Assembly: GCA_002591745.1 (NCBI GenBank)
Contig: PDLQ01000001.1
Location: 124,001-188,000, forward strand
DNA length: 64,000 nt
Direction of reading: 5' to 3'
Origin: Lewinellaceae bacterium SD302
Lineage (GTDB): Bacteria; Bacteroidota; Bacteroidia; Chitinophagales; Saprospiraceae
In this document: positions 1-64,000 of the stretch, piece by piece
How positions within the stretch are numbered: the stretch's first letter is position 1
Layout of the letters: the number at the start of each line of letters is the position of its first letter
The notes under the pieces: model-generated
Seen by the model: the letters and a program-made list of their open reading frames with translations, nothing else
Database searches by the model: none
Told to the model about the DNA's origin: nothing
Program-made: the position numbers and the translations under genes

Positions 1-1248
1 GGGCTTATCTTTCCGAATACGGAGCCCTGGATCGTGATCACCATCCTGGCGGCTTCGGCGGCAGCTTACACTATTCCCGGCGGACTGAACTCGGTGGTAA
101 AAACCGAGGTGATCCAAGCCATTGTGCTCATCTTCGGCTCCATCGTACTGACCTATTACGGCCTGGAAGCAGTAGGTGGTTGGGGCGGAATGGTTGATCA
201 GCTCAATGCCGCCCAGCCAGAAACCGGAAAAACCGCCGAAGAAGCCCTGAGTATCGTACGGGACAATAGCGGTGACTGGTGGCGGCAGTACGATAGCCCG
301 ATTGTGCCCTGGTGGGGATTGCTGACCGGTGTTCCGCTACTGGGCTTTTACTTCTGGGCCAACAATCAGTTTATGGTGCAGCGGGTACTGGGCTCAAAAA
401 ATTTGAACCACGGCCGCTGGGGAGCACTTTTCGCCGGCTTCCTGAAGTTACCCGTAATTCTGATCATGGTCATTCCTGGTACTATTGCTTACCTGATGTT
501 TGACGGGGAAGCGATCAACTACCTGACCTCCAACGGACCCTGTACCGATCTGGCCAATTGTACTGATTATACCTATCCAACACTACTGGGTACCCTGTTG
601 CCAAGTGGATTAAAAGGGCTGGTCGTTGCTGGCCTGCTGGCAGCCATGATGAGTTCGATCTCCGCCACTTTCAACTCTGCTTCCACGCTGATCACTATGG
701 ACTTCGTAGCCAAGATCAATCCAAACCTATCCAGCAAGCAGCTGGTGCGTTCCGGCCAGATATCTACCCTAATTCTGGTGATCCTGGCTTCGGCCTGGGC
801 ACCACAAATTGGTAAATACGGAGATCTTTTCCGTTACCTGCAGGATATTCTCGGCTACATTGCCCCGCCCATCGTTTCGGTCTTCGTGCTGGGACTGTTC
901 TGGAAGCGAGCCAATGCTACCGGTTCTATCGTGAGTTTGATCGTCGGTCTGACCATGGCGGCGGTATGGGTGGTCGGTATCCTGAGCGAGGTGGATCACT
1001 GGTTCTTCCAGCTTCACTTCCTGCTGCGCACCACGGTACTGTTCCTGGTTTGTCTGCTTACGCACTTAGTGGTCAGTCTGGCGACCGACCCGCCACCGGC
1101 CGATAAGGTGGAAAGTATGACCTGGTCCAAGGAGCTTATCCGGGAAGAGACGGAAGAGCTGGCGGGCCTGCCCTGGTACCAGAACTATCGCTACCTGGCG
1201 ATAATCCTGTTGATCGCCACCGCTTTCGTAGTAGGGTACTTCTGGTAA
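1..1248 (+). CDS. Sodium/solute symporter (SSS/SLC5, SGLT-like), 5' partial
   Basis: The reading frame is open from base 1, so the start lies outside the window; 415 residues and the stop are visible. The protein is strongly hydrophobic, with about nine membrane segments. The stretch YTIPGGLNSVVKTEVIQ near the start is typical of SGLT-like members of the sodium:solute symporter family, which couple sodium entry to uptake of sugars or similar solutes across the inner membrane. Hydrophilic loops contain a short Cys-bearing insert (around GPCTDLANC). The gene converges on the FG-GAP lipoprotein gene with a shared hairpin between them. Family call is firm; the substrate cannot be told from sequence. 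Confidence 0.9.
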   Translation, partial: GLIFPNTEPWIVITILAASAAAYTIPGGLNSVVKTEVIQAIVLIFGSIVLTYYGLEAVGGWGGMVDQLNAAQPETGKTAEEALSIVRDNSGDWWRQYDSPIVPWWGLLTGVPLLGFYFWANNQFMVQRVLGSKNLNHGRWGALFAGFLKLPVILIMVIPGTIAYLMFDGEAINYLTSNGPCTDLANCTDYTYPTLLGTLLPSGLKGLVVAGLLAAMMSSISATFNSASTLITMDFVAKINPNLSSKQLVRSGQISTLILVILASAWAPQIGKYGDLFRYLQDILGYIAPPIVSVFVLGLFWKRANATGSIVSLIVGLTMAAVWVVGILSEVDHWFFQLHFLLRTTVLFLVCLLTHLVVSLATDPPPADKVESMTWSKELIREETEELAGLPWYQNYRYLAIILLIATAFVVGYFW

Positions 1249-1254
1249 CGCACT

Positions 1255-1295
1255 GGTCCAGCCACCCGGATATGATGTTTACGGGTGGCTGGACC
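1255..1295. terminator. Bidirectional terminator hairpin between convergent genes
   Basis: A perfect 14-bp inverted repeat (arms 1255-1268 and 1282-1295, loop 13 nt) fills the gap between two convergent stop codons. It is GC-rich with only short flanking A/T runs, so it could serve both genes. Confidence 0.7.
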
Positions 1296-2786
1296 CTAAA
1301 AATGCAAATTCTCCAGGATTAGAAAATCAGCATTATTACGGTTTTCGCCTGCTTTACCCCTGAGCAGAAAAGGGTAATTACCCAGCATCAGGTCCAGGTC
1401 TCCGTCTTCGTCAAAGTCGCCTTTTTCCATGGTCAGCCAGTTGCCGTCAGCTGCAAGGGGCGTAGTCATTGTAGTGAAGTCGTAGGTGGACTCATCTTCG
1501 TTGCGGAGGTAGACGAGGCCCTCTTCGGGCGAATGATTAAAATCGGGGAAGAAGGCAAGGACTGCGAAATCGAGGTCGCCGTCCTGGTCGAAGTCATCAG
1601 CCTCCAGACGGGTAGCGCCGTAGATGGGGTAAAACCAGGCTTCGTCGAAATCGTCTTCACCACCGTTCAGGTAAAGACGGATACCGTGATAAGGTTTTAG
1701 AAAATTTGAATAATCGGCGTTGTCACCGTTGGCAATCACGATATCAAGATGACCGTCCCGATCATAATCCACCAGTTCAAACCAGCTGGACCCATGCTGC
1801 GGTGGCAGTTCGATAGGCTTTGCTACTTTGAAGCCAAAATCCTCTTGTTGGTAGAAAATGTAAATACCCTCCTGACCCTGGGAGAAGAGAGCGATGATGT
1901 CCAGTCGCCCATCGTGATCCATATCCGCCAACTCTACTTTTATACTGCCGGGGAGCGGAAGTAAGGTGCCCTTTTTATAGCCTTCCGCCGTCTTTGAAAT
2001 CAGAGAAAGTGCTCCCGTATGATAACCGAATTCACAAACGATGATCTCTTCGTTTCCATCTTCGTCCAGGTCGGCCGGAAGTACGTAGACGGGGCGATGT
2101 AGTTTTTCTGCCAAAACCTTCGGGATACTGTCTTCAACCAGGTGGAGTTTTCCGGAAGGAATCTGGCTGGGTGCCATATTTCCAATCTCCGTCAAGTAAA
2201 GTCGTTCCTCGTAGACCTGTGCGGCAACGGTGGGAGTAGGAAAGCGAGCCTTTTCATGTAATGTGTCCAACCTAACGAATATCCTTCCCGAAAGGTCGCA
2301 GATGAGGGTGCCTTCCTTGTTTTCAGCATGCAAAATCCCGGTAACGGCTTCAATTTTTTTGTTGGCTATCAAAGTAGCAGTGAATCCTTCCAGCCGTTGA
2401 TTACGACTGCTCCGTAATGTATCAACTACAATCTCCTCCGGCGCTAGACTCAAGACATAATCGTGGATTTCCCACCAATCCGAGCTGTCGATCAGCGGAA
2501 CTTCGGGATATACATTACTCTGTTGGGTATAGAATTCTTCTTCCATCGAGCCATTGACGGCTTGGTAACCTTGATATTTAAACCCAAGCCTAGCGGCCAT
2601 TTCAGGCAGTACACTCTCGCGCCAGACAGCGGCTGGAATACTGGAAGGATCCGGGAGTAAATGACAGTTTCCGCAATATTGCTCGTATTTGCCACTGGTA
2701 CTTTCGGTGAGCCGGCATTGGGAGAGGGAGCCGACCAGGATCAGTAGAAGTGGGGTTAGGACCGCGAATTTTAGAGAGATATTCAT
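1296..2786 (-). CDS. FG-GAP/VCBS-repeat lipoprotein with N-terminal CxxCH motif
   Basis: A 496-residue exported lipoprotein. The signal peptide ends in a lipobox with Cys24 (SLSQC). Close behind, CGNCH at residues 38-42 is a c-type heme attachment motif. The rest carries FG-GAP/VCBS repeats with calcium-loop signatures such as DLDEDGNEE, DMDHDGRLD, DYDRDGHLD, DFDQDGDLD (about 398) and DFDEDGDLD (about 457), which suggests a seven-bladed propeller at the cell surface. One CxxCH with no obvious second one suggests a mono-heme or vestigial cytochrome region. It lies downstream of the LytTR regulator on the same strand. The start at 2784-2786 is the only ATG that keeps the signal peptide. Function unknown; binding or electron transfer are guesses. 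Two copies of the dispersed GCTACTTTG motif lie inside it. Confidence 0.8.
   Translation of the reverse strand: MNISLKFAVLTPLLLILVGSLSQCRLTESTSGKYEQYCGNCHLLPDPSSIPAAVWRESVLPEMAARLGFKYQGYQAVNGSMEEEFYTQQSNVYPEVPLIDSSDWWEIHDYVLSLAPEEIVVDTLRSSRNQRLEGFTATLIANKKIEAVTGILHAENKEGTLICDLSGRIFVRLDTLHEKARFPTPTVAAQVYEERLYLTEIGNMAPSQIPSGKLHLVEDSIPKVLAEKLHRPVYVLPADLDEDGNEEIIVCEFGYHTGALSLISKTAEGYKKGTLLPLPGSIKVELADMDHDGRLDIIALFSQGQEGIYIFYQQEDFGFKVAKPIELPPQHGSSWFELVDYDRDGHLDIVIANGDNADYSNFLKPYHGIRLYLNGGEDDFDEAWFYPIYGATRLEADDFDQDGDLDFAVLAFFPDFNHSPEEGLVYLRNEDESTYDFTTMTTPLAADGNWLTMEKGDFDEDGDLDLMLGNYPFLLRGKAGENRNNADFLILENLHF
1822..1835 (+). repeat. Dispersed motif copy 1 (GCTACTTTGAAGCC)
   Basis: Short-arm form of the window-wide motif, inside the FG-GAP gene and antisense to it; the gene reads the region as FKVA. 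Confidence 0.7.
2364..2378 (-). repeat. Dispersed motif copy 2 (GCTACTTTGATAGCC)
   Basis: Inside the FG-GAP gene in sense orientation, read as ATLIA. Confidence 0.7.
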
Positions 2787-2798
2787 ACGAGAGGCCTT

Positions 2799-2820
2799 CG
2801 GCTAGCGACCTCCCGGTCGC
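2799..2820. repeat. REP-like hairpin, copy 1
   Basis: The sequence GGCTAGCGACCTCCCGGTCG plus a final C contains a 6-bp stem (GCGACC/GGTCGC) with a 4-nt loop. Identical 21-mers occur at 14807-14827 and 47287-47307. This copy sits 13 bp ahead of the FG-GAP gene start. About 30 bp downstream a CGCGGATT stretch is shared with copy 2. Confidence 0.7.
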
Positions 2821-2931
2821 TCTGGTTAGATTTTGGGACGCGGATTTTCTGGATATACGCGGATTGCTGGTAACGGCTTCGGCGTGCTTGGTTTTTCTGG
2901 CAATTCAGGCATGGAGGAATAATGTTGTTAA

Positions 2932-3005
2932 CTGACCTTACGCAAACCGTGGCTCACCCCTACTAGCCCCCAAAGGGGGAGTGGCCAAGATTTGCGTAAG
3001 GTCAG
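2932..3005. repeat. 74-bp element with 15-bp perfect inverted ends
   Basis: The arms CTGACCTTACGCAAA (2932-2946) and its exact complement (2991-3005) bracket an inner hairpin CCCCC-AAA-GGGGG (2967-2979). It lies 36 bp beyond the LytTR gene stop and could be a miniature mobile element, a REP-type sequence or a terminator. No convincing target-site duplication is visible. Confidence 0.65.
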
Positions 3006-3041
3006 AATCAGCAACCCAACAACTCTCCATCCAACAACTTC

Positions 3042-3767
3042 CTAAAGTCGATTTTCTTCGATCCGTTCCTGCAGAGCTTCCCGGTAACTCTTGCCAACGG
3101 GTAGGTTCTGTACTTTACCGCGTTCTTTTACCTCGATGCTGTTACCCACCAGGGCGTCGATCCGATTCAGGTTGACGATGTAAGAGCGGTGGACGCGGAT
3201 GAACTTTTCGCTGGGAAGTTTCTCGTCCAGACTCTTCATCGTTTGTAGGGTGATGACGCGGTCGTTCTCCATGCGGATGATGACGTAATCCTTTAGACCC
3301 TCGATGTAAACGATGTCGTCGTGATTGACACGGACCAGTTTTTTATCGGCTTTGACGTAGAAGAAGTTAGGGCCTTCTTCGGTGATGGTGCCGGCGTTGC
3401 TGCGGTTTTTTAGCTCGATCTGTTCGATGGCACGATTGGCCGCCTGAAGGAAACGGTCGCTGCTGATGGGTTTTACCAGGTAATCCAGGGCGTTGAGTTC
3501 GAAACCGTCCAAGGCATAATTCGGGTAGGCCGTGGTGAAAATGGTTACCGGCGGGTTACTGAGGCCGCGCAGGAATTCGGTGCCCGTCAATTGCGGCATC
3601 TGGATATCCAGGAACATCAGATCGATATCGTGGGCGCGGAGGGCGTCGTTTGCCTCGAATGCGTTGTTGCACTTCGCCACCAATTCGATGGAAGGAATTT
3701 TACCGAGGTAAGTTTCCAGAATATCCTGAGCCAGAGGCTCGTCGTCTACAATGATTGCTTTGATCAT
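3042..3767 (-). CDS. LytTR-family response regulator
   Basis: A 241-residue two-domain regulator. The receiver domain spans about residues 1-120, with acidic pocket DDE at 8-10, phospho-acceptor Asp54 (MFLDIQMP) and a conserved Lys in LVKPIS. A LytTR DNA-binding domain covers about 135-238, with the typical FIRVHRSYIVNLNRI segment. The gene follows the LytS-type kinase gene by 24 bp on the same strand, so the two almost surely form one operon and one phosphorelay. Members of this family in Bacteroidota control surface and secretion genes; the target here is unknown. The giant adhesin diverges upstream of the pair and is a plausible but untested target. Confidence 0.92.
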   Translation of the reverse strand: MIKAIIVDDEPLAQDILETYLGKIPSIELVAKCNNAFEANDALRAHDIDLMFLDIQMPQLTGTEFLRGLSNPPVTIFTTAYPNYALDGFELNALDYLVKPISSDRFLQAANRAIEQIELKNRSNAGTITEEGPNFFYVKADKKLVRVNHDDIVYIEGLKDYVIIRMENDRVITLQTMKSLDEKLPSEKFIRVHRSYIVNLNRIDALVGNSIEVKERGKVQNLPVGKSYREALQERIEENRL

Positions 3768-3791
3768 AACGTATCGTATTTCGGGGTGTAG

Positions 3792-4883
3792 TTACAGTTC
3801 CAGTTTAAGTGAAACGGCGAATGAGTTCGGTGTTTCGGTTACCGATAAATCGTGTCTTTCGGGGTAGAGTAGTTCGAGGCGCCGGCGGACGTTCACCAGT
3901 CCGATACCACCACTGGGGCGACCGGCTTCCGGAGAGCGGGGCATCACCGAGCCCTTGCTGTTTTCAATGTTGAAGATTACTTCCTCATCTTTTATATCCA
4001 GCTCGATGTTCACGAAACCCTGACTGATGGCTGAGTTGAGTCCGTGTTTAAAACTGTTCTCCAGAAAGTTCATGAACATCAGAGGGGCGATCTGCTGGTT
4101 GCCGGCGTGGCCCTTCACGGCCAGGTTGATGGAAACGTCTTTTTGTTGCCGTAGCCTTTCCAGGTCAAGGTAGTTGCGGATATAGGCGATCTCCTTGCTC
4201 AGGGGCACCGTTTTTTCGTTGCATTCGTAGAGCATGTAGCGCATCATCTCGGAGAGCTTGATGACGATGTCCGGAGCGGCATCCGATTTTTTCAGGGTCA
4301 GGGCGTATAAACTATTCAGGGTGTTGAAGAGAAAATGAGGGTTGATCTGGCTCTTCAAAAAGCGCAATTCGGACTGCATGGTTTCCGTCACCAGTTCCTG
4401 ACGCTCACGGTTTTGGCGAAACCAATCGGTCATCATCTTTCCCACCGTGGCCAGGCTGCCCACCAGAAAAGTGCTGAAAAAGTAGGCGGCGAAGTTGTCC
4501 AGCAAATCCGTGGAAGCGTGATCCAGAATGATGAACTTGAGCATTAATTTGATCGGCGTCAGGATCAACGTAGCCAGCAGCAGCAGCCCCAGGTATAGGA
4601 AATACTGCCCCTTGCGCAGGTAGTTCGGAAAGAGGTAATTGAGGTTGAAATACACCAGGGCGGCGTAAAAAACTATGTTCACGACCTCATTCAACAGGGC
4701 CAGGCCCACGGGAATATCACCGGTGCGTAACTGTGCCAATACCAGGATCAGCAAAAAACTTATCCACCCAATAGCGTGGTAGACGGGGCGGCGACTAAAG
4801 AAGCTGCCGAGCCGATCCAGCACGGGCAGGGCATTCATCAGTTTCTCGTCGAGCGGCGTGTTCGTCGTGGCTTTCTTCAACAT
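3792..4883 (-). CDS. LytS-like sensor histidine kinase (His_kinase/HATPase)
   Basis: A 363-residue inner-membrane sensor. Four hydrophobic segments lie at about 37-52, 60-82, 93-118 and 131-150, with a short cytoplasmic coiled stretch after them. The His_kinase motif is SQINPHFLFNTLNS with His183, followed by a GHKL ATPase domain (MNFLENSFKHGL, then GGIGLVNVRRRL). There is no large extracellular domain, so it probably senses through its membrane part or a partner. It is first in the operon with the LytTR regulator. A TATCTTGG sequence about 10 bp ahead of the ATG (minus strand) is a weak promoter candidate. Confidence 0.9.
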   Translation of the reverse strand: MLKKATTNTPLDEKLMNALPVLDRLGSFFSRRPVYHAIGWISFLLILVLAQLRTGDIPVGLALLNEVVNIVFYAALVYFNLNYLFPNYLRKGQYFLYLGLLLLATLILTPIKLMLKFIILDHASTDLLDNFAAYFFSTFLVGSLATVGKMMTDWFRQNRERQELVTETMQSELRFLKSQINPHFLFNTLNSLYALTLKKSDAAPDIVIKLSEMMRYMLYECNEKTVPLSKEIAYIRNYLDLERLRQQKDVSINLAVKGHAGNQQIAPLMFMNFLENSFKHGLNSAISQGFVNIELDIKDEEVIFNIENSKGSVMPRSPEAGRPSGGIGLVNVRRRLELLYPERHDLSVTETPNSFAVSLKLEL

Positions 4884-5210
4884 CTAACGCCAAGATATAT
4901 AACCCGGTTGGATTTGATGGTGCTCAATTCGATCAACGCTAGCACGCGACCGATGGATGGCAGGATGAAACGTTTTTTGGCTAACAACTCCTTTGAGTTT
5001 GCGACGATCACCGAAAGTTAAGTAGCAATGTTCTTGGCAGCGTTAGCCGGATACTCTCCGGGGTAAAGTGATGTAATGTAAGAATAGACCGGTTCGCTTC
5101 TCGACTGAGGACCAGGTTTACCTTACCTTAACATTAGGTCCGCGCCGGAAAAGCTATCTTTGTATTTCCGTTCATTATCGTGCTTTAACGCAACATCCCA
5201 ATTACCATCT
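4884..5210. other. Divergent intergenic region, 327 bp
   Basis: Lies between the divergent kinase gene and the giant adhesin gene. The only recognisable element is the TATCTTTG promoter box at 5155-5162. I see no repeat motif, RNA gene or convincing small ORF. Confidence 0.5.
5155..5162 (+). promoter_or_regulatory. Bacteroidota -7 box TATCTTTG for the adhesin gene
   Basis: An exact match to the Bacteroidota sigma-A -7 element TAnnTTTG. It lies 48 bp before the ATG at 5211 and overlaps the alternative TTG at 5160, which argues against that TTG as start. Confidence 0.7.
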
Positions 5211-8200
5211 ATGCGTCAGTTCGCCGCTCGCCTCTTTGCTCGTGCTATTCACCGACACTGCTACTTTGTTAGTCCAATACTCGCCTTCCTCATATTGGCT
5301 ACCGTAACGAATCTCGGAGCACAGTGCCCAACTGTAGCAACCATCCTGATCGATGCCTGCCCCACGGGAATGGAAGAGAATAATGAGTACGTAATCATTG
5401 ATAGTGAAGGCGGGTTCAGCCTGGATGATCTGACGATCGATTTAGCGGCGGGCAATAACCAAATCGGAGCACTAGGCGGGAATAACGATATTAATATAAA
5501 CGTTGATAATGACCCGGCATTCCCTACGCCCTGTGGGCTGGAACCGGGTGACCTGAGTATCTATACCGGTGGCTGTAACCTGGTAGCGGTAGGGCCTGGA
5601 GACATTATCCCGCCGGATGTTCCGCTGATCATACAGATGTCGACTGACCCGACTCAGATTGTGGACCTCAGTACCCTTTGTGCCGGGGGACAGACCATCT
5701 ACGTCACCCGGAATAACTGTGACCGGTCGATCGGAGCTTTTACAAACGGTGGCTCGGGGACAAGAACGACCAATTTTGGTTTTGGCGGAGGCTGTAACGA
5801 ATCGGTGACTTACGATCGTAGCTCGCTTACGGGCGGCAATGGTGCTCATTACAGCCCCTGCGATGGAGGCTCTTACGGGAATGACGGTTGCAATAACGTC
5901 GTAGATGTGTCCAGTTGTTTTCCCACGGCTCCGCCTTGCCCGGACCCCATTACGCCCACTTTTGATATTTGTGCTGATGCTCCGGTAATCAGCCCTCCAA
6001 TTCCTCTGGCACCGGCTGTTTTTCTATTTCCAGGTGCCAGCAGCGTAACCTTCCACGAGACTTTTCTGGATGCCCAGAATAACGTAGACCCGATCTTCTT
6101 CTACGGTGGTTCCTCCACGATGCAAATCATGTTATTCGCCCGCGTCGAATATCCGGATGGATGTGTGGTCATCGGCGGGCTTACCCTGAACTTCATTCCT
6201 TTCGAAGGCGAGGCCGGAAATGATGCTACCCTGAATATTTGTTCGGGTGACGTTGTCGACCTGTTGGGAGCCCTCGGCCCCGGGGTGACGGCTGGCAGCT
6301 TTAATGATGATGACGGAAGCGGCGTAAATCTCGGAAACCCCAGCGCAGTTCCTTTCACCGGCGTGACAGGTGGTAGCTATGACTTCACCTATACTACCGT
6401 TGATGACCCCAGTACAAACTGTCCCCAGAGCCAGGCCACGGTAACCGTAAATGTGGCGTCAGCCCCCGTTGCTAATGGCCCCCAGACCCTGGCTGCCTGT
6501 GATAACGGAACCGGCGTTGCCGTTTTCAACCTGACCACCCTCAACAATGCCATTAATGGAGGCTCAGGCCTTCCCGTTAATTATTTTTCTAACCCCGCCG
6601 CAACGATCCCGATCCTAAATCCGTCCAATTATGCATCCGGTAACGCTACGGTATTCGCCGTAGTAAATGCTGCAGGAAACTGCCCCTCCAATACCGTGGC
6701 GATCAACCTGGTGCTAGACGGACCACCAACAGTAACCAGTACTTTCATAGAGCCCGACTGTAATGGCGCGGCCACCGGCTCCATCAATCTGACGGTAAGT
6801 GGCAGTACGGCTCCTTACGGTTTTGACTGGATACCGAACAGCCTGGACGGGATCGAAGACCCGACTAACCTGACGGCTGGCGATTATTTCGTTACCGTAA
6901 CCAGTGCCAGTGGTTGTGAGGTGCCCCTGGCCTTTACCCTCACGGACCCCAGCTTGCTTACGCTGGGGAATTGCCAGGAGATCACTCAGGCGACGGGGCC
7001 AGCTAGTGCCGATGGCGTAGCTCAGATCACCGTAGGCGGAGGTACACCCGGCTACACCGTAAATTATACCGGACCCAGTAGCGGATCAATTTCCGGAAGT
7101 GGGCCCCAGATACAAATCACCGGACTAGTGCCAGGTGACTATTTTATCACCAGCGTGGTGGATGCCAATGGCTGTACGGCTGCCCTGAATTGCTCTTTCA
7201 CCATTACGGCACCCTGTGCCCTTGACTTGACCTGTGAGGAGTTGACCCAGGCCAGTGGCCCGATGAACGGCGACGGCGTAGCCCGCATCACCTACGGAAA
7301 CGGGATTCCGAACTACAACATCAGTGTAACCGGGCCGAGTGGCAACCTGAACCTGCCCAATTTGCCCGGTGGTTTCATTGACATCACTGACTTGTTGCCC
7401 GGTACTTACAATCTGACACTAAGCGATTCAGACCCGAATAACTGCCAGGCGACCTGCCAGTTTACCATCACCGCCGCTGCCCAGCAATGCAACCTGATGG
7501 TGAGTGAGCAAACAAATGATATTAGTTGTTTCGCTGCGGATGACGGATCAATCACTTTAATGGTGTCGGGGAACGTGAATCCGGTGCAAATACAGTGGTC
7601 GGTAGCCGGTTTCGATAACCAATTGACCGCCAATGGCCTGGCTCCTAACACTTATTCAGTAACGGTTACCGATCCGGGCGTGGCAAACTGTGAAGTTATT
7701 ATTACCGACATCGAAATCACTGAACCGGATGCGCTGCTACTGACCTGTGGCTCAGTTACTCCGGCTTCAACGGCAGGTGCGAATGACGGCAGTGTGGTCA
7801 TTCAGTTCGAAGACGGGGTAGGACCTTACGATATCGATTTGGCAGGGCCGACCGCAGTGGTCGCAATGGATCTTCCCGCCGGCTCGATCAGCATCGATAC
7901 GCTGTTGGCCGGAAACTATACCCTGACGCTGACCGATGCTAACGGATGTGTGGAAATTTGCACTTTCGTTATCCCTGAGACGAGCGTTGCTTGTGACCTC
8001 ATGGTTGAGGTGGATACCGTTATTCACGTTAACTGCCCGGGTGACTCCACGGGATATATCGCTCTGGATACCTCCGGATTTGTGGGAGATATGGGCGTTC
8101 AGTGGAGCACTGGAAATAACGAAGACTCCCTCTTTCTGGATAGCTTGGGTGTAGGGTTCTACAGCGTGACGGTTACCGACGAAGGGGTGCCGGGCTGTTT

Positions 8201-11200
8201 TGTGGTGATCGACAGTATCGAAATTTCGCCGATCGACACAAATGTTATTCTCGTCATTGCTTTCGAGTTTGCCCCGGCTTCGGGAGAATTCGTAGCTGAT
8301 GGCGTAGCCTACATCGAGGTTTTCAACGGTATTCCTCCCTACACTTATCAGTTGATCGGACCAACGGATACCATTATCACGGATACTTCTGCGAACCCTA
8401 TTTTGATTGGCAATCTTTTGCCGGGTGAGTACGGTGTGATTGTCAGTGATTCCACCCCATCTTGTGGTGGCCCAGATACGATTCCTTTGATCATTACCTT
8501 CATCAGTTGTGACATTTTTGCAGCGATCGATACGGTCTACGATGCGAGCTGCCCCGGAAACGAAGATGGTGGCGTCTTCATCACAGCTGATAACAATGGT
8601 GGCACATTCCTGATTCTTTGGAGCGACCCGACTTACGATGGAATGGTTTCCGCCAATGATCTCGCACCGGATGACTACAGCGTGACGGTGACCGATCCTC
8701 TGTTGCCGGGATGTTTTGAGATAATTAATTTTACCATCGGCGAGGGAGAGCCCCCCATGGTTATTTGTGACAATGACGTACAAACTTCAGGACCGACAGC
8801 AACGGACGGGACCGCCGATATCACTCTAATGGGAGGGACGCCACCCTATGATGTGGACGTGGTCGGGCCGGTGCCTTCATCTTTTACTGGTCTTGCTGGC
8901 CCTGACCTTACGCTCAATAACCTGAGTGTGGGTCTTTATACCGTAACGGTCATCGATGCCAACGGCTGTGCCAACAGCTGCGCATTCAACGTCAACTCAC
9001 AGGGCTGTACGCTGGACGTGGACGTAGTGGTCACCAACGTCAGCTGTAACGGTGAAGAAGATGCAACAATCTCCCTGATCATCAGTGGCAATAACGGTGA
9101 TGTGGACGTGGACTGGGACCAGGATCAGTACGATGGACAACAGGACCTCGGTAATGTACCACCTGGAATTTACAATGCCGTAGTTACCGATGCAGCTGGT
9201 TGCTCGGTGCCTATCGGCCCGATCGTAATCACCGATCCCGAAGTGCTGGACATCGCTTGTACCGTCGTAAATGATGTTTCGAATCCAAACCAAATGGATG
9301 GATCGGCCTACGGTGTGGTAACTGGTGGTACGGCCCCTTATGAAGTCATCCTGCGCCGCTTCGTCGGGATGGCCAGCATCAACGATACGGTGTCTCTGGC
9401 CGTAGCGGATACGGTATTCCGCAATAATCTGAGCGGAAGTTCTCCGCCTCAGGGCTACGAATTCGTGGTCGTAGATGCTAATGGTTGTCGTGACACTTGC
9501 GCTTTTTCTATTTTCGAGCCACCCTGTCCTCCGTCGTTCATTACCCAAACGATCACCGACGTTGCCTGCCCTGGTGACAGCAGCGGGCAGATTCAGGTAA
9601 CGGTGGTCAATGCCAACCAGCCCGTCAGTTACAGTTGGACACCTCTGCTGCCGGATACCAACGTAATCGACAACGTACCAGCCGGTAGCTACACTTTGGT
9701 TGCTACCGATACTTTTGGATGTACTACGGCGGATGTGATCACCGTAAGTGAGCCGCCCGTTGGTTCGCCCGTGCTGCCCTCGGTCAATTGTATGACCTTG
9801 AACGATGAGACTGTTTCCGGTGCGATGGACGGAACCGGTCAGATCACCGTAAATGGTGAACGCTTTCCCTTTACCATTGATGTGAGCGGACCGGTGAGCA
9901 GCAATCAGGTAGTTCCCGCTGCGGGAACCTACGATCTGGAAAATCTATCGGAAGGCACCTACGTGGTCTTCATTACTGACAGCAGCGGCTGTGTTTCGGA
10001 TACTTGTTCATTTGTTATCGGAGCGGGTAGTTGTAACGTAATGGTCGGCACTACGGTAACGGCCGAAGATTGTAGCGGCCCCGGCCAGATTGCACTGGAG
10101 GTCACCGGAGGCCTGGAACCTTACGATTTTGAGTGGAGTGAGCCACAGTACAACGGCCTGGATACCATTCAGGCACCGGCCGGAAATTATGCGGTTACGG
10201 TCACTGACGCTGCTGGATGCGAGCAGATCATCCTGGAAACAATTCCTTTGATCGATAATGCGCCCACACTGGATTATGTACTGCAACTGGGAGTTTGCTT
10301 CAATGATAGTTTACCCTTGTTGTTACAACCAGCTAGTGGCACGCCCGGTTACACTTATTACTTTACTACCGACCCCGGTGGATCCAGCAGCATTGCTACT
10401 TTGCCAGCCACCACCGATACGACCGTCTTTTTCCCCGCTCCCACGTTGATGAATGGAGAAACGACTTTCGAGATCACGATCGACAGCATGGTGGATGCCA
10501 ACGGTTGCACACTGATTGTAGGCGATGTAAACGAGGTGATCGTGAATCCTGCGGATACGCTCTTTTTCAATGAGCAACACTGCCTGAGCGATACCGTCAC
10601 CATCGAAGGTCAACAATATTTTGCGGGCAACTCAACCGATACTTTTTACGTGGAAACCGCAACGAGTTGTGGTTTTCTGTACCTGATCGACCTTGACTTC
10701 AGTATTCCTCCGGACACCCTCATCTTCGATGACCAACAGTGCGTGGGTGATACCGTCACCATTGAAGGTCAGCAATATTTTGCGGGTAATGCTACCGATA
10801 CCCTTTTCGTGGAATCGACAATGAATTGTGGGTTTGTGTACTTGATTGATTTGGACTTCAATGTAGCAATGGTCGATACGCTGGAAGAGATTTTGTGTCC
10901 CGAAGATTCACTGATCGTGGGCGAAGTAGTCTTCGACGGGAATAACCTGGAGGGACTGGTTAACCTGGGTATCCCTTCCGCAAATGGCTGTGACAGTTCC
11001 GTCTACGTGCGAATCGAATACCTGCCCGTACCAACCGGAACCTTTACGGCCAGTGCCTGTGAGGGTGATACGATTTTCTATGGCTCGGACTTCTACACTT
11101 TTGATGACCCCACGGGAAGTACGGTACTTGAAAATCAGGCGGCCAGTGGCTGCGATTCTCTGGTTTTTGTATCGGTCAATTTCCAACCTTCGGCCAGGGT

Positions 11201-12470
11201 AGAATTGGTGGGTGGAGACGCCATTTGTCTGGGAGATACGGCGATGCTGACCTTTGAGACAGCCAACGGCGGACCCTTTGATCTGACGGTAAGAGACGGA
11301 GACGGCAATACCTATAATTACGGAGGGGTCACCAATGGAGGCGCGTTCCCGGTGAGTCCGACGAACTCTACCATCTTTACCCTGGTGGACGTTTCCCAGG
11401 GCGGGCTGGGCTGTCCGATCAACTACTTCGGCAGCCTGGAAGTAACGGTCAGCCGCTTGGTGGGGCGCCTGGAATCCAGCCAGGATTTCGCGGGTAACCA
11501 AATCACCTGTTTCGGTGCCGCTGACGGCAGCCTGATCGCTTCGGTACAGGAGGGGGTAGCCCCGTTCACTTTTACCTGGAACGACAGTATTACCGGACCG
11601 GTAAGGGAAAATCTGGGGCCAGGGAACTACGAGGTGACCATTACCGACTCAGTGGGTTGCGAGCAGGTTTACGCCGAGAATCTCCAGGAGCCGGCGCCGA
11701 TTTTGGCTGATCCGCAAATTATTCCACCCGGCTGTAACGAGCGGGATGGTTTCCTGATCCTGGATACGATCCGGGGTGGGGTAGGACCCTATGAACTGAC
11801 CGTTGACGGCACATTCTACCAGGCGATCACCGGTTTCCCCTATCGTCAGCAGTTGCCTCCGGGAGCATACACCCTGGAGATCCGGGACGTGGCGGACTGC
11901 TTTGATACCCACGAAATTTTTGTGCCCGAACCAGCTGATCCGGAATTGCTGGTCACCCCGGACACCCTGATTCAAATGGGAGATAGTTTGCTGTTATCCG
12001 CGCAAACCAGTTTCCGACCCGACAGCATTCGCTGGGAGCCCGCCGGGATGGTGAGTTCGGTGAATACGCTGTCGACTTACGCGATGCCATTCGAAAACAC
12101 CCGCTTTTTCGTCACGGTAAGCGATACTACTGGTTGCCGGGCGACTGCCAATATATTCGTACAAGTAGATGAGCGTGTACCGATCTACGTGCCAACTGCT
12201 TTTAGTCCGAATACCGACGGCAGTAATGATCTTTTCCAGCTCTACGGTGACCGGGGGGTGGAAAGGATTAACACTTTCCGAATCTACGATCGCTGGGGAG
12301 AAATGGTCTACGAAGCCGAAGATTTCGATCTTACTAACACCGGCATTGGCTGGGATGGCAGACACCGGGGGAAATTCCTGAACTCCCAAGTTCTGGTATA
12401 TTACGTAAACGCTACTTTGGTAGACGGTCGCGTAGTGGAAATGAAGGGAGATTTAACTTTAGTGCGATAG
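5211..12470 (+). CDS. Giant SprB-repeat surface adhesin with gliding-motility/T9SS C-terminal domain
   Basis: A 2419-residue exported protein. The signal peptide covers about residues 1-38 (hydrophobic SPILAFLILATV, then LGAQ). The body alternates two modules. One is SprB-like, about 65-70 residues, each starting near CPGD/CNGE and containing DGSI...W and VTVTD; examples begin near nt 6761, 7528, 8034, 8550, 9045, 9568 and 11512. The other reads like SGPxxxDGxAxI...PGxYxLTLxD-NGC. A 53-residue tandem duplication lies at nt 10560-10877. The C-terminus from about nt 12187 (YVPTAFSPNTDGSND ... RWGEMVYE) is the gliding-motility-associated type-B domain that directs type IX secretion. The likely role is surface adhesion or gliding. 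The start is ATG 5211; a TTG at 5160 lies inside the promoter box. Three copies of the dispersed motif are within the gene. Confidence 0.92.
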   Translation: MRQFAARLFARAIHRHCYFVSPILAFLILATVTNLGAQCPTVATILIDACPTGMEENNEYVIIDSEGGFSLDDLTIDLAAGNNQIGALGGNNDININVDNDPAFPTPCGLEPGDLSIYTGGCNLVAVGPGDIIPPDVPLIIQMSTDPTQIVDLSTLCAGGQTIYVTRNNCDRSIGAFTNGGSGTRTTNFGFGGGCNESVTYDRSSLTGGNGAHYSPCDGGSYGNDGCNNVVDVSSCFPTAPPCPDPITPTFDICADAPVISPPIPLAPAVFLFPGASSVTFHETFLDAQNNVDPIFFYGGSSTMQIMLFARVEYPDGCVVIGGLTLNFIPFEGEAGNDATLNICSGDVVDLLGALGPGVTAGSFNDDDGSGVNLGNPSAVPFTGVTGGSYDFTYTTVDDPSTNCPQSQATVTVNVASAPVANGPQTLAACDNGTGVAVFNLTTLNNAINGGSGLPVNYFSNPAATIPILNPSNYASGNATVFAVVNAAGNCPSNTVAINLVLDGPPTVTSTFIEPDCNGAATGSINLTVSGSTAPYGFDWIPNSLDGIEDPTNLTAGDYFVTVTSASGCEVPLAFTLTDPSLLTLGNCQEITQATGPASADGVAQITVGGGTPGYTVNYTGPSSGSISGSGPQIQITGLVPGDYFITSVVDANGCTAALNCSFTITAPCALDLTCEELTQASGPMNGDGVARITYGNGIPNYNISVTGPSGNLNLPNLPGGFIDITDLLPGTYNLTLSDSDPNNCQATCQFTITAAAQQCNLMVSEQTNDISCFAADDGSITLMVSGNVNPVQIQWSVAGFDNQLTANGLAPNTYSVTVTDPGVANCEVIITDIEITEPDALLLTCGSVTPASTAGANDGSVVIQFEDGVGPYDIDLAGPTAVVAMDLPAGSISIDTLLAGNYTLTLTDANGCVEICTFVIPETSVACDLMVEVDTVIHVNCPGDSTGYIALDTSGFVGDMGVQWSTGNNEDSLFLDSLGVGFYSVTVTDEGVPGCFVVIDSIEISPIDTNVILVIAFEFAPASGEFVADGVAYIEVFNGIPPYTYQLIGPTDTIITDTSANPILIGNLLPGEYGVIVSDSTPSCGGPDTIPLIITFISCDIFAAIDTVYDASCPGNEDGGVFITADNNGGTFLILWSDPTYDGMVSANDLAPDDYSVTVTDPLLPGCFEIINFTIGEGEPPMVICDNDVQTSGPTATDGTADITLMGGTPPYDVDVVGPVPSSFTGLAGPDLTLNNLSVGLYTVTVIDANGCANSCAFNVNSQGCTLDVDVVVTNVSCNGEEDATISLIISGNNGDVDVDWDQDQYDGQQDLGNVPPGIYNAVVTDAAGCSVPIGPIVITDPEVLDIACTVVNDVSNPNQMDGSAYGVVTGGTAPYEVILRRFVGMASINDTVSLAVADTVFRNNLSGSSPPQGYEFVVVDANGCRDTCAFSIFEPPCPPSFITQTITDVACPGDSSGQIQVTVVNANQPVSYSWTPLLPDTNVIDNVPAGSYTLVATDTFGCTTADVITVSEPPVGSPVLPSVNCMTLNDETVSGAMDGTGQITVNGERFPFTIDVSGPVSSNQVVPAAGTYDLENLSEGTYVVFITDSSGCVSDTCSFVIGAGSCNVMVGTTVTAEDCSGPGQIALEVTGGLEPYDFEWSEPQYNGLDTIQAPAGNYAVTVTDAAGCEQIILETIPLIDNAPTLDYVLQLGVCFNDSLPLLLQPASGTPGYTYYFTTDPGGSSSIATLPATTDTTVFFPAPTLMNGETTFEITIDSMVDANGCTLIVGDVNEVIVNPADTLFFNEQHCLSDTVTIEGQQYFAGNSTDTFYVETATSCGFLYLIDLDFSIPPDTLIFDDQQCVGDTVTIEGQQYFAGNATDTLFVESTMNCGFVYLIDLDFNVAMVDTLEEILCPEDSLIVGEVVFDGNNLEGLVNLGIPSANGCDSSVYVRIEYLPVPTGTFTASACEGDTIFYGSDFYTFDDPTGSTVLENQAASGCDSLVFVSVNFQPSARVELVGGDAICLGDTAMLTFETANGGPFDLTVRDGDGNTYNYGGVTNGGAFPVSPTNSTIFTLVDVSQGGLGCPINYFGSLEVTVSRLVGRLESSQDFAGNQITCFGAADGSLIASVQEGVAPFTFTWNDSITGPVRENLGPGNYEVTITDSVGCEQVYAENLQEPAPILADPQIIPPGCNERDGFLILDTIRGGVGPYELTVDGTFYQAITGFPYRQQLPPGAYTLEIRDVADCFDTHEIFVPEPADPELLVTPDTLIQMGDSLLLSAQTSFRPDSIRWEPAGMVSSVNTLSTYAMPFENTRFFVTVSDTTGCRATANIFVQVDERVPIYVPTAFSPNTDGSNDLFQLYGDRGVERINTFRIYDRWGEMVYEAEDFDLTNTGIGWDGRHRGKFLNSQVLVYYVNATLVDGRVVEMKGDLTLVR
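5260..5274 (+). repeat. Dispersed motif copy 3 (GCTACTTTGTTAGTC)
   Basis: Sense orientation within the adhesin signal-peptide codons, read as CYFVS. Confidence 0.7.
10395..10409 (+). repeat. Dispersed motif copy 4 (GCTACTTTGCCAGCC)
   Basis: Sense orientation inside the adhesin gene, read as ATLPA. Confidence 0.7.
10560..10877 (+). repeat. In-frame tandem duplication, 2 x 159 bp
   Basis: Two adjacent 53-residue units in the adhesin share DTVTIEGQQYFAGN and CGF-YLIDLDF. DNA identity is high (for example the segment coding DTVTIEGQQYFAGN), which indicates a fairly recent duplication. Confidence 0.8.
12411..12425 (+). repeat. Dispersed motif copy 5 (GCTACTTTGGTAGAC)
   Basis: Near the adhesin 3' end, read as ATLVD in the C-terminal sorting domain. 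The last three bases deviate from the consensus. Confidence 0.6.
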
Positions 12471-12473
12471 TCC

Positions 12474-12609
12474 GAACTCGTCTGCCGAGGTGGACCGGAG
12501 GGCTTGGCTCGTCGGCCGAGCGAAATTCATCTACAATTTAGCTGAATAGGATTTAATACAACACCCGCTCGGCGGACGAGTCAGGCTTCGCCGCCTCAGC
12601 CGACGAGCT
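12474..12609. repeat. BIME-like palindromic element, copy A (136 bp)
   Basis: Carries two direct and two inverted versions of the 13-mer CTCGTCNGCCGAG around an AT-rich centre, so the whole element can fold on itself. The arms match those of 45079-45190. It starts 4 bp after the adhesin stop and fills most of the gap to the VOC gene. Confidence 0.75.
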
Positions 12610-12623
12610 TTATTTACTATTTC

Positions 12624-13052
12624 ATGAAACGACTAATGCCTTTCCACCTGGCCGTACCGGTAGATGACATTGCCAAAGCGCGGGAATTTTACGGAGATGT
12701 GCTGGGCTGCCCCGAAGGACGCAGTGCGCCTCACTGGGTGGATTTTGACCTGTACGGCCACCAATTTGTAGTGCACTACCGGCCGAAGCCGGATTACGAA
12801 GAAAGTGTGGTTTACAGTAAAGTGGATGATCACGATGTACCGATTCCCCATTTCGGAATCGTATTGGAATGGGAGGATTGGCAGCAGCTTTCGAAGCGGT
12901 TGATTGCGGCTGAGACAGAATTTGTGATCGAGCCCTATATTCGTTTCAAGGGGCTGGCCGGTGAACAAGCCACAATGTTTTTCTTCGACCCTTCGGGTAA
13001 CGCTCTGGAATTCAAGGCTTTTAAGGACATTAGTCAGTTATTCGCCAAATAG
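12624..13052 (+). CDS. VOC-family (glyoxalase-like) protein
   Basis: A 142-residue cytoplasmic protein with the vicinal-oxygen-chelate fold signature: an N-terminal betaalpha repeat ([23 protein letters not shown]) and a C-terminal [15 protein letters not shown]. Candidate metal ligands are His8 and the Glu in ALEFK. Family members include glyoxalases, dioxygenases and resistance proteins; this sequence does not say which. The start at 12624 follows the BIME element; Met5 (12636) is an alternative. It precedes parB by 58 bp on the same strand, but parB has its own promoter box, so it is probably a separate unit. Confidence 0.8.
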
Positions 13053-13065
13053 GCGAAGGGTTATC

Positions 13066-13073
13066 TATCTTTG
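13066..13073 (+). promoter_or_regulatory. -7 box TATCTTTG for parB
   Basis: An exact TAnnTTTG match 37 bp before the parB ATG, giving a predicted leader of about 30 nt. Confidence 0.7.
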
Positions 13074-13110
13074 CCGGTCTTAAAACACAAACCACCAACC
13101 TAACGTCCCG

Positions 13111-14043
13111 ATGGCTAAAAGATTTGTAAAAGGAAAAGGAACCAAGAAAGACCTCGCCTCCAGCCTCGACGGCTTGCTGGGTGGTAAGGGCAAGAAACTG
13201 GATACGGCGATGGCCGAGGCACCCGAGGCCACGGTTTCTGCTTTAAGCAAGGACTTTGCTTACCTGCCCATTGCCAAGATCAACGCCAATCCCGACCAAC
13301 CCCGGAAAGAATTTGAAGAAGGACCATTGATGGAACTCGCCGAAAGCATCAAGGTACACGGCATTATTCAACCCTTGACCGTTCGCCATATGGGCGACGG
13401 GAGTTACCAGATCATCAGTGGCGAACGGCGCTTCCGGGCCAGCAAAAAAGCGGGGCTCAAAGAAGTTCCGGCCTTTATCCGCACGGCCAATGATCAGACT
13501 TTGCTGGAAATGGCCCTGATTGAGAATATCCAGCGTCAGGACCTGAACCCGATGGAAGTGGCGTATTCTTATTTACGTCTTCAAAATGAATTCAATCTTA
13601 CCCAAAAGGAAGTAGGAGAACGTGTGGGCAAGCAACGCTCTACGGTAACCAACTACCTGAGTGTATTGAAAAGCCATACGGAAGTACAGAACGCTATCCG
13701 GGACCAGGAAATCAGCATCGGAGCGGCCAAAGCCATCGCCGGGATCAAGGATTTGGGATTACAGAAAGTGTTTCTGAAAGAGGTTTTGGATAACCCCTCG
13801 TGGAATGTCCGTACAATTGAAAGCGCGGCTAATAGCTACAAGGCGAATAAGAAGGGCAGCAAGCCTAAATCCGTCAAGCAGGCCCGTCGTGAGGAGATGA
13901 AGAAAGTGGAAAATGCTTTCAAGGAGTTCTTCGGCGCAAAAGTTAAAGTCTTTCTGGAAGAAGGCGAAGAATATAAAGGGCACGTTTTGGTACAGTTCGA
14001 GGACAAGGATATGCTCAACCACATTTACAAAGCGGTTGAGTAA
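13111..14043 (+). CDS. parB: Chromosome-partitioning protein ParB
   Basis: 310 residues, the usual size for ParB. The N-terminal CTP-binding domain shows box I (PDQPRKEFEEGPLMELAESI) and box II (GERRFRASKKAGLKEVPAFI). A helix-turn-helix (LTQKEVGERVGKQRSTVTNYL) binds parS, and a C-terminal dimerisation segment follows. The protein loads on parS near the origin and slides on DNA as a CTP clamp. No ParA gene lies next to it in this window, which is unusual for a parAB pair, but the next gene (DUF5683) is a common ParB neighbour in Bacteroidota. A chromosomal copy suggests that the window may be near the replication origin; that is inference. Confidence 0.95.
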   Translation: MAKRFVKGKGTKKDLASSLDGLLGGKGKKLDTAMAEAPEATVSALSKDFAYLPIAKINANPDQPRKEFEEGPLMELAESIKVHGIIQPLTVRHMGDGSYQIISGERRFRASKKAGLKEVPAFIRTANDQTLLEMALIENIQRQDLNPMEVAYSYLRLQNEFNLTQKEVGERVGKQRSTVTNYLSVLKSHTEVQNAIRDQEISIGAAKAIAGIKDLGLQKVFLKEVLDNPSWNVRTIESAANSYKANKKGSKPKSVKQARREEMKKVENAFKEFFGAKVKVFLEEGEEYKGHVLVQFEDKDMLNHIYKAVE

Positions 14044-14146
14044 TGAATTGGCCGATTTACTGAATGTCGGTGGTTACGAACGAATTAGACGGCAAAGCTT
14101 TTTTGCTCCCTGCGAAAACAGCGGAATACGCTAATAATTTTAAGGA

Positions 14147-14803
14147 ATGCGATTCTTTCTATTGATCGTCATAATGATCTCTTTCTTCGGAGCGCTAAAG
14201 GCCCAGACCGGGCCGGACAGTCTATTGATTGATAGTACCCGACTGATCAATCCGGCGGATTCCGGTATTCTAATTTCAACCAAAGAGTTACGAAGACCGG
14301 GCAATGCACTGCGCTGGGCCATTATTCCTGGTGGTGGGCAGGTCTATAATAAAGCCTGGTGGAAAGTGCCGATCGTATATGGCGGTCTGTTGGGAGCCGT
14401 AGGTGTTGCCGATTTTAACCAGACTAATTTCAATCGGATCGTTGCTGCGCTGGATGCCAAATGCTTTGGCGCCGAAGACCCGGACAATTGTGTGGAGGTA
14501 GAACATGAATTTACCGGTACCCAGTTGGATGATATCGATGCGCTGCGCAGCCGCCGGGATAATTTCGATAAGCAAAAGCAGACAGCCTATATCTTCATTT
14601 TCGTTGCTTACCTGTTGCAGGGAGTGGAAGCTTACACTGATGCTCACTTAAAGACTTTTGACGTAGACGATGATCTGTCCTTGTTCAAGATCGGCCCGAT
14701 GGAACAGCCCGGAGAACTGATGAGCTATGGCTTAACGGTACCGCTGGGCAGTGGACGGAAGGAGAAATTGCAGGTAGCGAAACTGCGGAAGATCGGGCGC
14801 TAG
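14147..14803 (+). CDS. DUF5683 family membrane protein
   Basis: A 218-residue protein with an N-terminal signal or anchor (ends near LKAQ at 18-21). The family core ALRWAIIPGGGQVYNKAWWKVPIVYGG lies around residues 54-80, a second hydrophobic segment (AYIFIFVAYLLQGVEAYTDAHL) around 145-165, and the DAHLKTFDVDDDLS end motif follows. DUF5683 proteins are often found beside parB and dapB in Bacteroidota. Their role is unknown; a cell-envelope function near division or segregation is speculation. A 103-bp gap separates it from parB, without a recognisable promoter. Confidence 0.85.
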   Translation: MRFFLLIVIMISFFGALKAQTGPDSLLIDSTRLINPADSGILISTKELRRPGNALRWAIIPGGGQVYNKAWWKVPIVYGGLLGAVGVADFNQTNFNRIVAALDAKCFGAEDPDNCVEVEHEFTGTQLDDIDALRSRRDNFDKQKQTAYIFIFVAYLLQGVEAYTDAHLKTFDVDDDLSLFKIGPMEQPGELMSYGLTVPLGSGRKEKLQVAKLRKIGR

Positions 14804-14806
14804 ATT

Positions 14807-14827
14807 GGCTAGCGACCTCCCGGTCGC
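14807..14827. repeat. REP-like hairpin, copy 2
   Basis: The identical 21-mer to 2799-2820 begins 3 bp after the DUF5683 stop. The next ~40 bp (CTCTG..., TTTTGG, CGCGGATT) also resemble the flank of copy 1, so the repeat unit is longer than the hairpin. Confidence 0.7.
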
Positions 14828-15006
14828 TCTGTAGAGATAGTTTTGGTCCGCGGATTATCGCAGATTATATCACTTGTAATTGAATAGGCCGGGGATGAAA
14901 CGGATCTGACGGATTATACGGATTTCAGTTCTCCCGGAATGCAGCGGCCCTTACCACATCATAATGAAGAGATAAAATCCTTGGTAATATTCTGCGCAAG
15001 ATGCTC

Positions 15007-16440
15007 TTAAAATTTCCAGGCCGCTCCCAAATCAGTAGACCATACCGCCGGCCGGCTAATCAGCGCATTGGTACTGTTTTCCATCCAGTTAGAGATAAAA
15101 CGCTGGTACTGCCCGCCGAGAGTGACGCTGAGGTTGTTCGTCAAGCGATAACCAACGCGGAGGCCACCGGCGGCTGCCAGGGTCAGGCCCATACGGTAAC
15201 TGACGAAAGATTCTGCGCCGAGGGTAACCACATCACCGTTGCGGTCGAAGGTACGGCCTTCCAATTCACGACTGATGGAAGCCGCCAGACCGCCGGTCAA
15301 AGCCAGGTTGAAGCGACCGAAACCGAATTCGTAACCCAGGTAAACGGGTATTTCCAGTGAAGTATAACGGTTATAATGACGGACGCGCCGTAACTGATGT
15401 ACGGTTAGCATTGTATCCCCAAACTGCTGATTGGTGGTGTCCCCGGTAATGGGGTCTTCGTTGAAACGAAGGAGGACCATCGAGCCAAGTCGGTTGATGG
15501 TAGATTGCGCCTCGGTATCCAGGCGGGTGCGGTAGGTCTTATAATCGAAACCGGAGCCGACGAACAAGTTCGGTGCAAAACCACTTTCTATGCGTGCGGA
15601 AAAATGGGTGCCGGGATCAGCATACTCGGATTCCTGTCGAAGCATGACAAAATTTGCGTCGGCTCCCCGGTAGTTACCGGAGAACCAGTTCAGGCCACCT
15701 CCTAACTGAACACGGAGATAAGGCTTAAATGCCGTCTTGGCGGGATGAAGTTCCGGATTCTGCTCGGCTATCTTGGGCTCGATGGCTATCGGGGGTAAGT
15801 GTAAAAGGTACTTAAGTTGATCGATTTGATCTGCGACCGTAGCGAGGGACGAGGGTGTTACAACAGCCGAAAAGACGGATTTCTTATCCTCCGGGCTGGC
15901 TGAGATTACCGGAGTGATGTCTTTGGTCGACTCAATATCATGCTTATGATCATTTGTGGATAATGTATGATTGAGCTTTCTTTCATCAAAAGGAGGGGCC
16001 TCGGCAAAAGCTGGTTGACTGTCAATAGTCGTGTGCTGAAACGGTGCTGAGGTAGAATTCTGGTGTTGGGTAGTAGAAGACGGATCGGCCTTGAGCGTCT
16101 CTAAATCAGTTTCGCTGGTTGCGGGAACGGAAGTATTATGATCTGTGGCATCAGCACTGCTACTTTGATAGCCATCATTATCCATTTGAAGATCGCTCAA
16201 AGGCTGGTGAGCAATATCCGTTTCGGTGGGTGAAAAGGACCACCAACCAATGCCCATGCCACCGAGCAGTAGCAGGGGGAATAACCAGAAGATAAAACGA
16301 CGTTTACGCTTACGAGCCTGGATAACGGCCATTTTATTCAGAATGCCGTCTTCCATAGCTTCCCACTTAAGCGACTTCGGCAGGGGAAGATCGTTGGGGA
16401 ACAGGTCGTCGTCCTCGTAATGTTGGTCCGGTGGCGTCAT
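15007..16440 (-). CDS. Membrane-anchored outer-membrane-barrel-like protein, putative anti-sigma partner
   Basis: 477 residues. The N-terminus is acidic and soluble (about 1-42), followed by a KRKRR stop-transfer cluster and one membrane helix at about 49-67. A long Ser/Thr/Asp-rich linker follows, and from about residue 250 a C-terminal domain with alternating hydrophobic strands and Gly/aromatic turns resembling a PorT/OMP_b-brl barrel. The ATG overlaps the stop of the ECF sigma gene by 4 bp, so translation is coupled. Position and N-terminal topology suggest an anti-sigma or signal-transducing partner, although no classical zinc anti-sigma motif is seen. An inner-membrane helix joined to an outer-membrane-type barrel in one chain is odd. 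Confidence 0.65.
   Translation of the reverse strand: MTPPDQHYEDDDLFPNDLPLPKSLKWEAMEDGILNKMAVIQARKRKRRFIFWLFPLLLLGGMGIGWWSFSPTETDIAHQPLSDLQMDNDGYQSSSADATDHNTSVPATSETDLETLKADPSSTTQHQNSTSAPFQHTTIDSQPAFAEAPPFDERKLNHTLSTNDHKHDIESTKDITPVISASPEDKKSVFSAVVTPSSLATVADQIDQLKYLLHLPPIAIEPKIAEQNPELHPAKTAFKPYLRVQLGGGLNWFSGNYRGADANFVMLRQESEYADPGTHFSARIESGFAPNLFVGSGFDYKTYRTRLDTEAQSTINRLGSMVLLRFNEDPITGDTTNQQFGDTMLTVHQLRRVRHYNRYTSLEIPVYLGYEFGFGRFNLALTGGLAASISRELEGRTFDRNGDVVTLGAESFVSYRMGLTLAAAGGLRVGYRLTNNLSVTLGGQYQRFISNWMENSTNALISRPAVWSTDLGAAWKF
16159..16173 (+). repeat. Dispersed motif copy 6 (GCTACTTTGATAGCC)
   Basis: Antisense within the linker region of the barrel-like gene, which reads it as GYQSS. Confidence 0.7.
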
Positions 16441-17003
16441 ACGAGATTAATTTTAGAATTTTTTTTAGGCGTAGCCTGTCCGTAAAAGTCATCCAGATTG
16501 CGCTGAAGCCATTTACGGGCACGCATGAGCTGAGAGCGGGAAGTTTCTACTTTGATACCCAGTAATTTGTGGATTTCATCGTGGGAATAGCCGTCTACAA
16601 CGTAGAGGTTGAAGACGACGCGGTAGCCTTCGGGCATACTATTGACCAGGCGCATGAGATCGTCTTCTTTTAATTTTTTGAGGGCTTCGTTTTCTGCGCC
16701 GGACCAGTCGTGCTGATCGGTCAGATGGACAACCTCGAGTACCCGACCGCGGCGACTGGACAGGATTTTGTGCACCCCGATGGAGCGAATCCAGGGCTTT
16801 AATTTTCCTTTAGCGGCATCGAAACGACTGATGCTGGTGAAGACTTCGGCGAAGATCTCCTGTAGCATATCCGGACATTCTGCTTCACTGATCCCGTAGC
16901 GGCGGCAGATGGTATAAAGGTAGGGGGCATACTCCTGATAGAGATGCTTGAAAGCCCGGCGGTCTCCTTTACGACAAAGTTCTATGTACTGTATTTCCCG
17001 CAA
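16437..17003 (-). CDS. ECF-type RNA polymerase sigma factor
   Basis: 188 residues. Region 2 (FKHLYQEYAPYLYTICRRYG, then MLQEIFAEVF) covers about 15-80. Region 4 (MPEGYRVVFNLYVVDGYSHD, then an HTH with TSRSQLMRARKWLQ) covers about 120-175. ECF sigma factors redirect RNA polymerase to a small regulon and are held by a partner; here the partner is probably the overlapping downstream gene. It is preceded by a lipoprotein gene 7 bp upstream on the same strand, so the unit is a three-gene operon. A basic tail (PKKNSKINLV) is an addition to the core fold. Confidence 0.92.
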   Translation of the reverse strand: MREIQYIELCRKGDRRAFKHLYQEYAPYLYTICRRYGISEAECPDMLQEIFAEVFTSISRFDAAKGKLKPWIRSIGVHKILSSRRGRVLEVVHLTDQHDWSGAENEALKKLKEDDLMRLVNSMPEGYRVVFNLYVVDGYSHDEIHKLLGIKVETSRSQLMRARKWLQRNLDDFYGQATPKKNSKINLV

Positions 17004-17010
17004 CGGCCGA

Positions 17011-17559
17011 TCATTGACATTCTACCATAGGAATGTGAAAATTACCGGACAGATCTCCGATACTTTCAATGGCCGTACCCGCATTGTTGAAGATGAAAAA
17101 CTCACCGTCGAAATGTCCCACTAGGTGATCTTCCGCAAAATCCTGCTCGAACTCAAAGTTGAGGGTGATCGGGCAGGCCAGGGTTAAGGTATCCGCAATC
17201 TCTACCACGATATTAGCGTGGTTGTAGAATTGGTCCTCAAAGTCATAGTACAGGTAAAACTCGCCTTCTTCTTCCAGTTCCGGTTCAATTGATTGGTGGT
17301 CGCCAGTATTGGTAATCAGATAATAACGAATCATCTCCCCGGAAAAAGGGTCTTCAAATTCACATTCGGAAGCATCCGCCAGGTCGGAGGAAACGTAGCC
17401 ATTGGTGTTGAAATAGACGTGGTCGGGTGAATAATCCGTCACCTCTGGCTCGATGGGTTCGGTTGTCTCACTAATGACCTCATCGTAGTTTTCGCGGTCA
17501 CAGGCCGAAAAAATCAGTACGGGTAAGAGTAGCAGCAATAAACGTAAAGTATAATGCAT
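17011..17559 (-). CDS. Hypothetical lipoprotein, first gene of the ECF sigma operon
   Basis: 182 residues from the ATG at 17557-17559, chosen because it gives a clean signal peptide (LRLLLLLLPVLIFSAC) with a lipobox Cys; a longer in-frame start (17598) adds 13 residues without signal character. The mature protein is very acidic (Glu/Asp-rich, with EPELEEEGEFYLYYD) and appears beta-rich. I do not recognise a family. Its place ahead of the sigma factor suggests an envelope sensor or a target of the same response. A TACCTTTA box at 17612-17619 (minus strand) is a near match to the -7 consensus. Confidence 0.7.
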   Translation of the reverse strand: MHYTLRLLLLLLPVLIFSACDRENYDEVISETTEPIEPEVTDYSPDHVYFNTNGYVSSDLADASECEFEDPFSGEMIRYYLITNTGDHQSIEPELEEEGEFYLYYDFEDQFYNHANIVVEIADTLTLACPITLNFEFEQDFAEDHLVGHFDGEFFIFNNAGTAIESIGDLSGNFHIPMVECQ

Positions 17560-17767
17560 AAGTAGGGATGTCTGGGGTGAAAAGCCAGGGCCTTTCATAT
17601 ACCCTTTATCCTAAAGGTAAGCCGGCGTTGCAGGACAGGAGAAATAAAGAGGAGAAAAATTTGGTAAAGGGGGCCAACAAACTCTCAGAAGCACAAGGAA
17701 CACTAAAGCGCGACGTATTTAACAATTCTACTTCGGTGAAGTATCGGGTAATATTCGCTATTCATTG

Positions 17768-20281
17768 TTAGAAACTCCAGTCCCGCTTCCACGTATCAAT
17801 CAGATCAAAAGAAATCTTGAAAGAGGTATTGGGTGGGCCGTTGCTGGAATCCGCCGCAACGCCGAAGATGCCTACGCGCAGGCGACGACGAGCACCGAGT
17901 TTAAAGACCCGCTCCATTCCGGCAAACACCTCCTGGTGACGGAAATTGCCATCCCTGAGCCAAAGAAAGCCACCACCAGCTACTACCTTGAGCCCCGTTT
18001 TCTTCAGCAAGGGCACATTATTGATCAGCGCTCCGTTAAAGTGGTGAATATGATGAAATTCGAAGTGAAGATTGGTTGTGGTCAAACTCGTGTCCAACGA
18101 TTGGAAACTGTGCAGTGGATCGGAGTAGAGTATGGGATCGGATTGACGAAATTGCTTGAAATCCACGAAGCGCAAGTCCCTGGTATTAACGAATTGACCC
18201 AACTGCGCTCGGTAGCGGCTATTACCCAGCGCGCCGACCTGCACATTTTGTTCGATGGCGAGTTGCAGGTAGTCGAAGTCGATGTCGCTACTCAGCGCGC
18301 CGCTCCAGCCCTTCTGGTGTGCCAGACTAAACGTTGGCCACTTGCTGCCCAGAATAATCTTACGGGTAGGTTCACGCATGTATTTCTGGCCGGGGGTAAA
18401 TGAAATGGTATTGGTGGAAATGAAGGCTTGGTAGCGATCGAAGTCAATAATTTCGTCATTGTCCTCTACAACGCCGTCTACGAAAGAACCGACATCCAGT
18501 CCGGTCAGTGGTCGGCGGTCGCTCAGTTCAAAAGAAGAACGAATGAATAGCCCGTTGGCGATCTCGATCTGTTGACCGATACGCAGTGCGTCGCGCAGAA
18601 TATAGTTGGAAGGTTTGAGCAGGTTCAGGAATGCATCGTACTGGTTAATGGCCTCGAAAGAACGCCCCCCGCTGATGCTGACGTCACCCAACCGAAAAGG
18701 ATCGTAGCGAAACCAGGAACTGAAGTCTCCCTGAAAATCACCGTTACGGAGGCCATAATTCAGGGTGCCGGAGTTACTCAGGATGCGACCGTTACCGTAG
18801 CGTTTAAAAGTAGAGGCATAGGGCCCGACCCGCCATCCCCCCACCGGACTAAAGTCGATCATGGAAGCCAGCGGCCCTACGTAAATATGCGTTTTTTTCT
18901 CGTGGTCGCGGAAGCCGACCCCGTCCCATGCCAGGTCCAGTAATGTCACTTTATTATAGCGGGCCTGGATACTGTCTTTATAAGTCTTGCTGTTCACGAC
19001 GGCGTAAATGCTGTCACGCACGCGCACCATTTCGGCCTCCCGCTCAGTCAGCTTTTCGGTGCGGCCCGCGGCCCAGTACTCCCCGTCGCGTTCGTAAGCC
19101 TCCTGGGTCGTGACGGCCACTTCATTGCCGAAGAATTTATCCGGAAATTCGTAGTAGGGCTCGATGTTGTCGTAACGCAGGGTAGTGCTGCCTTCAAAGA
19201 CCCGCCCCTTGGTATCGGTACCGTAAATGAAAGCTTGACGGTCGATCATCCAGACGCTGTCGGCCACCTCGGCGTAATGCTGTTCGATACGGAAACGATC
19301 GGAGAGGATCAGGGCCCCGGTGGGTAGTTCGAAGTCGATGCGGTTGATCGTCCAATGACCTTCGTTGATCCAGATCAGCCCACTGACGGTGGCGTTGCCG
19401 GACTTGCGAGGGATGACGCGAATTTTATACACCAGCTCGCCATCCTCATAATCGGTGGATAGCAGTTCATATTTGTAGGACAGTACGGCCGTATTGCTCA
19501 ACGGCGAGATTACCGGCAGGTCGGCGATGCCATTGAGGCGCACCAGATTGCGGTAAAAGTTGAAATCCGTCTCACCGAAGCGGGGTAGAAATAGTCCGTT
19601 TTTATCGCCGTATTTCTGGTAAGCGGTACGCTCTTCTTTGTAGCGGTTGGGGTACTGGTAATTCAGCGTCAGTTCCATTTCCACCATGTTCAGGCCGTTG
19701 AGCAGCTCGCGCTGGGCGGCGGCTTCGGCCGCGAAGGGGTCTTCCGGATCACCCTCGGTGGCCAGGCTGACGGCGGCGGCTTTTTTCTTTTTGGCTTCCT
19801 TCTCGTCGATTTCCTCGGTGGCCTTTACGTAGACGCGGGCGCGGTAGCTGTCCAGGGCTTTCAGGTGGGCCTGTTTGTTGTCGATCACCTTGCGGATGAT
19901 GCCGAAGGCCGGGTCGCGTTTATCGGCGTTCACGGTGATCTCTGCCAACTCTACCCCGGAGGTTTTAAGTTGGATGTTCAGCCACAGGCTATCTCCGGTT
20001 AATAAGACTTCCTGCGATTGACTTTCGTATCCGAGACTGGAGAAAACAAGACGGTATTCACCCTCAACGTCCAGTCGCATAGTGTAGTGGCCGGCGTCAT
20101 CAGAGACCGTGCCCGTCTGGTTTTGCTGTACGAATACGTTGGCGTAGGGAACCGGTTCCCCGAACTCATTCGAGATGTTGCCCGTGATCACCTGGGCGGA
20201 TAGGGATAGTGGCTGCCAAAGTAGCAGAGCCAGTAAGAACAGGGAGTATTTCAGTTTTCGGATGATCGTTTGAGTGTGCAT
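17768..20281 (-). CDS. DUF5686 / carboxypeptidase-regulatory-like outer-membrane protein
   Basis: 837 residues from ATG 20279-20281; the upstream in-frame ATG at 20359 would put 26 unlikely residues ahead of the signal peptide. Order: signal peptide (YSLFLLALLLWQPLSLSAQ), CarboxypepD_reg-like beta-sandwich at about 30-115 (VITGNISNEFGEPVPYANVF), a charged Lys/Ala/Glu-rich stretch, then the DUF5686 body whose C-terminal half looks like a transmembrane beta-barrel and ends in an aromatic residue (RDWSF). Such proteins resemble TonB-dependent transporters without a canonical plug; the function is not established. One dispersed-motif copy lies in the signal-peptide codons. Confidence 0.85.
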   Translation of the reverse strand: MHTQTIIRKLKYSLFLLALLLWQPLSLSAQVITGNISNEFGEPVPYANVFVQQNQTGTVSDDAGHYTMRLDVEGEYRLVFSSLGYESQSQEVLLTGDSLWLNIQLKTSGVELAEITVNADKRDPAFGIIRKVIDNKQAHLKALDSYRARVYVKATEEIDEKEAKKKKAAAVSLATEGDPEDPFAAEAAAQRELLNGLNMVEMELTLNYQYPNRYKEERTAYQKYGDKNGLFLPRFGETDFNFYRNLVRLNGIADLPVISPLSNTAVLSYKYELLSTDYEDGELVYKIRVIPRKSGNATVSGLIWINEGHWTINRIDFELPTGALILSDRFRIEQHYAEVADSVWMIDRQAFIYGTDTKGRVFEGSTTLRYDNIEPYYEFPDKFFGNEVAVTTQEAYERDGEYWAAGRTEKLTEREAEMVRVRDSIYAVVNSKTYKDSIQARYNKVTLLDLAWDGVGFRDHEKKTHIYVGPLASMIDFSPVGGWRVGPYASTFKRYGNGRILSNSGTLNYGLRNGDFQGDFSSWFRYDPFRLGDVSISGGRSFEAINQYDAFLNLLKPSNYILRDALRIGQQIEIANGLFIRSSFELSDRRPLTGLDVGSFVDGVVEDNDEIIDFDRYQAFISTNTISFTPGQKYMREPTRKIILGSKWPTFSLAHQKGWSGALSSDIDFDYLQLAIEQNVQVGALGNSRYRAQLGQFVNTRDLRFVDFKQFRQSDPILYSDPLHSFQSLDTSLTTTNLHFEFHHIHHFNGALINNVPLLKKTGLKVVAGGGFLWLRDGNFRHQEVFAGMERVFKLGARRRLRVGIFGVAADSSNGPPNTSFKISFDLIDTWKRDWSF
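20211..20225 (-). repeat. Dispersed motif copy 7 (GCTACTTTGGCAGCC)
   Basis: Sense orientation in the signal-peptide codons of the DUF5686 gene, read as LLLWQP, a different frame from copies 2 to 5. Confidence 0.65.
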
Positions 20282-20564
20282 AGTATTCCAAGGAGTGCCT
20301 GGGCGCTCGGTGGGGTTGTTCGCCTTTAAGACGAGGTGAGACGGAGAAAAGTTACGCATCCCCGGTGTTTTAAGATGGTTTTAAGGCTTGTACACCGATG
20401 TAAGGCTGTAGGTCTTAAAAACGGGCGCTTAACTTTATAGAAGTCAAAATGATAGTGTCGTTAAACTACTTCTTCGGAATAAGCAAAAATCTGGATGCAT
20501 GATAACTACGTATCTATGAATAGGCCAACCAGCTTGGTCGCTTTTTTAATCAATATTCTGCATT

Positions 20565-21317
20565 ATGACTATCAATATTCGTTTCCTTCTCATGCTCCTC
20601 ACGGTGCTGACTCTCGCAGCTTGTGATGACGATGACGACAACGTAACCATCGATCCCGTTACCTTTGACGTAACCATCGAAAACATTTCTACTCCCGGCC
20701 TAATCGATACCGAACGGGCCATGGGTACCAACCCGCTTTCACCTCCCGTGTACGCTCACTTTATCGGAGAAGACCCCATGTTCACGGCCGGCGAACTGGC
20801 TAACGCCGGTACCGAAAGTATCGCCGAAGACGGTTTCCCCGATGCCATGGTCGCCATGCTAGCCGGCAACTCAGATGTGAAATCCAGCGGAGCAGTTACC
20901 TCCCCCGGAGGACCCGATGACGGCCCGGCTGTTTTCGCCGGAGAGTCCATCTCCTTCTCCATTACCGCCGAGGAAGGCGATAAACTGCAATTCGAAACCA
21001 TGTTCGTACAGTCCAACGACTGGTTCTACACCTTCAGTAACGGTGGAGTAGAACTTTTTGACGGCACCACGCCACTTTCTGGTGATCTGACCGACCGCGT
21101 AGTGGTCTACGATGCCGGTACTGAAGAAGATACTGCCCCCGGTACCGGCCCCACGATGGAACCCGGCCCCGTACAGAAGCCGGTACAGGATCCGGAGGCT
21201 TCTAACGTAGGAACCGCCGAGTCCGTCCCCGTGCAACTCGCCCGTGAGCGCCACCCCTCATTTACAATTCCAGACAATAATGCGGTCATTCGCGTTACAA
21301 TTACCCCGCGTTCATAA
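20565..21317 (+). CDS. Spondin-domain-like lipoprotein
   Basis: 250 residues. The signal peptide ends in LTLAAC with a lipobox Cys, followed by a run of Asp (CDDDDDN). The rest matches the bacterial spondin_N type: FDVTIENIS at the first strand, then ESISFSITAEEGDKLQFETMF and VQSNDWFYTFSNGG, the family's most recognisable stretch. A Pro/Gly/Glu-rich insert (around PGTGPTMEPGPVQKPVQDPE) precedes the last strand. These are surface-exposed lipoproteins of unknown ligand. The gene stands alone, with a strong terminator behind it. Confidence 0.8.
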   Translation: MTINIRFLLMLLTVLTLAACDDDDDNVTIDPVTFDVTIENISTPGLIDTERAMGTNPLSPPVYAHFIGEDPMFTAGELANAGTESIAEDGFPDAMVAMLAGNSDVKSSGAVTSPGGPDDGPAVFAGESISFSITAEEGDKLQFETMFVQSNDWFYTFSNGGVELFDGTTPLSGDLTDRVVVYDAGTEEDTAPGTGPTMEPGPVQKPVQDPEASNVGTAESVPVQLARERHPSFTIPDNNAVIRVTITPRS

Positions 21318-21367
21318 TGCATTCAGTATTACAGCATTTTAGATGCTCTTGCGTATAGCAAGTAACG

Positions 21368-21405
21368 ATAGCCTTCGGTCATTTTTTTGACCGAAGGCTA
21401 TTTTT
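21368..21405 (+). terminator. Rho-independent terminator after the spondin-like gene
   Basis: A 14-bp perfect stem (21368-21381 with 21388-21401), a loop of T residues and a trailing T-run. Because the stem is flanked by T and A runs it may work in both directions. Confidence 0.85.
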
Positions 21406-21516
21406 AATAGCACAGCGGCTTATAATTCAGTAGTAGCACTGCATTAAAGGCTATGAAGAGCGTACTAAAAGCCAGGAAGGGTGGTTGAAAGTAGATCAAT
21501 ACTCTAGCTGACCACA

Positions 21517-22140
21517 ATGATCTACAAATCATACTTGCTAATACTACTGCTCTTTTTTTGTTTCAGCTTGCCGGCCCAGCAGGAAAAACCCACCACGCTC
21601 TTACTGGAAACCGGCCTCGTCGGTTTATTTGATGATGAGGTGTTCGGGGCATTTCTACACCTGGAACCTCGCCATAATTTAAGTGAAAATACGGTTATAG
21701 GGCTGCGGCTAGGAATAACCATCAATACGCATTCGATCACCAATAATGATGCCTTTCTATACGCCATTGAAGAGGACGGCGATAACGGTGTCATTTCGTT
21801 CGTGCCAACCTTCGAATATCGCTGGCGCAATCATCACCTGCTTCCCCATCTGGGTATTGGCGTCGGCTATTATCTGTTGGGAGATTACGTGGATGTCATC
21901 CGAAGCGGCGTGTTCGGCAATCCCGAAAGGAAGTACAAAATAATAATTCGGGATCAGCCCGGATTTTTGATTCGGGCTGGTTTACAGCCGGGGAAACTGC
22001 GGCTGGGGGTTGAGTACAATTACGTGCCAAAAGCTGATTTAGTGGTTCCCGATAGCCAGGAGGAGATTGGAACGTTGAATAGAAGTTACGTGGGATTGTC
22101 ACTGGGTTTCGTGATTGGCGGCGGATTAACGTCAAAATAA
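21517..22140 (+). CDS. Small outer-membrane beta-barrel protein
   Basis: 207 residues with a signal peptide (YLLILLLFFCFSLPAQQ). The mature part is a series of amphipathic strands with Gly/Tyr-rich turns (HLGIGVGYYLLGDYVDV, KLRLGVEYNYVPK) and a final strand SYVGLSLGFVIGG, consistent with an 8-strand porin-like or OMP_b-brl fold. No specific family is recognised. It is single, on the plus strand, with no close partner. Confidence 0.65.
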   Translation: MIYKSYLLILLLFFCFSLPAQQEKPTTLLLETGLVGLFDDEVFGAFLHLEPRHNLSENTVIGLRLGITINTHSITNNDAFLYAIEEDGDNGVISFVPTFEYRWRNHHLLPHLGIGVGYYLLGDYVDVIRSGVFGNPERKYKIIIRDQPGFLIRAGLQPGKLRLGVEYNYVPKADLVVPDSQEEIGTLNRSYVGLSLGFVIGGGLTSK

Positions 22141-22409
22141 TACACAGACTGTATAGATCTTACAGCGCAAATCAATTCATTACCTAATTCAGCAACTCGT
22201 CCAATATTTGGATTCGGATTCACAAGCCCGCCGGGCCAGACACCAGGTCGGACGGGGTTGTAAGACTAAATGCTTTGCTGATCAGGGGCTAATCAATAAG
22301 TACAAGCTGTCTTATACAGGACACGATGGATCAGGTACGACAATATTCAATCTAATCGGTCTGTTTTATCAATAACTCATATTCAGGCCCATGAATCTAT
22401 CTCAACATT
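22141..22409. other. Intergenic stretch without recognisable gene
   Basis: No convincing ORF or RNA gene. The only notable features are an out-of-frame ATG at 22391 (reads 11 codons through the motif to a TAA) and the motif copy at its right end. Confidence 0.5.
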
Positions 22410-22424
22410 GCTACTTTGTTAGCT
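22410..22424 (+). repeat. Dispersed motif copy 8 (GCTACTTTGTTAGCT)
   Basis: Overlaps the presumed TTG start of the next gene, so it is both a repeat copy and part of the translation start region. Confidence 0.7.
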
Positions 22425-23276
22425 AAGAAGACCAAAGACAAAGCCCTACGCGCTATCCAGTCCGGAGATACGACTGAAGCTATTCAACTATTGAAAGCCG
22501 GTGAGATCAATGACGATCAGCGCCGAAATCTGACCTTGATTGAAGCCGAATATAACGAGTTGCAGTCGGCAATTTTAAAGGGGATAGTTTCCGAAGACAA
22601 TCGGAGAAGCCGGCGTAACCAAATCAACGATCATTTATTAACTCTGCTACAAAACCCGAGGCAAGAGGGACCGCTGAGGAACAGAAAGACATACTCACTG
22701 GTGGGTTGGGGCATTGGGATCACCGTATTGACATTTTTGCTGATTTATTGGCTCTCTACACCCGTAAAGACCTGCCCTGATTTCGATACAAGCGCTAATA
22801 ATCAGTTACTCATTCTGCCTTTTGAGCAGGTGGGGTCACAAGCGGCTAAACCGCATTTATTACTAAGAGACCGGATTGAAACACTAGTGCGGGAAAATAA
22901 TTTATCCACCAGCGTCGGACTCGGTCTGGCAAGCCCGGATTTATCCGCTAACGAAGCTCCCGTCAAGGCCCTGGAGTGTGAAGCTAACGCCATAGTATGG
23001 GGCAAGTATTCCGCCTCCTCGGACTCGATTCGCCTGGTCTTGCAATACCATTTTATCGATCAGCCGGAGGCCGCTAGCGTTAGCGAGTTGATTAGTTTAC
23101 AAGACGTTACAGCCATTCATAGCGGACGGTTTTCCCAGAGTTTGGATGACGCCATTTTTGCTCTTTGCGCGGTAATCGCTTTACGGGAAGGGGAGCTTGA
23201 ACTTGCCCGGAAATGGATAGGCGAGGTGAAGGAAACAGAGATTTTGGGAAAGGAATTGAGGCAGTTTTTAAACTAG
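22416..23276 (+). CDS. Effector-associated-domain (EAD11-like) membrane protein
   Basis: 286 residues if TTG 22416 is used; no in-frame ATG exists upstream and I find no Met in the body, so the true start is uncertain. Residues about 8-80 match the helical pattern of the EAD11-type effector-associated domain (LLKAGEINDDQRRNL..., EAEYNELQSAILKG, RRNQINDHLLTLL). One membrane helix follows at about 94-112. The extracytoplasmic part (LLILPFEQVG, then ECEANAIVWGKYSASSDSIRL) resembles the TolB-N/FlgO-like fold, and the tail looks like one TPR-type hairpin, shorter than expected. EAD domains are adaptors in bacterial conflict systems; a role in such a system is inference. A -1/+1 shift at the start cannot be excluded. 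Confidence 0.55.
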   Translation: MLAKKTKDKALRAIQSGDTTEAIQLLKAGEINDDQRRNLTLIEAEYNELQSAILKGIVSEDNRRSRRNQINDHLLTLLQNPRQEGPLRNRKTYSLVGWGIGITVLTFLLIYWLSTPVKTCPDFDTSANNQLLILPFEQVGSQAAKPHLLLRDRIETLVRENNLSTSVGLGLASPDLSANEAPVKALECEANAIVWGKYSASSDSIRLVLQYHFIDQPEAASVSELISLQDVTAIHSGRFSQSLDDAIFALCAVIALREGELELARKWIGEVKETEILGKELRQFLN

Positions 23277-23452
23277 AGTTTTAGAACAGAGGCGATCTGC
23301 CTACTACGGTTAATGAATTGCAATATGCTAGAATTTGCCATGCACAATTAACAAATAATCGACTTAAACCGCCAAAAATTGCTGTTCTGATGAATTGCTG
23401 CACATTTGATGAATAAAAATGACTTTATTTTAATCAAACGACTCTTGATAGT

Positions 23453-25186
23453 ATGATCTTACGCTATTTCAGCGGCTTCTTCCTGCTGCTAACCTTGTTG
23501 CTCATCACCTGTAGTGATAACGTTGATGTGCCGGTTGCTAGTCCACAGGCCACTACGTTTAGTGAGCAGATTCGGCTCAACCAAATTGGTTACTATCCTC
23601 AATCTAGCAAGCGGGCCGTGGTAGTGACGGATGAGATTCTCGAAAATTTTCAGTTGGTGAATGAAGCGGGAGAAGAGGTGATTTCGGAAAGTCTCGGTCC
23701 CCTGACAGAATGGAAACTGGCCGGTGAGAAGGTGCAGGTGGCGGACTTCAGCAGCGTCGATAAGCCGGGAACCTACTATGTCGTGGTTGCCGAATTGGGC
23801 CGTTCCTATCCCTTTGAAATCAAGGAGTCGGTTTTGAAAGAAGCCTTCCTCGGCTCCATCAAAGGCATGTACTATCAGCGGATGAGCATACCACTGGAGG
23901 AAAAGTACGCCGGTAAATGGCGGCGACCGATGGCCCATCCGGATGACAAGGTGTTTTACCATCCGTCGAGTGGAAAATCTACCGGCTCAATGTCTTCTCC
24001 CGGTGGATGGTACGATGCTGGTGATTACAATAAGTATATTGTCAATGCTGCCTATCCCCTCGGACAATTTTTGCTGTTTGCCGAGCAGTATCCTGGTGCG
24101 GTGGAGGACGCTACCCTTAATATTCCCGAAAGCGGTAACGGTAAGAACGACTATCTGGATGAACTGAAATACGAATTGGACTGGATCCTCAGCATGCAAG
24201 ATGCTGACGGTGGTCTGTTTCATAAACTGACGACCAAAAATTTTGAAGGGATGGTCATGCCTCATGAGGCCACCAGTTCACGTCACATTGTAGGTAAGGG
24301 CACCGCAGCAACGCTGGATTTTGCCGCAGCCACTGCCAAAGCGTCCCGGATTTACCGAACTTATGATCCTGACTTTGCGGCTCAGTGTCTTGAAGCCGCC
24401 ATAGCCGCTCACCAATGGGCGATGAAAAACCCGACTTTAGCCTTCAAAAACCCGGAAGATGTTTCTACCGGTGAGTACGGTGACGGCAATTTCGACGACG
24501 AATGGTACTGGGCCAACGCCGAACTCTTCGTAGCCACCGAAGATGAAAAATACCTGGATGCCCTGCGACAAGATGACCTAGATTTCGTTTATCGCCCCGG
24601 CGAAAGCTGGACGGCTTTCATGCGCTTTATGGGTTACTTCAATTTGCTGGAAAATAAGGAGGTGGTCCCGGCGGACTACTACGAATCAATAGCTAGCGGT
24701 ATCATTGACGAAGCCGACCGCCTGATGCGGCGAACGGAAGCGTTGCCTTACTTCCAGCCCGTCGATGATTTTCACTGGGGCTCCAATAGCGATGTTCTCA
24801 ATGCCGGGCTCATCTTCGCTCAGGCCTACCGCCTTACCGAAGAAGGAAAATACCTGAGCGGGGCGTAACTTGCTGCCGATTATATCTTCGGCACCAACGC
24901 CACCGGCTACAGTTTTCTCACCGGCTTCGGAGAAAAGACACCCATGTTCATCCATCACCGGCAAAGTGCTGCTGATGGTATTGCCGATCCCGTACCAGGC
25001 TTGCTTTCAGGCGGACCCAACAGCCGTAAACAAGACGTTAGCAATAATGTCATTTATCCAGCCGACGCCGCGCCTATGCAGTGCTGGGTAGACCAGGAAC
25101 CCAGCTACGCCAGTAACGAAATTTGCCTGAATTGGAACGCGCCGCTGACTTACCTGCTTGGTTTTCTGGAACAAGAATCCAAGTAA
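23453..25186 (+). pseudogene. Glycoside hydrolase family 9 (cellulase) lipoprotein, interrupted by an in-frame TAA
   Basis: The frame reads 471 residues to TAA (24866-24868) and continues in the same frame, without shift, to the TAA at 25184-25186. Features: lipobox LLLITC, N-terminal immunoglobulin-like CelD_N domain (about 40-130), GH9 catalytic domain with GGWYDAGDY (Asp188 and Asp191, general base). After the internal stop come FGTNATGYSFLTGFG, the HHR motif (501-503) and NEICLNWNAP with Glu556, the expected general acid. The 471-residue product therefore lacks half of the active site. The stop sits where A-Q-L-A-A-D would be natural, so CAA to TAA is the simplest cause. Could also be a sequencing error. 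Confidence 0.85.
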
Positions 25187-25349
25187 CCGATGGATATTAT
25201 TGTAAGGATTCGTCTGCGGGACAACTGATTTTTTGGGGTTGGTAATTTCGCCACTTTTGAGGGTTGTGTTTTAGTCGGTTATTCAAAAAAGAATACCGGC
25301 AGATACCTTTGCGGATCTGGATGCGAAAACCTGCCTATTTTCAATTTTA

Positions 25350-25357
25350 TATCTTTG
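25350..25357 (+). promoter_or_regulatory. -7 box TATCTTTG for the M48 protease gene
   Basis: An exact match to TAnnTTTG, 29 bp ahead of ATG 25387. It supports this ATG over an in-frame GTG 123 bp upstream. Confidence 0.7.
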
Positions 25358-25386
25358 GTTTTTTAATCATCCCGTTACAGAAACAA

Positions 25387-26739
25387 ATGAAACTGTTACC
25401 GCTCCTCGCGTTTTCGCTTGGGTGCTGTTTAAATCTTAGCGCTCAATCCCGTTTTTTACCTGTTGATACTACTGCTTTTTTTGCCGATCTGACGATACGC
25501 AAGCAACGTGCTATTGCTGCGGCTCCCGAAGCTTACGCTGAATTTTTCACTGACGCACTTGAATCACGGGATGATGATTTGAAACGGGAAATCCGTGAGG
25601 GCAACTATCTCTTTAACGATAGCTTACAGCATTACCTGGAAAGTATATTTGACGAAGTAGCTTCCGGAAATGAAATTGCGGGAGATTGGCTTATCCTCGT
25701 ACGCCGTAGCCAAAGACCCAATGCTTTCAGCATGGGTGATCAAATATTCGTTGTACACCTCGGGCTGCTACAGCAATTGGATACCAAAGAAGAACTTGCC
25801 TTTGTCCTGGCGCACGAATTAGCACACGATGAACTTCGCCACCAGCGGAATTCGATGCTGACGATGGCTGCAGAACAACCCGACATGGCCAAAAAAGCGC
25901 GGAAGCTATCCCGTCAGGGACTTTTTGCCGCTAATGATGAGCGAAAAGAGCGATTAGCGGAAGACCTGCGTACTACGATCTATGGCCGCTACAGTCAGGA
26001 CCGGGAGAAGGAGTTGGAAGCTGATAGTATTGCCTTGGTCTACATCCGCAATTCGCCGTACGAAGAATCCCTGGCCGCCCGGGCGATCAGTCACCTGAGT
26101 GATAAGGATTTCTACGACCTCGGCGGATTGGATCTCCCCACCGTTTTTGGTACTGAAAGCTATCCGTTTAAAGAAAAATGGATTCAAATTCCGGATGACG
26201 CTATGTTCGGAGGGAGTTTCGGTAGTGACGAAGATACGGTTGCCGTGAAGAGTTGGTGGTCGCAAGACAGTGTAGCGACCCACCCGGCACTTGACGAACG
26301 CCAGAAAGCGATTGAGCGGGTAGTTGCCGCAGATGACGGCAAACCGACTATTCCTCACGGCTGGCGGGAATTTGCTATTCGGGAAGCACTTGATTACCAG
26401 CTGGAAAAAGAAGCCAGCGGGCCCGCTTTGATTAATGCATTGTTACTCAACCGGGATTTCCCGGAGGACAGTCGTTACGAAGCCAGGATCGGACGAGCGC
26501 TTTTGGTCACTTACCAGGCAATCATCAAGCACGATTTTGACGAGGCTGTACCACCCATTACCTATTTCCGGGGAGCAAATGCTCAGGCGGCCATCAGAAT
26601 GCTGCGGCAAATGCGGAAACGGGAACTGGAAAAATTAACCCTGGCCTACCTGAATAAAAAAGCATTAGCTAACCCGGCTTCTATGGAGTTGAAAAACCTG
26701 CTGGGGGAAGCCAATACGTTTTTTGATAACCAAGACTAA
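25387..26739 (+). CDS. Secreted M48-family metalloprotease
   Basis: 450 residues from ATG 25387, which follows the promoter box and starts a proper signal peptide (LLPLLAFSLGCCLNLSAQ). The zinc site is HELAH with His143, Glu144 and His147, and a third ligand is likely the Glu in DREKELEADSIAL. The N-terminal region before it (about 20-110) and the C-terminal helical region (about 330-450) have no recognised domain. M48 proteases of this layout act in the periplasm on misfolded outer-membrane proteins. The next gene begins 9 bp after the stop and probably shares its transcript. Confidence 0.88.
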   Translation: MKLLPLLAFSLGCCLNLSAQSRFLPVDTTAFFADLTIRKQRAIAAAPEAYAEFFTDALESRDDDLKREIREGNYLFNDSLQHYLESIFDEVASGNEIAGDWLILVRRSQRPNAFSMGDQIFVVHLGLLQQLDTKEELAFVLAHELAHDELRHQRNSMLTMAAEQPDMAKKARKLSRQGLFAANDERKERLAEDLRTTIYGRYSQDREKELEADSIALVYIRNSPYEESLAARAISHLSDKDFYDLGGLDLPTVFGTESYPFKEKWIQIPDDAMFGGSFGSDEDTVAVKSWWSQDSVATHPALDERQKAIERVVAADDGKPTIPHGWREFAIREALDYQLEKEASGPALINALLLNRDFPEDSRYEARIGRALLVTYQAIIKHDFDEAVPPITYFRGANAQAAIRMLRQMRKRELEKLTLAYLNKKALANPASMELKNLLGEANTFFDNQD

Positions 26740-26748
26740 AAAGCCTTT

Positions 26749-28200
26749 ATGAAATACGCGCTCTTATCTGTTTTATTCTTTTTTTTCCACTTCACCTGTG
26801 GCCTGTCCGCACAAACAGATACGGAGGAAGACGGACTTTATTATAGTTCCGGCACGGTCTATAACGGAGATCAGCTGACGGGTTATTTTACCCTCCAGGT
26901 AGGTAAAGTGGACGATGAAATTTTAAAGTACACCATCAAATTACTGGATCGTAATGCCGACCAGATCGGTAAGACCATATACCAGCGTAAGAATGAATTT
27001 GAATTTCAACGTATCTTTTATAACGGGACTTATCTGGCCCTACAGTTGAAAGAAGGTGACAATCCCCCTTATGTCGACATCCTTGATGGAGCCGGTGAGC
27101 GAATCGTGCGTAAAACCTTCGATCACCTCGAGGAGGTCTACCTCAGTGATCTTTGGCCGGTGAAAGACGGCTTTATCTTCGTCGTCTCCCACCAGATGAC
27201 GCCGGACGAAAAACGCGGCCAGCGACAGTGGACCATGGGCTTAATCTCCAATGATGGTGGTAAGGTGGAGTGGGAGATCAACTCTGAGAACCCGCCCAGA
27301 ACCAGCCATTATCTCAACTTGTTGGATGCGGACAACGATATGCTGCTGTTTTCCGTGAATGAATTTGACGAGACGAAAAGGAAGACGGTAAGAAACGTTG
27401 GTTTGCGCGCCTTTGATCCAAGGACGGGAGCCGCACTTTTTACTTATTATCAGGACGATAATGTATGGGGAGCCAGGGATTTTAAGACCGCTAAGATAAC
27501 CTCTGACGGTACAATCACCGCTTTGCAATTTTACGACACGTCGAGCGACCGCTTGTACGTTATGAGAAACTTTAGCAGAGAGGGCAAAAAAACGTCAAGT
27601 ATAAATTTTGCACTCAGTGGTTTAGCGCTTAAGGATTTCACGAAAGAGGTGAAGCGTAAATACCGCAATAATTACTGGGCTGAGACCGGTCATCTTTTTA
27701 CCGACGAGGGTGAGCTACAACTGGCGGTACAACCCTTCCGCCCGCACGGATACGAAATGAAGTTCAATAGTCCTCACAGTATGGTCATAGATACGGGGGC
27801 AAACAGGATCGCAACGAAACTGGTAAAGATCAGTCCATTTGCTATGCAAAGTAAATTCTTGGGTATATCTACTGGTTTTGGTGTACTGAGCCGGAAAGGA
27901 AAAGGGATGATGCAGGATATAAGGTTCCACGGTGGCCCATTCCCCTTTGCCGGTCAACAGTTGGCGGATAACATTACCATTCAGTATTTTTTCGACCGGG
28001 AATTTACCAAGGAGGGGGTGAAATACCAATCCATTCACGCCATTTACTACCTCGACGGAGAACTGATCGAAGAGGTTATTCCATTCGAAAGTGACGCCGA
28101 TATGGTACGCATCTATCCCGGTAAGCCCGGATATTTTTTAGTGATGGAAGCTTATTCGGATGGGAGTATCAAGACCAGGTTGGAACGGATGGATTTTTAG
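26749..28200 (+). CDS. Hypothetical secreted protein, beta-propeller-like
   Basis: 483 residues with a signal peptide (LLSVLFFFFHFTCGLSAQ). The rest is a run of short beta-strand blocks with many Asp/Gly turns (ILDGAGERIVRKTF, LISNDGGKVEWEI, LRAFDPRTGAALF), consistent with a WD/kelch-type propeller, but no family motif is clear. It lacks Cys in the mature part. The gene follows the M48 protease by 9 bp on the same strand; the pair may form one transcription unit and work together in the envelope. I do not recognise its function. Confidence 0.6.
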   Translation: MKYALLSVLFFFFHFTCGLSAQTDTEEDGLYYSSGTVYNGDQLTGYFTLQVGKVDDEILKYTIKLLDRNADQIGKTIYQRKNEFEFQRIFYNGTYLALQLKEGDNPPYVDILDGAGERIVRKTFDHLEEVYLSDLWPVKDGFIFVVSHQMTPDEKRGQRQWTMGLISNDGGKVEWEINSENPPRTSHYLNLLDADNDMLLFSVNEFDETKRKTVRNVGLRAFDPRTGAALFTYYQDDNVWGARDFKTAKITSDGTITALQFYDTSSDRLYVMRNFSREGKKTSSINFALSGLALKDFTKEVKRKYRNNYWAETGHLFTDEGELQLAVQPFRPHGYEMKFNSPHSMVIDTGANRIATKLVKISPFAMQSKFLGISTGFGVLSRKGKGMMQDIRFHGGPFPFAGQQLADNITIQYFFDREFTKEGVKYQSIHAIYYLDGELIEEVIPFESDADMVRIYPGKPGYFLVMEAYSDGSIKTRLERMDF

Positions 28201-28339
28201 TGGCAGGGCCGCTTAACCGACGTATCTATGAATTCCGGTAGAAAAAATACTTCCTGGAATGCAGGGAGGACCCGGAAAGGAATATGCGCCATCTTTGGGT
28301 CGTCCGGAAGCAACTAAGTTTGGGTAGCACTGAAACTTT

Positions 28340-28354
28340 GCTACTTTGTTAGTC
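28340..28354 (+). repeat. Dispersed motif copy 9 (GCTACTTTGTTAGTC)
   Basis: Sense orientation, 24 bp ahead of the histidine kinase ATG, a position a leader or promoter element would take. Confidence 0.75.
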
Positions 28355-28378
28355 CAACTTTCACTCCGTTAACGGCCT

Positions 28379-30328
28379 ATGCGTATTTCGATCTTGATAC
28401 TTCTGAGCTTATTGATGCCCTACGCCGCGCTATGGGGACAGGCCGGGTTTTACCCTGTGGATAGTCTGGAAGCAATAGTGATGAATCCGCCCGATGACAG
28501 TTCGGAGCTTTCGGCACTGTATTGGCTTTTCAATGAACTGGAAGACCTGGAACCGGAACGGGCGAAAAAATTACTGCGTACCCAAATTGATAGGAGTAGT
28601 AAAGGCGGTCATAATTATTGGGAAGCAATGGGTTTGCGGCGCTTGGCTATTCTGCAAATTCACGTAGGTCATTACGACTCTACCATGGCCAGTATTGAGC
28701 GATCGGTAGCACTACTGGAGGAGAGTGATGACCCCAGAGCGGAAGAGGCCAAGATCGGCTCGATCATTAATCACGCAGTTTACTATCAGGTAGCCGGGGA
28801 GTTGGAAACGGCGATCGTTCGCTACGAAGATGCCCGAAAACTGGCCGTTGCGATGGGGCACGACGAATACCTGGGCAAAATTCTGAATAATCTGGGCATT
28901 GCGTTCAAGCGACTGGATCGCTTCGAACCGGCCTACCGCACCTACCAGGAAGCATTGGCATTAAAGCGCCGGACCAACGATTCGCTGGGAATGGCAAACA
29001 CGCTTTATAACCTGGCCACTCTGGAAATGAAAAATAACGGGGCAGAGCCGGCCCTGAAATTATTCGAAGAATCAAGGGCGATTCACTTAGCACGTCGAGA
29101 TACAGTCAGTGCGGCTAACGTCGATATTGGAATCGCTTCGGCCTACTATGAGATCGATAGTATGGACCTGGCGATGCAGATATGGACAAAGGCTTACGAA
29201 ACGCCAGGGTTGCGTCCAAACAGGCTGGAAGCTATTTCTATGTACATGGGACTGGGAGATCTGCACAACAAAGCAGGTAATTACGAGCGAGCATTAGAAT
29301 TTCTACTCTCGGCCGAAGAACTGGTCAACCCCGGCATTGATGCTTACATGCGCACCGACCTAAAGGGCGCCATCGGCATTGCTTACTCTCAACTAGGGAA
29401 AGCCAGTGAAGCCAACGAGGCTTACCGTGCTTTCCAGCTGGGTATGGACACCCTCACTGAGTTGAAACGGATCGAGTACGGCCAGGAGATGAGTGAAAAA
29501 TATGAAGCAGAACTGCGTAACGCCGAAATCGAACGCCAGGGTCTGCTGATCGAACGCCAGCGTTGGCGGAGTATCCTGTTTGGCGTCGGGACCTTTTTAT
29601 TTGCCCTGATCGCCGGAGCTGTTTTCCTGCTATATCGTTCCCGACTGCGTTATCAGCGAAGTGAGGCGGCAGCGGCACTGTTGGAGCAACGGCAAAAGAT
29701 CACCGAAATGGAGCAGCGGGCCGAACTCAACAATCTGCGCTCCATGATTGAAGGCCAGGAAGCCGAACGCCACCGGGTGGCCAAAGACCTGCATGATGGG
29801 CTGGGCGGAATGCTCTCGAGTATTAAAACCAGGATATCACTAGGTAATGAACCGCTTAACAACGCCGAGAAAATGTTGGACGTCGCCTGCAAGGAAGTTC
29901 GTCGTATTGCCCACAATATGGTGCCTCAGAGCCTGGCATTATCCGGCCTGACGGGCTCATTGGAAGATATTTGCGCACAGATGCAGCTGGAAGGACTCGA
30001 TTGTGAACTGGAAGTTACCGGCCAACCCGAACTGAGACTTGGTGAGCAAGAACAGTCGATGCTGCTGCGGATCGTGCAGGAACTGACCCACAATATTCAT
30101 AAACACGCCGGTGCGGAACGCATCTTCATCCAGTTGCTGGATCAGCCTCACCAAATTTTGCTGACCGTTGAAGACGACGGAAAGGGCTTTGACCCCGAAG
30201 CCGTAAAAGCTGGTGGTGGACTTGGCCTTTCCAGTATTGGTAGTCGCGTCAATTTCCTTAAGGGAGATATTCTCTACGACAGCAGTCCCGGCCACGGCAC
30301 CACCGTAAGTATAACCATTCCATTATGA
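28379..30328 (+). CDS. TPR-containing sensor histidine kinase (HisKA_3)
   Basis: 649 residues: signal peptide or first helix (ILILLSLLMPYAALWGQ), about eight TPR-like helical repeats in the periplasmic part (about 45-370; for example NNLGIAFKRLDRFEPAYRTY), one transmembrane helix near 400-420 (SILFGVGTFLFALIAGAVFL), a coiled coil, the HisKA_3 motif (RHRVAKDLHDGLGGMLSSIK) around 465-485, and a HATPase domain with GGLGLSSIGSR. The stop overlaps the next ATG by 4 bp, so kinase and NarL-type regulator are translationally coupled and form one two-component pair. The TPR part probably senses a protein or peptide. Confidence 0.92.
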   Translation: MRISILILLSLLMPYAALWGQAGFYPVDSLEAIVMNPPDDSSELSALYWLFNELEDLEPERAKKLLRTQIDRSSKGGHNYWEAMGLRRLAILQIHVGHYDSTMASIERSVALLEESDDPRAEEAKIGSIINHAVYYQVAGELETAIVRYEDARKLAVAMGHDEYLGKILNNLGIAFKRLDRFEPAYRTYQEALALKRRTNDSLGMANTLYNLATLEMKNNGAEPALKLFEESRAIHLARRDTVSAANVDIGIASAYYEIDSMDLAMQIWTKAYETPGLRPNRLEAISMYMGLGDLHNKAGNYERALEFLLSAEELVNPGIDAYMRTDLKGAIGIAYSQLGKASEANEAYRAFQLGMDTLTELKRIEYGQEMSEKYEAELRNAEIERQGLLIERQRWRSILFGVGTFLFALIAGAVFLLYRSRLRYQRSEAAAALLEQRQKITEMEQRAELNNLRSMIEGQEAERHRVAKDLHDGLGGMLSSIKTRISLGNEPLNNAEKMLDVACKEVRRIAHNMVPQSLALSGLTGSLEDICAQMQLEGLDCELEVTGQPELRLGEQEQSMLLRIVQELTHNIHKHAGAERIFIQLLDQPHQILLTVEDDGKGFDPEAVKAGGGLGLSSIGSRVNFLKGDILYDSSPGHGTTVSITIPL

Positions 30329-30963
30329 CCCATCTAGCCATTGTCGACGATCACAGCCTGGTTTTGCAAGGCCTTGAACTCATGGTCCGTGACCAGGAAG
30401 ACATCCGGTTGGCCGGTTTGTACCAAAGTGGCCCGGCCTTATTGGATGCCCTGGAAAACGACGAAAAAATCGATGTGATCCTCATGGATATTCACATGCC
30501 GGATACCAATGGCATCGAGCTTTGTAAAACCGTTACCCGTCATTTCGAGGGGGTAAAAGTGATTGGCCTGTCCATGGTTAGTGAACTTAGTCTCATCAAA
30601 CTGATGGTGAAAAACGGGGCCAGTGGGTACCTTCATAAAAATGCGGGGCGTGATGAGGTCCTGCGGGCACTTCAGCGGGTATCCATCGGGAAAAAGTACT
30701 TCAGCGAAGACATTTCCGAATTGTTGATGGGTGACGTTAAAGCCAAGACCAGAGGGAGCAGTCCCTTTCCCCGTTTAAGTCGCCGGGAAAAAGAAGTTCT
30801 TCAACTGATCGTAGACGAATACACTACCCAGGAGATCGCCGATAAGTTGTTCATTAGTTTCGGAACGGTAGAAACCCACCGCCGGAACATTCTGAGTAAA
30901 CTGGGTGCCCGGAATACGGCGGGGCTGGTGCGAATTGCGCTGGAATACAATCTGTTGAAGTAG
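30325..30963 (+). CDS. NarL/FixJ-family response regulator (LuxR-type HTH)
   Basis: 212 residues. Receiver domain about 1-120 with VDDH at the acidic pocket, phospho-acceptor Asp55 (VILMDIHMP) and a conserved Lys in GYLHKNA. A LuxR-type HTH at about 148-205 (LSRREKEVLQLI, then IADKLFISFGTVETHRRNIL). It is coupled to the preceding TPR kinase by a 4-bp overlap. It converges with the serine hydrolase gene, with only 3 bp between the stop codons. Target genes are not visible. Confidence 0.93.
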   Translation: MTHLAIVDDHSLVLQGLELMVRDQEDIRLAGLYQSGPALLDALENDEKIDVILMDIHMPDTNGIELCKTVTRHFEGVKVIGLSMVSELSLIKLMVKNGASGYLHKNAGRDEVLRALQRVSIGKKYFSEDISELLMGDVKAKTRGSSPFPRLSRREKEVLQLIVDEYTTQEIADKLFISFGTVETHRRNILSKLGARNTAGLVRIALEYNLLK

Positions 30964-30966
30964 GCA

Positions 30967-32625
30967 CTATTCGAGACTCGGTAATACATACTGCTCCAGG
31001 ATACCTTCCGGTTGCCGGGTATTGCCGTTTCGAAAATTGCCCGATGTGATTGCTACCACCACGGAAAGCTCCGGAATCACAAAGATGTACTGTCCTCCGG
31101 CACCCCTGGCTTCGTAGGATTGGTAAGTTTTTCCGCCATTGGTGTAATTGTGTTGCCACCATAAGTAGCCATAACCGTTTTGGTCCGCTACGTTTTCCAG
31201 GTTAGTATGGCGGGTGAAAGATGCTTTTACCCAATCCTTAGTCAGGATGCGTTTTCCATTGAATGTTCCTTCGTTCAGGTAGAGTTCGCCAAATCTGAGC
31301 ATTTGGGCGGGCGTCAGGTACATGCCTCCGCCGAAGTACGGCCGGCCAGTTTCATCGGTTTGGACAATGTAATTACTCACGCCCAGCGGCTCGAAAAGAT
31401 TGCGGTGCATAAAGAGTACCGTGGGTTCATCGAGAATAGAATCCAGTGCCCGGCCGAGCAGATAGGGATTGGCCGAACCGTAGTTGGCGTGCTGATTCGG
31501 CGGACTGACCATCTCGGCCGAAAGTACGGTCTTTAACCAGTTCGGGGATTGCTGATAATTGTTCTCGGAAGCTGCGGACACCCGGTCGCGGGAGTTATCA
31601 TTGGCGTCCAATCCGGAACTCATGGTCAACAGGCTGTGAAAGTCAATCGACCTTTTCAGGCTGTCAGCACCACTGCTGTATTCACTTGGGAGGTAATCAA
31701 GGACGGAGGTGGTGACTGATGGAATTATACCCTGGTCGATAGCAATGCCGATCATGGCCGAAGAAACGCTTTTGGAGGCTGAACGCTGATCGTGGGGTAT
31801 GTCGGCGAGGTAACCATTGAAGTAGCGTTCGTAGATTGTTTGGCCGTTACGGGAAATCAGTACGGCGTGGGTATTGGCGAGTCCGCCAGCGGCAATGCTG
31901 TCTTCCAGTTCGGATAACTGCAATTTATTGTTAAATACATCCTCTGAACTATCGTGGGTGGTCTTGATCTGCCAGTCAGGGTCGGTTTTGGAAAAGCTGA
32001 TTTCGGTTACTACCTCATCCAGTAAGATGAATTGTAGCAAGATCTGTTCCTCAAGAAGCCTTCCCTTCATCCGCATACCGGTTTTGAAATCGAAGAAAGA
32101 AAGTTCGTCATTCTCCTTCTCGAAACCGTTGCACCAGGTACCGGTAAAGCGGTCGTCACCGAAGAATGGGTACAACTGGTAGTCGTCTCCGGCACCTCCC
32201 TCCACGCTCAGGAAAACGGTGTTCGGTTCCAGTTTTTTAAACATGAAAATGTGCCACTTGCCGGTGTACAGTCCGGACGTACTCTTATCAAGTTTCAGGT
32301 TGTAGAACAGGATACCCGACTGGATAAATCCGTGAATGCTGGCCGCATCATCCGCCAGGTAGCCGATAAAATAGACATCATCGGCTAACGGAATTTTAAT
32401 CTCGTGCGCAGAGGAATAATCAAATTTTTGCTTGACCTCCATCCGGTAATTGGAAACGGTAATCGTGCCCTCACGGTCGTCAACCAGGTCGATGGCAACC
32501 GTGAAGCTGAGCGCGTCGGACCTTTCGACCACGCCCCGCCAACTGCCGTTGTATTCGGCCATGTCCTGAGCGGAAACCGGGAAATTGATAAAACAGAGGA
32601 GGAAGATGAATGTGGTAAGCCTCAT
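30967..32625 (-). CDS. Serine hydrolase (beta-lactamase class C / penicillin-binding family)
   Basis: 552 residues with a signal peptide (LTTFIFLLCFINFPVSAQ). An N-terminal lipocalin-like beta domain (about 20-230) precedes the class-C hydrolase domain. Catalytic SxxK is SASK (after DQRSASKSV) near residue 285. The second motif appears as ANYGSANPYLLG, and the C-terminal motif as RGAGGQYIFV. The first two look usable but the Tyr motif is not the plain YxN. Such enzymes cleave D-Ala peptides or other esters in the periplasm; a true beta-lactamase role is not implied. A CAATTTTG box (plus 32648-32655, minus strand) is a near-consensus promoter. Confidence 0.85.
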   Translation of the reverse strand: MRLTTFIFLLCFINFPVSAQDMAEYNGSWRGVVERSDALSFTVAIDLVDDREGTITVSNYRMEVKQKFDYSSAHEIKIPLADDVYFIGYLADDAASIHGFIQSGILFYNLKLDKSTSGLYTGKWHIFMFKKLEPNTVFLSVEGGAGDDYQLYPFFGDDRFTGTWCNGFEKENDELSFFDFKTGMRMKGRLLEEQILLQFILLDEVVTEISFSKTDPDWQIKTTHDSSEDVFNNKLQLSELEDSIAAGGLANTHAVLISRNGQTIYERYFNGYLADIPHDQRSASKSVSSAMIGIAIDQGIIPSVTTSVLDYLPSEYSSGADSLKRSIDFHSLLTMSSGLDANDNSRDRVSAASENNYQQSPNWLKTVLSAEMVSPPNQHANYGSANPYLLGRALDSILDEPTVLFMHRNLFEPLGVSNYIVQTDETGRPYFGGGMYLTPAQMLRFGELYLNEGTFNGKRILTKDWVKASFTRHTNLENVADQNGYGYLWWQHNYTNGGKTYQSYEARGAGGQYIFVIPELSVVVAITSGNFRNGNTRQPEGILEQYVLPSLE

Positions 32626-32655
32626 GGGTATACTTTTGGGTCAAACCACAAAATT

Positions 32656-32670
32656 GCTACTTTGCCAGTC
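32656..32670 (+). repeat. Dispersed motif copy 10 (GCTACTTTGCCAGTC)
   Basis: Between the AraC and serine hydrolase genes (both minus strand), in opposite orientation to them. Confidence 0.75.
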
Positions 32671-32687
32671 CGAAAAATTGTAAAAAA

Positions 32688-33497
32688 TTAGCATTCTCGA
32701 ATTTGTCGGGAAAGCTTAGCTGGTGTCATCCCGTAAATTCGTTTAAAGTTTGCAGTGAAATGACTCTGGTCGTAGAAACCGCATTGATAGGCAATTTCCG
32801 TCATGGATCCTTTGGTACCCAGGATCAATGCAAAAGCCTGGTTCAGTTTGCGTGAACGAACGTAGCTGCCCAGGTTACACCCGAAGTACTGACTGAAAGC
32901 CCTGGATAAGTGGGTTGGATGAATACCGAGTTGCCCGGCAATTCGGGTAAGTGACAGTTCGTCGACCGCAGATTCAGTTATTATTTCCAACAAGGAGTCG
33001 GTCCAGGATGGGCGGTGTCTTTTTGAACTGCCAACTGGTCCTATAGTGGAGAAAATGTCCAGTAAATGGCTTTCAATATTCAACTCCGTATAGGCATCTC
33101 CGGTTTTAGTTTCAAGAAATACCCGGTTCATTAGCTGACGAGCCAGCGGGTGTTTCAGGTGCATACTTCCTTCCAAAGACTGAGCTTTTATGGAAAACTT
33201 TTCAAACCATTCTGGATTCAGTTCTACGTGAAAGCCGCGCGCAAAACCGGGTGGTTTTTCGTTGTAATGAGCGTCTTGCCAATTATGAAAAAGCAGGCAG
33301 CCGGGGGTAAGTTGATAGCTGTCCCTTTTATTCGCCTCGAACAATTTTCCCGCTAGTAGATAAGTAAAATAGGGTTGCTCGTGGTAGTGCCAATCGACTT
33401 TATCGTGCAAATACTCGGTATCCGTGAGGGTTATCTCACCCAGCCTGGTCTTCTGGTAATGCTGGCCAAAGAAAGAACCGGTGCTAAGCTGTTGCAA
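32688..33497 (-). CDS. AraC-family transcriptional regulator
   Basis: 269 residues. The N-terminal cupin-like sensing region (about 20-110; HYHEQPYFTYLLAGKLFEANKR) precedes a C-terminal AraC domain (about 165-265) with two HTHs: LTRIAGQLGIHPTHLSRAFSQ and ITEIAYQ-type MTEIAYQCGFYDQSHFTANF, ending in KRIYGMTPAKLSR. It presumably reads a small molecule and controls nearby genes. It is just upstream of the serine hydrolase on the same strand, with a 62-bp gap. A sense-oriented copy of the dispersed motif lies 55 bp ahead of the ATG. Confidence 0.9.
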   Translation of the reverse strand: MQQLSTGSFFGQHYQKTRLGEITLTDTEYLHDKVDWHYHEQPYFTYLLAGKLFEANKRDSYQLTPGCLLFHNWQDAHYNEKPPGFARGFHVELNPEWFEKFSIKAQSLEGSMHLKHPLARQLMNRVFLETKTGDAYTELNIESHLLDIFSTIGPVGSSKRHRPSWTDSLLEIITESAVDELSLTRIAGQLGIHPTHLSRAFSQYFGCNLGSYVRSRKLNQAFALILGTKGSMTEIAYQCGFYDQSHFTANFKRIYGMTPAKLSRQIREC

Positions 33498-33551
33498 CTA
33501 AAGGATTTTGGTGGATAATCTGAGGAGTTGCGTGATCATTTTAGGTGTTTT

Positions 33552-33566
33552 GGCTATCAAAGTAGC
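33552..33566 (-). repeat. Dispersed motif copy 11 (GCTACTTTGATAGCC)
   Basis: Sense orientation 55 bp upstream of the AraC-type regulator. Confidence 0.75.
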
Positions 33567-33633
33567 AGCGCCAAATTTTAAAGTGAGAGCTTCTTTTACC
33601 CTGGGACGATCAGCGTAGCTAAAGTACCCGTGA

Positions 33634-34794
33634 TTATGAACTCTGGCTGAAAAAATCGACCAACCAAGCTACACCAATGCCCAAATAATTGCCCAGGCCG
33701 AAGCCCAGCAAGGAAACCGCCAGACCCGCCGCCATTAACGACTTGTTTTTGATAGCCGTAGCCACCTGAACGACAAAGACCGGCCCGTAAAAAGCAGCTA
33801 CCGAACTGAGGATCACCGTATCCCGGTCGATCTTGCGCCAGTAGCAGAGTAGTAGATGGAGTAGGGTAGTAGCGCTGAGGGCAATGGCTGAAAACAAAAG
33901 CAATTCCATTCCATCGGCCGCCAGAGCTCGGAAATCCGCCAATAAACCTAGGGCCACACAAAAACACAAAATAAAGTACTCACCAACGGGGTAGGAATTT
34001 AACTTACTCGCCACTGGTCGGTAGCTACCGATGAATAAGCCCAGGGTGGTCATTGTCAAAATGATCAAGGTGCCGTTCTTGATCCCTCCGGTGAAAAGGA
34101 AGCAAATACCCAGACTGATAACCGTAACAATCAGACCCAACCCAATGCCCTTAGCATGGATCAGCCAATCGGCCTTTTTTGCATTGTTAGCGAGTTCTTC
34201 TGTAGTCTCTTTCACTTCAACCACTTCAGTTGGTGGAAAGAAACGAGCGTAGACCGCCGGCAAGAAGGAAATCAATCCAAGTAAATAAGCCCCACCCAAC
34301 AGTACATCCGCAGCTTGGATCAGTACCAGATAATTGGCTGGTGCATCTAAAGCAATCCCGATAGCCTGCACATTGGGCGTGCCGCCGGTGTAGAGACCCG
34401 TCAACATTCCCGCAATTTTTTCGGGATGGGCTACGTTACCGCTCAAGTAGATCGCCGTTAGGCTGGTACAGATAATTCCCGCCAGACAACAAAGCGCGAA
34501 ACTGCCGAGCATGGAACGAGCATAAGCAAAGCTGTCCCGAATGTCTACGGCGAACAGCAACAGTGGAAGACCGAGCAGCATACTGATCTCAGCCAGCTGC
34601 CGAACACCTTCTTCGGGTACGGTCCAAATTCTGAAATTAGCCACAATAATGCCTACCAGATAGCAGCTCACGATGGTGCTTAACCAACGCGGAAAGCCCG
34701 GCTTATTGTAAGCCCAACTGGCCAGGAGAGGGAATAGAAATACGAGTAGGGTAGAGAGTAGTATGGCAGTATAGTAGTTTGGTAGTAACGGCAA
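33634..34794 (-). CDS. DUF819 family membrane protein
   Basis: 386 residues with about eleven hydrophobic segments, typical of DUF819 (YjcL-like) integral membrane proteins. Useful family features are the conserved GGTPNVQAIGIAL stretch (about 137-149) and a polar central loop with charged KETTEELANNAKK. Function is unknown; transport of an amino acid or organic acid is a guess supported only by its position at the end of the Phe/Tyr pathway cluster, 41 bp behind the DAHP synthase gene on the same strand. Confidence 0.8.
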   Translation of the reverse strand: MPLLPNYYTAILLSTLLVFLFPLLASWAYNKPGFPRWLSTIVSCYLVGIIVANFRIWTVPEEGVRQLAEISMLLGLPLLLFAVDIRDSFAYARSMLGSFALCCLAGIICTSLTAIYLSGNVAHPEKIAGMLTGLYTGGTPNVQAIGIALDAPANYLVLIQAADVLLGGAYLLGLISFLPAVYARFFPPTEVVEVKETTEELANNAKKADWLIHAKGIGLGLIVTVISLGICFLFTGGIKNGTLIILTMTTLGLFIGSYRPVASKLNSYPVGEYFILCFCVALGLLADFRALAADGMELLLFSAIALSATTLLHLLLCYWRKIDRDTVILSSVAAFYGPVFVVQVATAIKNKSLMAAGLAVSLLGFGLGNYLGIGVAWLVDFFSQSS

Positions 34795-34835
34795 ATGTAA
34801 GTTATACTGCCGCTACTACCATACCACCACCATTA

Positions 34836-35915
34836 TCATACTACCTTGCTGTTCATCACGGCCTCCTGATGGTCGATACTTTCCTGGTGAATAGCCCGCA
34901 GGAAACTTTGCATAAACTGTTCACTGAGCCCTTGTACGCTACCTTTCTGGGTGAATTCATCAATCAGATGCTGCCACCGATCCGGCTGCAGAATGGCAAT
35001 GTTATTGTCCTTCTTGTACTCGCCGATCTGTTCGGCCAGGCGCATCCGGCGACCGATCATACCGACTAATTCGTCGTCTATTTCGCTGATCTGCCGACGT
35101 AACTCGGTGAGCTGACCGATGAACACGGGATTCTCCGAGGTCGATTGACGGACTTTCAAGTTATCCACCAGGCTTTTGAAAGTAGCCGGAGTGATTTGCT
35201 GGGCGGCGTCGCTCCAGGCCTCGTCCGGGCGAGGATGGACTTCGGTCATGATGCCATCGAAATTGAGGTCCATACCTTCCTGGGCTACGTCCGCCAACAA
35301 GTCGCGGCGGCCACAAATGTGACTATTGTCCACCAGAATCTGGATGTCCGGAAAGCGGCGCTTCATTTCAATGGCCAGCTGCCAGCGCGGAACGTTGCGG
35401 TAAATGGTCTCTCCGTGGTAGCTAAAGCCACGGTGAATCAGACCGATTTGGGTGATGCCTGCTTTATAGATCCGCTCGATGGCGCCTACCCAAAGTCCGA
35501 TGTCCGGATTAATTGGATTTTTGATCAATACGGGTACGTCGGCCCCATTCAGGGCGTCGGCGACTTCCTGTACACTGAAAGGGTTTACGGTCGTCCGCGC
35601 TCCCAACCAAAGAACATCGATGCCGGCTTTGAGGCAATCATACACGTGAGCAGCTTTGGCTACCTCAGTGGTGACTTTAAGGCCGGTTTCCGCTTTAACG
35701 CGCTTTAGCCAAGCCAGTCCTTCGGTACCTACGCCCTCGAAACTTCCGGGGCGGGTCCGCGGCTTCCAGATGCCGGAGCGAAAAGCGGCAATGTTGCCCT
35801 GGGCGGCCAATTCTCTGGCAGTCTGCAATACCTGCCCTTCGGTCTCGGCACTACACGGGCCGGCGATGATGATCGGCTGTCCCGCCTTTTTTTCAAATAC
35901 TGGTTTAATATCCAT
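34836..35915 (-). CDS. aroF: DAHP synthase - chorismate mutase fusion
   Basis: 359 residues with two domains. About 1-260 is a type I-beta DAHP synthase (KDO8P-like) with GPCSAETEGQ, RSGIWKPRTRP, KNPINPDIG and VDNSHICGRRDLL. It condenses erythrose 4-phosphate and phosphoenolpyruvate. About 265-350 is an AroQ chorismate mutase (LRRQISEIDDELVGMIGRRM, then EYKKDNN), which converts chorismate to prephenate. The fusion is known in Bacteroidota. The pathway neighbours pheA, tyrA and the aminotransferase lie upstream on the same strand, so the protein feeds the next steps. Feedback inhibition by aromatic amino acids via the mutase domain is known for such fusions. Confidence 0.93.
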   Translation of the reverse strand: MDIKPVFEKKAGQPIIIAGPCSAETEGQVLQTARELAAQGNIAAFRSGIWKPRTRPGSFEGVGTEGLAWLKRVKAETGLKVTTEVAKAAHVYDCLKAGIDVLWLGARTTVNPFSVQEVADALNGADVPVLIKNPINPDIGLWVGAIERIYKAGITQIGLIHRGFSYHGETIYRNVPRWQLAIEMKRRFPDIQILVDNSHICGRRDLLADVAQEGMDLNFDGIMTEVHPRPDEAWSDAAQQITPATFKSLVDNLKVRQSTSENPVFIGQLTELRRQISEIDDELVGMIGRRMRLAEQIGEYKKDNNIAILQPDRWQHLIDEFTQKGSVQGLSEQFMQSFLRAIHQESIDHQEAVMNSKVV

Positions 35916-36035
35916 GTCGTATTTATTAATTCTCTGAAATCTCCGTGGTATTTAGCCAGCTAGAAGGAATGTCAGATAAAGTTATTTGTTGAAAGTTTAT
36001 TTAATCATTAAGTCACTGATGCTTTAGCTCATTGT

Positions 36036-36881
36036 CTAGTCTCCCAGAATCCTAGTGATCTCATTGGCACGCTCGATCCTTTCCTGAAAACCGTCAAAAT
36101 CATTCTTGATCAGCAGACTGCGGAATTTACTGAGCTGTTCGATGTGTTCGTCAAGAACGTCCAGTACGTTATCGCGGTTTTGCCGGAAGATGGGCGTCCA
36201 CATGTCAGCGGAGCTTTTGGCCAGCCGTACGGTGGAACTGAATCCGGAACTGGCCAGGTCGAAGATGCGCTGCTCGTTCTTTTCTTTTTCCAGCACCGTG
36301 ATTGCCAAAGCAAAACTGGCCACGTGGCTGATGTGAGAAACGTAGGCACAGTGTAAATCGTGCTGCTTACGATTCAGATAAGAGAGCTTCATTGGAATGC
36401 TCTTATATAGTCGTCTTACGGTGGCCAGGGCATCCTCCGCGCTGTCATCGTGATCCACAATCACGCACATTTTGTTGGTAAACAGCTGTGGGATGGCAGC
36501 TTCTGGCCCGCTGTATTCCGTACCGGCCATGGGGTGAGTGGCCACGAGCCGGCTACGGTTCGGGTGGTCGGCTATGCTGGTCAGTAAGGCTTCTTTGGTG
36601 CTACCTACGTCGATCAAAATTTGATCATCCCTGATCCGGTCTAATATCTCTGGTAGCAGCTCTCGCATGGCGTCTACCGGGACCGCCAGTACGATCAGGT
36701 CAGCTCGTTGGAGGCCGGTGTTCAGGTCCGCATCTTCGTCGATGAGTCTGCGGCGGATGGCCTTGTCCAGGTTTTCCTGACGGGCATCCACGCCGATGAC
36801 GTAGGTTGCGAAGCCATTCTCCTTCAGCGCGATAGCCAGTGATCCTCCGATCAACCCGATGCCGATAATGGTGATGGTCAT
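36036..36881 (-). CDS. tyrA: Prephenate dehydrogenase
   Basis: 281 residues. The NAD(P)-binding motif is GIGLIGGSLAIALKENG at the N-terminus. Prephenate dehydrogenase features are ATHPMAGTEYSGPEAA (catalytic His region) and CAYVSHISHVASFALAI. It oxidises prephenate to 4-hydroxyphenylpyruvate for tyrosine synthesis. It sits between the aminotransferase and the DAHP synthase/mutase genes on the minus strand, with gaps of 153 and 120 bp; a motif copy in the upstream gap is antisense to it. Confidence 0.93.
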   Translation of the reverse strand: MTITIIGIGLIGGSLAIALKENGFATYVIGVDARQENLDKAIRRRLIDEDADLNTGLQRADLIVLAVPVDAMRELLPEILDRIRDDQILIDVGSTKEALLTSIADHPNRSRLVATHPMAGTEYSGPEAAIPQLFTNKMCVIVDHDDSAEDALATVRRLYKSIPMKLSYLNRKQHDLHCAYVSHISHVASFALAITVLEKEKNEQRIFDLASSGFSSTVRLAKSSADMWTPIFRQNRDNVLDVLDEHIEQLSKFRSLLIKNDFDGFQERIERANEITRILGD

Positions 36882-36915
36882 GAGATGAAAATAGTTTTGG
36901 TTGTCATCAAGCCTT

Positions 36916-36929
36916 GCTACTTTGAAGTC
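36916..36929 (+). repeat. Dispersed motif copy 12 (GCTACTTTGAAGTC)
   Basis: In the 153-bp gap upstream of tyrA, antisense to that gene; short-arm version. Confidence 0.75.
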
Positions 36930-37034
36930 TGAAGTTTAAAAGTTGGAGTCAGTTAGTCGGGAACTGATAAGTTGATCGTTAGTGAGTTGCTAGAGTGGCA
37001 TATACGTGAAAGCTGTAGCTAATCACCCAACATC

Positions 37035-38201
37035 TTATTCCAGTCGTTGCAGAACCGTTCTTAATTGCTCTTCCGGACTACACAGGGAAATGCGTACGTA
37101 TTCCTCGCCCTGACTGCCAAAGATGCCGCCGGGGGTAAGGAAAATGTCCTTTTCATAGAGGGCGTGGTCACTGATTTCGTAGCCTGTTTTGCCCGCCGGA
37201 ACTTTCGCCCAGACGAAAAGCCCTACCTGCTTGCGATCATAACTACACGCTAGGCGATCAAAAATCAGGTAGACCAGTTCCCGGCGCATGCGATAAGTGT
37301 CGTTGAGTTCGTCGTACCAATCCTGGCCAAGTTCCAGCGCCTTGATCGCAGCAAGTTGAACGGGCTTAAATTGCCCACTGTCCATATTGCTCTTAAAGCG
37401 GATAACGGTTTGCAAAAGCTCCGCATTACCGAGTAATGCCCCGACTCGCCAGCCCGCCATATTCTGGGCCTTGCTAAGGGAAGTAAGTTCCAGAGCTACA
37501 CCATCGGCACCGGGCACGGCTAGCAGGCTTTTACGTTCTTCAGTCAGGATAAAAGCGTAGGGATTATCATTGACCAGCAAAATGTCGTGGCGCCGGGCGA
37601 AAGCAACCAGCTCTTCGAAAAAACCTTCCGGCGCTTCCGTTCCGGTGGGCATGTGGGGATAGTTCAGCCACATGATCTTGACCTTTTCCAAATCTTGACT
37701 AGATAAGGCATTAAGGTCTGGGAGCCAGTTGTTTGCTGCGGATAAGTCGTATTCTTTGACTTTTCCGCCGGCAAGCTCAGTTGCGGAACGGTAAGTCGGG
37801 TAGCCGGGGTTGGGCACTAACACTTCGTCTCCGGGATTCAAAAAGGCCATACTCAAATGCATAATCCCTTCTTTCGAGCCGATCAAGGGCAATACTTCGC
37901 TGTCAGGATCAAGGCTGACGTAGAACCAACGCTGGTACCACGCGGCATAAGCCGCCCGTAGTTCCGGCATGCCAACGTAAGATTGGTAGCCATGGTTGCC
38001 CGCATCTCTGGCGGCAGTGACCAATGCTTCGATCACGCTGGGGTGGGGTGGCAAATCCGGACTGCCAATTCCTAGATTAACGATGGGGCGACCCGCTGCC
38101 TTCAACTGAGCAATCTCCCGCAACTTACGGCTGAAGTAGTACTCTTTGGTCTGGCCCAGACGATGGGAAGGGAGGATATTTTGGTGGGTAGTTATGGTCA
38201 T
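37035..38201 (-). CDS. Class I/II aminotransferase (probable aromatic aminotransferase)
   Basis: 388 residues from the ATG at 38199-38201; an in-frame start 14 codons upstream (38243) falls into the GC-rich repeat region. Fold type I PLP enzyme: the cofactor Lys is in SLSKAQNMAGWRVG, substrate-binding Arg in EYVRISLC, and GSKEGIMHL at the phosphate loop. Its location between pheA and tyrA suggests that it transaminates phenylpyruvate and hydroxyphenylpyruvate, the last step of Phe and Tyr synthesis; the same arrangement is seen in other Bacteroidota. Confidence 0.88.
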   Translation of the reverse strand: MTITTHQNILPSHRLGQTKEYYFSRKLREIAQLKAAGRPIVNLGIGSPDLPPHPSVIEALVTAARDAGNHGYQSYVGMPELRAAYAAWYQRWFYVSLDPDSEVLPLIGSKEGIMHLSMAFLNPGDEVLVPNPGYPTYRSATELAGGKVKEYDLSAANNWLPDLNALSSQDLEKVKIMWLNYPHMPTGTEAPEGFFEELVAFARRHDILLVNDNPYAFILTEERKSLLAVPGADGVALELTSLSKAQNMAGWRVGALLGNAELLQTVIRFKSNMDSGQFKPVQLAAIKALELGQDWYDELNDTYRMRRELVYLIFDRLACSYDRKQVGLFVWAKVPAGKTGYEISDHALYEKDIFLTPGGIFGSQGEEYVRISLCSPEEQLRTVLQRLE

Positions 38202-38298
38202 GATTCTAAGATTAAGGACTCTGGATGTTGGCCTCTCCTCCACGAGAGTTGGGGGTGGGGCCCTAGCTTGAAGTCGGGCGGGGGGAGATGCCTAAACG
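38202..38298. repeat. GC-rich REP-like spacer in the Phe/Tyr operon
   Basis: A 97-bp gap between pheA and the aminotransferase contains CTCTC-CTCCAC-GAGAG (about 38236-38251), followed by a G-run (GTTGGGGGTGGGG). It resembles the G-rich palindromic intergenic sequences common in this phylum. It could act as an internal hairpin in the operon transcript. Confidence 0.45.
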
Positions 38299-39183
38299 TT
38301 ATGGCTTTATCCCCTGTTGATATACTCCCAGGACGCGCAAGTCCTTTGTGATGGGGCCGACACCCTCCAGCGCCTGTTGCCAGCCAACCTTTCCTTCTGC
38401 GACGAAATCGACGAAAAAGCGATACTCCCAGGGCCGGCCGACAATGGGGCGGCTCTGGATTTTGGTCAAATTGATCTGGTAGGCGGCCAGTATTGCCAGC
38501 ACTCGGTAGAGGCATCCGCTCTCGTGGGGGGTGGTGAAACTGAGGCTGACCTTATTGCCCTGGTCTTGGCCGTCGTAGCACCCTTTTTCCAGCACTAAAA
38601 AACGGGTATGGTTCAGCTTATTGGTTTCAATACCCGCGGCCAGGATTTCCAAATCGTATAGTTCTGCGGCGGTAGTACCGGCAATGGCGCCCCGGCTCGG
38701 GTCCTTCATTTCCTGTACGTGGCGGGCACTCAGGGCGGTATCGGCTGCCTCAATTAAGCGAATGTGTGGGTAGTCACGGAAGAATTTACGACACTGAGCG
38801 ATGGCTACGGGATGGCTGTAAACCTCCCGCAGGTCGGCCAGCGTAGTGCCGGGCAAGACCATGAGATTTTGTTGAATGCGGAGGTAGACTTCGCCGGTGA
38901 TGCGCAACTCGTGCTCTTGCAAAAGCAGGTAGTTGGTCATCAGACTACCTACCAAAGTGTTTTCAATCGCCATGAGTGCACCGTCGCTCTTCTCGCCGGA
39001 CAACACTTGTTCTACTACCTCGTCGAAGGTATGGGCGGGGACGATCTCTACGTCTTGTCCGGTGTAAAAAAGCCGGGTGGCTGATTCATGAAAAGCCCCC
39101 GCGTAGCCTTGAATAGAGACCCGGCGTGGTTGGTTGCCTGGTCCGGTCGCTTCGTTTGCCTGGATGGTAGTTGTAGATGTCAT
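38299..39183 (-). CDS. pheA: Prephenate dehydratase
   Basis: 294 residues. The catalytic domain (about 20-205) shows IQGYAGAFHESATRLF, GALMAIENTLVGS and the conserved THR-type pocket (HTRFLVLEKG near its end). An ACT regulatory domain follows (about 215-290; SLSFTTPHESGCLYRVLAIL, NLTKIQSRPI), where phenylalanine binds for feedback inhibition. It makes phenylpyruvate from prephenate. It is first in the five-gene minus-strand cluster and follows the leader peptide and terminator described separately. Confidence 0.93.
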   Translation of the reverse strand: MTSTTTIQANEATGPGNQPRRVSIQGYAGAFHESATRLFYTGQDVEIVPAHTFDEVVEQVLSGEKSDGALMAIENTLVGSLMTNYLLLQEHELRITGEVYLRIQQNLMVLPGTTLADLREVYSHPVAIAQCRKFFRDYPHIRLIEAADTALSARHVQEMKDPSRGAIAGTTAAELYDLEILAAGIETNKLNHTRFLVLEKGCYDGQDQGNKVSLSFTTPHESGCLYRVLAILAAYQINLTKIQSRPIVGRPWEYRFFVDFVAEGKVGWQQALEGVGPITKDLRVLGVYQQGIKP

Positions 39184-39199
39184 GAGAAGGTGGGTAAAT

Positions 39200-39230
39200 A
39201 AAAAAAGCCCCGAAGATCATTCGGGGCTTT
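39200..39230 (-). terminator. Leader terminator before pheA
   Basis: An 11-bp perfect stem AAAGCCCCGAA/TTCGGGGCTTT (39204-39214 and 39220-39230), a 5-nt loop and a run of seven T residues on the minus strand. It ends about 17 bp ahead of the pheA ATG. Confidence 0.9.
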
Positions 39231-39269
39231 CTGTTTTGCTATAATTTTTTGAGCGTTGCAAACATCCAG

Positions 39270-39338
39270 TTATCCCCTTAACGGTATAAAACCGAAAAAG
39301 TAAAAACCAAACCAGAAATAGTAGCTGCTGTAGCTCAT
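39270..39338 (-). CDS. Phe/Tyr/Trp-rich leader peptide of the attenuator
   Basis: 22 residues from ATG 39338 to TAA 39270. Six Phe, four Tyr and one Trp make half of the peptide aromatic, with the core YYFWFGFYFFGF at residues 6-17. Such composition is not expected by chance and is the mark of a regulatory leader peptide; the product itself need have no function. No clear Shine-Dalgarno is present (only CCCCC directly before the ATG). A TACGTTTA box 10 bp upstream is a weak -7 candidate. Confidence 0.85.
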   Translation of the reverse strand: MSYSSYYFWFGFYFFGFIPLRG

Positions 39339-39509
39339 GGGGGTAAACGTAGGGCTAAAGTTTGGAATGGCCAAACCCGGCAAAAAAATTAGTTGCTTTT
39401 TTTACAATGCGAAAGCCTCATTTGACAGGTCTGTAGGCTGAATACTGCAAATTTTGAACTTTGCTTACTAGACTTGGTCGTGGACTGGTCAAATCGTGTA
39501 AATTGTTAT

Positions 39510-39523
39510 GACTTCAAAGTAGC
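39510..39523 (-). repeat. Dispersed motif copy 13 (GCTACTTTGAAGTC)
   Basis: In the divergent region between the pheA leader and the DUF4249 gene, oriented like pheA, 172 bp ahead of the leader-peptide ATG. Confidence 0.75.
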
Positions 39524-39550
39524 AGTGTTTTGCACTACGGATCGGAATCC

Positions 39551-39558
39551 TATCTTTG
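39551..39558 (+). promoter_or_regulatory. -7 box TATCTTTG for the DUF4249 gene
   Basis: An exact match to the -7 consensus, 32 bp before ATG 39591; it rules out a longer upstream start at 39474. Confidence 0.7.
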
Positions 39559-39590
39559 TGATCTTACTTTTTCCAAGAACTCCAACCCCA

Positions 39591-40598
39591 ATGCGCCAAT
39601 TCACTTTTTCAGGCCTTGCTTTTCTGCTAATATTTACTTTTTTCAGCTGTAACGACGACTTCGAACTGGAAGCTCCTTACGCTGATATCCCCGTGGTCAA
39701 TGCCTACCTGGACATCAACGAGGATGATAATTTCGTAAGGGTACAAAAAGCATTTCTGGGTGCCGGTGGTAACGCCATTATTTCCGCAGCTACTCCGGAT
39801 TCTCTTTACTACAATGAAGAAGGAGTGATCGTTTCTTTCGGCGTAGGCAACAACGATCCGGTGGAAATGGACCTGGTGGACGGTGCTGATTTCGGCATTG
39901 AACGAGACACCGGAGCTTTTGCCAACTCTCCCAACCTCCTATATCGCGTTCCGCCTTCGATCGAGCTTGACGGCGGAGAAGAAATTTCCATCACAGTTAA
40001 CCGCTCAGGTGAGCCGGACGCCGTTGCACAGACAACTATGATCGGGCCGATTGATATGTCTTTTCCAGTTGACCAAGCTGGTCTTCGCCTGGCTAATTAT
40101 GCTCAGACGCTTAGTGTTCGCTGGCGCGTCAGCGATGCTGCCCGTATCTTCGACGTTAGTATGAACATCCGGGTCCGGGAGTTTGACGTCAGCGATCCCA
40201 GCGACAATATCACGCGTACCCTCACTTGGGTCATGGCACCCTCTTTTCGTCGTGAGTCCGAGCAAAATCTTGTCCAGCTTCAGGTGAGTAACGAAGCCTT
40301 CTGGCAATTCCTGGGCAATGCCCTGGAAGAAGATGACAACGTGTTCCGTCAATTGGTGGATTTCGACATTATCGTCACCGGCGTGGGTATGGAGGTAGAA
40401 GAAGCCATTGATCTGGCAAACGCCAACGGTGGAATCACCAGTGCCCAGTCGATTCCGGTATTTACGAACGTGGAGAATGGTCTCGGCCTGGTTACCAGCC
40501 GTTCGTCCGGCGGATCATTTAACCTTTTCCTCGAAGGACCCGGTGCCGGAGATACTTTGCGGAACGGGGTTTATACGGGTGACTTGGGCTTTCAGTAA
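39591..40598 (+). CDS. DUF4249 lipoprotein (orphan)
   Basis: 335 residues from ATG 39591, supported by the promoter box. The signal peptide ends in FTFFSC (lipobox Cys). The mature start (LEAPYADIPVVNAYLDINEDDNFVRVQKAFLG) is the conserved DUF4249 N-terminus. Members normally pair with a TonB-dependent receptor, as does the second copy at 56436. Here the neighbours are the pheA operon and the DUF2520 gene, so this copy is orphan. A surface role in nutrient binding is inferred from the family. Confidence 0.82.
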   Translation: MRQFTFSGLAFLLIFTFFSCNDDFELEAPYADIPVVNAYLDINEDDNFVRVQKAFLGAGGNAIISAATPDSLYYNEEGVIVSFGVGNNDPVEMDLVDGADFGIERDTGAFANSPNLLYRVPPSIELDGGEEISITVNRSGEPDAVAQTTMIGPIDMSFPVDQAGLRLANYAQTLSVRWRVSDAARIFDVSMNIRVREFDVSDPSDNITRTLTWVMAPSFRRESEQNLVQLQVSNEAFWQFLGNALEEDDNVFRQLVDFDIIVTGVGMEVEEAIDLANANGGITSAQSIPVFTNVENGLGLVTSRSSGGSFNLFLEGPGAGDTLRNGVYTGDLGFQ

Positions 40599-40616
40599 AC
40601 TGAACTTAGCCAGTTA

Positions 40617-41447
40617 TTATTTTCTGTTGTTCATACCTTCCATGATCATTTCGCTGAGCCGCCGGTAAAGGTCGGCGTAAGCGGGCTGTTGATCTAATAG
40701 GTCCAGGTGGCGCTTCATGGTGGCCTCATCACCGCGCTGTGCCGCTCCGGTTTGCCGCAGTGCCGGCTCCGTGGCGTCGATTCTGGAGAAGGTGTTTTTG
40801 ATGATCGGTACCAGGGCTTCAAAAGGCACATTTTTTTCTGCGCACAGTTCGTAGGCGATCTGACAGAGCCAGGTCGTGAAATTATTACTGAACACGGCTG
40901 CCAGATGCAGTTGAGCGCGCTGCTCATTGTCCAGTCGGTAAGTGAGCTCGCTCATTTTACCTGCCCATACGGCTAGCTGATCTTCAAAGTTTGCATTATC
41001 GCAAAAATAGACCAATGGCAAGTCCTTCCACTCCGCCACAACCTCGCCGCGGCGTAGGGACCGAATCGGCCATAGCGCCGCCCGGATCGTGAAATAGTCA
41101 TTGATCTTGGTGGTCGCCGTGGCACCACTGGTGTGGACGATGGGAGTATCGGCCGCTATTAGCTGGCTCAGCCGATCACTGACGGAACCAATGTGATCGT
41201 CAGGCACGGCCAGGAAAACTGCGTCGAAACTAAGCGGACCGTCTGCCGTCTTCGCAAAGCCGGAAAGGTTCTCTCGGGTAAATACTGCCTCGTCGCTATC
41301 CTGACCGGTTCGAAATCCAACCTTGCTACTTTGGTAGTCAAAACGATCAATGTCCCGAGTCCAGACAGCTACTTTCAGACCAATTCTTTCCAGATTCGGA
41401 ACGAGGTGCCACGCTAGATTGCCGGTGCCGATAACTAGAACGCGCAT
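40617..41447 (-). CDS. Rossmann-like NAD(P)-binding protein with DUF2520
   Basis: 276 residues. A Rossmann domain (MRVLVIGTGNLAWHLVPNLERIG, then FLAVPDDHIGSV and VHTSGAT) is followed by a helical DUF2520 domain (HLAAVFSNNFTTWLCQIA). The fold resembles pyrroline-5-carboxylate reductase/6-phosphogluconate dehydrogenases. Exact reaction is unknown. It starts 11 bp behind ccmF on the same strand and is likely co-transcribed with ccmE-ccmF. Confidence 0.85.
   Translation of the reverse strand: MRVLVIGTGNLAWHLVPNLERIGLKVAVWTRDIDRFDYQSSKVGFRTGQDSDEAVFTRENLSGFAKTADGPLSFDAVFLAVPDDHIGSVSDRLSQLIAADTPIVHTSGATATTKINDYFTIRAALWPIRSLRRGEVVAEWKDLPLVYFCDNANFEDQLAVWAGKMSELTYRLDNEQRAQLHLAAVFSNNFTTWLCQIAYELCAEKNVPFEALVPIIKNTFSRIDATEPALRQTGAAQRGDEATMKRHLDLLDQQPAYADLYRRLSEMIMEGMNNRK
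41325..41339 (+). repeat. Dispersed motif copy 14 (GCTACTTTGGTAGTC)
   Basis: Antisense within the DUF2520 gene, which reads it as DYQSS. Confidence 0.7.
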
Positions 41448-41458
41448 AGAACTTTGGT

Positions 41459-44350
41459 TTACTGAACAACCCGCATGGAACGCTTCTGCATCAGTCGGAA
41501 AATCATGCTTAAGGCCAGTCCGAACAGCATCAATATACTTCCTGCCCAGAAAAGGTTAATGCCGGGGAATTCGATGGCTTGCAGGGAAATCCAGTCAGCC
41601 CGGGCACTCTTGGTCGCTACGGCCAGTGGAACGTTCAATTCCGGTCGAGGAGCCGCTTTGGCGATGAAGAAAGTACCAATATTGGTTTGAGGGTCTAAGT
41701 TGACAAAGTTGGCGTAAATGCCCAATTCACGATCCTCGTCGCGGGCACGTACGGCCTGTTTGTCACGAATCACGAAGATGGGCTCGATCATGCGGTCTTC
41801 TTCACCCTCGCTTTTCAGGACCAGTTGAGCACCGACGGCAATATCGTCCTTCATGGGTAGATAGTGGTCGACCTCCGGCTTAGGGTCGTAGCTGGCAAAG
41901 AAGATTTCCTGGCCATCAACGGTAAAGGTTTCGCCGGGTTTTACCTTGATCTCTTTATAATCCAGGGTGTTCTCGTCCACTAATAATTGGTCGAAAATAC
42001 TTTCGTCGATCTTGACCCGGGTATTGATCTCATTGAGCTGAGCTGGATACTGGTAAAGTAAACCATCGCGCAAAATGATGGCTGCCTGCCCGGTTTCCAC
42101 AATTGGCTTGCGACGATTGCGGCTGCGCTGAATCCGGAAATCGACACTAATACCCAGATCGTTGGGCTCGGGGATGTAATCAGGATGCTTGGCGTGGCGA
42201 CTGAAGGAAAGTAGTTCCAGGCGGTAATCGTCTACGAAATTGGTGTCCAGGTCGCTGAGCTGGGTGGTGTCGTAAAAGCTGACGTTGTTACCGGGGTAGA
42301 GCTCGTGAAGTCGATATTTCAGACTGTCTTCTTTCTCCTGCTTGGCCTGTACGCTGGTTTCTTCCTGCGGTAGGCTCATGATGACGGTGAAAATATCCTT
42401 GTTCCAATAACGCTTGGTCGAAGGATTGGTAATGGCAATGTCGTCAAACTCACGGGTGTACAACACCGTTGGTTCCAGCTTGAAAGTTTCGGTTACCTGA
42501 CCGTCAGCGTCCAGTTTCTCGTAATCCACGAAGAAGGTGCGGGTGAAGTCTACCAGCGTGTCACCGGTGTACTGAAGCCGGTAATTCTCCATGGCCATCG
42601 GCTGGTCCTTGAAGAGAAGCAGGGTCGTACGTTTCAACTCTTCGTCGGCCGTCAGACCTTCCATTAGAAAAGTGTTCTTGGAAATCACTCGCTGATTCGG
42701 GCCGCTGGCCATGATGCCGATGATCATGATGCCGAACCCGAAGTGAGCCACGGCACTTCCGGCGGCCTTGAGATCTTTGCGGGCAAACGAAATCAGATAG
42801 TCCAGGTTACTGACCACGGTAAACCAACCCGAAAAGACCAGAATTTTGTAACCGATCGTGCGGGCATCGATCCACGTCAGGGTCAGGGCGGTCAGGGCCA
42901 GGGCACCCACGATGGCTACACTGAGATGGATCAGAAAAGGCTTCCATTTAAAACTGCCCGACTTCTCCCGCCAGCGTAAGAACTGGCTGAAACCACTCAG
43001 TAAACCGATAAAAACACCGATGTACAACTGAAAACGATTGTGATGTGCCTCAGGATCATCCAGCGCCAGGGGCAACCAGGCAGGATCAATGGCTTCGGCA
43101 ATGGTGTTGACCACCGGCAGACTGGTGGCTCCGGTAATGAGTACGGCCGACATCAGCAGCGTCAGGCTGCCGATGAACATCCAGAATTCCTTACTGCTGG
43201 TCGCCTCTTCTTTCTGGGGAACGGGGATGCCGCGCCAGCGCCAGATGAGGGCAACCACGGCCATGCCGATGAAAAAGAACAGAAAGAAAAGCAGCTGACT
43301 TTCCAATCCCATCTCGGTAAAGGCGTGAACGCTGGTGTCACCCAAAATGCCGGATCGGGTCAGGAAAGTACTGTAAACGATCAACAGGAAACCCAGCAAA
43401 TAGTAAATGTAAGTAGCCCGGATTCCCTGGCCGGTGGATTTGGCGATCAGGTTCGTATGCAGACCGGCAACCAGGATGATCCAGGGCACCAAACTGGTGT
43501 TTTCCACCGGATCCCAGGCCCAGTAGCCACCAAAATTGAGTGCCTCGTAAGCCCAGGCGCCGCCCATCAGAATACCCGTACCGAGTACGGCGGTGCTGAA
43601 CAGTGTCCAATGCAGGGCCGGGCGTAACCAGTTTTTATGATCTTTGGTCCAGAGACCGGCAATTGCGAACGCAAAGGGCACCACCGTGCTGGCAAAGCCC
43701 AGGAAAAGGGTAGGGGGGTGGATCGTCATCCAGTAGTTCTGGAGGCTGGGGTTCAGGCCCTGGGCGATCTGCGGCAGCAACTCTACGTAATCCGCCTGCT
43801 TGAAAATGGGGGCGTCGAATACTTCACGAAGCAGTAAAAGCGGATTTGAGCCAAACTTGATGGCCAGATCACCAAAGCCGATGTAAACTCCCAAAAGCAT
43901 GGAGCCAATCACCGCTTGTACGGAACTGATCACGGACAGTACCGGACTTTCCCACTTCTTGGCAGTAAACAGGATCACCGTTCCCAGCACGACGTGCCAG
44001 AACATCCACAGCAGGAAACTGCCTTCCTGCCCTTCCCAGAAAGCCGAGAAAACGTAGCGTGGTTGTAGCTCTTCGCTAACGTGGGCCTGCACGTACTGAA
44101 ACTCGTAATACTTGTTGAGCATTACGTAAAAGATCGTTCCGATGGCGGTGAAGACCGCTGCGCCGTGGGTCAGAAAAGCACCTCTGGCCAAGGTGTTCCA
44201 TCCCTTGGCTACCAGTGGCTGGTTACGTTTCTGAGTGGCCATGAAGTAAGCCACGGCACTCACCAGAGCAGCCACGAAAGACAACAGAATGGCAAAATGC
44301 CCGAGTTGGCGGGGCAACAGGTGCTCGCCGATGTAATTGATACTATCCAC
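41459..44350 (-). CDS. ccmF: Cytochrome c maturation protein CcmF-like
   Basis: 963 residues, longer than most CcmF (about 650). About 14 membrane segments are visible. The tryptophan-rich heme-handling motif is GGYWAWDPVENTSLVPW around residues 270-286. A large periplasmic section (about 560-930) explains the extra length. CcmF joins heme delivered by CcmE to apocytochrome c on the periplasmic side. It directly follows ccmE (6-bp gap) and precedes DUF2520 on the minus strand. The N-terminal TM region and the WAWD motif are clear; the ligand details cannot be checked here. Confidence 0.9.
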   Translation of the reverse strand: MDSINYIGEHLLPRQLGHFAILLSFVAALVSAVAYFMATQKRNQPLVAKGWNTLARGAFLTHGAAVFTAIGTIFYVMLNKYYEFQYVQAHVSEELQPRYVFSAFWEGQEGSFLLWMFWHVVLGTVILFTAKKWESPVLSVISSVQAVIGSMLLGVYIGFGDLAIKFGSNPLLLLREVFDAPIFKQADYVELLPQIAQGLNPSLQNYWMTIHPPTLFLGFASTVVPFAFAIAGLWTKDHKNWLRPALHWTLFSTAVLGTGILMGGAWAYEALNFGGYWAWDPVENTSLVPWIILVAGLHTNLIAKSTGQGIRATYIYYLLGFLLIVYSTFLTRSGILGDTSVHAFTEMGLESQLLFFLFFFIGMAVVALIWRWRGIPVPQKEEATSSKEFWMFIGSLTLLMSAVLITGATSLPVVNTIAEAIDPAWLPLALDDPEAHHNRFQLYIGVFIGLLSGFSQFLRWREKSGSFKWKPFLIHLSVAIVGALALTALTLTWIDARTIGYKILVFSGWFTVVSNLDYLISFARKDLKAAGSAVAHFGFGIMIIGIMASGPNQRVISKNTFLMEGLTADEELKRTTLLLFKDQPMAMENYRLQYTGDTLVDFTRTFFVDYEKLDADGQVTETFKLEPTVLYTREFDDIAITNPSTKRYWNKDIFTVIMSLPQEETSVQAKQEKEDSLKYRLHELYPGNNVSFYDTTQLSDLDTNFVDDYRLELLSFSRHAKHPDYIPEPNDLGISVDFRIQRSRNRRKPIVETGQAAIILRDGLLYQYPAQLNEINTRVKIDESIFDQLLVDENTLDYKEIKVKPGETFTVDGQEIFFASYDPKPEVDHYLPMKDDIAVGAQLVLKSEGEEDRMIEPIFVIRDKQAVRARDEDRELGIYANFVNLDPQTNIGTFFIAKAAPRPELNVPLAVATKSARADWISLQAIEFPGINLFWAGSILMLFGLALSMIFRLMQKRSMRVVQ

Positions 44351-44356
44351 TAATGA

Positions 44357-44764
44357 TTATCCTTCGCTGATGTCCTTGAGGAAAGACTCCTCATCCTTAT
44401 ATTTACTGGGGCATTTGAGCTGCACCTCACTGGCCAGAAAGTGCTCTTCGGTCATCCGGCCGGTCAGTACGATCTGTTCGCTCATCTCAAAATCCTGGGG
44501 TTTGCCCTGTAGCAGCACTACCTTTTGTTCCAGCCCTTCCTGATCGCGCAGGAAAAAACTGAAATAGTTCGGGTCGTTGGTCGGCTCCCATACCATTGGT
44601 TTTTCCTTTACCAACTGGCCCACGATCTTGACTTTTCCTCCTTCTTCAGCCGTCGCTCCGGCAGTGGTGAAGTTGACATAGGGACTCACCTCCCCGCTGA
44701 CCTGGTAAAAGATCACGAGGGCCAAAATGGCCATAATGAGGGCGATAATACTGGTCTTATTCAT
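44357..44764 (-). CDS. ccmE: Cytochrome c maturation protein CcmE, Cys (CxxxY) type
   Basis: 135 residues. One N-terminal signal anchor (IIALIMAILALVIFYQVSG) and an OB-fold beta-barrel (VKIVGQLVKEKPMVW ... IVLTGRM). The heme-binding site is LKCPSKYKDE with Cys118 where classical CcmE has His in HxxxY. This CxxxY variant is known from other phyla. It is the periplasmic heme chaperone that passes heme to CcmF, whose gene starts 6 bp downstream. A sense copy of the dispersed motif lies 17 bp ahead of the ATG. Confidence 0.88.
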   Translation of the reverse strand: MNKTSIIALIMAILALVIFYQVSGEVSPYVNFTTAGATAEEGGKVKIVGQLVKEKPMVWEPTNDPNYFSFFLRDQEGLEQKVVLLQGKPQDFEMSEQIVLTGRMTEEHFLASEVQLKCPSKYKDEESFLKDISEG

Positions 44765-44781
44765 CAGATGGTGGTTTTTAT

Positions 44782-44796
44782 GGCTGGCAAAGTAGC
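44782..44796 (-). repeat. Dispersed motif copy 15 (GCTACTTTGCCAGCC)
   Basis: Sense orientation, 17 bp ahead of ccmE, a likely leader or promoter position. Confidence 0.75.
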
Positions 44797-44891
44797 AGTG
44801 TTTGATGATCGCCGCTGCAAAATTACCATTACACGAGGAAGTCAGTACGGCAATTTCAGCGCCAGAAACCCGAATCGTTGCTCCGGAGCCT

Positions 44892-44964
44892 GGGTCGAGG
44901 ACCTCCGGTCCGAGGTACTCGTAAAAGCGGCCAATGGAACGCTCGGACCGAAAGCCCTCGAACC
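44892..44964. repeat. Imperfect inverted repeat, 24-bp arms
   Basis: The arms 44892-44915 and 44941-44964 match at 19 of 24 positions. The left arm also contains GGACC-TCC-GGTCC, a hairpin similar to the REP-like hairpin (GCGACC-TCCC-GGTCGC). Confidence 0.5.
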
Positions 44965-44996
44965 ATTATCGTTGACAATGCTTGCATCCAAACACT

Positions 44997-45010
44997 GCTA
45001 CTTTGAAGCC
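44997..45010 (+). repeat. Dispersed motif copy 16 (GCTACTTTGAAGCC)
   Basis: In the large gap between ccmE and udk, not close to any start. Confidence 0.75.
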
Positions 45011-45078
45011 CAACAAAATTACACCTATAAATGGCAGCAGTTGTGCCCGGCCGAGAAGTTTGACAAACATATGAGCCA

Positions 45079-45190
45079 AGCTCGTTCGCCGAAACGGACC
45101 AAAAGACCTGGTTCGTCGGCCGAACGGGTAATTAACGAAATCCGCTCAGCGGACGAGTCAGGTCCTGCGACCCACCTCGGCCGACGAGCT
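45079..45190. repeat. BIME-like palindromic element, copy B (112 bp)
   Basis: The arms carry the same 13-mer family CTCGTCNGCCGAG as copy A (12474-12609), with a shorter centre. Its right end runs two bases into the udk stop codon (45189-45191). Confidence 0.75.
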
Positions 45191-45809
45191 ATTCCTCGAG
45201 GTGGTTTTTGAGAAATCCTCTGACCACCTTCAGCCCCATATTAAAATCGCTGTTGTTGTTCACGATCAGGTCCGCCCGTTCGCGGTAAGGGCCGACGTAT
45301 TTTTCGTAGGCCGGCATGACGTGATGTTCGTAGCGATAGAGTACATCGTCTAGCGGGTAATTGCGTTCCACCCGGTCGCGTTTAATCCGACGAACGACTT
45401 TCAGATTGTCCTTGGCGTGCAGGAAAATGCGCAGGTCGATCAGCTTACGAACTTGTTTGTAGTGGAAGACGAACAGTCCCTCGGTAATAATGACGGGAGC
45501 GGGGTGGAAGGTGAGCACCTTCGGCTTGGCCAGGTCATTATTAAAGGTGTATTCTTCACGCTGAACGGTCTTTCCGGCAATTAATGCGTTGAGATCATCG
45601 GTATAGGTATGTTTATCGATGCTTTTGGGGCGATCAAAGTTGTAGATACCCCGATCGTCCTGCTTTTGCCGCTCGATGGGGTAGTAATAATTGTCCATGC
45701 TAAGCAGACAAATTTTGTCTTCGGCGAAGCCGGCGCGTAGCTGGTTGATAAAGGTGGTCTTGCCGGATCCGCTTCCTCCGGTGATCCCGATGACTAAAGG
45801 TTTTTTCAT
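45189..45809 (-). CDS. udk: Uridine kinase
   Basis: 206 residues from ATG 45807-45809, the usual length for Udk; a longer in-frame start (45932) would overlap the divergent nupC gene and add a non-conserved extension. The P-loop is GITGGSGSGKTTF (8-20), with SMDNYYYP and a DRP-type segment as further NTPase features. It phosphorylates uridine or cytidine in pyrimidine salvage. It lies divergent to the nucleoside transporter nupC, which suggests one salvage module. TATTTTTC just ahead of the ATG is a weak promoter match. Confidence 0.93.
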   Translation of the reverse strand: MKKPLVIGITGGSGSGKTTFINQLRAGFAEDKICLLSMDNYYYPIERQKQDDRGIYNFDRPKSIDKHTYTDDLNALIAGKTVQREEYTFNNDLAKPKVLTFHPAPVIITEGLFVFHYKQVRKLIDLRIFLHAKDNLKVVRRIKRDRVERNYPLDDVLYRYEHHVMPAYEKYVGPYRERADLIVNNNSDFNMGLKVVRGFLKNHLEE

Positions 45810-45885
45810 TTGGGCCGAAAAATACCTTAATTCATCATAACTTCGGCCGAAGCTCAGATAAATCTTCGCCTTCTTAGCCAATTCT

Positions 45886-47283
45886 ATGACTTTTGCCAAC
45901 GATCTTTTCCGTGCCGTACTCGGGCTCACCATCTTACTAGGCGTTTGCTACCTGCTGAGCAAAAACCGCAAAGCCATCAACTGGAAGCTGGTCGGCATCG
46001 GCGTCGGAATGCAGTTCGTGCTGGCATTTCTGATGCTCAAAGCCAAGGGGGTGAGTTACGCCATCGACCTTGTAGCCACGGGTTTTCGCAAGACCCTGGA
46101 ATTTACCGCCGCCGGTTCTCAGTTCCTATTCGGTAGCATCGTGCAGGATATGGACAGCTTCGGCTACATCTTTGCCTTCCAGGTCTTACCGACCATTGTT
46201 TTCTTCAGTGCACTGACGGCCGTGCTGTACTATCTCGGTATCCTGCAAAAAGTCGTGTATGGCCTGGCCTGGCTGCTGAGCCGTACGATGGGCCTGAGTG
46301 GACCGGAAAGTCTGGCCGCGGCGGCCAATGTTTTCATCGGACAGACCGAAGCGCCGCTGGTAGTAAAGCCCTACCTGGAAAAAATGACCCGCTCCGAACT
46401 GCTTTGTCTGATGGTGGGTGGTATGGCCACTATTGCCGGTTCGGTCTACGTGGCTTACGTAGGTATGCTCGGCGGTGGCGACGAGGCTACTCAACAGTTC
46501 TTTGCCCGCCACTTATTGACGGCCAGTATCATTTCTGCTCCGGCCGCCATCGTCTGCGCCAAAATGCTTTATCCCGAAGACCAGGAAGAACTGGCCGCTG
46601 TTGCCGGCAACGGCCCCCAGGATGCGGACGACCCCGCTGCCCTGAAGAAACCGATCAAGGACAAGCGCCTCCAGATGGCCGCCGACGATTCCAACAACTT
46701 TTTGGATGCCATCAGCAAAGGCACAACCGACGGTTTGAAACTGGCCGTAAACGTTGGTGCAATGCTACTGGTCTTCACGGCCATGATCTACATGATGAAC
46801 GTCATCTTTCTTGGCGTCACTGACTTGGTCAACGAAGGTGTTGCGCTCATCAACCCAGACGTTACCGACTGGAACGCCGCCATCGCCGCGGCCACCGACG
46901 GTCGTTTCGAAGGCTTTAGCTTTACCTATTTACTGGCGCTGCTGTTCGCTCCCGTAGCCTGGATCATCGGTGTGCCAGCTCAGGATATCACTACGATCGG
47001 CCAGTTACTCGGACTGAAAACGGTACTCAACGAGTTCGTGGCCTACGAAAAATTTCAGGCCTTGCGCGCAATGGGAACCGAACTTTCGCCCAAGGCGACC
47101 CTGATTGCCGCCTATGCATTATGTGGCTTTGCCAACTTCGCTTCCATCGGTATTCAGATCGGAGGCATCAGCGCGGTAGCTCCGGGCCAACGTAAGAATC
47201 TGACGGACCTGGGTATCGCATCGCTCATTGGTGGCACCATAGCTTGTTTGATGACAGGGGCGATTGCGGGATTGTTTTACTAG
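45886..47283 (+). CDS. nupC: Concentrative nucleoside transporter (NupC/CNT family)
   Basis: 465 residues with about ten membrane segments. Family signatures are LAAAANVFIGQTEAPLVVKP (about 141-160), GGMATIAGSVYVAYV and the C-terminal ALCGFANFASIGIQIGG. It imports nucleosides with sodium or protons. An acidic loop (EDQEELAAVAGNGPQDADDP) lies between segments. It is divergent from udk with a 76-bp gap, consistent with coordinated nucleoside uptake and phosphorylation. A REP-like hairpin begins 3 bp after the stop. Confidence 0.93.
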   Translation: MTFANDLFRAVLGLTILLGVCYLLSKNRKAINWKLVGIGVGMQFVLAFLMLKAKGVSYAIDLVATGFRKTLEFTAAGSQFLFGSIVQDMDSFGYIFAFQVLPTIVFFSALTAVLYYLGILQKVVYGLAWLLSRTMGLSGPESLAAAANVFIGQTEAPLVVKPYLEKMTRSELLCLMVGGMATIAGSVYVAYVGMLGGGDEATQQFFARHLLTASIISAPAAIVCAKMLYPEDQEELAAVAGNGPQDADDPAALKKPIKDKRLQMAADDSNNFLDAISKGTTDGLKLAVNVGAMLLVFTAMIYMMNVIFLGVTDLVNEGVALINPDVTDWNAAIAAATDGRFEGFSFTYLLALLFAPVAWIIGVPAQDITTIGQLLGLKTVLNEFVAYEKFQALRAMGTELSPKATLIAAYALCGFANFASIGIQIGGISAVAPGQRKNLTDLGIASLIGGTIACLMTGAIAGLFY

Positions 47284-47286
47284 CCC

Positions 47287-47307
47287 GGCTAGCGACCTCC
47301 CGGTCGC
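47287..47307. repeat. REP-like hairpin, copy 3
   Basis: Exactly the same 21-mer as 14807-14827, starting 3 bp after the nupC stop. The rest of the 259-bp gap to the transaldolase gene shows no further feature. Confidence 0.7.
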
Positions 47308-47542
47308 ACTAATTTCTAGCCCTTTATGATGCGGATACGCTTGTAGGCCAACGACTATAACGATGGAATAAGTGCGGTGGTCCATCACAACCACGTTATG
47401 TACGCTTGCGTATCACATGGTCCGAATGAATCATTACAGCAGACCCTAGCCTGTAGCAAGGTGTAGCCAAGCGCAAAGAGGGGTAAAACATCCTCCTCAC
47501 TCATCTGTTCTATCAACTCATTAACCCACTAAAATCACCAGC

Positions 47543-48199
47543 ATGAAGTTTTTCATCGACACCGCCAGCCTGGCGGACATCCAGGAGGCCTACGACCTCG
47601 GCATCATCGACGGCGTAACCACCAACCCCAGCCTGATGGCCAAAGAGAGCATCAGCGGAGACGATGCCGTTATCGCCCACTACGCCAAGATCGCCGATAT
47701 CGTAGACGGTGACGTCAGTGCGGAAGTCATCTCCACGGATTTCGAAGGGATGAAAGCCGAAGCCGAAAAACTGGCCGAGATCGCTCCTAACATCGTCGTG
47801 AAAATTCCTATGATTCGCGAAGGTGTAAAAGCCCTGAGCTGGTGTTACCGCAACGGTATCCGTACCAATTGCACCCTGGTCTTCAGTGCCGCCCAGGCTA
47901 TGCTGGCTGCCAAGGCCGGAGCTACTTACGTCAGCCCTTTCATTGGCCGCATCGACGATATCAACTGGAACGGTATGGACCTGATCGCTGAAATCGCCGA
48001 AGTTTACGCCGTACAGGGATTTGAAACGGAAATTCTGGCAGCTTCGATCCGTAACAGCCGCCACATTGTGGAAGCCGCCAAAGCCGGAGCCGATGTAGTA
48101 ACCTGCCCCCTCAGCAGCTACGAAGGTTTGTTCAAGCACCCCCTTACCGACATCGGCCTGGAAAAATTCCTGGCTGACCATAAAAAAGCCAATAGCTAA
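47543..48199 (+). CDS. tal: Transaldolase (TalC/FSA-type, 218 aa)
   Basis: 218 residues, typical of the small transaldolase group. Landmarks are MKFFIDTASLADI at the start, GVTTNPSL, the Schiff-base Lys in NIVVKIPMIREG, TLVFSAAQA and YVSPFIGRIDD. It transfers dihydroxyacetone units in the pentose phosphate pathway, or acts as fructose-6-phosphate aldolase; the sequence alone does not separate these. It stands alone, with a strong terminator downstream. Confidence 0.92.
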   Translation: MKFFIDTASLADIQEAYDLGIIDGVTTNPSLMAKESISGDDAVIAHYAKIADIVDGDVSAEVISTDFEGMKAEAEKLAEIAPNIVVKIPMIREGVKALSWCYRNGIRTNCTLVFSAAQAMLAAKAGATYVSPFIGRIDDINWNGMDLIAEIAEVYAVQGFETEILAASIRNSRHIVEAAKAGADVVTCPLSSYEGLFKHPLTDIGLEKFLADHKKANS

Positions 48200-48230
48200 C
48201 CAAGAGATTTTAGCCATTAGCGTAAAATTA

Positions 48231-48267
48231 AAAAGCCCCCGCAGCCTTACGACTGCGGGGGCTTTTT
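48231..48267 (+). terminator. Rho-independent terminator after tal
   Basis: A perfect 14-bp stem (AAAAGCCCCCGCAG at 48231-48244 with its complement at 48253-48266), 8-nt loop and flanking A/T-runs. The A/T-runs on both sides let it also serve the convergent OmpA-family gene. Confidence 0.9.
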
Positions 48268-48319
48268 AATTGGCAGGAGTGGTCCGTTTACGCATAAAGC
48301 GTAAATGAACCGGCTGACT

Positions 48320-49810
48320 TTAGAAACCGCCGCTTCCGGAATTTACGTTAGCTGGTGGCTGCTGCTCGTAGTCGCCGGCTTCGGCCGTATGGAACTCAAC
48401 GCGACGGTTGAGGTAGGTTTGGTTCAGGGGGACGATGTTCTCGTCCTGACCACGGTACTGGAGTACGAAGCGACTGCGGTTGATACCGTGCTGATTAACC
48501 ATGTGCTCGATAACGGAGTTGGCACGCAGGTAAGAAAGACGCTCATTGGCGGCGGCATTACCTACTTTATCGGTAAAGCCCCGTACAACCAGGCGCATGG
48601 ATGGATTACCTTTCAATACGCTGGCTAGGCTGGCCAGTGTGCCGTAATCGCTGTACTTAACGGTGTACTGGTTCAGGGGGAAGTAGATCATCGGGATGAA
48701 AAGATCACGCAGATCACTGGTTACCGTAGTCGTGTTGTTCAGGCGAGCGTTGGCAATACTGGCATCGATCATTTCCTGGACACGCTCTTCAGTAACCGGT
48801 TTGTCCATTCGGTTGGTCACTACACCGTTTTCATCAACTTCCTCACCCGGGCGAGGTGGGAAGAAAGGCTCCTGGTCGCGGAAATCAGGAATACCGTCCT
48901 TATCGCTGTCCAGAGTACGGCCGCGGGTATCTACCGGTACATTAGCCGGGGTGTTGGGCTCCTGGTCGATAGCATCTACGATACCGTCGCCGTCACTGTC
49001 TTTGGTGGCGTCGTCCACGCGAGCGGCTACCTGATCGATTTCATCACCGATACTGTTAAAGGGGCTGACCCAGTACAGTGGCTCACTGGCGGTGGATTTA
49101 TTGCCGAGGTTGAAGTTGATGTTCAGGCCCACGGTATTAATGATGTCGCGGAAGTTAGAACCTACGTCGTAACCATCGATCTGGTCGGCACGTGAACCGA
49201 AAGGAATGATCGCCTGGTACTCGACACCTGCGTTGACGCGATCGCCGAGGCGGAATGAAATACCAGCACCGGCAGCAGCGTGGGGCGCGAACTCACGTTC
49301 GATGAGCGCGTCCGTACGGCCACCGTTTTCGAAATCATTGTAAGTCGTTTCGAAGAAGTTGGCACCGGCACCTACCATAGCGTAGATGTTGGTGTTGCGC
49401 TTGCCCCGGTCGAGCTTGAAGTTGTTCAGGGAGACTACGGCCAGTCCGGAACCACCGATGTAGTTGTTCTCGAAGTTGCGGTTCTGGATGGTTTCCTCAT
49501 CATTGCTGCCTTTCATATCGCCGTACATGCCTTCGAAGCGAACGGAGAAAACGTAATCCAGGGCTTTGCGGAAGTGGATGGCTCCACCGTAGCCGCCTTC
49601 GGCTTCTACGTCACCACCCACGAACATGTACATGGGGCGGATACCGACCTCGAGCATGTCTTTGGGTTTGGCGGCCTTTTCTGGCTTAGCCATTTTTTCT
49701 TTTTTCTCCTTTTCAGGTTTGCTTTCGGGCGCATCCTGGGCAGATAGGGTACTGCCTAGGCCGAGAATAAGCAGCAGACAGACTAATCGGGTAAAGTTTG
49801 AAGTGTTCAT
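48320..49810 (-). CDS. OmpA-family outer-membrane protein with TSP3-like repeats
   Basis: 496 residues: signal peptide (LVCLLLILGLGSTLSAQ), a Lys/Glu/Pro-rich stretch (about 27-50), an 8-strand-type beta-barrel (about 52-240), calcium-binding thrombospondin type 3-like repeats (DSDGDGIVDAIDQEPNTP and DSDKDGIPDFRDQEP, about 268-310), and the C-terminal OmpA peptidoglycan-binding domain (about 385-485; IYFPLNQYTVKYS, RGFTDKVGN, LSYLRANSV, YRGQDENI, NRRVEF). It ties the outer membrane to the cell wall and is probably abundant. The promoter box is TACCTTTG at 49884-49891, leaving a leader of about 70 nt. Confidence 0.92.
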   Translation of the reverse strand: MNTSNFTRLVCLLLILGLGSTLSAQDAPESKPEKEKKEKMAKPEKAAKPKDMLEVGIRPMYMFVGGDVEAEGGYGGAIHFRKALDYVFSVRFEGMYGDMKGSNDEETIQNRNFENNYIGGSGLAVVSLNNFKLDRGKRNTNIYAMVGAGANFFETTYNDFENGGRTDALIEREFAPHAAAGAGISFRLGDRVNAGVEYQAIIPFGSRADQIDGYDVGSNFRDIINTVGLNINFNLGNKSTASEPLYWVSPFNSIGDEIDQVAARVDDATKDSDGDGIVDAIDQEPNTPANVPVDTRGRTLDSDKDGIPDFRDQEPFFPPRPGEEVDENGVVTNRMDKPVTEERVQEMIDASIANARLNNTTTVTSDLRDLFIPMIYFPLNQYTVKYSDYGTLASLASVLKGNPSMRLVVRGFTDKVGNAAANERLSYLRANSVIEHMVNQHGINRSRFVLQYRGQDENIVPLNQTYLNRRVEFHTAEAGDYEQQPPANVNSGSGGF

Positions 49811-49883
49811 ATGAGATGGAAAATGTCTTTGGGAAAAGAGTTTAGTAAATGGGAAGATGACGATTTGTCGCTAATTTGTACGA

Positions 49884-49891
49884 CAAAGGTA
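49884..49891 (-). promoter_or_regulatory. -7 box TACCTTTG for the OmpA-family gene
   Basis: An exact TAnnTTTG match on the minus strand, 73 bp ahead of the ATG; the long leader is common in abundant outer-membrane protein genes. Confidence 0.6.
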
Positions 49892-50026
49892 GTTTATGTT
49901 TTGTAAACGGTAGTGTTTTGAAAGGGAACGGACATAAAAAAAATTCATATTGGTAAAATATGAAATATGTTTTCGTTTTTCGGAAAGGTGCGATTACGTA
50001 CCTTCCCACCCAACTTTTATGTACCG

Positions 50027-51199
50027 ATGATCAAAAACTGGTTACGGCCACCGGACCTTTCCGGTATCGACCTGGAGACACTTCCTGACCATAGCGTCGG
50101 GAAAAACCTCCTCACTCACCAGCTGCGGCAGCGCGAATTGCGCAAACTTACGATTGGTATCGTGGGTTTAGACGCAAACATCGCCAAAAAGTTACGCGCT
50201 TCTTTCTATAAACTTGCCTGGGATTTCGATGACCTCAAATTAGCTGACCTGGGCGACGTGCGCAAAAATCACCCTGATTTCATCATTCCGCTTCTGCGCG
50301 AGCTCAAAAATGGTGGTATCCTTCCTTTGTTGATTGGCGGCGAAGCTAGCGGTTTTCGGGCACAATACCAGGCTTTTCAGGAAACGGAGCGCCAGGTCAG
50401 TATTCTAATGATCGATCAGCTCATTCGCCTGACCACCGATAATAACCGGGTGGCGGCCAACGTACTCAATCCCGCCGTCCACGCCAAACGCAAGCGACTG
50501 TTCCACCTGAGTCACATTGGTTCCCAGCGTCACCTGGTGGATCCGGCAATCTACGATCTGCTGGAAAGCCGTTCCTTCAATTACGTTCGCCTCGGCGAGG
50601 CCCGTTCCGACCTAAGCGAACTGGAACCGGTCATCCGTGACGCAGATCTGCTGGGCCTGGACATTTCATCCGTCACCAAATTCGAGGCACCCGCCCAATT
50701 CAGTCATCAACCCAGTGGCTTCGATCTAACGGAACTGACCCAACTTTGTCGTTACGCGGGGATGAGTGATAAATTGCAGTCCTTCGGTATCTACGGAGTA
50801 AATATGTTGGCTAACAAGGTAGCAGTGCCGACTAATGAAAGAAATGATGATGGCTTCGCGACGAACGATTCCACCACCAGCGACCAGGACATCAAGGTTA
50901 CCGCCGCCGCCGCCGCACAATTGCTCTGGTATTTCGTCGACGGTTTCGCTAACCGGAAGGGCGACTTCCCGGCCAGCAGCAAGGGCCTTCTTGAATACGT
51001 CGTAGATTTAAAGGACTACGATCCCATCACTTTCTGGAAATCTCCAAAGAGTGGCCGCTGGTGGATTCAGGCGCCTGCCGGCAAGAAAAACGGTGAAGAA
51101 CGCCACCGACTCATTCCTTGTAGTTATAAGGACTATTTGGACGCGGTGGAACAAAAAATACCGGAACGCCTGATTCAGGCATTCCGGCGTTACGAGTAA
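50027..51199 (+). CDS. Ureohydrolase-fold (arginase/formimidoylglutamase-like) protein with degenerate metal site
   Basis: 390 residues from ATG 50027; an earlier ATG (49967) lies within a TATGTTTT promoter-like box. The fold matches arginase-type ureohydrolases, but the manganese ligands are altered. Where active enzymes have GGDH there is GGEASG (104-109); where they have DAHxD there is MIDQLIRL (Asp130); where they have DxDxxDP there is LGLDISSV (Asp212). At most two of the six usual ligands remain, so hydrolase activity is doubtful. A Ser/Thr/Asp-rich insertion (around TNERNDDGFATNDSTTSDQD) carries a copy of the dispersed motif. A structural or regulatory role is possible. Confidence 0.7.
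   Translation: MIKNWLRPPDLSGIDLETLPDHSVGKNLLTHQLRQRELRKLTIGIVGLDANIAKKLRASFYKLAWDFDDLKLADLGDVRKNHPDFIIPLLRELKNGGILPLLIGGEASGFRAQYQAFQETERQVSILMIDQLIRLTTDNNRVAANVLNPAVHAKRKRLFHLSHIGSQRHLVDPAIYDLLESRSFNYVRLGEARSDLSELEPVIRDADLLGLDISSVTKFEAPAQFSHQPSGFDLTELTQLCRYAGMSDKLQSFGIYGVNMLANKVAVPTNERNDDGFATNDSTTSDQDIKVTAAAAAQLLWYFVDGFANRKGDFPASSKGLLEYVVDLKDYDPITFWKSPKSGRWWIQAPAGKKNGEERHRLIPCSYKDYLDAVEQKIPERLIQAFRRYE
50809..50823 (-). repeat. Dispersed motif copy 17 (GCTACCTTGTTAGCC)
   Basis: Antisense within the ureohydrolase-like gene, read as ANKVA, at the edge of its low-complexity insert. C replaces T at position 6. Confidence 0.7.
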
Positions 51200-51255
51200 G
51201 CATTGATAGTCTTCTAATAACCCTGAACAGTCGAACGTCAAGGAGAGCTATCAGG

Positions 51256-52011
51256 CTAAGACTTTTTGATCGGACAACCGATGGATTTTGTGTAGTTGGT
51301 TGTAACGGCTTCACCATTGCTTAGCTGAGTGAGGGCATCATCGATGTATTGTTGTTCTACGTCATCGGCATCACGCGCACTATCATCGATGGCACCGATG
51401 TACCGAACTTTCTTATCCTTATCCAGAATGAACATATGCGGAGTTCGGGTAGCACCGTACTGAGCGTAAATTTCTTGTTTCGCATCGATCAGGTAGGGAA
51501 ATGAGAAGTTTTTATCCTTTGCTCTTTTTTGCATAGCGGCCAGACTCTCGGGGCCTTTTCCTCCGTTGGAATTGATGGCAATTACTGGGTAACCCATGGG
51601 TGTCCATTTTTCGCTCAGTGCATTTAGTCGATCTTCGTACATCTTCGCAAACGGACATTCGTTGCAGGTAAAGGCAATAACGTAGCCCTTGGCGTCGGGA
51701 GTGTCGGCCAGGGATACCATTTTTCCGTCAACGTCACTCAAGCTGAAATCAGTTGCTACGTCTCCTAGTTGGTAACCTCCAATCTCCGTCAGGCTTCTTT
51801 CTTCTACGGGACTGGGCCTTTTTCCGCCGTGGGGGGGAGGGCCGGGGCGCTTATCTCCTTTGTCCTTAGGCTCAGCAGCCCGGTGAGCCGCCTCTTGCGT
51901 TGAATCGGATTGGGTAGCTAAGTTGGAATCGTTATTGTTGCATGCATAGGTAAAGCACAGCAAAGCAACTGCAATAGCCAGTTTACTAAAGGTGGATTTC
52001 AAAATTGTCAT
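51256..52011 (-). CDS. Thioredoxin-fold redoxin lipoprotein
   Basis: 251 residues. The signal peptide ends in LLCFTYAC (lipobox Cys). A charged linker (about 30-75, with KGDKRPGPPPHGGKRPSP) precedes a thioredoxin/AhpC-like domain (about 80-215). The redox site is FTCNECPFAKMYEDRLN with CNEC as CxxC, then GATRTPHMFILDK with the cis-Pro. It should act as an envelope thiol reductase or peroxiredoxin-like protein. It converges with the ureohydrolase-like gene, separated by 56 bp. Confidence 0.85.
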   Translation of the reverse strand: MTILKSTFSKLAIAVALLCFTYACNNNDSNLATQSDSTQEAAHRAAEPKDKGDKRPGPPPHGGKRPSPVEERSLTEIGGYQLGDVATDFSLSDVDGKMVSLADTPDAKGYVIAFTCNECPFAKMYEDRLNALSEKWTPMGYPVIAINSNGGKGPESLAAMQKRAKDKNFSFPYLIDAKQEIYAQYGATRTPHMFILDKDKKVRYIGAIDDSARDADDVEQQYIDDALTQLSNGEAVTTNYTKSIGCPIKKS

Positions 52012-52172
52012 TGGTTCGTTTTAGAAAAGTGGATTGGGGAAATATTCAAGCGTTTTAAGTTGAACAAGATCTTAGACTATTCACCGGACTAAAGGTTTAA
52101 TACATTTTCCTTTATATAGTAGACTGAATTGATCGTCGCGGGCAGTGATCATATCTGCTTTCATTCAGCGCT

Positions 52173-52187
52173 GCTACCTTGTTAGTC
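52173..52187 (+). repeat. Dispersed motif copy 18 (GCTACCTTGTTAGTC)
   Basis: Sense orientation, 42 bp ahead of the Gfo/Idh/MocA gene. Confidence 0.7.
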
Positions 52188-52229
52188 AGGAAATGCTATT
52201 AACTTAACGGAGAACTAACTATAAAATCC

Positions 52230-53369
52230 ATGAAATCCACCCAAGAACGTAGAAAATTTCTTCGCCAGTCCACCAAAGCCGTTGGGGCACTATTATTACC
52301 GGCTTACCTAAGCGGGTGCGGAAGCAGAGGTGATAATCGTTCTGCCGGCGAGCCAGCTCCCGCTACTCAGCAAGTAACAAACGAACGGCGAAAACTTGGC
52401 GTGGCCCTGGTCGGTCTGGGTGGTTACAGTAGCGGACAACTGGCCCCGGCCCTGCAATTAACCGAACATTGTGAATTGCGGGGAATCGTAACCGGCAGCC
52501 CGGAAAAGATTCCCGTCTGGCGGGAGAAATATGGCATCCCGGAAGCCAACGTCTACAACTACGAAAATATGGACGAGGTGGCCAATAATGACGACATCGA
52601 CGTAGTCTACATCGTACTGCCTACTTCCCTACACGCACAGTTTGCCATCCGGGCGGCCAAAGCAGGAAAACACGTATGGTGTGAAAAGCCGATGGCTATG
52701 GACGTAGAGGAGTGCCAAGCGGTAATCGATGCCTGTGAGACGGCCGGCGTAAAGCTTTCTATCGGATATCGGATGCAGCACGAGCCGAATACCCGCACAC
52801 TGATTGGGTATGCTGAATCAAAACCCTTCGGGAAAATGCAGACGGTGAAGTCCGAAGCCGGCTACGGAGGGCAAATTCCCACCAGTGGCTGGCGCTCCCG
52901 GCCGGAGATGGGCGGTTCGGCACTTTATGACATGGGCGTTTACAGTATTAATGGACTGCGCTATGCCACGGGGCTGGAACCACTGGCGGTGAAAAGTGCC
53001 GTGCAGTACGTACCCAAAACAACCGACGTTACCACCAGTTATGAGCTGATCTTTCCGGATGGAATCGTAGCAAAGGGAAAGGCCAGTGTAGTAGAAAACA
53101 CCAATATTTTGCGGGTTGATTGCGCCGGGGGCTGGTATGAGTTGAGCCCGATGCAGTCTTATAACGGAGTGGAAGGCCGCCGTAGTGACGGGCATTTACT
53201 GAACCAGCCGATCGAGAGCCAACAGGCCCGTCAAATGGACGATGATGCTCTGGCTATCCTGAACGATACCCCGGTAATGGTGCCGGGTAGCGAAGGGTTG
53301 AAAGATATCCGGATCGTGCGAGCGATCATCGAGAGTGCTAAGACGGGTAAAGAAGTAAGTTTGATATAA
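52230..53369 (+). CDS. Gfo/Idh/MocA oxidoreductase with Tat-lipoprotein signal
   Basis: 379 residues. The N-terminus has a twin-arginine motif (ERRKFLRQ) followed by LPAYLSGCGS with a Cys, so it is probably a Tat-exported lipoprotein. The NAD(P)-binding domain has GVALVGLGGYSSGQL, and the family motif EKPMAMDVEECQA includes the usual Lys of EKP. The second domain has GYRMQHEPNTRTL and ALYDMGVYSINGLRYATG. It likely oxidises or reduces a sugar in the periplasm, as in glucose-fructose oxidoreductases. Its stop abuts the stop of the convergent PEBP gene. Confidence 0.9.
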   Translation: MKSTQERRKFLRQSTKAVGALLLPAYLSGCGSRGDNRSAGEPAPATQQVTNERRKLGVALVGLGGYSSGQLAPALQLTEHCELRGIVTGSPEKIPVWREKYGIPEANVYNYENMDEVANNDDIDVVYIVLPTSLHAQFAIRAAKAGKHVWCEKPMAMDVEECQAVIDACETAGVKLSIGYRMQHEPNTRTLIGYAESKPFGKMQTVKSEAGYGGQIPTSGWRSRPEMGGSALYDMGVYSINGLRYATGLEPLAVKSAVQYVPKTTDVTTSYELIFPDGIVAKGKASVVENTNILRVDCAGGWYELSPMQSYNGVEGRRSDGHLLNQPIESQQARQMDDDALAILNDTPVMVPGSEGLKDIRIVRAIIESAKTGKEVSLI

Positions 53370-53849
53370 TCAGCGAGCGTAGAAAGCCGTCAGTCCGGTT
53401 TTGCCGATGACGTGGTCCTTGGCCATGAAAATAACTTTGGGGGGAGGGGTGGAAGCGTCCAGTTCCAGCTTTTCTGTGTCCAAGGCGTACAGCGTGAAGT
53501 GATAGGCGTGGGCCAGGTCACCTGGAGGAGGGCAAGCACCACCGTAGCCGGGCATGCCGTAACTGTTGGTTACTTCCACACTACCGGAGGGCATAGCATT
53601 ATTGCTGGCTCCGCTATCAAGCCGGGAACAAGAGGCCGGGATGTTGAAGACACACCAATGGGTAAACCCGGCTGGTGTCGGGGCGTCCGGGTCGTGCAAA
53701 ATGAGTACGTAGCTTTTAGTTCCTGCGGGCGCACCGGACCAGGAGAGGTCGGGGCTTTGATTGTCACCACCGGCTCCCATACCATTGAAAACACAGGCTT
53801 TGGAAATTTGACCGCTGAATTGAGTGGAAGTGAGGGTGAAACCTGCCAT
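53370..53849 (-). CDS. YbhB/YbcL family (PEBP-like) protein
   Basis: 159 residues, the usual size. The PEBP signature is DNQSPDLSWSGAPAGTKSYVL and LHDPDAPTPAGFTHWCVFNI, with GYGGACPPPGDLAHAYHFTLYALD at the ligand pocket. No signal peptide is evident, so it is cytoplasmic. The role of these Raf-kinase-inhibitor-like proteins in bacteria is poorly known. It converges with the oxidoreductase gene with no gap between stop codons. Confidence 0.9.
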   Translation of the reverse strand: MAGFTLTSTQFSGQISKACVFNGMGAGGDNQSPDLSWSGAPAGTKSYVLILHDPDAPTPAGFTHWCVFNIPASCSRLDSGASNNAMPSGSVEVTNSYGMPGYGGACPPPGDLAHAYHFTLYALDTEKLELDASTPPPKVIFMAKDHVIGKTGLTAFYAR

Positions 53850-54015
53850 GAGTTTAATGTTTTTCTATTTGGAACTTCCGCTCATGGAGTACAGTTCGCA
53901 TTTCGTAGAATTTATATCGCCTTGGTGCAACAAAGGAGGGCGGGAAACCTTTGACGTTGTGCAGTTCATAAGAAACTGACCTACCCCTGTTTTTACTAAA
54001 AACCTGCTTTACGAG

Positions 54016-56394
54016 ATGAAAACAAAACTTACCCTCTGCCTGCTGTTGCTGGCAATGAGTCTGCCATTATTAGCCCAGAAAACTACCGTAAGTGGTTATG
54101 TGCGAGACGCTGAGACCGGAGAAACCCTGATTGGTGCTACCGTGCTGGTCCAGGAAACAAGCACGGGCACCACCACCAACGAATACGGTTTTTTCTCCCT
54201 CAGCCTGGAGCCGGCCGTTTACACCCTGACTGCCAGTTATCTGGGGTATGACAACCAGGAGATCCCGGCCGACATCAGCGTGAGTAACCTGAAAATTGAT
54301 TTTGAGATCGCTCCGGCTGGCACTCAACTCGTAGAAGTGGTGGTAACGGCCGAGGAAGAGGACCGTAACGTCAGTGATGTGCAGATGAGTGTGGAGCAAC
54401 TGGACATGAAGACCATCCAGAAGATTCCGGCCCTGCTCGGTGAAGTCGACGTGATTCGTAGCATCCAGCTACTTCCCGGGGTCACTACGGTCGGTGAAGG
54501 TGCCGCCGGCTTTAACGTACGGGGGGGGAGTATTGACCAAAACCTGGTTATCCTGGACGAAGCGCCAGTCTATAACTCCAGTCATCTGTTCGGCTTTTTC
54601 TCGGTATTTAACCCGGATGCCGTGAAGAACGTCAAGCTCTATAAGGGCGGGATTCCCGCACGCTACGGTGGGCGGCTCTCCAGCATCCTGGACGTAAGGA
54701 TGAAAGAAGGAAATAGCAAGAAATTGAACGTCAACGGCGGAATTGGCACCATTTTCAGTCGGCTTTCCGTGGAAGCGCCGATCGTAAAGGACAAAGCCTC
54801 TTTTCTCGTAGCTGGTCGTCGTTCATATATCGACGTACTAGCTGCCCCGTTTCTGGGCGATGATCTGACGGATACCAAACTGTATTTTTACGACCTCACC
54901 GCCAAAGCCAACGCCAGAGTCGGGGAGGACGATCAGTTCTTCCTATCCGGCTATCTTGGGCGGGACGTCTTCCAATTCGGGCCGGGCGCCGGTTTCGATT
55001 GGGGTAACCAAACGGCCACCTTTCGCTGGAACCACATCTTTAACGACAAGTTGTTCAGCAACCTCACTGTATACTACAGCAACTACGATTATCAGATCAA
55101 CTTCGGGGAGGACGACGAAGATACCTTCGACTGGAGCGCCAAGATCATTAACCTGAGCGCCAAGCCGGAGTTTTCTTATTTTATTAGTCCGGACAACATC
55201 CTTCGCTTCGGCGGGCAAACCATCGGCTACGAGTTTCAACCGGCCAATGCCGTGGCAGTTAACGTAGGAGAAACCATCGATATCAGTATTTCCAAGCAAG
55301 ATGCCCTCGAAAACGGCGTATTCGTAGAGAACGAAGTCACTCTCTGGGATAAACTGAAACTGAACTACGGGCTGCGCCTCAGCCACTTTGCCTACCTGGG
55401 TGGCCGAAATGTTTACACTTTCGGGGAACCCGAGGAAGTGGGCCTGGAAGCCCCTTTGACCGACGTCGAATTTGTGGAAGAGGGGGAAATCGTGAAGGAC
55501 TGGTTCAACCTGGAGCCGCGGGCTTCCTTGCAGTATCAGCTCAACGATAATTCCTCCGTCAAGGCCAGCTACAACCGCATGGCCCAGTACATTCACTTGC
55601 TGAGTAACACGACGGCTTCCATTCCCCTGGATATCTGGACGCCGAGCACCAATAATATCGCTCCCCAGATCGCCGACCAGGTCGCACTTGGTTACTTCCG
55701 CAATTTCAGCGACAATAAATACGAATTCAGCGCCGAGACTTACTATAAAAGCTTCGATAACATTATCGACTACGTAGACGGTGCCGATCTCATCCTCAAC
55801 GAACTGGTGGAAGGGCAAACCCTTAGAGGTGTCGGACGGGCTTACGGCCTGGAGCTAATGCTCAAGAAAACGGAAGGCCGGTTCAGTGGTTGGGTCAATT
55901 ATACCCTCAGTAAAACCGAGCGACGGGTAGCCGGTATCAATAATGGAGAGTGGTACGACAGCCGCTTCGACCAGCCCCACAACCTGAACGTAACGGCCTT
56001 CTACGAATTGAGCCCGCGGGCTACCCTCAGTGGTACCTTCGTCTACAACTCCGGTACGCCAACCACTCTTCCCAGCAGCGGTTTCTACCAACAGGGTTTT
56101 TATATCCCCAATAACGATAGCGACGCCCGCAACAACTACCGCGTGCCCGATTATCACCGCCTGGACGTAAGCCTCACGCTGGACCCCAATCCGGAAAAAG
56201 CCAACAAGCGCTGGCAGGGCACCTGGGTTTTCGGAGTATACAATCTTTACGCCCGCCGTAACCCCTTCACTATTTACGGCAGCCAGCAAGAAGAGCGCGC
56301 CTTGCCCGGGCAAACCATCGATGCAGAGGCCATCCGTTTCAGCGTGGTGGGCAGTATCATTCCTTCTATTTCATACAATTTCACCTTCAAGTAA
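54016..56394 (+). CDS. TonB-dependent receptor with CarboxypepD_reg-like domain
   Basis: 792 residues: signal peptide (LTLCLLLLAMSLPLLAQ), a carboxypeptidase-regulatory-like domain (about 22-105; VSGYVRDAETGETLIGATV), the plug (about 125-225; GAAGFNVRGGSIDQNLVILDE, then GGIPARYGGRLSSILDV), and a C-terminal 22-strand barrel ending in SYNFTFK. It is an outer-membrane, TonB-driven importer. The DUF4249 lipoprotein gene starts 41 bp downstream on the same strand and probably acts as its surface partner, by analogy with SusC/SusD. Substrate is unknown. Confidence 0.93.
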   Translation: MKTKLTLCLLLLAMSLPLLAQKTTVSGYVRDAETGETLIGATVLVQETSTGTTTNEYGFFSLSLEPAVYTLTASYLGYDNQEIPADISVSNLKIDFEIAPAGTQLVEVVVTAEEEDRNVSDVQMSVEQLDMKTIQKIPALLGEVDVIRSIQLLPGVTTVGEGAAGFNVRGGSIDQNLVILDEAPVYNSSHLFGFFSVFNPDAVKNVKLYKGGIPARYGGRLSSILDVRMKEGNSKKLNVNGGIGTIFSRLSVEAPIVKDKASFLVAGRRSYIDVLAAPFLGDDLTDTKLYFYDLTAKANARVGEDDQFFLSGYLGRDVFQFGPGAGFDWGNQTATFRWNHIFNDKLFSNLTVYYSNYDYQINFGEDDEDTFDWSAKIINLSAKPEFSYFISPDNILRFGGQTIGYEFQPANAVAVNVGETIDISISKQDALENGVFVENEVTLWDKLKLNYGLRLSHFAYLGGRNVYTFGEPEEVGLEAPLTDVEFVEEGEIVKDWFNLEPRASLQYQLNDNSSVKASYNRMAQYIHLLSNTTASIPLDIWTPSTNNIAPQIADQVALGYFRNFSDNKYEFSAETYYKSFDNIIDYVDGADLILNELVEGQTLRGVGRAYGLELMLKKTEGRFSGWVNYTLSKTERRVAGINNGEWYDSRFDQPHNLNVTAFYELSPRATLSGTFVYNSGTPTTLPSSGFYQQGFYIPNNDSDARNNYRVPDYHRLDVSLTLDPNPEKANKRWQGTWVFGVYNLYARRNPFTIYGSQQEERALPGQTIDAEAIRFSVVGSIIPSISYNFTFK

Positions 56395-56435
56395 GCCCGG
56401 AGGTCCTCCCTCAGGGTCTTCTAAATAAGACTCAT

Positions 56436-57311
56436 ATGAAAGTCTACATCATTCCATTCATTTTATTTGCGTTCCTCCTCACCAATTGCGAGGACCCCAT
56501 CGACGTGCCCAGCCCCTTCGAGGAAAGTACCGTCGTAGTCGATGCCTGGCTCACGAATACCGAAGAAGTGCAAACCATCCGCCTGAATGAAAGCGTGGAT
56601 TACTTTGCCGGTGGCGAAAGCCCGGCCATATCCGGAGCTACTATTACCGTTTGCCGCAATGATGGAGAGGCTTGCTTCTCCTTCGCCGAGGCTGCCGCCG
56701 GTGTCTATCTTTGGCAACCCCAAACGGGAGAAACCTTGGGTTCTCCCGGCGATGAGTTCGAATTGTCCATCGCCACCGAGGGGCGCCGCTTCAGTGCTTT
56801 AACTCAACTGAGAAGGACCGCCATCATCGACAGTATCTCGCTGGAGTTCGAGGAAGAGAGTCTCCGTCGTGACGAAGGTTTCTACCCCCAGGTATACGCC
56901 CGCGACCTGCCCGGCCAGGGAGATACCTACTGGCTGAAAGCCTGGAAGAACGATACTTTGTTGAACCGGACTTCGGAACTGACCATCAGTTACGATGGTA
57001 CCTTCAGCGCGGGAACCAATATCGACGGCGGTTATTTCCTGCCACCTTTGCGGGAGATCGAGCCCCTCAATGACGATGGCGAACCCGTTCCCTTTCTGGC
57101 CGGCGACAGCCTTTACGTAGAGGTGCACAGTATCAGCAACATTGCCTTCAATTTCCTGGAGATCGCTGAACGTCAGATCGAGAACACCGGTTTGTTCGCC
57201 AGCCCCATCGCCAACGCACGCGGTAACATCCGTGACGAGGAGAGCGGGGAACTGATTCTGGGTATTTTCAACGTCGCAGAGGTCGCCAGCGCATCGATTC
57301 TAGTAGAATAG
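56436..57311 (+). CDS. DUF4249 lipoprotein, partner of the TonB receptor
   Basis: 291 residues. The signal peptide ends in LLTNC (lipobox Cys), followed by EDPIDVPSPFEESTVVVDAWLTNTEEVQTIRL, the family start. The remaining strands (GATITVCRNDGEACFSF, GDEFELSIATEGRRFSA) fit a beta-rich surface domain. It is paired with the TonB-dependent receptor 41 bp upstream. A second, unpaired DUF4249 gene lies at 39591. Confidence 0.85.
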   Translation: MKVYIIPFILFAFLLTNCEDPIDVPSPFEESTVVVDAWLTNTEEVQTIRLNESVDYFAGGESPAISGATITVCRNDGEACFSFAEAAAGVYLWQPQTGETLGSPGDEFELSIATEGRRFSALTQLRRTAIIDSISLEFEEESLRRDEGFYPQVYARDLPGQGDTYWLKAWKNDTLLNRTSELTISYDGTFSAGTNIDGGYFLPPLREIEPLNDDGEPVPFLAGDSLYVEVHSISNIAFNFLEIAERQIENTGLFASPIANARGNIRDEESGELILGIFNVAEVASASILVE

Positions 57312-57314
57312 GGT

Positions 57315-57328
57315 GGCTTCAAAGTAGC
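57315..57328 (-). repeat. Dispersed motif copy 19 (GCTACTTTGAAGCC)
   Basis: 3 bp behind the DUF4249 stop, opposite orientation to it. Confidence 0.75.
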
Positions 57329-57410
57329 AGAGATGACGTGAGGACGTGCAAAATTAAGATAGGATAAGCCCCGGCAATACTGAACGACTGCAATTTAGAA
57401 GATAAGCACT

Positions 57411-57425
57411 GCTACTTTGCTAGTC
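57411..57425 (+). repeat. Dispersed motif copy 20 (GCTACTTTGCTAGTC)
   Basis: Sense orientation, 98 bp ahead of the WG-repeat gene. With copy 19 it forms an inverted pair 82 bp apart, the closest pair in the window. Confidence 0.75.
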
Positions 57426-57523
57426 TTGAGACTGTATTTTTAATATCCTGACAATTAAAATGGATTTGTGTAATTTCATTTTATACAGCATCAAATGATT
57501 AGAATTGTTCAATTTGAATTGTT

Positions 57524-58336
57524 ATGCGTTTATTTCTCTCTCTTCTATTTTTTTTGTCGTTCAGCTCAGGAATGGTCTATAGTCAGGTAGCCATACCTTA
57601 TCGCCATGGCAATATGTGGGGTTTTGCGGATGAGTCCGGCTGGATCATAATAACGCCGAAATATGAAGCTGTCGGTGAGTTTGTCAACGGTATGGCATGG
57701 GTGAAAAAGAAAAACAAATATGGGTTTATTAATCGCCTCGGAGAAGAAGTAATTAAAGCGAAGTACAAAGAAGTAAGTGACTTTGGCCTTGATGCATCAT
57801 TCGTACGTCGGGGCAATAAATCTTACTATCTGGATCGGCACGGTAGAAGAACCGTCTTAGGTGGAGTACGTTGTTACAATGAATTAATTGTGCATCACTT
57901 TGAAACTTATACGGCATCTGGCAAAATTGGACTACTTGGGAAAAGACTCAGATTAAGTAGGACGGGCAGTAAGGTTTTTGTCAGAGATACCCTTAAAGCC
58001 ATATGGGAAGATTTTCGCCAAGCTGATTCTCACCCGTTCGCCGCGGTCAAACTTAATGGAAAATGGGGCATCATCAAAAGTGATTGGGAAATGATGGTAG
58101 ATTACAAATATGATGATGTGTTACCCAATACATACCAAAATCTCCCGGATCATACCTTCGTCTACCGTTTGGAGAATAAATACGGGTTTTTAGATGAGTC
58201 GGGTGAAGTCTTGATAGAGGCTAAATACTATCAAGCCGAGCCATTTAACAAACGTGGTCTGGCCAAAGTTTGGCTGAACAAACACTATTGGGGCTACATT
58301 GATAAAACTGGAAGAGAATATTTTTTCCATGATTAA
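57524..58336 (+). CDS. WG-repeat protein, exported
   Basis: 270 residues with a signal peptide (FLSLLFFLSFSSGMVYSQ). The mature part is built from WG repeats (for example MWGFADESGWIIITPKYEAV, KYGFINRLGEEVIKAKY, KWGIIKSDWEM, KYGFLDESGEVLIEAKY, YWGYIDKTGREY), five or six units of about 30 residues. The middle unit is degenerate. WG repeats are common in Bacteroidota surface or periplasmic proteins; the function is not known. It converges on miaE: the two stops are adjacent. Confidence 0.85.
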   Translation: MRLFLSLLFFLSFSSGMVYSQVAIPYRHGNMWGFADESGWIIITPKYEAVGEFVNGMAWVKKKNKYGFINRLGEEVIKAKYKEVSDFGLDASFVRRGNKSYYLDRHGRRTVLGGVRCYNELIVHHFETYTASGKIGLLGKRLRLSRTGSKVFVRDTLKAIWEDFRQADSHPFAAVKLNGKWGIIKSDWEMMVDYKYDDVLPNTYQNLPDHTFVYRLENKYGFLDESGEVLIEAKYYQAEPFNKRGLAKVWLNKHYWGYIDKTGREYFFHD

Positions 58337-58942
58337 CTAGTGCATTCGATCACCCCGAACCTCCATATTCTTCAGCATATCCGCTTCATAGGCCAGGTAC
58401 TCGGCCCAGCGGGCATCTACCTTCTCCCGATTGAAATATTTGCGGGCCAGTTCGATGAAGAGAACGTAGTGACCGGCTTCGGCGACCATGAATTTGTGGT
58501 AAAATTTCTTGAGTTTATCGTCGCTGATGTGCAGGCTGAGCAGGCGAAAGCGCTCGCAACTGCGGGCCTCGATGAGCGCGCAGATCAGCAACTTTTCCAT
58601 CAGTTTGTCTTCGCGGCTACCGCCTTTTTTTTGAAAAGCCAGCAGACCGTTGACGTACTCGTCTTTGCGCTGGCGGCCGAGTTGTAAGCCACGCTTATCC
58701 ATTTCATCCAGGACGGCGCGAAAGTGACCCCATTCCTCAGTAACTATGGGCGCCAGTTCGCGGACCAACTCAGCGTACTCCGGATAGCCCTGGATGAGGG
58801 TGATGCAGCTGGTAGCCGCCTTTTGTTCACAATAGGCGTGGTCAGTCAGGATTTCACCCAGATCCATTTCCGCCAGGTTAACCCAGCGGGGATCGGTGGG
58901 CAGCTTGAGGTTGAGCATCTGAACGGTGGCGGGGGTATTCAT
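58337..58942 (-). CDS. miaE: tRNA-(ms2io6A)-hydroxylase MiaE
   Basis: 201 residues, a diiron ferritin-like four-helix bundle. Iron ligands of the Glu/His type appear in YCEQKAATSC, TEEWGHFRAVL, ALIEARSCERF and VAEAGHYVLF. MiaE hydroxylates the isopentenyl group of ms2i6A37 in tRNA that reads U-starting codons, and needs oxygen. Its presence implies an aerobic lifestyle. The neighbouring gap (58943-59072) holds short AATCATT-type tandem repeats. Confidence 0.92.
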   Translation of the reverse strand: MNTPATVQMLNLKLPTDPRWVNLAEMDLGEILTDHAYCEQKAATSCITLIQGYPEYAELVRELAPIVTEEWGHFRAVLDEMDKRGLQLGRQRKDEYVNGLLAFQKKGGSREDKLMEKLLICALIEARSCERFRLLSLHISDDKLKKFYHKFMVAEAGHYVLFIELARKYFNREKVDARWAEYLAYEADMLKNMEVRGDRMH

Positions 58943-58955
58943 TACGGGAAGGATT

Positions 58956-59040
58956 AAATCATTAAATCATTGGATCATTAGATAGCGAAGATATAAGTCC
59001 CTTGTCAATCATCCTAAAATCCAATCATCCAATCATCTTT
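58956..59040. repeat. AT-rich short tandem/inverted repeats
   Basis: ATCATT-type units (ATTAAATCATTAAATCATTG...) and, further on, their complement (CCAATCATCCAATCATC) alternate in this 85-bp stretch upstream of miaE. Meaning unknown; it may form a weak hairpin. Confidence 0.4.
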
Positions 59041-59049
59041 AATACCATT

Positions 59050-59064
59050 GCTACCTTGTTAGCC
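59050..59064 (+). repeat. Dispersed motif copy 21 (GCTACCTTGTTAGCC)
   Basis: Just beyond the 3' end of the YdcZ-type transporter gene, opposite orientation; CC variant at position 6. Confidence 0.7.
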
Positions 59065-59072
59065 AAAAAAAG

Positions 59073-59516
59073 CTATCCCCTCAGCAAAAACACCCCCGCG
59101 ATCAATAGCAGAGCGCCACCAACTTTCGTCCAGGAAACCGAGTCCTGGGGGAAACCGAGCCAGCCGTAGTGATCCAGTAGGATTCCGAAGATCATTTGAG
59201 CCGCTACTGTAATGCCGAGAGTAAGTGCGATACCCAGGCGGGGTGGGGCTACGATGAGGGTGTAGACGAAAAATGCACCCATGAGTCCGCCGGTCCAATA
59301 GTACCAGGGCAGTTGGAAGGTAGCTTTGATGTTAGAGAAGCCTCCACGCGTAAGCAGGAAGAATAAGAGGGTGCCCAGGGTGCCGACGACGAAAGACAAC
59401 AAGGCCCCCATCAGCGGGTCTTTAGCCGTAGCGCCGAGCTTACCATTGAGGCCGGATTGCACCGGAATGAGAATGCCGGCAATAATGGCCAGAAAAATGA
59501 AGAAGATGTAGGGCAT
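59073..59516 (-). CDS. DMT-superfamily transporter, DUF606/YdcZ type
   Basis: 147 residues with five hydrophobic segments, typical of the half-sized YdcZ/DUF606 branch of the drug/metabolite transporter superfamily. Family features include GILIPVQSGLNGKLGATAK at the N-terminus and LLDHYGWLGFP. Such proteins often act as dimers in efflux or small-molecule export. The substrate is unknown. It diverges from the TerB-like gene with 31 bp between their starts. Confidence 0.85.
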   Translation of the reverse strand: MPYIFFIFLAIIAGILIPVQSGLNGKLGATAKDPLMGALLSFVVGTLGTLLFFLLTRGGFSNIKATFQLPWYYWTGGLMGAFFVYTLIVAPPRLGIALTLGITVAAQMIFGILLDHYGWLGFPQDSVSWTKVGGALLLIAGVFLLRG

Positions 59517-59520
59517 GGAC

Positions 59521-59528
59521 TATATTTG
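59521..59528 (+). promoter_or_regulatory. -7 box TATATTTG for the TerB-like gene
   Basis: An exact match to TAnnTTTG, 19 bp ahead of ATG 59548; supports this start over the longer ATG at 59515. Confidence 0.6.
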
Positions 59529-59547
59529 CCCACAAATTAAGTCAGAA

Positions 59548-60036
59548 ATGCTGAAAGAATTCCAAAACCTGAACCCTACTGAGACGGCCGCCATGCTGGA
59601 TGCCATCCCGAACATCGTCATCCTGGTTGCCGCCGCTGACGATAATATGGACGAAGAGGAGCTGGCCGCCGCCCAAAGGCTGGCCGATATTCGCTCCTTT
59701 GCCGGTTCCGCCAAACTGAGTGCTTACTACGAAACCATTGACGATACGCTGGTGAGCCGCGTAAAAGAACTCTACGCCGGCCTGCCCAAAGAGCTGAGTG
59801 CCCGGGAAGCCATTTTGTTCGAACGATTAGCGGCGCTCGAGCCCATTATCGCCAAGCTGGAAAGCCCTTTTGATTATCTCTATTCCGAGACTTTCCACAC
59901 CTTTGCCCGCTACGTGGCTGAAGCCCATGGTGGTTTTCTGCGCTTCTTTACGGTAGGCCCCAAGGAAGCTAAGGTGGTGGACCTGCCCATGCTGACACGA
60001 GTGCCAAAGCCGGAGGACCCCAAGGGGTTACTCTAG
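59548..60036 (+). CDS. TerB-like small cytoplasmic protein
   Basis: 162 residues from ATG 59548, chosen because a promoter box lies between it and the earlier ATG. The N-terminal half (MLDAIPNIVILVAAADDNMDEEELAAAQRLADI) has the acidic loop pattern of TerB-type tellurite-resistance proteins. The C-terminal half is helical, without further motifs. Function is unknown; membership is based on the pattern and is moderate. The next gene (hybrid kinase) starts 92 bp downstream. Confidence 0.55.
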   Translation: MLKEFQNLNPTETAAMLDAIPNIVILVAAADDNMDEEELAAAQRLADIRSFAGSAKLSAYYETIDDTLVSRVKELYAGLPKELSAREAILFERLAALEPIIAKLESPFDYLYSETFHTFARYVAEAHGGFLRFFTVGPKEAKVVDLPMLTRVPKPEDPKGLL

Positions 60037-60128
60037 CCCGCCGCAGACCTGAGATTGGAGCTTTAAACAAAGAAAGCCTTACCTTCGATCAGTCACGTTT
60101 TTGACGACGAACCCGTAAATCAGGTTCG

Positions 60129-63100
60129 ATGGACCAATCTTTAGTAGCTATTCGATTTGCAATATTTATATTGTCGGTATTGTCAACAGTTTGGTTGGCA
60201 CTGGGAACTTCTGCTTGTGGTCCGGAAAACAACGATACTTTCGAAGAACGAAAAGTCTCCGCGGATTCACTACTAATGGTCGCCGTAAATGGAGACACTT
60301 TACCCATTGGGCGTCCCTTTACTTTTCCTGAACCAGAATCGGGAAAAATCCTCAAACGGTTCACCCAGCCGTTGGACTCTGCAGAGTTGAGCAAGGGTCA
60401 GGAAGTCCGCTATCCGCTAGAGAAGTCGGGCGAATTCGCTCTGCCGATGGCAGTCGATACACTGCTTCCAACGGGAGATTCCGTCGAACTGGCTTACGAA
60501 GAACACATAGTTTCTATTACGGAATCCGGTAGTCTGGACCCTCCGGTCAACGTTACGTCTTTTCGTTCCTACTGGCGTAGCCTTACTGAAAACGAAGGGC
60601 TTCCCAGCCAGCGAATCGTCGAGATGGCGGGCGATGATCTGGGGGCGCTCTGGCTCAGTACGCCCGATGGCCTCGTCTATTACGATGGGAAGTCGTACGA
60701 GTTATGGGATTTCAGCGAAATACTGACGAATACGCTGATTCGTTGGAAAAAGTGGGATAGGGGCTGGCTGTGGGGGCGGCAGGAAGGCGAGCGACAATTG
60801 CTGGCCTTTGATGGTTATCGTTTACGTATTTACGTTTTGGATGAATTAAAAAGACAAAACGTCAAACCGGAGAATCTTTTGGATGATCACGGATTCTACG
60901 CCGAGGATAAACGCAATGTTTTTTACCTGGATGGGCAATTGCTTTGGACTTTTCCAAAGCCCGAGGACTGGTCTTCCAGGAAAGACTATTACCGCTTTTC
61001 GGCGGGTCGATTACTGCGTTACGAACTGGATTCACAACTTCTTGCGCGTTTTGCGAACGCCAAGTTACTCGATTTGAATGCTCCGGTATTAGTTCAGGGT
61101 GATCAGAATACGCTCTGCCGCGAAGGAAACGGGACTTTGCATTGCTTTCGGGCGGAAGAGTTGCCATTTCCAACGATCCGCCGACAGTTAGCCAACGGTG
61201 AAGATGGTACGTGGGTACAAGACTTTTCGGGAAATTTTGCTCACTGGGGGAGCAGTACAATCAGCTTTCCCGGTCTTCAGGTAGAAGGTAAATACCCCAA
61301 TTACCCGAAATTAAGGGTGAGCGACGGAGGGGGTGGAGTCTGGCTCAGTAGCAAACTCTATGGCTTGCGCAAGTATACACCCAAGGCTATCCGGCATTTC
61401 CGCCAGTCTGAATTGGGTAACCAGAAGCCTAACGGAATCTCTTCAATAATCGAAGACGAACAAGGCGATCTCTGGATGGGGGGGCACGGGGGGCCACTTG
61501 TGCGCAAGAGTGATGATAAATGGTGGTCATACGTAATTGCGAGTTCGGTTCATAACGGTGGTGCCATCCGGGCGCTGGCCAAGGCTGAAGGAAACCGGCT
61601 CTGGATTGGTTTAGCTGATGCGGGATTGTATCTGAAGCATGGAAATCAATTGACTGCTTTCGATCTATTACCTAATACGAAGCAGGAAACAGTCTATGCC
61701 TTGACGATGGATAAGCAGGGGTACCTTTGGATCGGCTTCGGAAAACAGGGTCTCGCCCGCTGGGATGGCCATGAATTGCTGCGCTATCGTCTCGCTGGAA
61801 ACGACAATTTCGGAGAGAGTAATACGGTAAGGTCTCTACTCTGTGATGAAAATGAAAACGTTTGGATTGCCAGTCAGGGCGGTGGACTATGGCGCTTCGA
61901 CGGTCGACAATTCACCTTCTTTACGACTACGGAAGGATTGAGCAGCAATAAATTACTTTCGCTCTTTGAGGATAGCCGGGGCCGAATCTGGATCGGTACC
62001 CAGGATGCGGGCGTTATGGTCTATGATGGCGATTCTTTTACCAAATTTGACGAGAAGACCGGACTGAGCTCTAACACGATTTATACCATAGCTGAAGACG
62101 AGGAAGGTCATATCTGGTTGGGTGCCGACGATTGTTTGAATCGTCTTGATTTCAAAACCAGTCAGACGGAGGGATTGCCCGGCTACGACGCTGATCTGGG
62201 CCTTACGGTAAGCGTTATTTGTGACCTGGACGGAGTAAGGAACGATGAGTTTTTTAGCGACGCCAGCCTGATGGACCGTAAAGGTAATCTCTGGTGGGGC
62301 GGAGCCACTGCTCTGCACAGCGCCCGAACCAGCGAGCTCTTTCCACAAGAGGCTCCGCCGGAGTTAAGTCTCGTTAATATCCGTTTGGAAAATGCTAGAA
62401 TTGATTTCGGGCAAGACCTTTCGGATATACGCTACGACAGCCTGATCGGACGTAGGAATCTCCCGGTCGGACTGGACCTGCCCACGGAACAAAATGCCCT
62501 GAGTTTTCATTTCTCGCCGGGCAATCACCCATTGAAAGAGCATTGTCAATTCACTTTTCGCTTGCTGGGGGCGGAAACCGAGTGGACCAAAGCCCGCAAC
62601 GAACCGGTGGCGGAATACCGTGGGCTGGCGGCCGGCAGTTATACTTTGGAAGCAAGTGTGGCGGGTCGCAATGGTATCTGGAGCGAGCCCCTGCGTTATG
62701 ATTTTTCTATTCGACACCCCTGGTGGCAACGTTATTGGGCCATTAGCCTCTGGAGCTTGTTGCTGGCCTTCGTGACTTACCGTATTTATCGCCTGGTATT
62801 AAAACGCCGCCTCCGCTACGCCGAGGCCAGTAAAGTACTGGAACTCGATGAGTTCAAAACCCGCTTTTACACAAATATCACCCACGAATTTCGCACACCA
62901 TTAACGGTTATACTGGGTATGAACGAACGGCTGGAAGGTAACCCGGAGGCTAAAACGTTGATCAAACGCAACGCCGATAAACTGTTGCGCCTGATCAATC
63001 AACTGCTGGACCTTTCGAAGATCGAGAGCGGCAATCTTCCCCTGAAACTGGTAAATACCGATCTGGTAGCCCACTGCCGGTACCTGACGGAGAGTTTTTA

Positions 63101-64000
63101 CTCCCTGGCCGAAGAAAAGCGGCAGCGACTGGTTTTTTTCGCCGAAGTGGATAAATTGATCACTGCCATTGACGAAGAAAAAGTACAGTACATATTCCTC
63201 AACCTGCTTTCTAACGCGGTTAAATTTACCCCCGAAGGCGGGCAGGTACTAGTTCAATTAAGCATGGCGGGTGATAAAATTCGCCTGGTGGTCAGAGATA
63301 ATGGCATTGGCATATCCCCCGAAAAACTGCCCCGTATTTTTGAGCGATTTTACCAGGTGGAAGGCGATAGTATGCGCCACGGAGAGGGCAGCGGGATCGG
63401 CCTGGCCTTTACCAAAGAACTGGTGAAGCTGATGGACGGAGATATTAAAGCCGTCAGCAAGCCGGGAAAGGGCACTACCATTATCGTAGAGTTGCCCCTC
63501 TTGAAGCAGGAGGGCGATTTGGATAAGCGTAATTCGTTTGGATTTCATTCCCGTCCGGCCAGACCCAATGGAAGACAGGGTAGCAAGGTTATCGATAACG
63601 CCGAAGTGGTAAGCCAAGCGACCATTCTAACTGACGAACCGATGACTGTTCTAGCTGGTGACGAATCTGAAACCGCACCCGAAAATGAACCCGTACTACT
63701 ATTGGTAGAAGACAATGCCGACCTGGTCAATTATATTCAGCGCTTGGTGCATGATAAGTACCACTTACTCCTAGCCCGCGACGGCCGGCAAGGACTGGAA
63801 ATGGCCACCAAAGAAGTGCCGGACATAATCGTTAGCGACGTTATGATGCCGGTAATGGATGGCTTTCAATTCTGTGCAGCAATCAAACAGGATACCCGCA
63901 CCAGTCACATTCCGGTGATTCTGCTCACGGCCAAATCAACCCAATCAGACAAAGTTCGGGGCTTAGGTTTTGGGGCCGATGCTTACTTGGCCAAACCCTT
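60129..64000 (+). CDS. Hybrid two-component sensor (propeller, Y_Y_Y, kinase, receiver), 3' partial
   Basis: At least 1290 residues; the frame is open to the window end. The N-terminal anchor/signal is FAIFILSVLSTVWLALGT. Reg_prop two-component-regulator propeller repeats fill about residues 145-735 (for example DLGALWLSTPDGLVYYDG, GRIWIGTQDAGVMVYDG). A Y_Y_Y domain lies at about 778-860, one membrane helix at about 865-890 (WAISLWSLLLAFVTYRIY), HisKA with His919 (ITHEFRTPL), HATPase at about 998-1125, and a receiver domain with phospho-acceptor Asp1237 (IIVSDVMMP). An AraC-type output may follow outside. Such HTCS proteins sense oligosaccharide fragments and control polysaccharide use. No neighbouring utilisation locus is visible apart from the broken GH9 gene 35 kb away. 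Confidence 0.92.
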   Translation, partial: MDQSLVAIRFAIFILSVLSTVWLALGTSACGPENNDTFEERKVSADSLLMVAVNGDTLPIGRPFTFPEPESGKILKRFTQPLDSAELSKGQEVRYPLEKSGEFALPMAVDTLLPTGDSVELAYEEHIVSITESGSLDPPVNVTSFRSYWRSLTENEGLPSQRIVEMAGDDLGALWLSTPDGLVYYDGKSYELWDFSEILTNTLIRWKKWDRGWLWGRQEGERQLLAFDGYRLRIYVLDELKRQNVKPENLLDDHGFYAEDKRNVFYLDGQLLWTFPKPEDWSSRKDYYRFSAGRLLRYELDSQLLARFANAKLLDLNAPVLVQGDQNTLCREGNGTLHCFRAEELPFPTIRRQLANGEDGTWVQDFSGNFAHWGSSTISFPGLQVEGKYPNYPKLRVSDGGGGVWLSSKLYGLRKYTPKAIRHFRQSELGNQKPNGISSIIEDEQGDLWMGGHGGPLVRKSDDKWWSYVIASSVHNGGAIRALAKAEGNRLWIGLADAGLYLKHGNQLTAFDLLPNTKQETVYALTMDKQGYLWIGFGKQGLARWDGHELLRYRLAGNDNFGESNTVRSLLCDENENVWIASQGGGLWRFDGRQFTFFTTTEGLSSNKLLSLFEDSRGRIWIGTQDAGVMVYDGDSFTKFDEKTGLSSNTIYTIAEDEEGHIWLGADDCLNRLDFKTSQTEGLPGYDADLGLTVSVICDLDGVRNDEFFSDASLMDRKGNLWWGGATALHSARTSELFPQEAPPELSLVNIRLENARIDFGQDLSDIRYDSLIGRRNLPVGLDLPTEQNALSFHFSPGNHPLKEHCQFTFRLLGAETEWTKARNEPVAEYRGLAAGSYTLEASVAGRNGIWSEPLRYDFSIRHPWWQRYWAISLWSLLLAFVTYRIYRLVLKRRLRYAEASKVLELDEFKTRFYTNITHEFRTPLTVILGMNERLEGNPEAKTLIKRNADKLLRLINQLLDLSKIESGNLPLKLVNTDLVAHCRYLTESFYSLAEEKRQRLVFFAEVDKLITAIDEEKVQYIFLNLLSNAVKFTPEGGQVLVQLSMAGDKIRLVVRDNGIGISPEKLPRIFERFYQVEGDSMRHGEGSGIGLAFTKELVKLMDGDIKAVSKPGKGTTIIVELPLLKQEGDLDKRNSFGFHSRPARPNGRQGSKVIDNAEVVSQATILTDEPMTVLAGDESETAPENEPVLLLVEDNADLVNYIQRLVHDKYHLLLARDGRQGLEMATKEVPDIIVSDVMMPVMDGFQFCAAIKQDTRTSHIPVILLTAKSTQSDKVRGLGFGADAYLAKP

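Follow-up and report, generated by a model that had tools for sequence, protein, structure and literature searches.

Abundance and form of the motif

The 64-kb stretch of Lewinellaceae bacterium SD302 DNA analyzed here (the window) raises a simple question: what role does a short motif, GCTACYTTG followed after a brief gap by AGYC, play in the chromosome in which it recurs? The 9-mer is present 21 times in the window, as GCTACTTTG (n=18) or GCTACCTTG (n=3), with 14 copies on the + strand and seven on the - strand; all had been listed in a sequence-only reading and are confirmed at their coordinates. A chance origin is rejected. Dinucleotide shuffles of the window predict 0.78 copies (the earlier estimate was about 0.5), and none of 100 shuffles reaches 21. 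In the whole SD302 genome (G000, 5.48 Mb), the NNAGYC form of the full motif, GCTACYTTGNNAGYC, is found 820 times, far above the 2 matches of a reversed control, and is near-balanced between strands (396 + and 424 -). These 820 copies represent the NNAGYC form alone; extrapolation from own samples of 464 kb (146 copies) and 864 kb (268 copies) gives a total of approximately 1,700 copies of the 9-mer. The earlier list was one short, since a 22nd copy, GCTACATTG-AAGTC, lies on the - strand at 10854-10867. The AGYC second box holds at most sites, but 12411 (AGAC) and 22410 (AGCT) deviate. The sites in whole-window coordinates are as follows; gene contexts come from a simple hexamer gene caller rather than curated annotation, with 8 edge sites left out.

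1822..1835, +, motif copy with short gap, GCTACTTTG-AAGCC; coding
2364..2378, -, motif copy, GCTACTTTG-ATAGCC; coding
5260..5274, +, motif copy, GCTACTTTG-TTAGTC; near called start of SprB-repeat gene
10395..10409, +, motif copy, GCTACTTTG-CCAGCC; coding
10854..10867, -, 22nd copy, base-6 variant, GCTACATTG-AAGTC; within SprB-repeat gene; absent from first list
12411..12425, +, copy with imperfect second box, GCTACTTTG-GTAGAC; within SprB-repeat gene
16159..16173, +, motif copy, GCTACTTTG-ATAGCC; coding
20211..20225, -, motif copy, GCTACTTTG-GCAGCC; near start of DUF5686 gene
22410..22424, +, copy with imperfect second box, GCTACTTTG-TTAGCT; at called start of EAD11 gene
28340..28354, +, motif copy, GCTACTTTG-TTAGTC; intergenic
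32656..32670, +, motif copy, GCTACTTTG-CCAGTC; intergenic
33552..33566, -, motif copy, GCTACTTTG-ATAGCC; intergenic
36916..36929, +, motif copy with short gap, GCTACTTTG-AAGTC; intergenic
39510..39523, -, motif copy with short gap, GCTACTTTG-AAGTC; intergenic
41325..41339, +, motif copy, GCTACTTTG-GTAGTC; coding
44782..44796, -, motif copy, GCTACTTTG-CCAGCC; intergenic; divergent pair with 44997
44997..45010, +, motif copy with short gap, GCTACTTTG-AAGCC; intergenic; divergent pair with 44782
50809..50823, -, motif copy, GCTACCTTG-TTAGCC; coding
52173..52187, +, motif copy, GCTACCTTG-TTAGTC; intergenic
57315..57328, -, motif copy with short gap, GCTACTTTG-AAGCC; intergenic; divergent pair with 57411
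57411..57425, +, motif copy, GCTACTTTG-CTAGTC; intergenic; divergent pair with 57315
59050..59064, +, motif copy, GCTACCTTG-TTAGCC; intergenic

Independent simple gene calls reproduce the original division of the 21 sites into nine coding copies and 12 that lie between genes or overlap a gene start. SprB, CHU_C and EAD11 domains are encoded in the window.

The consensus in SD302, CAYTGCTAC[T]TTG-N(1-2)-AGYC-MnAA, consists of two boxes, and the same anatomy (a 9-bp box and a second one separated by a gap of varying length, between weak flanks) is common to the dialect of its relatives described below. The motif is 14-15 bp long or more, and in both dialects its first box tolerates change almost solely at base 6. 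The DNA flanking the copies has only weak shared preferences. The inverted repeat GCTA...TAGC noticed in the sequence-only reading is present as a weak dyad in the SD302 dialect and is not seen in the relatives' dialect, on which grounds a strict palindrome is rejected. Sites too near the ends of stretches were left out of the flank, dyad, close-pair and orientation analyses.

Dialects within and beyond the genus

The genus set comprises 21 genomes, that of SD302 and 20 others. The GCTACTTTG dialect has so far been found in SD302 only, and the other 20 genomes carry a common dialect, GCACCTGCG-N2-6-CGCC, in 20-1327 copies per genome (controls 0-8). Nineteen of the 20 have 101-1327 copies; the minimum, 20 copies compared with 5 in the control, belongs to G205, which has its own form, TACCTGCGCTCCG, in at least 12 copies among the matches listed in 160 kb. 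A second dialect, GCTCCYGCG, accompanies the common one in G194 (671 copies, control 6), G068 (465, control 7) and G211 (186, control 9), and occurs 11-48 times in each of the remaining 17 relatives. There are thus at least four dialects within the genus. The original proposal of an abundant chromosomal signal under selection at the DNA level is supported.

Outside the genus, the common dialect is found in 0-13 copies in 147 genomes from the family's other genera, and a comparable word was not found in two of these genera (40 kb each); 40-kb samples of SD302, G079 and G199 did yield such a word. A signal of the whole order is rejected for the SD302 dialect, which has 0-4 copies in 197 other genomes sampled. 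An extended 23-mer, for which approximately 47 copies are expected in SD302, has no matches in a contig collection that possibly lacks SD302 and very near genomes. A single viral match to a 19-mer is taken as chance.

The abundance of the motif and its conservation across the genus might recall polar signals of replication or repair, of which Chi and KOPS are examples, and a Chi-like or segregation signal was among the roles first proposed. However, strand balance is near-equal in each genus genome, strands are intermixed (24 + and 26 -) among 50 listed sites along 1.28 Mb of a G198 contig, orientation alternates along the DNA, and the motif, whose length is at least 14-15 bp and whose gap varies, is ill-suited to such a role, which is barely credible.

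Strictness of the core and origin of copies

Near misses of the first box are rare. In 864 kb of SD302 DNA, 191 perfect copies are accompanied by 24 with a single mismatch, which falls on base 6 in 19 of them and on one of the eight strict positions in five; in 720 kb from four relatives, the corresponding numbers are 134 and 36 (eight at strict positions, 28 at base 6). An excess of perfect over near-miss copies is common to the uptake signal sequences (USS) of Pasteurellaceae and the DNA uptake sequences (DUS) of Neisseriaceae, unlike regulatory sites (PMC1626085).

As far as alignments of related genes indicate, copies seem to arise by substitution rather than insertion. Of 20 alignments of SD302 coding sites with homologues, 13 are free of gaps for 6 residues around the site, as are 5 of the 6 in which the homologues are at least 50% identical; these samples, like that of the same-codon sites below, are small. 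Between G079 and G199 (ortholog pairs under 55% identity left out), three coding sites occupy the same codon in genes with nucleotide identities of 61%, 66% and 81%, the third with two different base-6 variants, and several sites are present in one species alone. Between G079 and G209, the 9-mer is intact at 6 of 8 alignable sites with diverged flanks, and none of these eight contains a clean inserted block; the other 7 of 15 G079 sites had no alignment and were left out.

These observations bear on a dispersed mobile repeat of the REP or MITE type, spread by copying, which the high copy number, the strict core and the inverted close pairs might suggest. Yet flanks with weak preferences only, ungapped alignments, copies old enough to be common to species with diverged genes, and the lack of any repeat of at least 300 bp at 85% identity in 864 kb of SD302 DNA make such a repeat highly improbable. 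A single local mobile element, raised in the sequence-only reading as an explanation that would undo it, is likewise rejected, given the genome-wide spread, the weak flank sharing and the absence of inserted blocks and long repeats. Nor does the other outcome that would have undone that reading, a genome-wide count close to chance, hold.

At most two sites are shared between SD302 and its relatives in 18 ortholog pairs (8 of them with SD302 sites; pairs under 50% identity left out). A dialect switch in place at each locus, apparent at one gene, is therefore not demonstrated by the systematic comparison. The scarcity of shared sites between SD302 and its relatives, and the species-specific sites in G079 and G199, count against an uptake role.

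Spacing, orientation and gene context

Counts of pairs, spacing and orientation are based on 532 sites found with looser patterns than the strict motif; for the pair, alternation and spacing analyses, near-duplicate matches within 6 bp were removed. Copies pointing in the same direction avoid each other over approximately 2.5 kb: 67 such pairs lie within this distance, compared with 141 (sd 8) in 1000 strand shuffles. Divergent pairs are in excess (138 versus 73, sd 7), and convergent pairs are not clearly enriched (81 versus 73, sd 7). Stricter patterns leave 32 pairs at distances up to 400 bp, with no tandem pair among them. The same-strand exclusion recurs on 400 kb of new SD302 DNA, where it is absent under 100 bp (4 versus 2.5), and it is weaker in G199 (20 same-direction pairs of 60). 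Spacing is more regular than random, with a same-strand coefficient of variation (CV) of 0.65, and the largest of 293 motif-free gaps in 864 kb is 11.0 kb, compared with approximately 15.9 kb expected if random.

The main rival to an uptake role draws on this pattern. It holds that a nucleoid protein, or one that organises the chromosome, binds the motif, with oriented, alternating sites approximately every 3 kb anchoring loops or setting domains. The same-strand exclusion, the divergent-pair excess and the short maximal gap would all fit. However, a changed protein in each dialect would require more than 1,000 sites to follow it, and the sites of regulatory proteins have a relaxed consensus (PMC1626085), whereas near misses are rare here. 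On balance, this explanation is unlikely.

Gene context is relevant to another possibility, a regulatory element (part of a promoter, 5' leader or terminator) serving many genes, which the first reading had also proposed. Intergenic motif density is 7.1-fold, copies in divergent regions tend to point to the nearer gene end (65 of 96), and some close convergent pairs could form hairpins, as paired USS and DUS do (PMC12616744). But 235 of the 532 copies (44%) are coding, compared with 297 that are intergenic, some coding copies occupy the same codons in relatives, and copies in one-direction intergenic stretches are balanced, with 84 along the genes and 82 opposed to them. A widely used regulatory site is thus very unlikely. 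Because convergent pairs are not clearly enriched and convergent gene ends have no surplus of copies, terminator use of the Haemophilus or Neisseria type also appears weak. For uptake sequences, the coding share is 65% in H. influenzae and 35% in N. gonorrhoeae (PMC1939737). The bias toward the nearer gene end, which recurs in copies opposing both genes (57 of 82), is not predicted by an uptake role and counts against it.

A putative DNA uptake sequence

Most of the observed features of the motif are hallmarks of DNA uptake sequences. Among the roles first listed, an uptake sequence fits best, and the motif is probably the DNA uptake sequence of Lewinellaceae bacterium SD302, analogous to DUS and USS. 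The best reading is that it would belong to a third, independent uptake-sequence system, in Bacteroidota and apparently without a type IV pilus ATPase. In such a system, a cell-surface receptor would bind the motif on free DNA, and motif-bearing fragments from conspecifics would enter preferentially and then recombine. Biased import would rebuild mutated copies and spread new ones, a molecular drive that would result in strict consensus, even spacing and dialects.

Enriched uptake motifs for discrimination of own DNA are described as known only in Neisseriaceae and Pasteurellaceae (PMC12616744). The USS of Pasteurellaceae (AAGTGCGGT, ACAAGCGGT) share with the present motif a strict 9-bp core and weak flanks, hundreds to thousands of copies in coding and intergenic DNA, perfect copies outnumbering near misses, an origin by substitution, and subclade dialects (PMC1626085, PMC12616744). 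No sequence kinship is seen, and unlike USS, the motif has a second box at variable distance, same-strand exclusion and a Bacteroidota host that yielded no full-length type IV pilus ATPase. The DUS of Neisseriaceae also have dialects a few bases apart and species-wide strictness, and one genome may hold two dialects (PMC3630211), as in G068, G194 and G211. The count of kingDUS grows by 21% when a single change is permitted (PMC3630211), compared with 13% for the SD302 dialect and 27% for that of its relatives. DUS differ in being one continuous motif of at most approximately 13 bases with a CTG core and the pilin receptor ComP (PMC12616744). In the open-licence literature, no paper was found for the four 9-mers as whole words, and no assigned uptake sequence in Bacteroidota appears among the matches listed.

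Uptake is reported to ignore orientation in H. influenzae (PMC1939737). If uptake here were similarly orientation-blind, the same-strand exclusion and divergent excess would be unexpected, and they count against an uptake role to that extent. A more specific version, which is tentative and somewhat doubtful, is that this would be the first such system beyond the two proteobacterial families, that it would operate without type IV pili, and that import would have a direction, bringing in mainly DNA 3' of the motif; one species would have switched to an entirely different dialect, possibly together with another receptor. Under directional import, sites would be kept evenly spaced on each strand separately: where two sites of like orientation lie within approximately 2.5 kb, one would be redundant and lost, and back-to-back sites would be complementary and retained.

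If the uptake reading is correct, a third independent case in another phylum would mean that such mate recognition evolves repeatedly, a genus with at least four dialects would allow the receptor to be found by covariation, and the motif would offer a lead into DNA import in Bacteroidota, of which little is known. Should the uptake reading be wrong, a chromosome-wide code of more than 1,000 strictly conserved sites, spaced by strand and varying by dialect, would still lack an explanation.

Uptake machinery and receptor candidates

Both known uptake-sequence systems use type IV pili. A search of the 21 genus genomes with the PF00437 profile found no full-length type IV pilus ATPase, and this would count against an uptake role, although pili with a motif-binding minor pilin characterise those two families rather than uptake sequences as such. 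Twenty of the 21 have short partial matches only (at most approximately 84 of 370 positions), just above the curated cut-off in 11 of the 20; these presumably belong to other ATPases. ComEC is present, but it is also matched in 10 of 14 control genomes; the gene is widespread and its presence proves nothing for uptake.

Because no full-length ATPase was found, entry would be by a non-pilus route, possibly as proposed for Riemerella: an outer-membrane barrel and a surface protein, followed by ComEC, DprA and RecA. Riemerella columbina, also a member of the Bacteroidota, prefers its own DNA, and a k-mer search yielded A/T-rich words only, with no motif assigned (PMC7965970). A screen in R. anatipestifer identified ComEC, DprA, ComF, RecA and four proteins reported to lack homologues in known machineries (PMC8459023). 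A domain of one screen protein, DUF5689 (PF18942), is matched in SD302 alone among the 21 genus genomes. The gene adjoins one encoding 933 aa, with weak CarboxypepD_reg and TonB-plug matches (both below curated cut-offs) and no full-length match in the other 20 genomes; together the two resemble the Riemerella pair. As this cluster also holds MbnP and MauG-type genes, the pair is kept as a lead from a single genome (n=1).

Abundance and form of the motif

The motif, consisting of a 9-bp first box (GCTACYTTG), a gap of one or two bases and a second box (AGYC), is present at all 21 sites claimed for it in the sequence-only reading, and a 22nd site with a change at base 6 lies at 10854-10867; the count expected from shuffles of the window is 0.78. 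The proposal that it is abundant well beyond this region is borne out in the source genome (5.48 Mb in 147 contigs), where exact matches to the NNAGYC form alone number 820 (396 on the plus strand and 424 on the minus strand) versus 2 for the reversed pattern. Extrapolation from sampled stretches gives about 1,700 copies of the 9-mer.

A consensus built from 143 copies in 464 kb reads RRCAYTGCTAC[T]TTG, gap, then AGYC-M-n-A-A, with weak base preferences reaching about -20 and +20. The gap is a single A or a pair of bases, most often TT, that almost always ends in C or T; the long gap occurs in 79 copies and the short gap in 32, and the remaining 32 have an imperfect second box. The first box is strict. 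In 864 kb, 191 perfect copies precede the second box, base-6 variants number 9 (C), 5 (A) and 5 (G), and the other eight positions together account for 5 singly changed copies. Shuffled 9-mers placed before the second box average 0.01.

Dialects in the genus and family

No other genome searched shares this dialect: in a sample of 197 from the order, six of the 20 other genus members among them, each has 0-4 exact copies, and an extended 23-mer has no match in genome_contigs, a set that may omit the source genome and its very near relatives. A search for dispersed over-represented words instead placed CGCAGGTGC, i.e. GCACCTGCG, among the top words of five of the seven genus members sampled. As GCACCTGCG-N2-6-CGCC, this common dialect has 20-1327 copies per genome in the 20 other genus genomes (controls 0-8) and 4 in the source genome (control 2). 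The weakest case, with 20 copies and a control of 5, is G205, a relative that carries TACCTGCGCTCCG. Among 150 family genomes, themselves a sample from a larger group, the common dialect is abundant in this genus only, the 147 of other genera having 0-13 copies. A further form, GCTCCYGCG, is found 671, 465 and 186 times in relatives G194, G068 and G211, respectively (controls 6-9).

The profile of the common dialect, CnYTGCACC[T]GCG-gap-GCGCC-CnAA with a pyrimidine-rich stretch upstream, is alike in coding (n = 38) and intergenic (n = 56) copies with a gap of 4. Tolerance at base 6 recurs here (134 perfect copies, 28 changed at base 6, 8 changed elsewhere), and a flanking C at -4, Y at -2 and T at -1 are common to both dialects. 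Because architecture, tolerant base and flanking bases all match, these comparisons argue for one recognition system that would have undergone a change in specificity. In the sample from G200 (L063-L065), and in this sample only, a G-rich stretch like CTTYGGGGGGTCGGGGGGGA precedes several motif copies, as though they belonged to a longer repeat.

Origin and retention of sites

G209 is the nearest relative of G079 among the genomes compared (their longest match is about 82% identical). Eight of 15 sites could be aligned between them; the 9-mer is intact in six despite differing flanks, and is altered or interrupted in two. Between G079 and the relative G199, three coding sites occur at the same codon, ungapped, in genes that are 61%, 66% and 81% identical at the nucleotide level, the third with a different base-6 variant in each species; other sites were found in one species only. 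Such conservation of the 9-mer amid diverging sequence upholds the earlier suggestion that selection acts on the DNA itself. Of 20 alignments of source-genome coding sites to relatives, 13 are free of gaps, as are five of the six at >=50% identity. From the ungapped alignments and same-codon sites, it seems that motif sites arise by substitution and that some of them persist over long periods. The source genome and its relatives mostly carry sites at different places: of 18 ortholog pairs compared, at most two have a site in common. In G079 (C34, about 19,000-26,400; L051-L052), the motif is absent from a run of short and strongly conserved genes that we take to be a ribosomal-protein cluster; the counterpart in G199 has a single copy, upstream of one of the genes.

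A putative uptake sequence

Attributes described for the uptake sequences of Pasteurellaceae (USS), including origin by substitution (PMC1626085), are all seen here, and on this analogy the motif is probably a DNA uptake sequence of this species. The observed basis is the strictness of the motif, its dialects and spacing, the partial retention of its sites and the lack of inserted blocks. A surface receptor would recognise the motif, and motif-bearing DNA would be preferentially imported, a drive that would spread the motif. Judged by sequence, it appears to behave as uptake sequences do; no place in the USS family or in that of Neisseriaceae (DUS) is claimed for it. One account describes enriched uptake motifs as known solely in Neisseriaceae and Pasteurellaceae, with dialects that track subclades (PMC12616744), and a single genome carrying two dialects has been described (PMC3630211). 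As the sequence-only reading had supposed of Bacteroidota, the 9-mers occur as whole words in no paper of the open-licence literature searched, and no assigned uptake sequence from this phylum was among the matches listed there.

Arrangement along the chromosome

Arrangement was analyzed on 532 sites, found with somewhat looser patterns in 864 kb of the source genome and 800 kb from five relatives; 235 are coding and 297 intergenic, a 7.1-fold intergenic density. The longest stretch without a motif in the source data is 11.0 kb. Among pairs closer than 2.5 kb, 67 are in the same direction versus 141 in strand shuffles, 138 are divergent versus 73, and 81 are convergent versus 73; under stricter patterns, 32 pairs lie within 400 bp and not one is tandem. 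This avoidance was first seen on 391 sites and was repeated on 141 new sites of the source genome, except below 100 bp (4 same-direction pairs versus 2.5 expected). In G199 the avoidance is less marked, with 20 of 60 pairs in the same direction.

Since uptake in Haemophilus influenzae is reported to be independent of motif orientation (PMC1939737), such strand-specific exclusion is unexpected for an uptake sequence. The main rival, that the sites act inside the cell through a chromosome-organising or nucleoid protein, would explain the exclusion, and we consider it unlikely overall. If the motif is an uptake sequence, import mainly to one side of it would account for the same pattern.

With respect to genes, copies in one-direction intergenic stretches lie equally along (84) and against (82) them. 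Orientation nevertheless departs from full randomness: of the copies lying against the genes, 57 are directed at the nearer gene end, as are 65 of the 96 found in divergent regions, and of 124 coding copies that share the direction of their gene, 41 fall in its first fifth, more than in any other fifth. Uptake sequences of Pasteurellaceae are reported to be biased to gene ends (PMC2346458). Two convergent pairs with a short loop, at 10147/10194 in stretch L051 and 12441/12488 in L070, could fold into hairpins that are perfect or almost so, and are possible terminators.

Possible route of DNA entry

In Neisseriaceae and Pasteurellaceae, the receptor is a minor type IV pilin, known or predicted. 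In this genus, PF00437 yields short partial matches alone, in 20 of 21 genomes (11 just above the curated cut-off). These matches probably belong to other ATPases, and on the basis of this one profile a different gate for DNA entry would be needed. Riemerella, also of the Bacteroidota, offers a precedent: R. columbina is reported to prefer its own DNA (PMC7965970), and R. anatipestifer to require a predicted outer-membrane protein and a DUF5689 protein, plus ComEC, DprA, ComF and RecA (PMC8459023). Within the genus, DUF5689 was found in the source genome only, with no match in the other 20, a coincidence with the odd dialect that amounts to one case. The locus is as follows:

C115, L134:5673-10601, a gene that weakly matches CarboxypepD_reg and TonB-plug, then a three-domain DUF5689 gene

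The cluster also contains two MbnP and two MauG-type genes, neighbors that suggest a role other than uptake.

Other sequence features

Two protein-coding features of the window were also recorded:

5160-12470, a 2436-aa protein that carries SprB repeats together with a type IX secretion signal, CHU_C
22416-23276, a protein with the effector-associated domain EAD11

Domains of the EAD11 type occur in conflict and signalling systems. Simple-repeat tracts of the GACTCCC type are found at eight places in 864 kb of the source genome, including L025 near 3,000, L013 near 19,700, and L149, L152 and L138. In the relative G170, 50-bp tandem repeats with TACTTCTACAT occur at about 2648-2848 in L049 and at 3457-3507 in L047.
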